A stretch of 64,000 nucleotides of DNA, from NCBI RefSeq assembly GCF_048128805.1, contig NC_136012.1, positions 10,762,621-10,826,620 on the forward strand. Direction: 5' to 3'. Source of the DNA: Centroberyx gerrardi (taxonomy: Eukaryota > Chordata > Actinopteri > Beryciformes > Berycidae). Made by a program: the position numbers and the translations under genes. Positions 1 through 64,000 of the stretch are shown piece by piece; position 1 is the stretch's first letter, and each line of letters opens with the position of its first letter. The notes beneath the pieces are model-generated. The model had not been told where the DNA came from. It made no database searches and saw only the letters and a program-made list of their open reading frames with translations.

Positions 1-1386
1 AGGGCTCAGTGAAAACTCGGGGCTATTATCGTTCACATCTGATACAATAACGGTTATTGACTTTTCAGACGATAAAACTGGTTCTCCAGCATCCTTGGCA
101 GCAATAGTTAGATCAAAACTATCCCTTTTTTCTCTATCGAGGGGTGATTTGGTAACTAAAGCGTACATGTTATCCTGTAAGGATGGCTTTAATGTAAAGG
201 GAACATCATCACTTACAAAACAAATAACTTTGCCATTCAGGCCAGAATCTAAATCGTTAACACTGATCAATGCAACTGTAGTTCCAGGTCTGGCATCCTC
301 AGCAACGGCGTCAGAAAAAGATGTAACTTCAATCTCAGGTGCATTGTCGTTTAAATCAATAATTTTTATCCTTACGCTTTTATCAGTCGTCAAAGGAGCG
401 GTCCCCTTGTCAGAGGCTTGTATATCAATCTCATAGTTGTCTTTCACTTCGAAATCTATCAGTCCTTTAACAATTATTTCCCCAGTATTAGAATCCACGT
501 GGAAAATGTTCCGTAACTTACTATTCACATTGTTACCGAAAGAATAAAAAACCTCACCATTCGATCCTTCATCCAAATCTGTGGCATTAACCTTTATGAC
601 TGTAGTACCAATTGGAGCATTTTCACTCAACGTAACTGAATATGCATCTTTTGTGAACATTGGCAAATTATCATTTATGTCCAAAACGTCGACAGTTAAT
701 TCAACAGTCCCGGACCTAGGAGGCTTTCCTCCATCAATAGCTGTCATGATAAATGTGTGCCTTTTTATAACCTCTCTGTCCAGTGGTTTCTGTGAAAGTA
801 AAACAGGAATTTTTCCATTTTCACCTCGGTCTATAACTTCCAGTCGAAAATGATCGTTGTGAGTAAGTTTGTACTGCTGTACAGAATAGATGCCAACATC
901 AGCGTCACTTGCAGCTTGCAGTTGAAATCGCGTCCCAGGTAGCACCGACTCTGAAATTTCAATTCGTTTGTCTTTCTCTGGAAAGCTGGGAGAATGGTCA
1001 TTTATATCCAGCACCTCTACGGCCACATAATGGATCTCAAGTGGGTTCTCTAGCACGGTTTTCAGGTTGATAAAACACGTACTGCTTCCTTCGCAGACCT
1101 CCTCTCTATCTATCTTTTGGTTCACGTACAAAACACCATCGTTCTGGTTAACCTGGAACAGGGGTTCAGCCGAGCCCGTTACAATGCGATAGCCTCTCTC
1201 TTTTAAAGTGCTCCTATCTAGTCCCAAGTCCTTTGCTATATTCCCAACAACAGTGCCTTGTTTTGATTCCTCAGATATGGAATATCTGATCTGTGCTGAC
1301 GCTCCGCTCCAAACCAGAACCAAAGCAAACACATAGGCGACCCACCGCTGTCGCTCCCTCCAAGCATTTCGTCCTCTTTGTTCCAT
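1..1386 (-). CDS. pcdha: Clustered protocadherin alpha-type variable exon 19 (partial, 3' part beyond left edge)
   Basis: The 462 codons present run from the ATG at 1386 to the window edge and hold the signal peptide (about residues 1-31, ending ASA before QIRYSIS), EC1-EC4 and the start of EC5. The product would be a neuronal homophilic adhesion receptor, and EC1-EC4 form its trans-recognition surface. EC1 has the Cys-x5-Cys of clustered protocadherins (CEGSSTC). Calcium motifs are visible as DINDHSP, DINDNLP, DLNDNAP and DVNDNSP at the repeat ends. Oddities are CFINLK where paralogues have CLINLK, and EESKQGT for EEVKEGT. The ATG is chosen by homology of MEQRG with neighbours. EC6, the membrane helix and the donor should continue to the left. 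It is the exon nearest the constant exons in this window. Confidence 0.93.
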
Positions 1387-1582
1387 GATTTTAGGATAAA
1401 ACAAATAATAGTATACAAGAACTATATGTGAATCACGACCGATATTTTGTCCAACATATTCCAAAAAGCATCCCCTCGTTGGCTCTCTCCAACCGATTGT
1501 TTAAAATAGAATGCAGTTTGTATGTGTTAGCCGTTCGTCCGCACGGAAAGGTTCCTGCCGATGCCGAAATAATATTCCCAGT

Positions 1583-1656
1583 AAGGGGTGGGACCAACTG
1601 AGATGACGGTGAGATCTTGAGAAGCATTTTTCTGCAAATACACTGACATCATGCGA
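1583..1656 (-). promoter_or_regulatory. Variable exon 19 promoter: CSE/CTCF-like element plus G-rich box
   Basis: On the plus strand cactgacatcatgcga (1641-1656) is the conserved element seen before every exon, 255 bp from the ATG. The box aaggggtggga at 1583 is the form typical of the MEQRG subfamily. No clear TATA is seen. Function is inferred from mammalian Pcdh CSE sites, which bind CTCF. Confidence 0.7.
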
Positions 1657-2058
1657 GCCAGTGTCACATTACACGACGGTAAACACAATCCTAAAATATT
1701 TTGAAACATAAAATCAAGACATACGACAGAGTGTAATTTTTTGTTTTTAAATGCTGGAAAGAGACAGTTTTTCTATTATTATATATTTACAAATTCACTT
1801 GTTCTGATCTAACTGTTCCTCGTGGTGTTGAACGGGGATGAGCGCGTATTGCTTGAGTGAGGAAAGGCGTGGGTGAAAGCAGATAAGGCACTGGCGCTAG
1901 TCACATCCACAGATGTTTCGTTGAATTTGTCCCACTACACATCCAGAAGGCTCAAGAGCACATTTTAGTGTCATCGAACCAGGCCTTTTCATCAACACAC
2001 TCAACACCCCTGGCTTGAAACGGTAAGTTCTGCAGTTCAGAAACTCACTGACTGAACA

Positions 2059-2096
2059 CTACACCGACAATGCCCTGTAGTGCATTGTCGGTGTAG
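2059..2096. repeat. Perfect 15-bp inverted repeat (hairpin)
   Basis: The sequence ctacaccgacaatgc (2059-2073) and its exact reverse complement (2082-2096) flank an 8-base loop. It lies in the spacer where neighbouring intervals carry an RE1. The left arm with its flank (2053-2075) weakly resembles an RE1 with stretched spacing. It could be a degenerate RE1, a palindromic protein site or chance. Confidence 0.6.
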
Positions 2097-2263
2097 CTTA
2101 AACCTGGCCCCCAGAAACTTACAACTAACTTCCAACCTCACTAAAACTATGGTGTGACAATCAAGGGCGATTTGCATGTTCGCACACATAAGCAACAATT
2201 AAACGAAGCAGGATAAAGATGACTGATGTTATGGGCTACTATTGATGACGATAATTTTCTTAC

Positions 2264-4624
2264 CTCTCCAGATGCCCGCCTCCTGTCGGGGACCACGAGA
2301 GTATTCCCATTGCTGCCCGGAACTATAGTAGAGCCTATACTCATTCTGGGTCCAACTAACATGTATCGTCTGTCTCCAGATCTGTACTGGATGCTGTGGC
2401 ACAGTGTCCCATCATAATTTGTGTCTTGTAAATACTTGGAGGAATAGTCTCTAGGTTTGGAGCACTGCATTACAATCAACACGATGATACTGATGAGAAA
2501 AAGTGTTGAAACCGAACCCAAAGTTATCATCAGATAAAATGTCACATTGTTATCCTCATCATTTTTTGTTGCACTTTTAACATCTGAGGCTGCAAAAGCC
2601 TCTTTGGGCTCCACTGCCTTGACAATCACAGTAGTTGTTGCTGAGAGTGAAACGTTCCCATTGTCTTTTACCAGTATGACCAGTTTATGCTCAGCCTCGT
2701 CTGTCTCTGTGAATGACCGAAGTGTTCTTATCTGTCCTGTATAGCGGTCCAAAGCAAAGAGACTGTGGTCACTCACTTCCTGCAGTGAAAATAATAACCA
2801 GCCGTTATATCCTATATCAGCGTCATAGGCTCTCACTTTAGTCGCCAAATGTCCTGCGTTCACATTGCGGGGAATCTCCTCCACACCTTCAGCAGAACCG
2901 TTAGCGCTGACTGGATACAAGATGACTGGAGCGTTGTCGTTCTGATCCAGAATGAACACGTTCACTGTGACGTTGCTGCTTAGTGATGGAGTTCCAGAGT
3001 CTGTGGCAACAACTTGGAAGTGGAATGTTTTCAGTGTTTCAAAATCAAAACTTTTAAGTGCCAATATATGTCCATTTTCGGAGTTAATGTTTAAAAACGA
3101 AGATAGAGTATTTTCTGCACCCCTATCCCTTAAAATATGATATGAAATAAGAGCATTGTTACCCTCGTCACGATCAAAGGCTTTCACTGAGAATACAGAG
3201 TCTCCTGGAGCGTTATTCTCATAAATGTAGAAGGTATATGGGTACAGTGAAAACTCTGGAATGTTATCATTCACATCTGATATAACAATGCTTATTGTCT
3301 TTTCAGATGACAAGGATGGTTCACCTGCATCTTTAGCAAGAATTGTTACATCATACTGGGATTGTTGTTCTCGATCCAAAGCCAATTTGGTGACTAGAGA
3401 GTACATGTTATTCTGTAAAGATGGACTGAGCATAAAAGGAACATCTTGATTTATAAAACACATAACTTTTCCATTGAGACCAGAGTCTGAGTCTTTTATA
3501 CTAATCAACGCTACTGTGGTTCCTGTTTTGGAATCTTCCGGGAGAGCACGAGAAAAAGATGTCACCTCGATCTCGGGTGCATTGTCGTTTACATCAACGA
3601 TATTAATAATAACGCTTTTGTCTGTTGTCAGTGGAGCCGCACCCTTGTCGGATGCCTGGATATCAATTTCATATCTGCCACTCTCTTCAAAATCTATGAC
3701 TCCTGCCACAGTTATTTCTCCCGTCAGTGGGTTTAAATCAAAACGTGCACGTACCTTTGCATCCACGTCATTGTCTAATGAATATACAACTTCGCCATTT
3801 GAACCTTCATCTAAATCTGTTGCATTGACTTGTATAATAGTCATACCAAGGGGGGAATTTTCCTTTAGCTGCACAGTGTAGGAGTCCTTGGTGAAGACTG
3901 GAGGGTTATCATTGACATCGAAGACATCTACAATTATTCTCATGCTTCCAGACCTTGGAGGCTTACCTCCATCAACGGCTGTGAGAAGTAATATATGGGT
4001 CTTGACAGATTCTCTATCAAGTGGCTTTTGGAGAACTAGACTGGGAGTTTTACGGTCCTCACCACGATCTTTCACTTCCAAACGAAAATGTTCATTATGA
4101 CTCAACTTATACTGCTGAACAGATAATGGGCCACTATCAGCGTCACGTGCAGCTTTCAACTGAAATCTTGCTCCTGGTAATGCAGATTCAGAAATCTCTA
4201 ACATCTTTTCATTTTCGGGGAAGCTTGGAGAGTGGTCGTTTACATCCAAAATCTCCACCGCTACATAATGGACTTCCAGTGGGTTTTCTAACACCGTTTT
4301 TAAGTCGATCAAACAAACCTTGCTTCGGTCGCACACTTCCTCTCTGTCAATTTTCCGGTTCACATACAAGATACCATCGTCCTGATTTACCCGGAAAGGA
4401 GGCTCTGTCGAGCCATAGACAATACGATACGCTCTATCTTTCAGTGTGGTCTTATCGAGACCTAAATCCTTTGCAATGTTTCCAACATCAGTTCCTTCTT
4501 TCACTTCTTCAGAGATGGAATATCTGATCTGAGCTGAAACTCCACTCCAAAACGTAACCAAAGCCACCATGTAGGCGGCCAACTGCCTCCGCTGTCTCCA
4601 CGCCAGGCGTCCTCTTTGTTCCAT
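2264..4624 (-). CDS. pcdha: Clustered protocadherin alpha-type variable exon 18
   Basis: 787 codons from MEQRGRLAW to Ser-Gly-Glu at a GTAAG donor (GT at 2263-2262). An in-frame ATG three codons upstream (4633) is possible, but MEQRG matches the neighbours. Signal peptide about 1-31; EC1 holds CDRSKVC; EC6 is about 567-675, the membrane helix 696-719 and the tail 720-787. The closest relative here is exon 16: both have LDREQQS in EC4 and [16 protein letters not shown] in EC5, unlike others (YVTENN). Individual marks are CLIDLK (also in exon 16; usually CLINLK), [10 protein letters not shown] where others have [10 protein letters not shown], and [11 protein letters not shown]. The spacer to the next exon upstream is unusually long (1.9 kb). 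Confidence 0.95.
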
Positions 4625-4807
4625 GGCGTACAAATAAAAAAAAAGGGATCCACAGATCTAAAAATGGATAACGACGCAAACTGTCCCCGTCATATTCGTT
4701 ATCAAAATGCGCTCCTTCACCAACAGAGCGTTAGAAATTATACGGAGGCGAGATTCTGTGTTCAAGCTGTTAACACGCACATGATTCTACCCATGACAAA
4801 ATAGACG

Positions 4808-4879
4808 AAAAGGATGGGTCTAATGGCTACGTTAAAAATTTGTAGAAGCATTATTTGCCATTACACTGACACCAAGTGA
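4808..4879 (-). promoter_or_regulatory. Variable exon 18 promoter: CSE/CTCF-like element
   Basis: The sequence cactgacaccaagtga (4864-4879) lies 240 bp before the ATG. The subfamily G box is the variant aaaggatggg at 4808. A TATTT/AAAT-rich stretch lies between them but no classic TATA. Confidence 0.68.
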
Positions 4880-5159
4880 CCAAGAACAACATTACAGTAC
4901 TGTGGTTGAAATGGTGACAAATTACGTTTAAAAAAGAAGGCTTGGCACAAAAAAGACACAAACGACCTGTTATAATGATGATGAAAGGCGACCTGACATG
5001 GGCACTTTTCAAGCACTGGAAAAGCAATTATGCTGCTTCATTCAGCAAATAGCTTCATTACCGAAAGTAATTATTATAGCCTACATGACTTGCCATTATA
5101 TTACCTCATATCTCAAAGGAAAGTTTCGCGTTTTGCAAACGGCGTTTGATTAAGCAGGT

Positions 5160-5180
5160 TTCAGCACCACGGATAGCGAA
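5160..5180 (+). promoter_or_regulatory. RE1/NRSE (REST site) upstream of exon 18
   Basis: Left half ttcagcaccac is perfect and is followed by ggatagcgaa. It matches the 21-base RE1 consensus at about 18 positions. It lies 280 bp upstream of the exon 18 CSE. REST binding and neuronal silencing follow from the known role of this motif. Confidence 0.8.
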
Positions 5181-5420
5181 TTTTTTTATATGTACTACTA
5201 GTAGCCCTACCCTTCCCCTTCATCCAATAGAGTTCTGCCATAAAGGCGCCTATAGCTCTGAAGTTTCATAACCATGGACAATGATAAACTTGATCCCGAA
5301 AATGTCTATACGGAAGCCAGTACTTACGATGGAGGCCAACCCCTCAAACTCAAGAACATTGAATTCAATTTATATTAATTGTAACTCTTAGTCTCTCCAT
5401 AAATTATTTTATATTATGTT

Positions 5421-5704
5421 ACCCCAGTAACATTAGGCTATGGAAGCTGCCAGGGCATTGCATATTTATTTATTTATTATTGTTAGACCCTTATTAGACT
5501 TTCTTAGAGGGTAATTTGGGACACATTATAACAGAACCGTACCGTAAACTAAAGTGTATTATTTCCCACTGTTAGACACTTATTAAACTTTCTTAGAGGG
5601 TAATTTGGGACACATTACAACAGAAGTGTACTGTAAACTAAAGTGTATTATTTCCCACTGTTAGACCCTTATTAGACTTATTTAGAGCCTAATGTTACTG
5701 GGGT
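5421..5704. mobile_element. MITE-like element with 19-bp perfect terminal inverted repeats
   Basis: Positions 5421-5439 (accccagtaacattaggct) are exactly reverse-complemented at 5686-5704. The 284-bp interior has no coding capacity and is largely a tandem repeat. I see no convincing target-site duplication, so the superfamily is undetermined. It helps explain the long spacer between exons 17 and 18. Confidence 0.6.
5482..5690. repeat. 89-bp tandem repeat, about 2.3 copies
   Basis: Units begin at 5482, 5571 and 5660 with gttagac(c/a)cttatta and carry tttcttagagggtaatttgg. The third copy is cut at the right terminal repeat of the MITE-like element. The first two units differ at only a few bases, so the duplication is recent. 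Confidence 0.8.
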
Positions 5705-5989
5705 CGGATAGTGACATGGCATTAAATGGTCTTAACTGGTATGGGAGTAGAGCGTCGAGGAAGCATGTATTATGTATTACGCTATGTATTACTACCTACA
5801 AACTCCACGGGACTCCGGAGAACATCCAGGCTACGAGGGACGTGTCAAGTAGCGACCAGATGTGGTTTGACGTTATGGTACAGTTAGCTTCTAATGAGCA
5901 ACAAATGACCCTGTAAGAAAGTGAAACTATGTTAAATAAAGACCAAATAAATTGTCCTCTGAGCTCTCAGCGTTTTGTCTATTATAAAG

Positions 5990-6430
5990 GCTATGTCCGA
6001 TATAATATGGCATTACATTCGTCTAATTACAGCCTGTGTTGTCTAATTAAGCTATCATTGGTAGCATTAAATGTGATGTCTAATTACAGCATAATTTGGT
6101 AGTATAGCGTCTAACTAGCATATTTTGGATCTGATATGGCATTGTATTTGATTTCTAATTAGACTATGATCTTGTAAAATGGTGTCTAATAGTGTATTAA
6201 GATCTCCTATTTGGTTTCTAATTAGAGTATAATTTGGTATAATAGTGTCTAAGTATAGTATATTTTGGGTCTAATACGGTATTATATGCGGCTTCTAATT
6301 ACAGCATAATTTAGTTGTATGGTGTCTAATTAGGGTATAACTGTTTGTTTAGTGTCTAATAAAGAACATATTATTTCTAGTTTTTGTCTAATTTGATACA
6401 AAGTACGGCTTGTTACGTCTTATTAGTGTA
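5990..6430. repeat. Degenerate AT-rich minisatellite
   Basis: Many irregular repeats of tctaattagagtataatt and tggtgtctaat-like words occur. They share TTAGAC/CTAATTA vocabulary with the 89-bp units just left, so both may come from one element. No open frame or promoter signal is seen. Confidence 0.6.
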
Positions 6431-6550
6431 CCGTAAAATAAAGTGCGAGCGGAAATGTTGGTAACTTGTGGCGTGGACACACAGATATATTGTAAAAATG
6501 AATTACAGTCAATAGAATCAGTGTTATACTGTGTTATATATTGTTCTTAC

Positions 6551-8908
<2,358 letters not shown>

Positions 8909-9099
8909 GACTTGAAGGTAATAAAGAATAGTCCACTAAATATGTCGTATTATGAAGGAGACGTTGTATGTCATATTCCTGAACGTAATCCAAGGTATGC
9001 TTTCTGCAGATCGATTGATGGAAAAAGAATGTAGATATTGCTCACGAATCGTAAGCTCACAAGCAACGATGCCGTTTGATAAAAATCGCAGTCACTATT

Positions 9100-9183
9100 A
9101 AGGGTGGGCCAGAATAAAGCCTGTGACGAAAGGCTCTGCGAGAGCCATACACTTACAACCAACCTACACTGACACCATGCGTT
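9100..9183 (-). promoter_or_regulatory. Variable exon 17 promoter: CSE/CTCF-like element plus G-rich box
   Basis: The sequence cactgacaccatgcgt (9168-9183) is 260 bp from the ATG. The box agggtgggcc starts at 9101. Confidence 0.7.
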
Positions 9184-9347
9184 CAAGTGCTACACTAGTG
9201 AGTTTTCTCTCAGTCTGAAAAACTTTTCAACAAATCAAAGTTCGGCATACAATCTGTAGAGACAGTACAATCCTGCCTTGATTGGGATGGATATAAGAAG
9301 GCCCTGCGGTTTTGAAACGATGTGTTATACTAGCGCATAGCTTAAGA

Positions 9348-9368
9348 TTCAGCACCACGGAGAGCAAC
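9348..9368 (+). promoter_or_regulatory. RE1/NRSE upstream of exon 17
   Basis: Intact left part ttcagcaccacgga, then gagcaac. About 18 of 21 match, 165 bp upstream of the CSE. Confidence 0.8.
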
Positions 9369-9791
9369 AATATACAGAGTCAAAATTCCTTAAAGAGAAA
9401 GCAATAGAAATATCACCCATCCATCCTGCCAATCAAGCAAGAAAAACTGCTGTGGAATATATCTTTATAACATTGGAAACCTTAATAATAAACATGGCTT
9501 GAAAAAAACTACGTACCTTGCGAAAAAAACAGAAAAAAACGACATATTTCCTAACGGAGAGGAGGATCAAAAAAAGTAATTGCAGATTTTGTCAGGAAGT
9601 TACAATAAGTGCACTGACAGTGGTTAATGCGAAGTAAGTCTTCACGTGTACTTTCCGTGTTCTTCCAAGAAGGAAGTGGTACCATGATATGTATTACTCA
9701 TATACAAACGGTCTCCCCAATAAATAGTTCTGCCAACAAGTCAGCTTGTAATGACGAGACATTATGCAATTCTTCAAGACATTACACTTAC

Positions 9792-12140
9792 CTCTCCAGA
9801 TGTCCGTCTCCTGTCGGGGACCACGAGAGTATTCCCATTGCTGCCCGGGACTATAGTAGAACCTATACTCATTCTGGGTCCAACTAACATGTATCGTCTG
9901 TCTCCAGATCTGTACTGGATGCTGTGGCACAGTGTCCCATCATAATTTGCATCTTGTAAGTACTTGGAGGAATAGTCGGTAGGTTTGGAGCACTGCATTA
10001 CAATCAACACGATGATACTGACTAGAAGAAGTGCTGAGACTGAGCCCAAAATTATCATCAGATAAAATGTAACATTATTCTCCTCTTCATCTTTTGCTGC
10101 ACTTTTAACATCGGAAGCTGCAAAAGCCTCTTTGGGCTCCACAGCCTTGACAATCACAGTAGCTGTTGCTGAGAGTAAAACGTTCCCATTGTCTTTTACC
10201 AGTATGACCAGTTTATGTTCAGCCTCGTCTGTCTCTGTGAATGACCGAAGTGTTCTTATCTGTCCTGTGTAGCGGTCCAAAGCAAAGAGACTGTGGTCAG
10301 TCACTTCCTGCAGTGAAAATAATAACCAGCCGTTATATCCTATATCAGCGTCATAGGCTCTCACTTTAGTCACCAAATGTCCTGCGTTCACATTGCGGGG
10401 AATCTCCTCCACACCTTCAGCAGAACCGTTAGCGCTGACTGGATACAAGATGACTGGAGCGTTGTCGTTCTGATCCAGAATGAACACGTTCACTGAGACG
10501 TTGCTGCTTAGTGATGGAGTTCCAGAGTCTGTGGCAACAACTTGGAAGTGGAATTTTTTCAATGTTTCAAAGTCAAAGCTTTTTAGTGCCAATATATCTC
10601 CATTTTCAGCATTGATGTTAAGAAATGAAGTCAGTTTATCTTCACTTCTATCTCTAAAAATATGATATGAAATAAGAGCATTTTCATCTTCGTCACGATC
10701 AAAGGCTTTCACTGAGAATACAGAGTCTCCTGGAGCGTTATTTTCATAAATGTAGAAGGTATATGGTTTCAGTAAAAACTCTGGAATGTTATCATTGACA
10801 TCTGATACAACAATGCTTATTGTCTTTTCAGATGACAGGGATGGTTCACCTGCGTCTTTAGCAACTATTGTTACATCATAATGGGATTGTTGTTCTCGAT
10901 CTAAAAGCAATTTGGTGATTAGAGAGTACATGTTATTTTGTAAAGATGGACTGAGCGTAAAAGGAACGTTTTGATTTATAAAACACATAACTTTTCCGTT
11001 GAGACCAGAATCTGAGTCTTTCACACTAATCAACGCCACTGTGGTTCCTGGTTTGGAATCTTCCGGTAGAGCACGAGAAAAAGATGTCACCTCGATTTCG
11101 GGTGCATTGTCGTTTACATCAACGATCCTAATAATAACACTTTTCTCAGATGTTAATTCCTTGTCGGATGCTTTTACGTCAATCTCATATCTGCTCATCT
11201 CTTCAAAATCTATTACTCCTGCAACGGTTATTACTCCAGTCAATGGGTTCAAATCAAAACGTGAACGTGCATTTGCCTCCACGTCATTACCAAATGAATA
11301 TATAACTTCAGCATTTGAACCCTCGTCCAAATCTGTTGCATTTACTTGTGTAACAGTTGTGCCAATAGCGGAATTTTCATTTAGTTGCACAGAGTAAGAA
11401 TCCTTGGTGAACACTGGAGGGTTATCATTGACATCGGAGACATCTACAGTTATTTTCATTTCACCAGACCTTGGAGGTTTACCTCCATCAAGGGCTGTGA
11501 GCAATAACGTATGGCTCCTCATAGATTCTCTATCAAGTGGCTTTTGGAGGATCAGTATAGGAGTTTTACGGTCCTCACCACGATCTTTCACCTCCAAACG
11601 AAAATGTTCATTCTGGCTCAATCTATATTGCTGAACGGAGAACGGACCACCATCAGCATCACGAGCAGCTTGAAGCTGAAATCTTGCTCCTGGTAATGCA
11701 GATTCAAAAATCTCTAATTGTTTCTCTTTCTCAGGAAAGCTGGGGGAATGGTCGTTTACATCCAACACCTCCACCGAGACATAATGGATCTCCAGCGGAT
11801 TCTCTAGCACGGTTTTCAAGTCGATCAAGCACACGCTGCTCCGTTCACAATCCTCCTCTCTGTCTATTTTTTTGTTCACATACAAGATGCCATCATCCTG
11901 ATTTACCCGGAAGAAAGGCTCAGTAGATCCGGCCACAATACGATATCCTCTTTCTTTCAATGTGCTCTTGTCCAGTCCTAAATCCTTGGCTATATTACCA
12001 ACAACTGTTCCTTCTTTCACTTCTTCAGAAATGGAATATCGTATTTGCGCCGTAGCCACGCGCCATAACAGAACCATAGCAATCGCGACGGCAATCCTAC
12101 CCGGTCGCTTCATCCATGTCCCGAGCTCTCTTTGTTCCAT
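9792..12140 (-). CDS. pcdha: Clustered protocadherin alpha-type variable exon 16
   Basis: 783 codons, MEQRELGTW to Ser-Gly-Glu, donor GTAAGT at 9791. Signal peptide about 1-31, ending ATA. It is the shortest of its subfamily because EC3 lacks four residues: [12 protein letters not shown] stands where relatives read ASDKG[10 protein letters not shown]. The loss keeps frame and is a natural surface-loop change. It resembles exon 18 through EC3-EC5 ([19 protein letters not shown]). It has GNVLLSATA for GNVSLSATA in EC6, removing an N-glycosylation sequon kept in the other complete exons. No RE1 is found in its upstream spacer. Confidence 0.95.
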
Positions 12141-12319
12141 GATATGACGATGAGATTATCCAAAGCAGGCTACTAGACATATAAATGTGTTGCCTAATGA
12201 AAATAAAAGCCCATTTTCCAAGACGAATGTATTTTCCTCTCTATCCGAGTGCTATATCATCCCACTGCACGTTAACCATGGTCTTGTATCATTCTTTCAT
12301 GCCGGATTCACAATCCAGT

Positions 12320-12396
12320 AAAGGGGTGGACTGTCATGAATGACGAACAGTGACGAACAAGATTCACTATTATATGTTTATACTGACACCATGAGT
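12320..12396 (-). promoter_or_regulatory. Variable exon 16 promoter: CSE/CTCF-like element plus G-rich box
   Basis: The sequence actgacaccatgagt (12382-12396) lies 242 bp before the ATG. The box aaaggggtgga is at 12320. Confidence 0.68.
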
Positions 12397-13028
12397 CCGT
12401 TCAATGAAATATTGTTTGGCTATCAAGACAACTTAAATAATGTAACAAAAGCCGAACATTTGTAACATTTAACTTTTTTTTTTTTTTACAGGCCCGGTTG
12501 TAGACTGATTTGACTGGGGTGGGCAACTTTTTATTCATATCACAGTGTGCTGTACTAGAGTCTAGGCAGTTTAGTTATTGCCAGAAATATAAGACTTGAG
12601 TACTGCCTTTAAAAATACAAGAAAACTACAAGAAATACGTCCACAGATAAGAACAGGTTTCGGTCCAATACAGAGCCACATATCTGGCTCTAGAAGTTTC
12701 ATATAGTTCAAATGGCAGATAGCAACTATACAAACATATAATACATACAGAAACCACTATGAATATTTTTGAAATCAGTATGCCAAAGTCAGGTGAAGCA
12801 TTGTTCTATGAATACAATGTCATGAATACGCTGACAATAAACAGTAATAAAGAAGAAGCAGTTGAGCCTAATGGGACCAAACGTTTTCATTATGCGATTC
12901 CTATATTAGGCTACATAACGGTCAAGCACAAATGTAATGCATTGTTATTAAAATTGTTGAAATACACTCTGAGCACCACTCGAAAATAATGACAATATTA
13001 CATATATGTATCTGTGTACCATTCTTAC
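12397..13028. other. Spacer without RE1; poly-T run and unidentified AT-rich DNA
   Basis: A 14-base T run (12474-12487) is followed by about 470 bp with no homology to the other spacers that I can see. This could be a retroposed insertion in minus orientation that replaced the RE1, but no family was recognised. The last ~70 bp (12956-13027) resemble 16023-16118 before exon 14's donor. Confidence 0.4.
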
Positions 13029-15389
13029 CTCACCAGACGTACGTCTTCTGTCGGGGACCACGAGGGTATTCCCATTGCTGCCCGGGACTATAGTAGAACC
13101 TATACTCATTCTGGGTCCAACTAACATGTACCGTCTGTCTCCAGATCTGTACTGGATGCTGTGGCACAGTGTCCCGTCGTAATTTGCGTCTTGTAAATAT
13201 TTGGAGGAATAGTCTGTGGGTTTGGAGCACTGCATCAGAATCAACACGATGATACTGATTAGGAAAAGCGCTGAAACCGAGCTTAAAGTTATGATCAGAT
13301 AAAATGTCACATTGTTATCCTCGTCATCCTTTGCTGCACTTTTAACATCAGAAGCTGCAAAAGCCTCTTTGGGCTCCACAGCCTTGATAATCACAGTTGC
13401 TGTTGCTGAGAGTGAAACGTTCCCATTGTCTTTTACCAGTATGACCAGTTTATGCTCAGCCTCGTCTGTCTCTGTGAATGACCGAAGTGTTCTTATCTGT
13501 CCTGTATAGCGGTCCAAAGCAAAGAGACTGTGGTCAGTCACTTCCTGCAGCGAAAATAATAACCAGCCGTTATATCCTATATCAGCGTCATAGGCTCTCA
13601 CTTTAGTCACCAAATGGCCTGCGTTCACATTGCGGGGAATCTCCTCCACACCTTCAGCAGAACCGTTAGCGCTGACTGGATACAAGATGACTGGAGCGTT
13701 GTCGTTCTGATCCAGAATGAACACGTTCACTGTGACGTTGCTGCTTAGTGATGGAGTTCCAGAGTCTGTGGCAACAACTTGGAAGTGGAATGTTTTCATT
13801 GTTTCAAAGTCAAAACTTTTTAGAGCCAGTATGTCCCCATTTTCAGCATTGATGTTTAGGTATGAGGCTATTTTTCCATGTTCACTTCCATCTCTCAGAA
13901 TGTGATATGAAAGAAGGGCATTATTGCCCTCATCACCATCAAATGCTTTGACTGAAAATACTGAAGCTCCTGCAGCGTTATTTTCACTGACATAGAAAAT
14001 ATACGGGACCAGTGAAAACGCTGGACTGTTATCGTTCACATCTGATACAACCACGCTTATTGTTTTCTCAGATGTCAAGGCTGGTTCCCCTGTGTCTTTA
14101 GCTACTATTGTTACATCATATTGAGAATGCTTTTCTCTATCAAGTGGGTCCTTGGTAACTATAGAGTACATACTTTCTTGTAAAGATTGTATTATTTTGA
14201 AAGGTACATCTTCCACTATAGAACAAATAACTTTCCCATTCAAACCAGAATCTAGGTCAGTAACGCTGATTAGTGCCACTGTAGTTCCGATTCTGGAATC
14301 CTCAGGAAGTGCAGTGGAAAATGATGTCACCTCGATCTGAGGTACATTATCATTGAGATCAACGATTTGCACAACAACGCTTTTGTCGGTTGTCAGCGGA
14401 GCAGCTCCTTTATCAGATGCTTGAATATCAATCTCATAACTATCATCCGTCTCAAAATCAATTAATTCTTTGACAATTATATCTCCTGTCCTGGCATTAA
14501 CTTCAAATAATTTACGTAATCTATTATTAACATTAGTACCAAAAGAATAAATGACCTCACCGTTGGAACCTTCATCCAAATCTGTGGCATTTACTTGTAT
14601 AACAGTTGTACCAATTGGGGAGTTCTCATTTAACATAACAGAATAAGTATCTTTAGTGAAAACTGGTGAATTATCATTAACATCCAATACCTCGACTATT
14701 ATGTGTATCGTGCCTGACCGCGGGGGTTTCCCTCCATCAAATGCAGTCAGCAGTAGCCTGTGGCTACTCGTGGATTCTCTGTCTAGTGGCCTCTGTAGAT
14801 TAAGAATAGGTATTTTACCATCCTTTCCTCTGTCTTTAACCTCCAAACGGAAATGGTCATTTTGACTAAGTTTATACTGTTGAACAGAATATGTTTCACC
14901 GTCAAGGTCTTGCGCAGCTAGCAGCTGAAATCTAGCACCAGGTAACGCAGATTCCGATATTTCAAAACGTTTTACTTTCTCTGGAAAAGTAGGTGAATGG
15001 TCATTTATATCCAGCACCTCCACCGAGACATAATGGATCTCCAGGGGATTCTCTAGCACGGTTTTCAGATTGATCAGACAAACACTGCTCCGTTCACAAA
15101 TCTCCTCTCTGTCCACCTTATGATTCACGTACAAGTTGCCATCGTTCTGATTTACCTCGAACAGGGGCTCATTAGACCCAGACACAATACGAAGTGCTCT
15201 CTCCTCCAGGATACTCACATCCAACCCCAAGTCCTTAACTATATTCCCTACAACGCTTCCTTGTTTCACTTCTTCAGATATGGAGTATCTAATCTGTGCC
15301 GAAGCGCCACTCCACATGAAAGCCGAAGCAACCATAATAGCAATCCATCGCCATAGCCCCGTCCACGCCTCTCGTCCTCTTTGTTCCAT
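13029..15389 (-). CDS. pcdha: Clustered protocadherin alpha-type variable exon 15
   Basis: 787 codons, [11 protein letters not shown] to Ser-Gly-Glu with the variant end GGTGAG at the donor (GT at 13028-13027). Signal peptide about 1-31; EC1 CERSSVC. The EC1 start departs from relatives ([44 protein letters not shown]). EC4 reads [20 protein letters not shown] where others have [12 protein letters not shown]5 has [16 protein letters not shown]. In the membrane segment ITLSSVS replaces ITLGSVS and LILMQC replaces LIVMQC. Reading through the donor would add 26 codons before a stop, so an unspliced transcript would give a short alternative tail. Confidence 0.95.
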
Positions 15390-15562
15390 GATTTGAAGAA
15401 TAAATCAATACTCCAAAATATCCGAACTAAAACGACGCCGTTACATTACAGAATCCATCATATTCCTCAATCCGTGTTCAACAGAATGTTAGAACAAAGC
15501 CGTTGATTGTTTGCCGTCACTTCACATGTGATAATACCGGAATGGAAACTACAGACAAGCAA

Positions 15563-15620
15563 ATGGATGGGCGTTTATACATAAGACACACTTTTGCACT
15601 TGTGCACTGCCACCACGCGA
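15563..15620 (-). promoter_or_regulatory. Variable exon 15 promoter: CSE/CTCF-like element with TATA-like box
   Basis: The sequence cactgccaccacgcga (15605-15620) is 216 bp from the ATG. GTATAAAC (minus strand, about 15573-15580) and atggatgggcg at 15563 follow in the direction of transcription. Confidence 0.7.
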
Positions 15621-15870
15621 GTCCTGCAAATATTGCAGCACTGTGTATGACCGTTACAACCAGTTCAGATACTGGCGAAATATGAGAGAAGAAAAAGGCG
15701 TAGCAATTTATTCAACACGCTATGTGCAGTAGGTGTCCTTTAATAATAATTAAAAAAAATCTACTCTTCAACTAAGCAAAGTGTAATGCTTATGGATATA
15801 GAATATCCGTATTTCAAAGAATTAATTAAGTTAGAGCAACAGCTGCACCCAAAATAAAAACAGAAACAAA

Positions 15871-15891
15871 TTCAGCACCACGGACAATGAT
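15871..15891 (+). promoter_or_regulatory. RE1/NRSE upstream of exon 15
   Basis: Reads ttcagcaccacggaca then atgat: perfect for 16 bases, then decayed. About 17 of 21 match, 251 bp upstream of the CSE. Confidence 0.75.
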
Positions 15892-16119
15892 GAATGTGAA
15901 TTCTGGTTTCGATGGAACACTGGGCACAAAAAACAAACAAGAAAAAAAAACCTCATAGAATAGGCCTACATAACAAACCAGTCCAAATTTGAATCCTCCT
16001 GATTGCAATTTTTGAAATAGTCGTTAAAATACACTCTGGGCACCTATTGAAAGAATATTGCTTAAAAATGTCAAAAAGATATATCAGATATAGTAGATAT
16101 ATATGTATGTCCTTCTTAC

Positions 16120-18480
<2,361 letters not shown>

Positions 18481-18667
18481 GGTTTGTCAATTAAAAACGT
18501 AACAATCCACGCTCCCAGAACAAAAGTTGTGTTGTCAACGCCGCATGATCCAAAACAATATAAAAAGTGTTAATCCTCCAACAAAATCTTACTGATGCAG
18601 GCGAAGCAACTGATGTGATGCCTCAACCTTCGATTAATTCGGGCAATGGCTGAATGAGAAATCGACA

Positions 18668-18742
18668 AAGAGGGTGGACCCAAGCAAATAACGTGAGATT
18701 ATATCATGAGCGTTATTCTGTTTGCACACTGACGCCATGCGA
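18668..18742 (-). promoter_or_regulatory. Variable exon 14 promoter: CSE/CTCF-like element plus G-rich box
   Basis: The sequence cactgacgccatgcga (18727-18742) is 247 bp from the ATG. The box agagggtggaccc starts at about 18669, a clear example of the MEQRG-subfamily form. Confidence 0.7.
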
Positions 18743-18984
18743 TGTCTCCTGAGATTGCAAAATGTATTGTTCTAAGTCATTACAAAGCCGAGGGAGGTAA
18801 CAATGTCGAATTAAACAACACATTAAATTAGACATGTCTTCATGCAAATTATGGTAATATGAATGAAGATGTTCAAGATGGTAAATATCATGAAAAAGGT
18901 GTATGGCTTTCATTCCGTGTTAAAAAGCACAGATATTTATTTTTCTGGTGACTTCTACAAGCAAGTATTACCGGAGCGCCTAAT

Positions 18985-19005
18985 TTCAGCACCTTGGAGA
19001 GAGGC
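18985..19005 (+). promoter_or_regulatory. Decayed RE1/NRSE upstream of exon 14
   Basis: Left half ttcagcacc is intact; the rest (ttggagagaggc) is diverged. About 16 of 21 match, 243 bp upstream of the CSE. Confidence 0.6.
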
Positions 19006-19247
19006 AACTGCATTCCAAACACTGGCGATAGATACATAACACGTTGCTTAATGAGAAAACGTTCAAAAAACACTAAACAAACTTTTCTAACCCAGTTGAC
19101 TGCACCAGCGGTGATTTTAAAACGTGTAGGTGATATGCTCTCTATGTCCCAAATAACATTTGTGGTAATGTGTCAATGTAAATGAAACAGATGTTGCTCT
19201 ACTGATCATGCAGCACCTACTATGATATGCCATTAAAACCATCTTAC

Positions 19248-21578
19248 CTCTCCAGATGCCCGTCTCCTGTCGGGGACCACAAGAGTATTTCCATTGCTGC
19301 CCGGGACTATAGTAGAACCTATACTCATTCTGGGTCCAACTAACATGTATCGTCTGTCTCCAGATCTGTACTGGATGCTGTGGCACAGTGTCCCATCATA
19401 ATTTGCGTCTTGTAAATACTTGGAGGAATAGTCTGTAGGTTTGGAGCACTGCATTACAATCAACACGATGATACTGATAAGAAAAAGTGCTGAAACCGAG
19501 CCCAAAGTTATCATCAAATAAAACGTCACGTTATTCTCCTCATCATCTTTTGGTGCACTTTTAACATCAGAAGCTGCAAAAGCCTCTTTGGGCTCCACGG
19601 CCTTGACAATCACAGTAGCTGTTGCTGAGAGTGATACATTCCCATTGTCTTTTACCAGTATGACCAGTTTATGCTCAGCCTCGTCTGTCTCTGTGAATGA
19701 CCGAAGTGTTCTTATCTGTCCTGTATAGCGGTCCAAAGCAAAGAGACTGTGGTCAGTCACTTCCTGCAGTGAAAATAATAACCAGCCGTTATATCCTATA
19801 TCAGCGTCATAGGCTCTCACTTTAGTCACCAAATGTCCTGCGTTCACATTGCGGGGAATCTCCTCCACACCTTCAGCAGAACCGTTAGCGCTGACTGGAT
19901 ACAAGATGACTGGAGCGTTGTCGTTCTGATCCAGAATGAACACGTTTACTGTGACGTTGCTGCTTAATGATGGAGTTCCAGAGTCTGTGGCAACAACTTG
20001 GAAGTGGAATGTTTTCAATGTTTCAAAGTCCAAGCTTTTTAGTGCGGAAATTTGGCCAGTATCAGAATTGATATTAAGAAAGGGCGCCATATCATTCTGT
20101 GCCTTGTAACCTTTGACAAGATGATAGGTTATAATTGCATTTTCACCCAAATCTTTATCAGAAGCACTTACAGTGAGTATGGACTCTCCTGGAACATTGT
20201 TTTCAAATATATACAACGCAAGAGGATTTTGAGAGAATACTGGACTGTTATCATTCACATCTACAATCTCAATACTCAACGTTTTTATGGTAGATAAAGG
20301 AGGTTGGCCGCAGTCTGTAGCTGTGATTGTAATGTTAAAATGGGACAGACGTTCTCTATCTAAGCGACCCTTTGTGACGACCGAATATACATTGTCTTGA
20401 AAGGAAGGTTTGAGCTCAAATGGTGAGTTTTCAGAAATTCTGCAAATTACTTTACCGTTAATTCCAGAATCTTTATCTGTCAAACTAATTAGAGAAATTA
20501 CGGTTCCTGGTTTTGCATCTTCTGCCACTGTATTAGAGAGTGATGTCACGTCAATTTCCGGTTTGTTATCGTTCACGTCTTCTATCTTTATAATAACTCT
20601 GCAATCAACACTTAATGGAGGCTGTCCTTTATCAGATGCTTGTACGTTCAACCTGTATACCTCGTTCTCTTCAAAGTCTATTTTCCCTTTAACTCTAATC
20701 ACACCCGTAACACTATCCAACTGGAAAAGGTCGTGTACGCCTTTCTTCAAATTTCTACCAAGTGTATATTCAACGTCGCCATTAGATCCGTCGTCCGCAT
20801 CTGTTGCACTGATTTTTACAACGATCTTACCTATATCAGAATTCTCTTGTAGAATCACGGAGTACACATCTTGACCGCAAACTGGCTGGTTATCATTTGT
20901 GTCTAGTACGGTAACAGTCACGTTGAGGGTCCCTGATTTAGGCGGATTTCCTCCATCTATTGCTGTCAACAGCAATACATGCTTGATATTCTGCTCCCGG
21001 TCCAAAGCTTTTTGTAATACCAAGAACGGAATTTTGTCCTCATCCCCACTATCTCGGAGCTCTAGATCAAAATGTTCGTTTTCATTTAATGTATAACGTC
21101 GAACAGAATTAATTCCTGAGTCCAGATCACGCGCAGTGTGCAATTCAAAGCGAGCACCGGGAAGTTTATTTTCGGCTACCTCTATATCCAAGCGTTTGTC
21201 TGAAAAACTGGGAGAATTGTCATTTATGTCTGTTATCTCTATCCCCACGTAATGAATTTCTAGAGGATTTTCAACAGCGATTTTTAGATTGATCAGGCAG
21301 GGGCCGCTACTATCACACAGCTCCTCTCGGTCGATATTCTTATGAACAAACAAGACCCCATTGTTCTGATTTACCTCAAAAAGTGCGTCTTTAGATCCAG
21401 ACACGATACGAAAACGCCGTGCTGTCAGCGTGCTAACATCGAGTCCCAAGTCCTTTGCAACATTTCCAACAAAGGATTCCACTTTCACCTCCTCTGGAAT
21501 AGAGTATCGTATCTGCGCGGAAACCTGCACGGCACACAGCAGGAGAGAGATAAGCAGAGCAACCCAGCAGTACTCCAT
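19248..21578 (-). CDS. pcdha: Clustered protocadherin alpha-type variable exon 13 (EYW/IPEEVK subfamily)
   Basis: 777 codons, MEYCWVALL to Ser-Gly-Glu, donor GT at 19247-19246. Signal peptide is short (about 1-21) because translation starts at the Met that follows QRRR in relatives; an upstream ATG in that position is not seen. Mature start [14 protein letters not shown], then [19 protein letters not shown], marks it as a member of the exon 2-9 subfamily although it sits between exons 12 and 14 of the other. EC2 ends [12 protein letters not shown], with a Cys shared by exons 6 and 1. EC5 reads [29 protein letters not shown]. Its promoter also carries the GGGGCAGGGC box of that subfamily, so promoter and exon moved together. 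Confidence 0.95.
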
Positions 21579-21760
21579 TCTATCTGTCCTTCGTCTATCT
21601 TCAGTAACACATCAAGAGACAAACCAATCGATTGTAATAGCAAGCCCATGGGTGTGTAACCATCTGATATTCCATATTTTTATGCTTTAAAAATCGAAGT
21701 AAATCCCATCTGTTTCGAGTGCGATCTCTTCCTTCAGCTGAGATGAACAAAATCTCTCTG

Positions 21761-21824
21761 AGAGGGGCAGGGCTTAACCTGAACACATACAACGTGTTCC
21801 TGGTGGAACATCGACACCATGTGG
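21761..21824 (-). promoter_or_regulatory. Variable exon 13 promoter: CSE/CTCF-like element plus GCCCTGCCCC box
   Basis: The sequence catcgacaccatgtgg (21809-21824) is 231 bp from the ATG. agaggggcagggcttaa at 21761 gives TTAAGCCCTGCCCC on the coding strand. Next to it, about 21738-21755, is gctgagatgaacaaaatct, also seen before exons 3, 7 and 8. Confidence 0.72.
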
Positions 21825-21891
21825 CCCAACGTAAAGTCTATCTCGATTTAATACTACAGAAAATTTACTATGTGAAGAAGAATTGATAATT

Positions 21892-21964
21892 GTGAGGACC
21901 CCAGGAAGACTAGCTGTCATTAATTTGCCAGCTAATGGGGATCCTAATAAAACAATAAAACACA
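21892..21964 (+). mobile_element. Retroposon 3' tail (LINE/SINE type) remnant
   Basis: Contains gaggaccccaggaagacta, then gctaatggggatcctaataa and AATAAAA repeats. I recognise this as the tail shared by many fish LINE-related retroposons. Only the tail is present. It sits between the CSE and the RE1 of exon 13. Confidence 0.6.
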
Positions 21965-21998
21965 ACCATGCTCTGTAAACACAAGTGCACAACTGCAT

Positions 21999-22019
21999 TC
22001 CAGCACGACGGAGAGCAAC
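21999..22019 (+). promoter_or_regulatory. Decayed RE1/NRSE upstream of exon 13
   Basis: Reads tccagcacgacgga then gagcaac, about 16 of 21, 175 bp upstream of the CSE. The second half equals that of the exon 17 site. Confidence 0.6.
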
Positions 22020-22129
22020 AATCCAACATTATGTTCAACAGTAACTAGACGCATTAAAGTCATCAAGGCAAATGTATCCCACTTAAAGGGCAATACCGGT
22101 GTCACTTTAGAGTTACAGACCATTTACAC

Positions 22130-22273
22130 GGGGTGTCCTGGTGGCTCAGTGTTCAAAGGTGCATAATGTAAATGAGTCCTGCGTTGGAATCCGAGTACCA
22201 TTATCGCATTTCATCCTCCAATCTTTCATCTCTCTCTACTGTATAATAAACACAAAAATGCCCAGAAAATAAT
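22130..22273 (+). mobile_element. tRNA-derived SINE remnant
   Basis: The A-box-like gtggctcagtgt (22141) and a B-box-like ggaatccgag (about 22186) are followed by a ctttcatctctctctactg stretch and an aataaacacaaaaatgccc tail. This is the plan of fish SINEs common in several teleost orders. It is diverged, and the family was not resolved. Confidence 0.65.
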
Positions 22274-23149
22274 GTTAATAGGGCCATTTACTACTGTCTA
22301 CGTCTGGTTTACATTTCCCCCAATCATTTTGCAATGTATATCATATGTTTATGCTAAAAAGGACGTCATTTTTAACAGATTTGTGTTACTCTTTAAAACA
22401 ATATATGTTCATGTCAATACATTTTAGCACAAAATATGCTGTTAACATACATAGTGTTGAAAAGTAACCTAAAGTAACTAACCCAAAGAAGACACTCATA
22501 TGCGTTCAAAATGACGCGTCGTTTTAAGAGTGTAATTATATTTTCAACATTTACGCTTTCGTCGTTTTTAAACTACAAAAAGGTTACGCTGTCAAACGTA
22601 TCTTCAGATTAACTACCAACTAACAAAAAAGTTTGTAAGGCGACATGGTTTTGATCATTTACTTGCGGAGACTTCCAATTCTTCCTGTGGATGTCAGTTG
22701 ACTGACAGTAAGCAGAGAAAACCCTAATACCCCTATACTCAAACACTCAACTCGGGCACAATTAAAGATAAAACAGACACTGAAATAAAAAAAAAATAGT
22801 CTGATGGATATCATCTCTCTCGGAAAAAAAAATAAAATTTGTGGAAGCTGCTTTTCATACTGCACATGAATGAATGGCAGCAAATTGTTTCTTCTGAAAC
22901 TAGGAAGAAGAGTCCTGATAACTCCAACTTGGTTGACTGTGTGCAGGCACCAAAGGGGGTGAGGGGCAATCTAGACGATCGGCACACTAAACAAACGGTA
23001 TTATCCTTTACTGACGAACTCTGTCAATAGAATATCTGTCAACATTATACAGTTTACTGTCCAAAATTGATGTAAAAAGTGTGGGTTTTGGAGAGTGGTG
23101 CTGCAAACAAATATATGTTCAGAGTGATTATTTTTTAAATAAGTCTTAC
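22274..23149. other. Long spacer between exons 12 and 13
   Basis: AT-rich DNA with A/T runs and no open frame, RE1 or CSE that I can see. Together with the two retroposon remnants to the left it makes this one of the widest spacers in the array. Confidence 0.5.
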
Positions 23150-25510
23150 CTCTCCAGATGCCCTCCTCCTGTCGGGGACCACTAGAGTATTCCCATTGCT
23201 GCCCGGGACTATAGTAGAACCTATACTCATTCTGGGTCCAACTAACATGTATCGCCTGTCTCCAGATCTGTACTGGATGCTGTGGCACAGTGTCCCGTCG
23301 TAATTCGTGTCTTGTAAATATTTAGAGGAATAGTCTGTGGGTTTGGAGCATTGCATTGCAATTAACACAATGATACTGATGAGAAAAAGTGTTGAAACCG
23401 AGCCCAAAGTTATCATCAGATAAAACGTCACATTATTCTCCTCCTCGTCTTTTGCTGCACTTTTAACATCAGAAGCTGCAAATGCCTCTTTGGGCTCCAC
23501 GGCCTTGATAATCACAGTAGCTGTTGCTGAGAGTGATACATTCCCATTGTCTTTTACCAGTATGACCAGTTTATGCTCAGCCTCGTCTGTCTCTGTGAAT
23601 GACCGAAGTGTTCTTATCTGTCCTGTATAGCGGTCCAAAGCAAAGAGACTGTGGTCAGTCACTTCCTGCAGTGAAAATAATAACCAGCCGTTATATCCTA
23701 TATCAGCGTCATAGGCTCTCACTTTAGTCACCAAATGTCCTGCGTTCACATTGCGGGGAATCTCCTCCACACCTTCAGCAGAACCGTTAGCGCTGAGTGG
23801 ATACAAGATGACTGGAGCGTTGTCGTTCTGATCCAGAATGAACACGTTCACTGTGACGTTGCTGCTTAGTGATGGAGTTCCAGAGTCTGTGGCAACAACG
23901 TGGAATTGGAAGGCTTTCATTGTTTCAAAGTCAAAACTTTTTAGAGCCAAAATATCTCCATTTTCGGGGTTGATGTTAAGAAATGATATCACTTTGTTTT
24001 CATAACCTCCATCTCTGAGAATATGATATGAAATGAGAGCATTATCTCCCTCATCACGATCAGACGCCCTTAAAGAAAATACCAAGGCTCCAGGAGGGTT
24101 ATTCTCAGTGATATAGAAAGTATAGGGGCTCACTGAAAATTCTGGACTGTTGTCATTCACATCTGACACAACAACACTTATAGTCTTTTCGGATGTTAAA
24201 GCTGGTTCACCTGCGTCTTTGGCGATTATAGTAATATCATATTGTGATTGCTGTTCCCTGTCGAGCTGTGACTTTGTGACCACAGCAAACATGTTGTCTT
24301 GTATTGATGGAGTTAATGTGAAGGGGCTATTTTCAGCTACATAACTGATAATTTTCCCGTTAATTCCAGAGTCTAAATCAGTAATGCTGATAAGTGCTAC
24401 TGTTGTTCCTTGTCTAGAGTCCTCTGAAATTGCACTTGACAATGATGCCACTTCTATCTCAGGTGGATTGTCATTTATATCTCCAATTTTAATAATGACA
24501 CTTTTATCTGTTCTGAAGGGAATGATTCCTTTATCAGATGCCTGTATATCAATGTCATAGCTGTCTTGTTCCTCAAAATCCACCTGACCTTTCACAAGTA
24601 TTTCCCCGGTAACAGAGTCGACATCAAACAAATATCGTATCTTACTTTTGACATCATTGCCAAATGAATAAACTACCTCCCCGTTGGAACCGTCGTCTAA
24701 ATCGGTTGCGTTTACTTGGATGACTGTTGTGCCAACCGGGGCGTTCTCTTGTAGCACAGCGGAATATGTGTCTTTGGTAAAAACCGGCATATTGTCATTC
24801 ACATCTAAAACATCAATATATATTTCAACTGTCCCTGTCTTTGGAGGGTTTCCGCCATCTATAGCTGTCAACCGCAATCTATGGCTAATTCTCGCCTCTC
24901 TGTCTAGCGGTCTCTGTAATTGTAAAATTGGAGTTTTACCATCTCTTCCTCGATCTTTAACCTCTAAACGAAAATGGTCATTCTGACTGAGTTTATACTG
25001 TTGGACAGAATTTGCGCCACCATCTGGGTCACGGGCATTTTGTAACTGATACCGTGCCCCTGGTAACGCAGACTCTGAGATCTCGAGCCTTTTCTCTTTT
25101 TCTGGAAAGGTGGGAGAGTGGTCGTTTATATCCATTACTTCTACGGCGACATAATTGACCTCTAGTGGGTTTTCTAGCACTGCTTTAAGGTTGATCAAAC
25201 ATACACCGCTCTCTCCACACACCTCCTCTCGGTCTATTTTACGGTTCACATAAAGGACCCCGTCATTCTCATTTACCTTGAAAAAAGGTTCAGTCGAGCC
25301 AGAAATTAGACGAAATCCCCTCTCCTTCATTATATTCAGGTCTATTCCCAAATCCTTAGCTATATTCCCAACAAAGGTCCCTTCTTTGAGCTCTTCAGAT
25401 ATAGTGTATCTTATTTGTGCCGAGGCTGCACTGAAAACCAAAAGCAAATTGGTCACAAAGACGACCAACTGCGTTCGCTTCCGCCATGCCTCTCGTCCTC
25501 TTTGTTCCAT
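23150..25510 (-). CDS. pcdha: Clustered protocadherin alpha-type variable exon 12
   Basis: 787 codons from [11 protein letters not shown] (ATG at 25510) to Ser-Gly-Glu, donor GT at 23149-23148. An in-frame ATG ten codons further upstream (25540) is disfavoured because it would bury the signal peptide (about 1-31). It pairs with exon 10: both have DLGI-LN-(I/M)(M/L)[20 protein letters not shown] in EC2 and [10 protein letters not shown] in EC5. Own marks are CGESGVC in EC1, [16 protein letters not shown] (others HYV), a [18 protein letters not shown]3 end, ILYPLSANG in EC6 (shared with exons 4 and 5) and LIAMQC in the membrane helix. Confidence 0.95.
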
Positions 25511-25698
25511 GTTTTGAGGTGAAAGTATAACTCCAAACATGTCTATTATTCCCCAGAAGCCTCTATTATTTATCCATCGCCGTTTGGAATATATTCGCTC
25601 GTCGCTGGAATGTGTTTTAGATTGTAGAACGCCGATCGCTGTGCGTTTACTCCAACGGTTATGGCTAAATAAATGTTATTTACGGAGACTGAGCGCTG

Positions 25699-25761
25699 AA
25701 GGGGCGTACTCGTTTATGCCGAAATTCGGCGTTATACTGATAAGGCACTGCCACCATGTGA
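25699..25761 (-). promoter_or_regulatory. Variable exon 12 promoter: CSE/CTCF-like element
   Basis: The sequence cactgccaccatgtga (25746-25761) is 236 bp from the ATG. aaggggcgtactcgtttatg at 25699 holds the G box. Confidence 0.68.
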
Positions 25762-25985
25762 ATCTTTATAGTAATACATGAATACTTTTGATACTTCACA
25801 TTTTAAATTAATATCTCATCAAGGATGACACCTGCAAACACCACCGTCTCTAAAACAAAAATTTACCAAGACATAGGCTAATACTAACGTAAACTAAAAG
25901 TAGGGTTGCCAGCGGTTTATTTTATCTGGAACATCTCCGTGTAGGCTCAGGAGAAACAATAATTCTCAATCTGAAGAATGGTTCA

Positions 25986-26006
25986 TTCAACACCATGGGC
26001 AAGAAC
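25986..26006 (+). promoter_or_regulatory. Strongly decayed RE1-like site upstream of exon 12
   Basis: Reads ttcaacaccatgggcaagaa. About 14 of 21 match; it is recognised mainly by its position, 225 bp upstream of the CSE. Probably not functional. Confidence 0.35.
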
Positions 26007-26150
26007 GATGAGTCATGATTCAAATTAAATAAAGTTAATTCAATCTGAAACTAATGGTGAATCCGCACGATATAAAGCATATAGATCACATGATAAAGTG
26101 TGCTCACAATTAGCACACATAGCAAAGATGAGTGTATTTACGGTTCTTAC

Positions 26151-28511
<2,361 letters not shown>

Positions 28512-28690
28512 GATTTGAAAATAAAATGTTCCAAAGCTCCAGGAAAAACAACTCCTTTATCAAATGAAACGCATTCAAAATCTTCCAAAATGAAGGTGGA
28601 TAGACTCCAATATAATGTCAAAATATTAAATATTGAATATTAGTCGTCTGCTTGCATGATCCTTCCGATGCCGAAATCATAACCGACCTG

Positions 28691-28760
28691 AGGGGTGGAC
28701 CCACCTCTCTGACAAAAGACTCCACTAAAACACTTTTGTGCTTATACTGACACCAAGTGA
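28691..28760 (-). promoter_or_regulatory. Variable exon 11 promoter: CSE/CTCF-like element plus G-rich box
   Basis: The sequence tactgacaccaagtga (28745-28760) is 234 bp from the ATG. aggggtggacccacct at 28691 is the clearest GGTCCACCCC-type box of the array. Confidence 0.7.
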
Positions 28761-28948
28761 TGCTTTTCCAGTCTGCAATACTGCCTAAATCAGAAAGTTT
28801 AAGGAAACCTAACTGAAAATAACACTGATGTTTTAGCGAAAATGCTAAGGCTACTTAAAGGGAGTATTTTTGACGTTTTCTGTTAGACACGGCTTGCCTT
28901 GATAAATCTGTGCCAACACCACATGCCAACACCAGTAGAAATGCATGG

Positions 28949-28969
28949 TTCAGCACCACGGACAGCGAC
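28949..28969 (+). promoter_or_regulatory. Near-perfect RE1/NRSE upstream of exon 11
   Basis: ttcagcaccac directly followed by ggacagcgac. 20 of 21 positions match the consensus, the best site in the window. It lies 189 bp upstream of the CSE. Confidence 0.9.
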
Positions 28970-29143
28970 AACACTCGGAGGTTTTTTATGACTCATCCGT
29001 AGAATCACACTCTAAAACACACATTCTTCCAACACGATTACACGTCATTTATGATAGCATATTTTTAAAATATGGCTGTCGTGATGAAAATAAACCAGAC
29101 GAAAAAGGCAGAATTAGATAGAAGCCAAACCAAAGTATCTTAC

Positions 29144-31501
29144 CTCTCCAGATGTCCGTCTTCTGTCGGGGATCACTAGAGTATTCCCATTGCTGCCCGG
29201 GACAATAGTAGAACCTATACTCATTCTGGGTCCAACTAACATGTATCGTCTGTCTCCAGATCTGTACTGGATGCTGTGACACAGTGTCCCGTCATAATTT
29301 GTGTCTTGTAAATACTTGGACGAATAGTTTGTGGGTTTGGAACACTGCATTACAATCAAAACTATGATACTAATGAGAAAAAGTGCTGAAACTGAGCCCA
29401 ACGTTATTATCAAATAAAACGTCACATTGTTCTCTTCCTCTTCTCTTGTTGTAGTTTTAACATCAGAAGCTGCAAAAGCCTCTTTGGGCTCCACGGCCTT
29501 GACAATCACAGTAGCTGTTGCTGAAAGTGAAACGTTCCCATTGTCTTTTACCAGTATGACCAGTTTATGCTCAGCCTCGTCTGTTTCTATGAATGACCGA
29601 AGTGTTCTTATCTGTCCTGTATAGCGGTCCAAAGCAAAGAGACTGTGGTCAGTCACTTCCTGCAGTGAAAATAATAACCAGCCGTTATATCCTATATCAG
29701 CGTCATAGGCTCTCACTTTAGTTACCAAATGTCCTGCGTTCACATTGCGGGGAATCTCCTCCACACCTTCAGCAGAACCGTTAGCGCTGACTGGATACAA
29801 AATGACTGGAGCGTTGTCGTTCTGATCCAGAATGAACACGTTCACTGTGACGTTGCTGCTTAGTGATGGAGTTCCAGAGTCTGAGGCAACAACGTGGAAC
29901 TGGAATGTTTTCAAAGTTTCAAAGTCAAAACTTTTTAGTGCCAATACATCTCCATTTTCATGATTGATGTTTAGAAATGATGTCACTTTATTGTGATCAC
30001 CTTCGTCTTTCTGAATATGGTACACAATCAGAGCATTATCTCCCTCGTCACGATCAGATGCACTTAAAGCAAATACAGACGCTCCTGGAGGGTTATTCTC
30101 AGTGATATAGAAAGTATAGGGGTTCAGTGAAAACTCTGGACTATTATCGTTCACATCAGATACAACAATGCTTAGTGTCTTTTCAGATGTTAAGGCTGGT
30201 TCACCTGCATCTTTGGCGACTATTGTTACATCGTAATTAGATTTGTTTTCTCTGTCGAGCTGTGCCTTTGTGACGACAGCGTACATGTTGTCTTGTATTG
30301 AAGGTGTGAGTGTGAAAGGGACGTCGCTCTTTACAAAGCTAATAACTTTTCCGTTTAGTCCAGAGTCCAAATCAGTAATGCTAATAAGTGCAACCGTTGT
30401 TCCTGGTTTAGAATCCTCTGAAATGGTGTTAGAAAGCGACGTCACTTCAATATCAGGTGCATTGTCATTGATATCCACAATCTGAATGGTAACACTTTTA
30501 TCCGTCCTAAAAGGAAGGGCTCCCTTGTCAGATGCTTGGATGTCGATCTCATAACTGTCATCCACTTCAAAGTCTATGTGTCCTTTCACAGTTATTTCAC
30601 CTGTGCTCGAGTCAACATCAAAGAGTTCGCGTACCTTACTATTTGCATTACCAAATGAATAGCTAACCTCCCCGTTTGAACCGTCGTCCAAATCGGTGGC
30701 GTTTACTTGTATGACTGTTGTGCCAATGGGCGAATTCTCATTTAGCGTTGCCGAATATACATCTTTTGTAAAAACAGGCATATTGTCATTCACATCTAAA
30801 ACATCTACGAATATTTCTACAGTTCCAGTTTTGGGAGGTTTACCCCCATCCATTGCTGTGAGTAGCAGTTTATGACTAGTAGAGGCTTCTCTATCTAGCG
30901 GGCTTTGTAAATGCAAAATAGGGATTTTACCATCCTTGCCGCGATCTTTCACCTCTAACCGAAAATGATTATTGGGACTCAGCTTATACTGCTGGACAGA
31001 ATTTACACCGCCATCTGGGTCGCGGGCAGCATGCAATTGAAATCTTGCTCCTGGTATGGTGGACTCTGAAATCTCAAGCCTTTTGTCTTTGTCTGGAAAA
31101 CAGGGAGAATGGTCATTTACATCTAACACTTCGACTGCGACATAATGGATCTCCAGGGGATTCTCTAGCACGCTTTTAAGATTGATCAAACATACACTGG
31201 TCCGCTCGCATATTTCCTCTCGGTCTATATTACGGTTTAGGTAAAGTATCCCATCATTTTGGTTGATCTGGAAAAGGGTCTCAGTGGAGCCAGACACAAT
31301 GCGAAATCCCCTATCTTTCAACATATTCAGATTTATTCCGAGATCCTTTGCTATATTCCCAACAGCAGTTCCTTCTTTGATGCCTTCCGATATAGAGTAC
31401 CTTATCTGTCCTGACGCCTTGTCAAAAACCAAACCCAAAGCGAACACGAAGGCGACCCACTTCCAGGTTTGTCGCCATGACTCTTGTCCTCTTTGTTCCA
31501 T
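29144..31501 (-). CDS. pcdha: Clustered protocadherin alpha-type variable exon 10
   Basis: 786 codons from MEQRGQESW (ATG at 31501, preferred to an ATG six codons upstream at 31519) to Ser-Gly-Glu, donor GT at 29143-29142. Signal peptide about 1-31, ending ASG. Sister of exon 12 (shared DLGINLN and TENNPPGA text). EC3 is one residue short at [12 protein letters not shown]. In EC5 it has [23 protein letters not shown]. It is the most changed in the usually uniform end: FIETDEAEH in EC6, then [13 protein letters not shown] before the membrane and CSKPTNYSS after it, so conversion has not recently overwritten this stretch. Confidence 0.95.
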
Positions 31502-31735
31502 GTTTTGGTTTAAAAGCATAACTCCAGCACATCTATTAAATGATAGAAACTGTTTGTATATCCATTAGTTGCGAGAACATCCACTCCTAATTGCAGTGCG
31601 CTTAGTTCATAACGAAGACCATCGTTGAAATCCTATTCAAAGGACAATGATGTTCTAGCCTGCTGAATGCTTGAGATGCGGACTCGTAGACATACGTATG
31701 ATTACAAACTGATGCGAGGCGTTATTCTAGTTGGT

Positions 31736-31751
31736 TAGTGCCACCATGCGA
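31736..31751 (-). promoter_or_regulatory. Variable exon 10 CSE/CTCF-like element
   Basis: tagtgccaccatgcga, 235 bp from the ATG. I find no clear G-rich box or TATA and no RE1 in the 500 bp upstream, so this is the least complete promoter cassette. Confidence 0.6.
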
Positions 31752-32281
31752 CTCTATCACACATAACACGTTTAGTTTTTTTTCTCAGCTCGAATTTAAA
31801 ATAAAATCTTACAACCAAACAAATACAGGCAACAAGGTAACAAGTCCATTGGACTCACATAATAGAGTAATGATTAAATTATTGGCTATTTATTTTGGAA
31901 ATCTAATATTTCACAACGAACTGCAACTACTTAAGCAAAATGTAGAGATAAAATAACCTATTCAGTGTAACAGCGTCATAGCAGAGCAGGAACTCTAATA
32001 TTCATCGTGACAATCTACACAAAAATAAAAGTGATTTTGAAAATGAGTAAACCCATTATTTAAACAATGATTTTCCTTGCCACACAAGCGCAAATGTATA
32101 TATTTTATCACAGTAGACAGTGAACAAAAGTTTACAATCTTGAGACTTGCCAGGTGTTCGGCTTTCAATCTGTCTGTTATAATTATTCTCTTAATCTACA
32201 CACTGAACTTTTAATATTCAGAATATTTCTTACCTCTCCCTACAAGAAAGCATATGTTCAAAATAATTAAACAGTATTTAC
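31752..32281. other. Spacer without RE1; duplicated donor-like sequence
   Basis: AT-rich spacer. ttcttacctctcc at 32227-32239 copies the flank of a normal exon end 50 bp before the real donor of exon 9. The ~30 bp nearest that donor match the flank of exon 1 at 56999-57039. Confidence 0.55.
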
Positions 32282-34636
<2,355 letters not shown>

Positions 34637-34786
34637 CGTTATCGTTATCTAGTATATAGATATTGCCACACACAAGCGCGTTATCACGATTATCAAATGT
34701 CTATGCCCAATAAAAAACCCTGCTCTATCGATTCGCATGCATCATTCAAATGCCTTCTCTTTTCGGGTGAAACACAAAGGCCCGGT

Positions 34787-34841
34787 AAGGGGAGGGACAA
34801 AGTACTTTATGGTTTCCCGATGCAACACTGACACCCAAAGG
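34787..34841 (-). promoter_or_regulatory. Variable exon 9 promoter with degraded CSE
   Basis: cactgacacccaaagg (34826-34841), 190 bp from the ATG, the shortest spacing here. The catgtgg half of the CTCF-like core is lost. aaggggaggga at 34787 is the G box. Confidence 0.6.
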
Positions 34842-34978
34842 ACTAAACTTTGGATGATTAAAACTCTTTAAAAAATGTCATACTTGAAATATTTTATTTG
34901 TAAGAAAATATACCGAGTGACATCTGAGCAGAAAAACAGCAGGCAGAACACATTGAAAGGCAAAACGACGTCACATAT

Positions 34979-34999
34979 TTCAGCACCATGGACAAGGCA
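34979..34999 (+). promoter_or_regulatory. RE1/NRSE upstream of exon 9, right half apparently displaced
   Basis: ttcagcaccatggaca then aggca, about 17 of 21. The expected continuation tcagcgaacaccaccagg appears at 35071 after a stretch that includes a CA microsatellite, judged against the exon 7/8 spacer. It lies 138 bp upstream of the CSE. Confidence 0.65.
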
Positions 35000-35025
35000 G
35001 CCAACTATAAAGCTGATCATCACCC

Positions 35026-35052
<27 letters not shown>
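35026..35052. repeat. (AC)n microsatellite
   Basis: Uninterrupted AC dinucleotides, 27 bases, inside the spacer between exons 8 and 9. Confidence 0.95.
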
Positions 35053-35057
<5 letters not shown>

Positions 35058-35256
35058 GAACAAATGCATATCAGCGAACACCACCAGGCGCACGGCTGGT
35101 AAAGAATGTTCTTTACCATAAGATAGATGTTCAATGTTCAAACTATTGCGTATATGATGAAGCAAAAGTGTTACCAAGTCAAAAGAGACAAAGGAACCTT
35201 GATTACCTGTGAGCACATGACATACCACTGTATGAAAAGTTTAAAATAAGTCTTAC

Positions 35257-37587
35257 CTCACCAGATGACTGCCTCCTGTCGGAGACCACGAGAGTATTCC
35301 CATTGCTGCCCGGGACAACAGTAGAGCCTATACTCATTCTGGGTCCAACTAACATGTATCGTCTGTCTCCAGATCTGTACTGGATACTGTGGCACAGTGT
35401 CCCGTCATAATTCGTGTCTTGCAAATACTTAGAGGAATAGTCTGTGGGTTTGGAGCATTGCATTGCAATTAACAAAATTATACTGATGAGAAAAAGTACT
35501 GAAACCGAGCCCAAAGTTATGATCAAATACAATGTCACATTATTCTCCTCATCATCTTTTGCTGCACTTTTATCATCGGAAGCTGCAAATGCCTCTTTTG
35601 GCTCCACAGCTTTGACAATCACAGTTGCTGTTGCTGAGAGTGAAACGTTCCCATTGTCTTTTACCAGTATGACCAGTTTATGCTCAGCCGCGTCTGTCTC
35701 TGTGAATGACCGAAGTGTTCTTATCTGTCCTGTATAGCGGTCCAAAGCAAAGAGACTGTGGTCAGTCACGTCCTGCAGTGAAAATAATAACCAGCCGTTA
35801 TATCCTATATCAGCGTCATAGGCTCTCACTTTAGTCACCAAATGTCTTGCGTTCACATTGCGGGGAATCTCCTCCACACCTTCAGCAGAACCGTTAGCGC
35901 TGACTGGATACAAGATGACTGGAGCGTTGTCGTTCTGATCCAGAATGAACACGTTCACTGTGACGTTGCTGCTTAGTGATGGAGTTCCAGAGTCTGTGGC
36001 AACAACACGGAACTGGAATGTTTTTAATGTTTCAAAGTCAAAACTTTTTAGCGCGGAGATTTGGCCGTTATCAGAATTGATATTAAGGAAAGATCTCATA
36101 TCATTCTGGCCTCCTTCCCCTCTGACAATATCATAGGATATTGCAGCATTTTCATTCAAGTCATTGTCAAATGCACTAACAGATAATATGAATGCACCAG
36201 GTGCGTGATTCTCCACCAAATACAATTCTAGAGGATTATGTGGAAACTCTGGTTTGTTATCATTCACATCTGACACCTGAATACTCAGAGTTTTGAATGT
36301 GGACAGAGGAGGCTGACCACAGTCAGTAGCTGTTATTGTGATGTCATAATGTGACACGGTTTCTCTGTCCAATGTTTCTTTTGTCACTAATGAGTACATG
36401 TTCTCCTTAAATGAGGGTTTTAATTCAAACGGTAACTTTTCTGTTATGCTGCATATAACTTTTCCATTTAGGCCAGAATCAACATCGTTAACGCTAATGA
36501 GAGAAATTACCGTCCCATGTTTTGAATCCTCGGGGACCGCGTTGGAGATTGACGTCACCTCTATCTCTGGTTTATTGTCATTGACATCTTGAATCTTTAT
36601 TATAACTCTACAATCCATTGTCATTGGCGGCTGGCCTTTGTCAGAAGCTTGAACATCTAACTTAAAAACTTCAATTGTCTCATAGTCAATTTGTCCGTTA
36701 ACTCGAATTTCTCCCGTATTTCTGTCTATAGTGAATATATTTAAAATTTTGGGGTTCATGTCACTTCCAAAGGCATACTCGACATCACCATTCGTTCCCT
36801 CATCCAAATCTGTTGCTTGGACTTTTATTATAACAGTACCAATAGCGACATTTTCTTGTAACATCACTGAGTAAATCTCTTTGGAAAACATTGGTCTGTT
36901 ATCATTGATATCAAGAACTCTTATGGTAAGACTGAGATTTGCTGATTTTTGTGGGTTCCCTCCATCTATAGCTGTAAGAATCAAGCTATGATTTGCTTGT
37001 TGTTCTCTGTCCAATTGCCTCTGTAGGACTAAGAACGGGGTTTTGTCCTCTCCCCTATCTCGGATTTCGAGTTGAAAATTAACGTTTTCATTAAGTTTAT
37101 AATGCTGGACGGAATTGATTCCAACATCTGGATCACGGGCAGCTGGTAATTGAAATCGTGCTCCTGGTAAAGTGGTTTCTGCTATTTCTATTACCTTTTC
37201 TCTCTCGGAAAAACTTGGTGCATGGTCATTAGCATCCGTTATTTCCACACTGACATAATGAATTTCAAGTGGATTTTCAACAACAATTTTCAGATCAACC
37301 AAGCAAGCATCATTGCTGTCACAGAGCTCTTCTCGGTCGAGAGTCTTATGCACGTACAAAACTCCATTGTTCGGGTTTACCTCAAATAGCGACTCCTTAG
37401 ATCCAGACACGATACGAAAACGCCTTTCTATCAAGGTACTAATATCAAGTCCCAAATCCTTAGCAACATTTCCGATCACAGATCCCACTTTAAGCTCTTC
37501 TGGAGTCGAGTATCTTATCTGAGCTGAAACCAGTTCACCGAAGAACAGCAGCAGAAATAAAAGCAGAGCACCGAAAAAGGACATCAT
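35257..37587 (-). CDS. pcdha: Clustered protocadherin alpha-type variable exon 8
   Basis: 777 codons from the first Met of [10 protein letters not shown] (37587) to Ser-Gly-Glu, donor GT at 35256-35255. The frame is open 18 codons further upstream, but the start aligns with exon 7. Signal peptide about 1-22. Near-identical tandem copy of exon 7 through EC1-EC5 ([36 protein letters not shown]). Individual changes: EC1 CDSNDAC, EC3 [24 protein letters not shown]6 [16 protein letters not shown] and ASDDKSAA, membrane [15 protein letters not shown]. The tail ends [11 protein letters not shown], shared only with exon 7. Several of the EC6 changes are unique, so its 3' end has escaped recent conversion. 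Confidence 0.95.
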
Positions 37588-37782
37588 TCTGCCTCGTTGT
37601 CCTTCGCCCTCTTTAGTATGATAATTAAAATGCATCCACAAATAGGTCTATGAGTAAAAATCACTTCAACTGACCATGAGGTGATATTTCATAAGACCAG
37701 ATTTGCAAAAATAAAATACATATCCAACGCAAAAACCATGTCTTGATTTCCTCGTCTTCCTTTGAGGTGAACAAAAAGCTAA

Positions 37783-37845
37783 GAGAGGGGCAGAGCTTAC
37801 TCTGAAGGCTAAGCCATTCCCTACTGTAACACTGACACCATGTGG
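37783..37845 (-). promoter_or_regulatory. Variable exon 8 promoter: CSE/CTCF-like element plus GC box
   Basis: cactgacaccatgtgg (37830-37845), the consensus CSE of the array, 243 bp from the ATG. gagaggggcagagcttact at 37784. ggtgaacaaaaagct lies beside it at 37766. Confidence 0.75.
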
Positions 37846-37956
37846 ACCAATCTATGTTAAATATTGCATAAATGACAAAGCTAAATACTTTTAAATGTTT
37901 CTTTAACAACAGCTTACTCGTGCATGTTCTGCTTGAAAACTACAGAACAGGTGCGT

Positions 37957-37977
37957 ATCAGCACCACGGACAGCGAA
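37957..37977 (+). promoter_or_regulatory. RE1/NRSE upstream of exon 8
   Basis: atcagcaccac then ggacagcgaa. About 18 of 21 match, only 112 bp upstream of the CSE. Confidence 0.82.
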
Positions 37978-38149
37978 CACCAGCAGGCGCACGGACAGTC
38001 TTCTTTACCAAAGAATAAATATTAAGTGGTCAAACTATTGCGTACATGATGAAGTGAAAACTGTTATCAAGTCAAAAACAACGAGGGAACATTGATTACC
38101 GGTAAGAATATGACAAAGCACTGTATGAAAAGTTTAAAATAAGTCTTAC

Positions 38150-40480
38150 CTCACCAGATGACTGCCGCCTGTCTGAGACCACGAGAGTATTCCCATTGCT
38201 GCCCGGGACAATAGTAGAACCTATACTCATTCTGGGTCCAACTAACATGTACCGTCTGTCTCCAGATCTGTACTGGATGCTGTGGCACAGCGTCCCGTCA
38301 TAATTCGTGTCTTGCAAATACTTAGAGGAATAGTCTGTGGGTTTGGAGCATTGCATTGCAATTAATACAATGATACTGATGAGAAAAAGGACTGAAACCG
38401 AGCCCAAAGTTATGATCAAATACAATGTCACATTATTCTCCTCTTCATCTTTTGCTGCACTTTTAACATCGGAAGCGGCAAAAGCCTCTTTGGGCTCCAC
38501 AGCTTTGACAATCACAGTAGCTGTTGCTGAGAGTGAAACGTTCCCATTGTCTTTTACCAATATGACCAGTTTATGCTCAGCCTCGTCTGTCTCTGTGAAT
38601 GACCGAAGTGTTCTTATCTGTCCTGTATAGCGGTCCAAAGCAAAGAGACTGTGGTCAGTCACTTCCTGCAGTGAAAATAATAACCAGCCGTTATATCCTA
38701 TATCAGCGTCATAGGCTCTCACTTTAGTCACCAAATGTCTTGCGTTCACATTGCGGGGAATCTCCTCCACACCTTCAGCAGAACCGTTAGCGCTGACTGG
38801 ATACAAGATGACTGGAGCGTTGTCGTTCTGATCCAGAATGAACACGTTCACTGTGACGTTGCTGCTTAGTGATGGAGTTCCAGAGTCTGTGGCAACAACA
38901 CGGAACTGGAATGTTTTTAATGTTTCAAAGTCAAAACGTTTTAGCGTGGAGATTTGGCCGTTATCAGAATTGATATTAAGGAAAGATGTCATATCATTCT
39001 GACCTCCTTCCCCTCTGACAATACCATAGGATATCGCAGCATTTTCATTCAAGTCATTGTCAAATGCACTAACAGATAATATGTATGCACCAGGTGCGTG
39101 ATTCTCCACCAAATACAATTCTAGAGGATTATGTGGAAACTCTGGTTTGTTATCATTCACATCTGACACCCGAATACTCAGAGTTTTGAATGTGGACAGA
39201 GGAGGCTGACCACAGTCAGTAGCTGTTATTGTGATGTCATAATGTGACACAGTTTCTCTGTCCAATGTTTCTTTTGTCACTAATGAGTACATGTTCTCCT
39301 TAAATGAGGGTTTTAATTCAAACGGTAAATTTTCTGTCACGGTGCATATAACTTTTCCATTTAGGCCAGAATCAACATCGTTAACGCTAATGAGATAAAT
39401 TACCGTCCCATGTTTTGAATCCTCGGGGACCGCGTTGGAGATTGACGTCACCTCTATCTCTGGTTTATTGTCATTGACATCTTGAATCTTTATTATAACT
39501 CTACAATCGGTTGTCATTGGCGGCTGACCTTTGTCAGAAGCTTGGACATCTAACTTAAAAACATCAATTGTCTCATAGTCAATTTGTCCGTTAACTCGAA
39601 TTTCTCCCGTATTTCTTTCTAAAGAAAATACCTGTAATACCTTCGAGTTAATATCACCTCCGAAGGCATACTCGACAACCCCATTAGTTCCCTCGTCGAC
39701 ATCCGTTGCTTGGACCTTTATTACAACAGTACCAATAGCAACATTTTCTTGTAACATTACTGAATAAACCTCTTTAGAAAAAATGGGTCTGTTATCATTG
39801 TTATCAAGAACTCTTATGATAAGATTGAGATTTGCTGATTTTTGTGGGTTCCCTCCATCTATAGCTGTAAGAATCAAGCTATGATTTGCTTGTTGTTCTC
39901 TGTCCAACTGCCTCTGTAACACTAAGAATGGAATTTTGTCTTCTTCCCTATCTCGAACATCGAGATGAAAATTAACGTTTTCACTAAGTTTATAACGCTG
40001 GACGGAATTTATTCCAACATCTGGATCACGGGCAGCTGGTAATTGAAATCGTGCTCCTGGTAAAGTAGTTTCTGCTATTTCTATTACCTTTTCTCTCTCG
40101 GAAAAACTTGGTGCATGGTCATTAGCATCCGTTATTTCCACACTGACATAATGAATTTCAAGTGGATTTTCAACAACAATTTTCAGATCTACTAAACAAG
40201 CACCACTTCTGTCGCACATCTCTTCTCTGTCGAGATTCTTATGGACATACAAAACCCCATTGTTCGGGTTTACCTCAAATAGCGACTCCTTAGATCCAGA
40301 CACGATACGAAAACGCCTTTCTATCAAGGTACTAATATCAAGTCCCAAATCCTTGGCAACATTTCCAATCACAGATCCCACTTTAACCTCTTCTGGAGTA
40401 GAGTATCTTATTTGAGCTGAAACCAGCTCACCGAAGCACAGCAGCAGAGAGAAAAGCAGAACATCCGAACAGGACACCAT
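38150..40480 (-). CDS. pcdha: Clustered protocadherin alpha-type variable exon 7
   Basis: 777 codons, [14 protein letters not shown] to Ser-Gly-Glu, donor GT at 38149-38148. Signal peptide about 1-22; EC1 CDRSGAC. Tandem sister of exon 8, and the intronic flank past the donor is also shared. The two differ most in EC3: here [22 protein letters not shown] against [22 protein letters not shown], which fits divergence of the recognition surface after duplication. EC2 has DNNDNRPIF for the exon 8 [22 protein letters not shown] stands for [13 protein letters not shown]. Its EC6 is the array consensus except NVNARHLV (also in exon 8). Confidence 0.95.
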
Positions 40481-40663
40481 TCTGCCTCGTTGTCCTTCGT
40501 CCCCCTAAGTATAATCATTAAAAACGCAACCATAAATATGTTTTCCACTCAAAAATATCTCCAGTTTCCCGTCAGGCAATATTTAAAAATTCCAGGTTTG
40601 TAAGATATATATCCAACTCCAAAATCACGCCTCGTTTCTCCTTTGAGCTGAACAAAAAGCTAA

Positions 40664-40726
40664 GAGAGGGGCAGAGCTTATTCTAAAGGGTAAGGAATTC
40701 CCTACTGTAACACTGACATCATGTGG
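40664..40726 (-). promoter_or_regulatory. Variable exon 7 promoter: CSE/CTCF-like element plus GC box
   Basis: cactgacatcatgtgg (40711-40726), 231 bp from the ATG. gagaggggcagagcttatt at 40664 gives AATAAGCTCTGCCCC on the coding strand. gagctgaacaaaaagct is at 40645. Confidence 0.75.
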
Positions 40727-40842
40727 ACCAATCTATGTTGTAATTTAGCATGGCAAAAGTAAGAGAGTTTGAAATATATTTATTTTTCAACAGAAATATC
40801 GTGTACTGGGCTCTACTTCTATATAGCAGAGATCAAACGCAT

Positions 40843-40863
40843 TTCAGCACCTCGGACAACGAA
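40843..40863 (+). promoter_or_regulatory. RE1/NRSE upstream of exon 7
   Basis: ttcagcacctcggaca then acgaa. About 17 of 21, 117 bp upstream of the CSE. Confidence 0.75.
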
Positions 40864-41056
40864 CATCAACGGGGCAAAGACACACTGCTTTACGTTTCAC
40901 GAAAAGCTTTACCATAGCTTTAAGTTTGACCATTCAAGCTACTCTTGTTATGGTGGAACGAAAATATCGCCACAGAGCCAACAGCACAGAAGGAAACTTG
41001 ATTGCTTGTCAACATGTACCATGCCACTGTAAATTAAAAGTTTAAACATTGCTTAC

Positions 41057-43402
41057 CTCTTCAGACGTACATCTCCTGTCGGGGACCACGAGGGTATTCC
41101 CATTGCTGCCCGGGACTATAGTAGAACCTATACTCATTCTGGGTCCAACTAACATGTACCGTCTGTCTCCAGATCGGTACTGGATGCTGTGGCACAGTGT
41201 ACCATCATAATTCATGTCTTGTAAATTCTTGGACGAATAGTCTGTTGGTTTGGAGCACTGCATTACAATCAACACGATGATACTGATCAGAAAAAGTGCT
41301 GAAACTGAGCCCAGAGTTATCATGAGATAAAATGTAACATTGTTTTCTTCTTCAGCTTTTGTTGCACTTTTAACATCAGAAGCTGCAAAAGCCTCTTTCG
41401 GCTCCACAGCCTTGATAATCACAGTTGCTGTTGCTGAGAGTGAAACGTTCCCATTGTCTTTTACCAGTATGACCAGTTTATGCTCAGCCTCGTCTGTCTC
41501 TGTGAATGACCGAAGTGTTCTTATCTGTCCTGTATAGCGGTCCAAAGCAAAGAGACTGTGGTCAGTCACTTCCTGCAGTGAAAATAATAACCAGCCGTTA
41601 TATCCTATATCAGCGTCATAGGCTCTCACTTTAGTCACCAAATGTCCTGCGTTCACATTGCGGGGAATCTCCTCCACACCTTCAGCAGAACCGTTAGCGC
41701 TGACTGGATACAAGATGACTGGAGCGTTGTCGTTCTGATCCAGAATGAACACGTTCACTGTGACGTTGCTGCTTAGTGATGGAGTTCCAGAGTCTGTGGC
41801 AACAACGTGGAACTGGAATGTTTTCATTGTTTCAAAGTCAAAACTTTTTAGCGCGGAAATTTCCCCGTTTTCATAATTGATATTAAGGAAGTTGGCCATT
41901 TTATTTTGTGCCCCATCAACTCTTGCAATATGATACAATATTGCTGCATTGTCGTTCAAATCAATATCAGAAGCGCTGACACAGAATATAGACGCACCAG
42001 GTGGATTATTTTCCGCTAAGTAAAGGTTAAGGGGATTTTGTGAGAATTTGGGGATGTTATCATTCACATCCGATACCTGAATGTTTAGAGTTTTTTCAGA
42101 GGACAAGGGAGGTGTACCACAGTCAGTAGCTGTTATTATGATGTCGTAATGAGACAACATTTCTCGATCTAAACTCTGCTTTGTCACTAAGGAGTACATG
42201 TTATCCTGAAATGATGGTTTCAGTTCGAATGGAACATTTTGTGAGAGACTACATATCACTTTCCCATTCATACCGGAGTCTTTATCGGTAACACTGATGA
42301 GAGAGATCACTGTTCCTGGTTTTGAATTCTCGGCAACTACGCTAGAAAGGGATGTAAGCTCTATCTCTGGCTGATTATCGTTGATATCTATTATTTTAAT
42401 GATTACTCTGCAATCTTCAGTCAAAGGAGGCTGCCCTTTATCAGACACTTGCACATCTAGTCTGTATACATCTGTCTCCTCAAAATCAACTTCACCTTTA
42501 ACCCGAATTTCACCACTGAGTGTGTCTAAATCAAATACTTTACGTTTGACATTTTTATCCCAAGAATACTCCAGATCACTATTAGAACCTTCATCCAAGT
42601 CAGTCGCGTTCACTCGAATAATAACTGTGCCAAGAGGGGCATTTTCTTGCAGGCTTACTGAATACGTATCCTGACTACATACCGGACGGTTGTCATTTGA
42701 GTCGAGAACATTGATAGTAATATTTAAGGTGCCTGATCTTTGTGGATTACCTCCATCACTTGCAGTAAGAACTAAACTGTGTTTAGACTTGAATTCTCTA
42801 TCTAGCGGTTTTCTCAAAACTAAAAAAGGTATTTTATATTCATCCTCTCTCATCTCGATTTCAAAATGGTCATTCTGACTTAATTTATATAAACGGACAG
42901 AATTTCTCCCTAAATCTGGATCCTGCGCAGCCTGTATCTGGAAACGCTTCCCAAGCATTGTCTGTTCAGCTATTTCAAAATGCTGCATGTTTTCTGGAAA
43001 GAGGGGAGCGTGGTCATTTATATCAGTTATTTCTACACTAACATAGTGAATCTCTAGGGGATTTTCAACGACAATTTTAAGATTGATCAAACAAGCGCCC
43101 TTTCCATCACAGAGCAATTCTCTGTCGATATTCTTGTGGACTAGCAATGCTCCATTGTTCTGGTTTACCGTAAATAGATCGTCCCTTGAACCAGAAACAA
43201 TACGAAACCGTCTCTCGGTCAAAGTACTGATGTCAAGTCCGAGATCTTTTGCAGCGTTCCCCACAACGGATCCCACATTTACTTCCTCTGGAACAGAGTA
43301 TCTAATCTGAGCTGAAGCCTGGTGCTCCAAGCACAGCATCAGAGAGAAAAGCAGTACAACACACCAGTACTCCAATTTTCGCCTTTGTCTTCTGTCACCC
43401 AT
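41057..43402 (-). CDS. pcdha: Clustered protocadherin alpha-type variable exon 6
   Basis: 782 codons, [13 protein letters not shown] to Ser-Glu-Glu, the only exon here with Glu for Gly at the junction; donor GTAAGC (GT at 41056-41055). Signal peptide about 1-31; EC1 CDGKGAC. EC3 is shortened at [19 protein letters not shown], where relatives have three more residues (KVYDTFxLDSxTGEI). EC2 ends [12 protein letters not shown] with a Cys. EC5 reads [39 protein letters not shown]. Pre-membrane [11 protein letters not shown] is shared with exons 9 and 4, a conversion footprint. Tail [11 protein letters not shown] and RRCTSEE are unusual, adding one Cys. Confidence 0.95.
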
Positions 43403-43589
43403 GGTTTAATGATATCCAACGTCGATCCCAATAAAAAAGCAGATAGTCCTTTAGTCAAATCACCAAAATGTTTTCATGCATCTTTCACAACAAAACTCAA
43501 ACCGTAACAGTTGAATAATGTTCATCATTTTATATCCCGTTTAAAAGAGGTATTGCCGTCATCTTACTCGAGTAACAAAACAGTCCTAT

Positions 43590-43649
43590 GAGGGGCAGGG
43601 CATAATCATAGAGCATGACTATAACCCATGTCACACTGACACCAAGTGG
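43590..43649 (-). promoter_or_regulatory. Variable exon 6 promoter: CSE/CTCF-like element plus GCCCTGCCCC box
   Basis: cactgacaccaagtgg (43634-43649), 232 bp from the ATG. gaggggcagggcataat at 43590 gives ATTATGCCCTGCCCC. Confidence 0.75.
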
Positions 43650-43818
43650 CGAGGGCCCTTGAAGCAAGTTGTCTACCTACTTATTAATAAACACGGAGTG
43701 TCCTGAAAAAAAAACCTAATAATATATAATAAATATGTCAAATAAAAGGTTTTGTACAAGAGAAAGAATAAAAGCAGTTATAACAGATGCAAACACCACT
43801 ACATTCCACCGCACTCAA

Positions 43819-43845
43819 TTCAGCACCACAAAGGTAGACAGCGAC
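43819..43845 (+). promoter_or_regulatory. Expanded-spacing RE1/NRSE upstream of exon 6
   Basis: Perfect left half ttcagcacc (43819-43827), eight bases, then agacagcgac (43836-43845). The half-sites stand 6 bp further apart than in the canonical motif, matching the known class of RE1 with widened spacing that REST still binds. It lies 170 bp upstream of the CSE. Confidence 0.75.
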
Positions 43846-44042
43846 AGCAACACATTCTCTCCTCGACTACAAGACTGAGGTACAAGTGACTGTGAACATG
43901 ACAATGAAACAAACTGTGACATCATATCATTCTAATTAAGCCTAATTAAACATACTACTGATAATTAGGAACAGATCCAATGTTGCCAGTTGAACGCCTA
44001 TGCAGATGCATACCCTGCTTTAAAAATTCAAATAATTCTTAC

Positions 44043-46409
<2,367 letters not shown>

Positions 46410-46576
46410 CGGCTTCTCTTAAATCAAATATAGTGATTCCTGTAGTCAGATAAGCATTTTGGTTTGATCCATGTTGACAATCGTAATTACAAGCCCCAAC
46501 ACGAAAAATACAAACTCATTATTAGACTCTATTTGTATTCCCGACTCCATCAGCTAGTGAAAAGGAAAAAACCTCG

Positions 46577-46642
46577 AGATGGGCTGGGCCTATAAAGAAT
46601 CAAAACCAAAAGCATAATCTATGTCACACTGACACCATGTGG
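46577..46642 (-). promoter_or_regulatory. Variable exon 5 promoter: CSE/CTCF-like element, TATA and GC box
   Basis: cactgacaccatgtgg (46627-46642), 218 bp from the upper ATG or 260 bp from the lower. agatgggctgggcctataaa at 46577 gives TTTATAGGCCCAGCCC: a TATA box fused to the GC box. No RE1 was found in the 400 bp upstream. Confidence 0.78.
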
Positions 46643-47050
46643 ACTGTTGGTTCCAAACTCTTATGATGGCAACACATGGTTTGACATGTCATGCAGTAAG
46701 TTATAAAGGTTACATTCGCGTTTGAGGTAATGAAATCAATCCAAACGTCAATCAGACAAAAATAAATTGTTCATGAACAATGGTTATGACGAATTACATA
46801 TCTCAGTATAGCTTTCCTATACACCCAAAATCAGTAGAGAGCATAGGAAATATTAAACATATGAATAATGCATTTTATGAACTATAAAATATGTAGACCA
46901 CTGTCATAGAGGACAGGGAAAATTTCATAACTTTGACGGAACCACTGACGCACTTCTTCAGCAACAGCTTGAAATTATATTTCATTTTTACGGACACATA
47001 TCTTCTGCTTATGCTAAGATGTTGCTTTGAAAACAATAAATATTGCTTAC

Positions 47051-49414
47051 CTCTCCAGACGTACGTCTCCTATCGGGGACCACGAGAGTATTCCCATTGC
47101 TGCCCGGGACTATAGTAGAACCTATACTCATTCTGGGTCCAACTAACATGTATCGTCTGTCTCCAGATCTGTACTGGATGCTGTGGCACAGTGTCCCATC
47201 ATAATTTGCATCTTGTAAGTACTTGGAGGAATAGTCTGTCGGTTTGGAGCACTGCATTACAATCAACACGATGATACTGATGAGAAAAAGTGCTGAAACT
47301 GAGCCCAGAGTTAACATGAGATAAAATGTAACATTGTTTTCTTCTTCAGCTTTTGTTGCACTTTTAACATCAGAAGCTGCAAAAGCCTCTTTGGGCTCCA
47401 CAGCTTTGATAATCACAGTAGCTGTTGCTGAGAGTGAAACGTTCCCATTGTCTTTTACCAGTATGACCAGTTTATGCTCAGCCTCGTCCGTCTCTGTGAA
47501 TGACCGAAGTGTTCTTATCCGTCCTGTATAGCGGTCCAAACCAAAGAGACTGTGGTCAGTCACTTCCTGCAGTGAAAATAATAACCAGCCGTTATATCCT
47601 ATATCAGCGTCATAGGCTCTCACTTTAGTCACCAAATGTCCTGCGTTCACATTGCGGGGAATCTCCTCCACACCTTCAGCAGAACCGTTAGCGCTGAGTG
47701 GATACAAGATGACTGGAGCGTTGTCGTTCTGATCCAGAATGAACACGTTCACTGTGACTTTGCTGCTTAGTGATGGAGTTCCAGAGTCTGTGGCAACAAC
47801 GTGGAACTGGAATGTTTTCAGTGTTTCAAAGTCAAAACTTTTTACCGCGGAAACTTGCCCATTGTCAGAATTGATATTAAGGAAGGATGTCATGTCATTA
47901 TTTGCTCCATCCCCTCTTACAATATGATAGGAGATTGCTGCATTTTCATTTAAATCTTTATCAGAAGCACTCATAGAAAATATAGGATCGCTGGGGGCGT
48001 TATTTTCAATCAAATAAAGCATAAAGGGGTTCTGGGTAAATTCTGGGCTGTTATCATTCACATCTGACACCTGAATGCTGAGAGTTTTAAACGTGGACAG
48101 AGGAGGCTGACCACAGTCAGTGGCTGTTATTGTGATGTCATAGCGTGATATAAGTTCTCGGTCCAATCGTTGATTATTAATTAAAGAGTATATATTGACT
48201 TGAACTGAAGGTTTTAATTCAAAGGGCACATCATCAGTGAGATTGCATATTACTTTGCCGTTTAAGCCAGAGTCTTTATCAGTCACGCTAATGAGAGAAA
48301 TCACAGTTCCAGGACTTGAGTCTTCAGAAACCATGTTAGAGAGCGATGTCACCTCTATTTCAGGTTCATTATCATTCACATCTTTCACCTTGATTATAAC
48401 CCTACATTCAGAAGTCATGGGAGGCTGTCCTTTATCAGATGCCACAATATCGGCTCTAAAAGTTTCAGAATCCTCGAAATCAATTTCGCCCTTTACTGAA
48501 ATTTCACCAGTTTTAGAATCTAAAGTAAAAGTATCATACACCTTTCTTTTCAAGTTTTTAACGAAAGCATACGTTACCTCGGAGTACAGCCCATCATCCA
48601 AATCAGTAGCATTAACTTTAACCACAAAAAAACCCTTTGCCACATTCTCCTGTATAGTTACTAAATAAACGTCTTGGCTGAATACTGGCCTGTTGTCATT
48701 GTTATCAAGAACAGTTACTGTAATGTTAGCATGCCCTGATTTTGCAGGGTTCCCGCCATCGATGGCTGTCAAAACCAAATAATGTTTACTCTCCCGTTCT
48801 CTGTCAAGGGATTTGCGCAGTTTTAGAATCGGAATTTTTCCTTCATCGCCACTGTCTCTCATCTCGATTTGAAAATGTTCGTTTGGGCTTAACTTGTATA
48901 AATTCACTGAATTTGTCCCAGAGTCGGGGTCACGGGCAGCTTGTAGTTGGAAACCTGTTCCAGGAAGTGTAGACTCAGCTATTTCTATAAATTGGTCTTT
49001 CTCAGAGAAAGTGGGAGAATGGTCGTTGACATCAGTGATTTCCACACCAACATAGTGAATTTCGAGAGGATTTTCTAAAACAATTTTGAGATCCATCATG
49101 CATACCCCGTCACTATCACAGATTTCCTCTCTGTCGATATTCTTAAGAATGATCAAGGCTCCATTGTTCTGATTTACCTGGAAAATATCATCCTTAGATC
49201 CAGACACTATACGAAATCTTCTCTCCATCAAAGCACCGATGTCAATACCCAGGTCCTTCGCAATATTTCCAACAACGAATCCGACTTTTACTTCCTCTGA
49301 AATAGAGTATCTTAACTGAGCCGAAATCTGCTCCGAGAAGCACAACAGTAGAGAGAGACGCAGTGCAAACCACCAGTACTCCATTCTGGGTCTTTGTCCT
49401 CCGTCACCCATCAT
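47051..49414 (-). CDS. pcdha: Clustered protocadherin alpha-type variable exon 4
   Basis: 788 codons from the first of two adjacent Mets ([18 protein letters not shown] 49414 or 49411) to Ser-Gly-Glu, donor GT at 47050-47049. The frame is open 20 codons further upstream. Signal peptide about 1-32. Mature start [14 protein letters not shown] mixes the two subfamily styles. EC1 [20 protein letters not shown]3 is distinctive ([47 protein letters not shown]). An Arg-Gly-Asp lies in EC5 (IVRGDGANN). EC6 has SSKVTVNV for SSNVTVNV (sequon lost), [13 protein letters not shown], and the TKAEEENN pre-membrane stretch shared with exons 6 and 9. Confidence 0.95.
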
Positions 49415-49604
49415 TGATCCAAAGACACGCAGACTCTCCTTATAGCAAGTATAGTAATCCCTGCAGTCAAACAACCAGGTAAACCATCACTAAATCATTT
49501 CGAAAACGATTATTAGAGGCCAATTCGTGGGAAATACGGAAAATCTACCATAATCATACGTTCTTTTTGTGATGTCTACACTCGACCAATGGGGAGAATA
49601 CCGA

Positions 49605-49669
49605 GAGGGGCAGGGCTTATAAAGCGTCAAGACTACAACCATAATTTATTTCACACTGACACCATGTGG
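49605..49669 (-). promoter_or_regulatory. Variable exon 4 promoter: CSE/CTCF-like element, TATA and GC box
   Basis: cactgacaccatgtgg (49654-49669), 240 bp from the ATG. gaggggcagggcttataaag (49605-49624) gives TTTATAAGCCCTGCCCC, the clearest TATA/GC-box combination in the array. Confidence 0.82.
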
Positions 49670-49984
49670 CATGTGAAGTGCACAACAATTAAACGAGAGA
49701 GCCACGGTTTTCTTAAATCCATTTCCTACATCACATATAAGTCAAAGTTTCTACATATGAATAGTCGTTGAGAACGAAACTGGGGAATATGTTGAACCAA
49801 GTTTCGGTCAAACTTCTTACCATTAGACTGCAAGAGAAATTTGATAACACATACTAATACATGACATGTTGCTTCATATCACAAAACATAAAAAAAAAGA
49901 TTCCCCCTTCGAAAAGATAACTCACAATGTAAGAAACCATATAATGGCGTATCCTTGCAGGCTGCGGTAGCAGAAAAGATCGAA

Positions 49985-50005
49985 TTCAGCACTATAGTCA
50001 GCGAC
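49985..50005 (+). promoter_or_regulatory. Decayed RE1/NRSE upstream of exon 4 (proximal copy)
   Basis: ttcagcactatag then tcagcgac. About 16 of 21; both outer halves survive and the centre is changed. It lies 316 bp upstream of the CSE. Confidence 0.6.
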
Positions 50006-50161
50006 CACAACGGCTTAGACTTCCCCTGAGGCACAGGCACAACACTGCTGTCTGACTGTTTATCTCCTCTTAATTAAGTAGGGTAATACTTTATGATTAA
50101 TAATGGTTTACTTGACATAAGACCGGTGTACAATAAGTCTACAATCCATAGTCAAAATATT

Positions 50162-50182
50162 TTCAGCACCACGGAGAGTCAA
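50162..50182 (+). promoter_or_regulatory. RE1/NRSE upstream of exon 4 (distal copy)
   Basis: ttcagcaccacgga perfect, then gagtcaa. About 16 of 21, 177 bp beyond the proximal copy. This is the only spacer with two RE1-like sites. Confidence 0.65.
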
Positions 50183-50353
50183 TATTATCAACTGTAAATC
50201 GGTCTACTAGCCCAATTTTGTGACATCGATTTATTTCTCCTTTCAAAATAATATAACTGCATATTAAACAATCAGATTCAACACAATGAAATCATCAAAA
50301 TAATACAACAATAAAAAAAACGCCAAATTTGTTTTAATCCAAACATTACTTAC

Positions 50354-52708
<2,355 letters not shown>

Positions 52709-52877
52709 CGTTACAGTACTATTCAAATATATATCCAGACACAGGTCGTTACAAAATATCACCAAAGCCAAACGTACGTTGTAAAAGTACATCCCATGTT
52801 TTCAAGTTATCAAATGCTAAAACGCTACACCGTCTAAAAAAGGGTCTCTCTCTTTCGAGCTGAACAAAATCTCTCCG

Positions 52878-52942
52878 AAAGGGGCTGGGCCTATACTATA
52901 ACACAAAATTCTGTATCATGATATGACACTGACACCCCGTGG
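52878..52942 (-). promoter_or_regulatory. Variable exon 3 promoter: CSE/CTCF-like element, TATA and GC box
   Basis: cactgacaccccgtgg (52927-52942), 219 bp from the ATG. aaaggggctgggcctatact at 52878 gives a TATAG/GCCCAGCCCC pair. gagctgaacaaaatctctcc is at 52857. Confidence 0.77.
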
Positions 52943-53046
52943 AAAGCCAAAGAGTCGCTTAAATCAAAATGGTATTGTATCAACAGTTAAACTTAAGCCC
53001 CGACTTGAAAATCACCACAATTTGACCAAAAACCACACAACTAAAT

Positions 53047-53067
53047 TTCAGCACCATGGACAGCACT
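53047..53067 (+). promoter_or_regulatory. RE1/NRSE upstream of exon 3
   Basis: ttcagcaccat then ggacagcact. About 18 of 21, with both halves recognisable, 105 bp upstream of the CSE. Confidence 0.82.
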
Positions 53068-53304
53068 AGGAAGTGGACCCAGCGTTTTATGCTAGTAGCT
53101 TTCCTGGATGAAACAGCCTACACAGAATTTCAACACAGCCAAAATCATTAACTTAAGGAGGTACCATGATGTAGCCGTACAATGTAAAAATTGTTGAATT
53201 TGTATGATAACACTTCCTTTTATATAATATATGCCATCTCAACGTAACTTAAAGTAAATTCCTCTTAAGTGTATGGTTAGGATTAGAACAGAACATGGGC
53301 TTAC

Positions 53305-55656
53305 CTCTCCAGATGCCTGCCTCCTGTCGGGGACCACGAGAGTATTCCCATTGCTGCCCGGAACTATAGTAGAACCTATACTCATTCTGGGTCCAACTAA
53401 CATGTATCGTCTGTCTCCAGATCTGTACTGGATGCTGTGGCACAGTGTCCCGTCATAATTCGTGTCTTGTAAATACTTGGACGAAAAGTCTGTGGATTTG
53501 GAGCACTGCATTACAATCAACACAATGATACTGATGAGGAAAAGTGCTGAAACTGAGCCCAGAGTTATCATTAGATAAAATGTAACATTATTTTCTTCTT
53601 CATCTTTTGCTGCACTTTTAACATCTGAAGCTGCAAAAGCCTCTTTGGACTCCACAGCCTTGACAATCACAGTAGCTGTTGCTGAGAGTGAAACGTTTCC
53701 ATTGTCTTTTACCAGTATGACCAGTTTATGCTCAGCCTCGTCCGTCTCTGTGAATGACCGAAGTGTTCTTATCTGTCCTGTATAGCGGTCCAAAGCAAAG
53801 AGACTGTGGTCAGTCACTTCCTGCAGTGAAAATAATAACCAGCCGTTATATCCTATATCAGCGTCATAGGCTCTCACTTTAGTCACCAAATGTCCTGCGT
53901 TCACATTGCGGGGAATCTCCTCCACACCTTCAGCAGAACCGTTAGCGCTGACTGGATACAAGATGACTGGAGCGTTGTCGTTCTGATCCAGAATGAAGAC
54001 ATTCACTGTGACGTTGCTGCTTAGTGATGGAGTTCCAGAGTCTGAGGCAACAACGTGGAAGTGGAATGTTTTCAGAGTTTCAAAGTCAAAACTTTTTAGC
54101 GCGGAAATTTGTCCACTATCGGAATTGATATTCAGGAAAGATGCCATATCACCCTGTCGCCCATCACCTCTTACAATACGATATGTGATTGCTGCATTTT
54201 CATTCAAATCATTATCAGAAGCACTTACAGAGAATATCGATGCACCAGGGGCATTGTTTTCCACTAAATACAGTTCAAAGGGGTTCTGGCTAAAATTTGG
54301 TCTGTTATCATTCACATCTGATACCTGAACGTTCAATGTTTTTACAGTGGACAGAGGAGGCTGACCACAGTCAGTAGCTGTTATTGTGATGTCATAATGT
54401 GACACGATTTCTCGGTCTAAACGTCCCTTCGTGACAAGAGAGTACATGTTCTCCTGAATAGATGGCGTCAAATCAAATGGAACATTATCTGAGATTGTAC
54501 AAATAACTTTACCGTTGACACCAGAATCTCTGTCTGTCACACTTATAAGAGAGATAACGCTGCCTGGTTTTGAATCTTCCGGTACTACGTTGGACAATGA
54601 TGTGACTTCTATATCGGGCTTATTATCGTTCACATCTTTAATTTTTATGACAACTCTACTTTCGGCCGTCCAGGGTGGCTGGCCTTTATCAGAGGCCTGC
54701 AAATCCAGTCTGTAAACCTCAGTGTCCTCAAAGTCTACGTTTCCTTTAACTCGAATCACACCAGTGATGCTATCTAATGCAAAAGTATCATACACTTTTT
54801 TCTTTTGTGTTTTGCCAAAGGTGTATTCAATGGCGCTGTTAGAACCTTCATCTAAATCTGTAGCGTTTAATTTGATCACGAGAGTTCCAATATTTGCATT
54901 TTCATACAATGAGACAGTATACGTATCTTGACTGAACACAGGGCGATTGTCATTGGTATCTAATACTGTGATAGTTAAATTAAGGCTCCCAGATTTCGAC
55001 GGATTGCCCCCATCAAGAGCCGTTAACACTAAAAAATGCTCTGCCTTGTGTTCCCTATCCAAAGGCTTTTTCAGCACTAAAAACGGTATCTTGTCCTCTT
55101 CGCTGTCTCTCACTTCAATATCAAAAATGTCAGTTGAGCTCAGCCTGTAGAAACGAACTGACTGTAACCCGACATCGGGGTCTCTAGCCGCATGTATTTG
55201 GAAACGAGTACCTGGAGGAATATGTTCTGCTATTTCCAAGCGCTGCTCACTTTCTGGAAAAGTCGGTGAGTGATCGTTAACATCCGTTATTTCAACACCA
55301 ACGTAATGTATTTCCAGAGGGTTTTCAACAACGATTTTAAGGTTTATCAAACATGGACTGGCTCCATCACAAAGCGCTTCGCGGTCGATCTTCTTTTGAA
55401 CATACAATAATCCATTGTTCTGATTTAACTGAAACAGAGCATGATTCGAGCCAGAAACAATACGAAACCGCCTGTCTGTCAAAATACTGATGTCAAGTCC
55501 TAAATCCTTTGCGACATTTCCAACAACGGACCCCACTTTCATCTCTTCTGGAACAGAGTACCTTAGCTGGGCCAAAATCTGCTCCCCAAAGCACAGCAAC
55601 AAAAATCGGGCAATCCACCAGTAGTTCATTCTTCGCCTTTGTCCTCTGTCTCCCAT
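53305..55656 (-). CDS. pcdha: Clustered protocadherin alpha-type variable exon 2
   Basis: 784 codons from [14 protein letters not shown] (ATG 55656; the frame is open 19 codons further upstream) to Ser-Gly-Glu, donor GTAAGC (GT at 53304-53303). Signal peptide about 1-29, ending ILA. Mature start [16 protein letters not shown]1 CDGASPC. EC3-EC4 nearly match exon 5 ([45 protein letters not shown]), while EC1-EC2 differ, so these exons form a mosaic. An Arg-Gly-Asp lies in EC5 ([10 protein letters not shown]). VESKEAFAA (others VEPKEAFAA) and CSKSTDFSS in the tail are unique. Confidence 0.95.
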
Positions 55657-55844
55657 TGTGTAGCAAAAACTGAAGCCTTTATTTGAAGCAAATACAGTGA
55701 TCGGGGTACTCATGTAACCAGACTGATCAGATCCATTTCAGAAATGGCAAATAGAAGCCCTCGCACAGTAAATACTAACCGCTAATCATATTACTTGCGA
55801 TAAATGCCGTCTACTCCATCAGCCATAGTAACAGAAATGATCCA

Positions 55845-55911
55845 GAGATGGGCAGGGCCAATACGGAATCAGTACCACAGCCATAACCTATGTCACACTG
55901 ACACCATGTGG
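55845..55911 (-). promoter_or_regulatory. Variable exon 2 promoter: CSE/CTCF-like element plus GC box
   Basis: cactgacaccatgtgg (55896-55911), 240 bp from the ATG. agatgggcagggccaatacg at 55845 gives GTATTGGCCCTGCCC. Confidence 0.75.
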
Positions 55912-56937
55912 CTGTGGGTTACAAAACTTTATGAGGGCTAAACAGGTTTTCATTACAAAAGTACAAAAATCACCACTCCCTTACTCCACTACCTCCTTTC
56001 CTGGGACCAGTGAACCAATGTTTATGCCACCAGCTGCCCGCTGTCCACTAATGGACACAAGAGGAGCTGCTTATAACGGCTCCCAATGTCTCACTCAATG
56101 GAGGATGCTCAACTCTGCCCTCTCCAGCAAGTACAATACATGTTTGATATGTTTCCGGCAAAGCCCAATAAACCCATGCGTGATTAATGGACTATATAAG
56201 AAGGAAACGGCATTTTGAATGATACACACAAATCATATGAAATGTAAAGTCTCGAAATTACTCGAAAGTTGATGGCAATGTATATCCAATGATTTGTGGT
56301 ATAAAAAGTTGGGAAGACTATGACCTTCAGTCTGATATTATTTTGATAGGGCTTAAATGATGTATTCTGTGAGTTTGCATCATTAAAATTGTCAGCCTCA
56401 AAAGGTGGATAAACTCCATAGCGCAAATAAAAATGTGGGTACACTGAGTTTTGTTGGGTTTGCCCTCTACATCACTTATATCTAAATATGCCAACATGTT
56501 GAATAGAAGGCCCTTCCAGAGGAAACGAGGTTGTCATCAACAGACATCTCATCTATTACACTGAAGCATTGATGCCATCCCGAATTTCCCTTTCTTTTTT
56601 TTGCTCTCCTCCTATCTTCCTCTCTCTCTCTTCCTAGTTACTTCCTGTTGTGGTGTGAGGGAGGAGAGGACAGGAGAAACCTTGCGAAACTTTGAGGCAC
56701 AACTATGAATTCAATTTGAATGTGAGCTAATGCAAGAACGGTGAGTGGAAATGCGCAGGATACTGAACCAGATGTGAATCCAAACTCAAATGGGAATGCC
56801 ACCAATTTCAAGAATTAATGTTATTCCTGCGCCCCAGAACAACTCAGTCAATACTTGTGAACATGCACCACTCTTCTCCTAAAGCTAGAAACTGGAAAAC
56901 TATTCCGTGAATTTGTGAAGTCACTGGGATGTAAAAC
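55912..56937. other. Expanded spacer between CSE and RE1 of exon 2
   Basis: About 1 kb where other spacers have 105-320 bp. It includes a pyrimidine-rich run (56585-56640) and single-copy-looking DNA. No retroposon hallmark or coding frame was recognised. Probably an old insertion or an unexpanded ancestral spacer. Confidence 0.5.
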
Positions 56938-56958
56938 ATCAGCACCATGGTCAGCGTC
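56938..56958 (+). promoter_or_regulatory. RE1/NRSE far upstream of exon 2
   Basis: atcagcaccatgg then tcagcgtc. About 17 of 21. It is 1.03 kb from the CSE but only about 80 bp past the exon 1 donor. Confidence 0.72.
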
Positions 56959-57039
56959 ATTATTTCTATAAACTTACATGATTTTAAAATTCTGTACCTA
57001 CAAGAAAGCATATCTTCAAAATAATTAAACAGCATTTAC

Positions 57040-59400
57040 CTCTCCAGATGTCCGTCTCCTGTCGGGGACCACGAGAGTATTCCCATTGCTGCCCGGAACT
57101 ATAGTAGAGCCTATACTCATTCTGGGTCCAACTAACATGTATCGTCTGTCTCCAGATCTGTACTGGATGCTGTGGCACAGTGTCCCATCGTAATTCGTGT
57201 CTTGCAAATACTTGGAGGAATAGTCTGTGGATTTGGAACATTGCATTACAATCAACACGATGATACTGACGAGAAAAAGTGCTGAAACTGAACCCAGAGT
57301 TATCATAAGATAGAAAGTCACATTGTTATCCTCATAATCTTTTGCTGCACTTTTAACATCAGAAGCTGCAAAAGCCTCTTTGGGCTCCACAGCCTTGATA
57401 ATCACAGTCGCTGTTGCTGAGAGTGAAACGTTCCCATTGTCTTTTACCAGTATGACCAGTTTATGCTCAGCCTCGTCTGTCTCTGTGAATGACCGAAGTG
57501 TTCTTATCTGTCCTGTATAGCGGTCCAAAGCAAAGAGACTGTGGTCAGTCACTTCCTGCAGTGAAAATAATAACCAGCCGTTATATCCTATATCAGCGTC
57601 ATAGGCTCTCACTTTAGTCACCAAATGTCCTGCGTTCACATTGCGGGGAATCTCCTCCACACCTTCAGCAGAACCGTTAGCGCTGACTGGATACAAGATG
57701 ACTGGAGCGTTGTCGTTCTGATCCAGAATGAACACGTTCACTGTGACGTTGCTGCTTAGTGATGGAGTTCCAGAGTCTGTGGCAACAACTTGGAAGTGGA
57801 ATGTTTTCAGTGTTTCAAAGTCAAAACTTTTTAGCGCAGAAATAGTGCCATTGATTTCATTTATATTCAAGAAGGAGGTTACACTGGGTCCCGAACTCTT
57901 ACGGTCGAGCGAATATGTAATTGCCGCATTTTCACCTTCATCAGCATCAGCCGCGCTCACTGAGAAAATTGGCATGCCGGGCTTGTTGTTTTCAGCTACA
58001 TAAAATGTATATGGGATTTGGGTGAACAAAGGACTGTTATCATTAACATCTAGCACGTCTACCTGTATCACTTTTATAGATGACAGGGGGGGGCTTCCTA
58101 AATCCTTAGCCGTTATTGTGATGCTATACATACGTATTGTTTCCTTATCAAGAAAGTCCTTGGTGACCAATGAGTAGGAATGTCCATCGGGAGACGGCTT
58201 TAAGTCAAACGGCAAGTGTCCCGGTACACTGCACACCACCTGTCCGTTCACACCTGAGTCACGGTCCGTCACACCCATTAACGCCACTACAGTGCCAGGA
58301 GGTGCATCCTCGGGGATACGACTGGAAAGGGATGTGACGTCTATTTCGGGTTGGTTATCATTCACGTCTTCCACTCTAACGATCACATTGCAGTGCGTGG
58401 ACAGCGATACCGCACCTTTATCCGCGGCCAGGACCTTAATCTCATACACTTGCTTCTCCTCGAAATCAAGGGCACCCTTCACCATGAGTTTCCCTGTTCT
58501 AGTATCCAAATCAAATGGCTCAGATGTCAGTCCTCTAAATTTATTTCGTAAAGAATATTCGATCTCACCGTTCACCCCTTCATCAGAATCAGATGCATTG
58601 ATTCTCAACAAAAATGTTCCTGTAGGTGCGTTTTCCTTTATTGTAATGATATATTTCTGTTTGTCACACACGGGTGAATTATCATTTATGTCAGACACAA
58701 CAACAGTGATATTGATAGTACCCGATTTTGATGGTTTTCCTCCGTCTGTAGCTGTTAATAGTAAACCGTGTTGAGCCATGTGTTCTCTGTCCAAAGGTCG
58801 CTGTAATATTAGAAAGGGAACCTTTCCATCCTCCCCAAATTCCTCTGTTTCCAGGCGAAAATACTGATTATGGCTTAGCTTGTATGACTGTAAGGCATTC
58901 AAACCAACATCCGAGTCGTGTGCTCCGTCCACTTGAAATCGAGCCCCAACTATAACGGATTCCAGTATTTCTAGTGTGTAGTTTTCTTCAGGAAATTTAG
59001 GGAAGTTATCATTTACATCTATTATTTCAACTATTACTTGGTGCATTTCCAAAGGATTTTCGACCACTGCTTTCAAATTTATGAGACATGGGGCGCTTTT
59101 TCCGCACAGTTCCTCCCTGTCTATTCTGTGATTCACTAACAAAGCGCCATCTCTCTGGTTTACCTGAAACAGATCTTGCTTTGCTCCTGACACGATGCGA
59201 AGATTCCTCTCCATTAGTCTTCCGAGATCCAATCCAAGGTCCTTAGCTATATTCCCAACCGCAGTCCCGACTTTCAATTCTTCCTGAATGGAATAACGTA
59301 TTTCAGCAGAGATTCCTTCCAAATTTATTACAATCAGCAGAGCAAGACAGAAAAAAATCCACACATCCAGCCATCGTCTTTTGATGTCTATTATCGCCAT
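57040..59400 (-). CDS. pcdha: Clustered protocadherin alpha-type variable exon 1 (divergent leader)
   Basis: 787 codons, [13 protein letters not shown] to Ser-Gly-Glu, donor GTAAAT (GT at 57039-57038) as in exon 9. Signal peptide about 1-32. EC1-EC5 belong to neither local subfamily: [74 protein letters not shown]-like [28 protein letters not shown]. These echo mammalian Pcdh-alpha text and are my main reason for the alpha call. From [13 protein letters not shown] (about residue 524) onward it becomes the array consensus, so a conversion tract ends near 57830. With no further exon to the right in 4.6 kb it is probably the first variable exon. Confidence 0.95.
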
Positions 59401-59610
59401 TGTTTAGCAAAAATCCTTAAATCCTTCAACAAAATTACTGAGGATTCTAACAATTTCCTCTTGATGATAATAAACAAAACTGGCCCGATAGAACCATAAT
59501 TGGGCTCGAGATATGAAGGTTGTTTAGTTCAATCTTCCAACGCGTCTCTCCAGACTGTCACTGAATGCACATAGCCTACCAAAAAATGCCCCCCTCACAC
59601 ACCAACAACC

Positions 59611-59646
59611 AATGCGCGTATATAGTGTAACAGCACCACCCAGTAG
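59611..59646 (-). promoter_or_regulatory. Variable exon 1 promoter: CTCF-like CSE with TATA box
   Basis: On the coding strand CTACTGGGTGGTGCTGTTAC (59646-59627) is closer to a generic CTCF core than the other CSEs. Immediately after it comes ACTATATACGCGC, a TATA box. It is 229 bp from the ATG. No RE1 lies upstream. Confidence 0.68.
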
Positions 59647-59937
59647 CTGTGATGTTGCAGTGCAAGCCAGGAACATTATTATGACGAGAAACTGTTTATA
59701 ACTATTATGGCAATCAACCACTGATTTCTTTCAGTTTTCCTCCCAGTTTAGGTCGTATGGCTGAAAACACCAGTGAGTGATAAGTTGAGACAATGAAAGA
59801 CTTTTAATGCCAACCTTAACAGGCAGCAGAAGCCAAAGTGATCCTCCCACCATGAAGTTGTGACAAATGTCTTATTACATTATATTACTACCATGTGTTA
59901 AATGTCCCAAGGGTGGGACTGGCACAGCAGATGCTGT

Positions 59938-60952
59938 AAAACAGGATAAATGATCAGACAGGAGAGCGTGGCTTCTCTTTCCAGAACTATTTTGAGTTAT
60001 ATTTATTTAACACTTTTCAAATATATGTTGTTACTTTTGTCTTTTTCTTTGATGTTTCATTGTTTCAACGTCTTCTTCTTTTTTCAACAAGTATAGCCTA
60101 TAAAACAATTGTCCCATGAATCTTTTATTTTACATAAAATTCCAGAGATGCATTAAAATAAGCCATTCAAGTATCCAAAATAAGCCACATAACAAACCCA
60201 AATTCCATTCTCTCACCTCTCACTGTACTCAATACACTTGTCCCTTAATGTTTTGTCAATAGCTCTGGTACTAAGGTAGGTTGGCCGTTTCCTACACTAA
60301 ACTATCACCTCACCACCATGTTCAACACCTCAAAGGTTTACATTCAGTGTACAGGTTTAAGTTACATTCAAATTGGCTTGTGCTTAGCTTAGCTTTGATT
60401 TAAAAACAGTCAGACCACAAAGCTACTTTGTGCTTAAATTCAACAAACATTCTTGTTCACTCATGGTAAGAAGTGCAAATACAAACAGAGACTACTGAAA
60501 ATAATGCTAAGGCTAATTGCATGCAGCCGAATGGTACATGATGCTAACGCTAATTACATGTAGCCTAACCAAATCATGCTAACCAGAGCTAGGACACCTG
60601 CTAGCGAGCCGGTGCTTTGAACATTAATGATTTAAACATTACAAACTTCCAAAGCATTACAGTGACAGTTTTCGCATATCCGAATGTGTGGTTTAATCAA
60701 GAACTGTAGTAGACCAAAATAAATTATCATGAGCTAACGTTACAAAGTAGGCTACAAGTGCTGCCTCTATTTCCTCATGCATTTGGACACTTTTCTTCCT
60801 AGCACACGCTGTTCAAACTCTCTACATCAACTCAGACAGTTAAGTTACAAGGATATATTGTGATGTTTAGTGAATATTTGCATTTTACAAACCGGAAAAA
60901 CAGGATAAATGCTCAGACAGGGCATAGCTTCTCTTTCTAAAACGAGTTACGA
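59938..60952. repeat. Direct repeats about 960 bp apart
   Basis: aaaacaggataaatgatcag at 59938 and aaaacaggataaatgctcag at 60897 each continue with gacagg and cttctctttc over about 55 bp. They may be ends of an old element or a local duplication. The interior shows no coding frame. Confidence 0.5.
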
Positions 60953-61202
60953 GAGTAGGCTACGTCATGACTGTCGTAAAAGCCCGGCGCGAAGCCAGCG
61001 CGCCTTCTTGCCCCACAGTTAAATGTAAACTAGTGCATAATGACAAGACCTTGGAAGACTGGCAGAACACATCAGCCATCAAGAATTTTCCCCAAATGAA
61101 AGAAAACAATAAATTAACACAAATGTGACCACACGTTGCCTGATGTCACGATAAATGATTCAGTGATTGTGGTTTATGATATCATTATTATTATTAGTAG
61201 CC

Positions 61203-61246
61203 TAGTAGTAGTAGTAGTAGTAGTAGGCTAGTAGTTGTAGTAGTAT
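61203..61246. repeat. (TAG)n microsatellite, imperfect
   Basis: tagtagtagtagtag with two interruptions. Confidence 0.9.
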
Positions 61247-61899
61247 TTTATAAAGAGCTCTCTGGTTGATGACTTACACGGATATGGCATGTCACTTAGG
61301 CTATACTGAATTGTGGTACATTGTGGTACATTTGTTGATATTCACATTCCCAATGCTGTGAGGGCTTTCTCTTAGCACACTCCCACAATGTTTCTTCTAC
61401 TGCAGTGGTGAGCAGTGACATCTTATGGATCAAAGCCGCATGTACAGCCAGAGTGAGCTCAATCTGTGTCTGCATTCTTCCTGTGTCATTGTGCCTGCTG
61501 TGTGCGCGACAGTAGTGTCATACTGCAGCAGTGCATGGGAAATTCTAAATGAATTGTAATATAAAATAATAATGACGATCACACAGAATAATCAATCGGA
61601 AACAGAGTGACCTACATAATAAGACTAAATCAGCAAACCCCCTCCCACCTTTAAAAGGCTACGTATTCGTTCTGGATTGAGCCTCACATACGTGCGCACG
61701 CACGAACATGGGCACACCCGCATTCAGACTGCGTCACCCCCTCCCACGTCTTCCTCCTTCATCTCCCTTATCATGAAACAATTATTACAAATTTTAAAGG
61801 CACCAATATGTTTTTGGGAGATTAGGCTACACGATGAACGATTACGTCTCATATTCACAGCACTTGTGAGACAAAGGTTATATTTTTGCAGGGAATGCT

Positions 61900-62300
61900 C
61901 TGCTGATGTGTGCAAGCCCCGGATGCTGCACCGCGAGGTGGGGGCTAGTCAGAATATCAAATTACAGGCTGCTTCAGAGCACACTGGTGAGCTCCAACGA
62001 ACAGACAGCACGTCGCCATGGCAACGCAGCTCTATGAGGTCACTGTCCAAGCAGGCGCTCGGGAAGGAAGAAAGTAGAGGGGGAGGGATGTGGGAGATAT
62101 GTAGCTGCTGCACACAAAGAAAATCAGCTTCATATCTTGCCTTGACTCTGCTAATAGGCCAAAGCTTTTATTCTAATTTATGTAACATACATTTTCTTCC
62201 CCACAGTCACCCACCCTCACCGCTACTGCCACTGCCACATTTCACACTATTCATTAAGATGCAGGGTTTGTCACCTAGGCAACAGGATGAATGCTTCTGC
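61900..62300. promoter_or_regulatory. Candidate regulatory block: two RFX X-boxes and a CTCF-like site
   Basis: gtcgccatggcaac (62012-62025) and gtcacctaggcaac (62270-62283) both fit the full palindromic X-box GTNRCC-NN-RGYAAC. caccgcgaggtgggggct (61929-61946) resembles a CTCF core on the plus strand, opposite to the promoter CSEs. It could be an enhancer or boundary of the array, or a promoter of a neighbouring gene. Confidence 0.5.
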
Positions 62301-62423
62301 TTTTATTTATTAGAACATTTTTGGAATGAAGGTTTCAGCAGAACAGCCTGTATATCTCAACCCCAGACAACACTTCTAAAAACAGCAAAAGTAATAGAAC
62401 ACTTTCAAAATGAATGTTTTTAA

Positions 62424-63019
62424 TCATAAGTATAAAGAAAATAATGCATTGCAACAGAAACCCCAGAGATGCTGTAGACAATGTGTGGCACTGCTGCTAG
62501 TTCAATGGTCTGTGTTAGCCTGTTAGTGCCAGCTGGTGGTTGTTAGCTTTTTGTTGTGTGCTGGTGCATTAATGTGTTATGTATCAGTGTGCTAGTCTGT
62601 CAGTGGCTCAGAGCAGCAGACAACAGGCAGTGTGGGAGTCTCCTATCTGGGTCAAATGGTGTTGGGGTAAGACACTGAGCATTCTGCAACACTCTTGGAG
62701 GGAGTGAAAGACACTGCTGCTGCCAGCTAAGTGTTCCCTGTCTCATTATGCCGTTCACATTGCTCCAGTTGAAAATAATTCTATCAAAAGTCATTATGTA
62801 AAAGCTTTCATTCTTACGCTACCTGTAAGCAAAACATTCAACTACTTACAAATGATAGTCATGGAATGTAGTTGCCACAACAGCAGAACTACATTTTTGG
62901 GGGAATAAAGAACACTAAATCAAAGATCAAAGTAACTCATCCTGTGGGCCTACATGTCAATCTCTCCTGCTCACACTACACATTACCTCATCTCTCTGGG
63001 GAGATGATGTCATGTGTGC

Positions 63020-63055
<36 letters not shown>

Positions 63056-64000
63056 GTAAAGGTGGAGTGCTAACTAAACAAGGTCAACACTTTGACCCAG
63101 TCATCTTAGGTTGGGGTTGTGACTCACATATATCCACATATTGATACACACATCCAGCTGTGTAACATGTGACCTTTAGCACAATTCATTACATTCTTCT
63201 TATATCTATTACGTGTGTATACTTCTAACAGAGTTGATTGACATGACCGAGTGAACAATGCAGGAGCACAAGCTATAGTAATGGAGGTAAAGCTAATAAC
63301 AGGTCACATAATTTAACTTATTTAATTTGCCTGGCAGTGATAGTTCTGTCATTATCATACTACAATTTGACTTCTACATTGTAGGATACACCAGTTAACT
63401 ATTACAGTCAGGCAACTTATGATAGCACATTACAAGGCCAGTAATTCATACCACTATATACAGTGTGCAAAATTCTACATTCTACATATGCATTATATAA
63501 TATACTAGAGGTACCTGTTTGCTTGTTTGTTTTAATCACATATAGAACAGTAACTACAATAACCAGACATGTTAACAGCTTGGTTGTGCATGGTTCAATT
63601 AGCCACCTTAGGGCAGGCCCAAGATTTCTGTTTTGCATTAAGACTTACATTACTATGGTGGGCGGAAACAGAATGACTTCTTGTGGACTACTTGTACACT
63701 AATGCTCTTGAAGCTGTATGCAGATAGAATAAGGGTGTTCATCCTCCATACCATGCTGGAGAGAGGAAAGAGAGAGAGTACGATATAACTACAGGGGTAT
63801 GCTTATTTTTTTTCAGTACACATAAAATAAATCTTACTGTTTTGTTACCATACCAAAACACTGTCTCAGTATCAGAGAGAAAAGTTGTGATAAAAATAAC
63901 TGTCACAGCTCTGTGCGTCCCATATGCAGATCCTTTTTCTGGCATTAATAACTGGGTCTTAGGCTCCTAAGAAAATACCTACTAGGCCAATAGCCAAGAA
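62424..64000. other. Right flank, no gene recognised
   Basis: Mixed-composition DNA with short open frames lacking domain-like content, and one CA microsatellite. Nothing resembling a protocadherin, a splice-bounded exon of a known family or an RNA gene was seen. Confidence 0.45.
63022..63054. repeat. (AC)n microsatellite
   Basis: Thirty-three bases of uninterrupted AC dinucleotide. Confidence 0.95.

What the first reader, a model, noticed from the sequence alone, without database searches (positions are those of the whole stretch)
5160..56958. Serial RE1/NRSE silencers, about one per variable exon, in one orientation
Fifteen RE1-like sites lie between exons (5160, 9348, 15871, 18985, 21999, 25986, 28949, 34979, 37957, 40843, 43819, 49985, 50162, 53047, 56938). 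All read on the plus strand and usually sit 105-320 bp upstream of the next CSE. RE1 sites in protocadherin clusters have been reported, so the presence is known biology. The near one-per-promoter periodicity, with a gradient from 20/21 to decayed copies, is a quantitative natural series of REST affinity. It predicts exon-by-exon differences in non-neuronal leakage.
Basis: partly seen in the sequence, partly recalled or inferred. Interest (0 to 1): 0.8.

Follow-up and report, generated by a model that had tools for sequence, protein, structure and literature searches.

The report
Promoter REST silencers in fish protocadherins
In this fish cluster of nerve-cell adhesion genes most gene copies carry, just upstream of the promoter, the same short landing site for REST, the protein that keeps neuronal genes off outside the nervous system; the sites are real and look selected for, but the principle was already known from pufferfish and mammals.

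Summary
The window holds 19 protocadherin variable exons, probably alpha type, on the minus strand. The RE1/NRSE sites are real. Of 15 claimed, 12 score 20.6-33.4 bits with an approximate, recalled REST matrix (shuffles: 0.005 sites above 18 bits). All 12 lie on the plus strand, antisense to the genes, in promoter spacers. A 13th, 43819, reads as a non-canonical NRSE with an 8-bp spacer, one of the two spacer lengths that silenced in a published reporter screen. 49985 is probably decayed, 25986 borderline. So 13 of 19 exons carry a good site.

RE1 and the CSE are islands of paralogue identity (0.77 and 0.79) in spacers otherwise at 0.23-0.35. Coding synonymous sites are near saturation, and RE1 occurs in both main exon subfamilies. 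One ancestral site kept by selection explains this; recent duplication or gene conversion does not. The 'affinity gradient' is weaker: no positional trend, variants in classes, and published RE1 silencing is threshold-like.

Promoter NRSEs in fugu Pcdh clusters and exonic ones in mammals are in print. This is another member of a known kind; the spacer-switched site is the fresh detail. REST binding was not tested.

The parts
5160..5180 (+). RE1, promoter of exon 1
   Evidence: 24.4 bits; gap to CSE 280
5265..5285 (+). second weak RE1-like word, exon 1 spacer
   Evidence: 8.1 bits, near chance level
9348..9368 (+). RE1, promoter of exon 2
   Evidence: 30.0 bits; gap 165
15871..15891 (+). RE1, promoter of exon 4
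   Evidence: 20.6 bits; gap 250
18985..19005 (+). RE1, promoter of exon 5
   Evidence: 27.8 bits; gap 242
21999..22019 (+). RE1, promoter of exon 6
   Evidence: 22.5 bits, 3 mismatches to the 14-base core; gap 174
25986..26006 (+). borderline, possibly decayed RE1, promoter of exon 7
   Evidence: 8.0 bits; gap 224
28949..28969 (+). RE1, promoter of exon 8, best site
   Evidence: 33.4 bits; gap 188
34979..34999 (+). RE1, promoter of exon 10
   Evidence: 21.8 bits; gap 137
37957..37977 (+). RE1, promoter of exon 11
   Evidence: 28.1 bits; gap 111
40843..40863 (+). RE1, promoter of exon 12
   Evidence: 22.5 bits; gap 116
43819..43845 (+). non-canonical NRSE with 8-bp spacer, promoter of exon 13
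   Evidence: 24.6 bits with spacer 8, 2.3 as canonical; gap 169
49985..50005 (+). probably decayed RE1, exon 15 spacer
   Evidence: 12.8 bits
50162..50182 (+). RE1, exon 15 spacer, far from CSE
   Evidence: 22.9 bits; gap 492
53047..53067 (+). RE1, promoter of exon 16
   Evidence: 30.6 bits; gap 104
56938..56958 (+). RE1, exon 17 spacer, far from CSE and close to the 3' end of exon 18
   Evidence: 24.8 bits; gap 1026
1640..1656 (-). CSE core, exon 0
   Evidence: 23.2 bits; not used to build the CSE matrix
4863..4879 (-). CSE core, exon 1
9166..9182 (-). CSE core, exon 2
12380..12396 (-). CSE core, exon 3
15604..15620 (-). CSE core, exon 4
18726..18742 (-). CSE core, exon 5
21808..21824 (-). 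CSE core, exon 6
25745..25761 (-). CSE core, exon 7
28744..28760 (-). CSE core, exon 8
31735..31751 (-). CSE core, exon 9
34825..34841 (-). CSE core, exon 10
37829..37845 (-). CSE core, exon 11
40710..40726 (-). CSE core, exon 12
43633..43649 (-). CSE core, exon 13
46626..46642 (-). CSE core, exon 14
49653..49669 (-). CSE core, exon 15
52926..52942 (-). CSE core, exon 16
55895..55911 (-). CSE core, exon 17
1..1464 (-). variable exon 0 (cut by window end), no RE1
   Evidence: open ORF; best canonical score -1.4
2147..4633 (-). variable exon 1 (ORF)
6524..8908 (-). variable exon 2 (ORF)
   Evidence: protein compared
9774..12140 (-). variable exon 3 (ORF), no RE1
12948..15389 (-). variable exon 4 (ORF)
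16084..18480 (-). variable exon 5 (ORF)
19233..21578 (-). variable exon 6 (ORF)
23135..25540 (-). variable exon 7 (ORF)
26040..28511 (-). variable exon 8 (ORF)
29114..31519 (-). variable exon 9 (ORF), no RE1
32267..34636 (-). variable exon 10 (ORF)
35203..37641 (-). variable exon 11 (ORF)
38096..40480 (-). variable exon 12 (ORF)
41042..43402 (-). variable exon 13 (ORF)
44028..46409 (-). variable exon 14 (ORF), no RE1
47009..49474 (-). variable exon 15 (ORF)
50264..52792 (-). variable exon 16 (ORF)
53239..55713 (-). variable exon 17 (ORF)
57025..59400 (-). variable exon 18 (ORF), no RE1, weak CSE

Best explanation
The sites are genuine REST (NRSF) binding elements: one ancestral RE1 per promoter unit, inherited through tandem duplication of a protocadherin variable exon together with its promoter and kept by purifying selection in most copies. 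In cells that contain REST (non-neuronal cells and progenitors) REST would bind about 100-300 bp upstream of the CSE, recruit its co-repressors and keep each promoter off, perhaps also hindering CTCF/cohesin contact between promoter and distant enhancer. In neurons, where REST falls, the promoters become available for stochastic choice. Shown here: the motifs, their positions and their conservation among paralogues. Inferred from published work on Pcdh clusters and REST: binding, repression and the CTCF step. At exon 13 a canonical site appears to have been changed into a spacer-8 site that should still bind REST, more weakly. Exons 0, 3, 9, 14 and 18 lack a site and exon 7 is doubtful; these may leak, or rely on neighbours or on an enhancer site outside the window.
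For: 12 canonical sites above 18 bits against 0.005 expected. Without any motif given, CSE and RE1 words are the most widely shared 9-mers of the 19 spacers (GGTGTCAGT in 11, GGTGCTGAA in 10; maximum in 200 shuffles 6); with both masked no 9-mer is shared by more than 5 spacers. Pairwise identity over the 12 RE1s is 0.77 against 0.25-0.32 in neighbouring 21-bp blocks, and between subfamilies A and B 0.78 against 0.25-0.33. Median synonymous difference of the 5' coding part is 0.69-0.85 in eight 60-column blocks and drops only from column 480 on (exons 0 and 18 left out), so RE1 lies outside the conversion tract. RE1 occurs in both main subfamilies with scattered absences. Eleven sites with at most one core mismatch compare with 1102 in the whole zebrafish genome by the same rule (PMC3531662). 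Published: deleting NRSEs from Pcdh constructs shifts expression from neural to ubiquitous in Xenopus tadpoles (Tan 2010 as told in PMC3601302); NRSE constructs, a single element included, gave brain-only expression in at least 10% of injected zebrafish embryos against 0 of 114 without (PMC3531662); REST at HS5-1 reduces enhancer-promoter contacts through preventing CTCF binding (PMC8096226); genes most up-regulated on REST inhibition often have sites within 1 kb of the start (PMC2573930).
Against: No binding or expression data for this species. The matrix was approximate and recalled, not a database matrix. Five of 19 exons have no site and one only a borderline one, so the site is not indispensable. 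Two strong sites lie far from their CSE (492 and 1026 bp). Some sites change core positions (G17 to A in exons 4, 10 and 12) and may fall under the silencing threshold. Most genes with a REST site were not derepressed by dominant-negative REST in mouse stem cells (PMC2573930). Presence of RE1 is no more clustered on the tree than shuffled labels (6 changes, shuffled mean 5.8), so the single origin rests on the shared orientation and position. A Xenopus NRSE screen paper shows pcdh10 and pcdh8 in the passages seen, no clustered Pcdh (PMC4430910).
Confidence: 0.86

Rival explanations
1. Neutral leftovers: the RE1 copies merely came along when exon-promoter units were duplicated and have no present role.
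For: Tandem duplication explains the single orientation; 5 of 19 exons lack a site.
Against: Flanks of the sites are at 0.25-0.32 pairwise identity while the 21 bp stay at 0.77; synonymous sites are near saturation; neutral copies of that age would not be recognisable.
Confidence: 0.05
2. REST sites whose main role is chromatin architecture or silencing of non-chosen promoters inside the nervous system rather than keeping the cluster off outside neurons.
For: REST at HS5-1 acts by preventing CTCF binding, and the authors suggest that NRSEs may repress non-chosen members in single brain cells (PMC8096226, passages); sites lie close to the CSE.
Against: REST is said to be minimal in progenitors and undetectable in mature neurons (same paper); promoter NRSE constructs restrict expression to the nervous system. 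The RE1-CSE gap is not helically phased (p about 0.13, n 10).
Confidence: 0.2
3. A binding site of another zinc-finger factor that happens to resemble RE1.
For: No REST binding was measured.
Against: Invariant positions across the 12 sites fall in both RE1 half sites (C3, A4, G5, C6, A7, C8, G12, G13, A16), and the aberrant copy at 43819 has one of the two spacings that silenced in the REST reporter study.
Confidence: 0.03
4. For 43819 only: a decayed canonical RE1 with a chance right half, not a working spacer-8 NRSE.
For: Right half carries A for the first G; canonical score 2.3 bits.
Against: A right half this good at gap 7, 8 or 9 has a chance of about 0.002 given the left half, and no shuffle set of 300 reached the total score.
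Confidence: 0.3

Closest known systems
Promoter NRSEs of the fugu protocadherin clusters (Tan et al. 2010, seen only as reported in review PMC3601302)
   Same: Teleost clustered Pcdh genes with canonical and non-canonical NRSEs in promoters; removing NRSEs from Pcdh constructs abolishes neural restriction in Xenopus tadpoles.
   Different: The species of the present window is unknown. Here the paralogue footprint, the subfamily distribution and the spacer-8 site at 43819 are worked out; whether Tan et al. did the like could not be read.
[quoted passage not shown]
   Same: Serial, about one (gamma-a: two) per variable exon, same factor, same gene family.
   Different: Human sites lie inside variable exons; here all 12 strong canonical sites lie in promoter spacers and no exon hit exceeds 10.1 bits.
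HS5-1 enhancer NRSE of PCDH alpha (PMC8096226, passages)
   Same: Non-canonical site with an 8-bp gap, as at 43819.
   Different: HS5-1 is a distal enhancer; 43819 is a promoter site whose paralogues are canonical.

Membership tests
Canonical RE1/NRSE | Left half TTCAGCACC and right half GGACAGCGCC separated by 2 bp | tested here: met
   12 of 15 claimed sites at 20.6-33.4 bits with an approximate matrix; 11 with at most one mismatch to the published 14-base core
Canonical RE1/NRSE | Occupied by REST in cells that express it | not testable with these tools
   no ChIP data for this genome
Canonical RE1/NRSE | Represses a linked promoter outside neurons | not testable with these tools
   published for fish reporters and Pcdh constructs, not for these sites
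Non-canonical NRSE (8- or 9-bp spacer) | Both half sites, same orientation, spacer of 8 or 9 bp | tested here: met
   43819: spacer 8, 24.6 bits, above all 300 shuffle sets; class described in PMC9903721
Clustered protocadherin variable exons | Tandem large single exons coding the ectodomain and membrane segment, each with a splice donor and a CSE about 200 bp upstream | tested here: met
   19 ORFs, one of them cut; GAG/GTAA donor shown for 17 of 18 complete exons, the row for exon 10 fell beyond its stop; CSE at 16.4-29.0 bits for 18 of 19, exon 18 weak at 6.7; 17 of these were used to build the CSE matrix
Clustered protocadherin variable exons | Alpha rather than gamma type | tested here: inconclusive
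   one exon compared: Pcdh10 463 bits, Pcdha7 452, a gamma B2 chimera 408, alpha-4 397; the constant exons are outside the window

The most novel reading that the evidence does not exclude
The cluster is a natural series in which an ancestral promoter RE1 has repeatedly changed state while keeping its function: canonical forms with distinct right halves, a paired site with one copy decaying (exon 15), and at exon 13 a switch from the canonical 2-bp to the non-canonical 8-bp spacer by what looks like a 6-bp insertion plus one substitution. The switch would use the jump in spacing that REST tolerates and would show how non-canonical NRSEs can arise from canonical ones.
Probability: 0.45. Interest if true: 0.5.

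Novelty: new member of a known kind. Interest (0 to 1): 0.38.

Why it matters
It confirms that in this fish the silencers sit in promoters, where mammals have them inside coding exons, and that RE1 and the CSE are the two elements most widely kept in otherwise diverged spacers. It offers sister promoters with and without RE1 (exons 1 and 3; 17 and 14) and one with a changed spacer, a ready set for testing how REST strength and half-site spacing shape neuron-restricted expression.

Tried and rejected
Rejected: that the sites are chance. That they ride on the gene-conversion tract. That mammal-like exonic NRSEs also exist here: the commonest exon hit, CACAGCATCCAGTACAGATCT on the coding strand (14 rows above 5 bits), scores only 5.6 bits and lies in the homogenised 3' end. 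That 43819 is merely decayed. That exons without a strong RE1 have hidden sites with 7- to 9-bp gaps: none above 11 bits in the spacers of exons 0, 3, 7, 9, 14 and 18. Upstream of exon 18 there is a gap-5 pair on the minus strand (62039, 16.5 bits), but gaps of 3-6 bp are said to be excluded (PMC8096226). That the spacing to the CSE is helically phased (p about 0.13). That site score follows position.

Led nowhere: the spacers of exons 1 and 3 align no better than shuffled sequence (52.9 against a shuffled maximum of 64.3), so how exon 3 lost its site cannot be read. No internal repeat explains the long exon 17 spacer. The species could not be named with the tools at hand. Tan et al. 2010 is not held (one search had used a wrong DOI). 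In one search a column headed CGCT was printed but never computed and is not used.


Full report
What is there. The window carries 19 large ORFs on the minus strand (exon 0 is cut by the window end), each a protocadherin variable exon. A GAG/GTAA splice donor was printed for 17 of the 18 complete ones; the row for exon 10 fell beyond its stop and is not judged. Exon 2, the only one compared, is nearest in the PDB to Pcdh10 (463 bits) and, among clustered chains, to mouse Pcdha7 (452), then a gamma B2 chimera (408) and alpha-4 (397): probably alpha type. A conserved promoter word, CCACATGGTGTCAGTGT on the gene strand, lies roughly 150-280 bp upstream of the ORF start: the CSE. It scores 16.4-29.0 bits for exons 0-17 (all but exon 0 helped to build the matrix) and 6.7 for exon 18. 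The word holds no CGCT, as PMC4978886 reports for zebrafish alpha Pcdhs (passages). The 3' parts of the exons are homogenised (median synonymous difference 0.02-0.32 in the five blocks from column 480 to 780) and the 5' parts near saturation (0.69-0.85 in eight blocks) (exons 0 and 18 left out), the teleost pattern of regional gene conversion (PMC1852091, passages).

The sites. All 15 words are present as stated. With an approximate recalled REST matrix 12 of the 15 reach 20.6-33.4 of 36.5 bits; 200 shuffles of the 19,045 spacer bases give on average 0.005 hits above 18 bits. By the published core rule (TCAGCACCnnGGACAG, one mismatch allowed; PMC3531662, section read) the window holds 11 sites, while the paper counts 1102 in the zebrafish genome; with a genome of about 1.4 Gb (recalled) that is roughly 200-fold enrichment. 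All 12 strong canonical sites are on the plus strand, antisense to the genes. The perfect left half TCAGCACC occurs 12 times on the plus strand and never on the minus strand, each time in a spacer. Ten of the 12 sites lie 104-280 bp upstream of the CSE, two lie 492 and 1026 bp away.

An independent check. Counting shared 9-mers over the 19 spacers (700 bp each at most) with no motif given, CSE words (11 of 19) and RE1 words (10 of 19) come out on top; 200 shuffled sets never exceed 6. With both masked, the best remaining 9-mers are shared by 5 spacers, three AT-rich and one, GAGGGGCAG, about 50 bp downstream of the CSE.

Conservation. Pairwise identity among the 12 sites is 0.77 over the 21 bp and 0.25-0.32 in neighbouring 21-bp blocks. 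The CSE (exons 0-17) gives 0.79 against 0.25-0.35. Between the two main exon subfamilies (branch support 100/99 for A, 92/98 for B) RE1 identity is still 0.78 against 0.25-0.33 in the flanks. Because the sites were chosen for matching RE1 the absolute number is biased upward, but such sites are practically absent from shuffles, so the contrast is real. RE1 lies outside the conversion tract. I infer that one ancestral RE1 existed before the subfamilies split and was kept by selection, with scattered losses (exons 0, 3, 9, 14, 18; exon 7 doubtful). The tree needs 6 changes for presence of a canonical RE1, no more clustered than shuffled labels (mean 5.8), and is drawn on a midpoint root, so the single origin rests on shared orientation and position rather than on the tree.

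The site at 43819. As a canonical RE1 it scores 2.3 bits. Allowing other spacers, TTCAGCACC-ACAAAGGT-AGACAGCGAC scores 24.6 of 34.9 with an 8-bp spacer; the best of 300 shuffle sets for spacers 7-9 is 19.6, and a right half this good at gap 7, 8 or 9 of a given left half has a chance of about 0.002. Against the best canonical site (28949, TTCAGCACCAC-GGACAGCGAC) it differs by six inserted bases and one substitution. A genome-wide reporter study found that, among non-canonical arrangements, 8- and 9-bp spacers silenced while other distances did not, more weakly than the canonical 2-bp form (PMC9903721, passages), and the HS5-1 enhancer NRSE has an 8-bp gap (PMC8096226, passages). This copy is better read as spacer-switched than as decayed; REST binding to it is inferred.

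Against the graded reading. Site score shows no trend with position (rho 0.14, p 0.57) or with CSE score (rho 0.32, p 0.18); the RE1-CSE gap does shrink along the cluster (rho -0.85, p 0.0016, n 10), which is confounded with subfamily. Right halves fall into a few forms: GGACAG (exons 8, 11, 16), GGAGAG (2, 5, 6, 15), GGACAA (4, 10, 12), GGATAG (1), GGTCAG (17). PMC9903721 reports a strength threshold, so a step is more likely than a scale, though that work is on human sequences in episomal plasmids.

What is known. The review PMC3601302 (passages) states that NRSEs of clustered Pcdh genes lie in promoters in fugu and in coding sequence in mammals, and cites Tan et al. 2010, which is not held. 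PMC8096226 (section 20 and passages) maps exonic NRSEs in human alpha and gamma exons and reports that REST at HS5-1 reduces enhancer-promoter contacts. Searches of the open library listed no paper on spacer switching between paralogous Pcdh NRSEs; that is no proof of absence.

Verdict. Real and under selection, most likely REST silencers of the single promoters; ordinary in kind. Interest is moderate, chiefly for the spacer-switched site and for the sister promoters with and without a site.

Noticed in passing
window 43819-43845: Non-canonical NRSE with an 8-bp spacer among canonical paralogues; looks like a 6-bp insertion plus one substitution.
   Followed up: yes
window 15871, 34979, 40843: The same change, G to A at RE1 position 17 (GGACAA), recurs in exons 4, 10 and 12, which belong to two subfamilies.
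   Followed up: partly
window 5265 and 49985: Exons 1 and 15 have a second, weaker RE1-like word 105 and 177 bp from the strong one.
   Followed up: partly
exon 3' parts, alignment columns from about 480 on: Strong regional homogenisation of the 3' coding parts, with near-saturated 5' parts.
   Followed up: partly
window 5481-5687 and 6079-6338: Tandem repeats of 89 bp (2.3 copies) and 140 bp (1.9 copies) in the long spacer upstream of exon 1.
   Followed up: no
window 57025-64000: Exon 18, the most 5' exon in the window, is a long branch in the tree with a weak CSE (6.7 bits) and no canonical RE1 above 8 bits in the 4.6 kb upstream.
   Followed up: partly
spacers upstream of exons 6, 11, 12, 13, 15: A GAGGGGCAG word (CTGCCCCTC on the gene strand) about 50 bp downstream of the CSE is shared by 5 promoters.
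   Followed up: no
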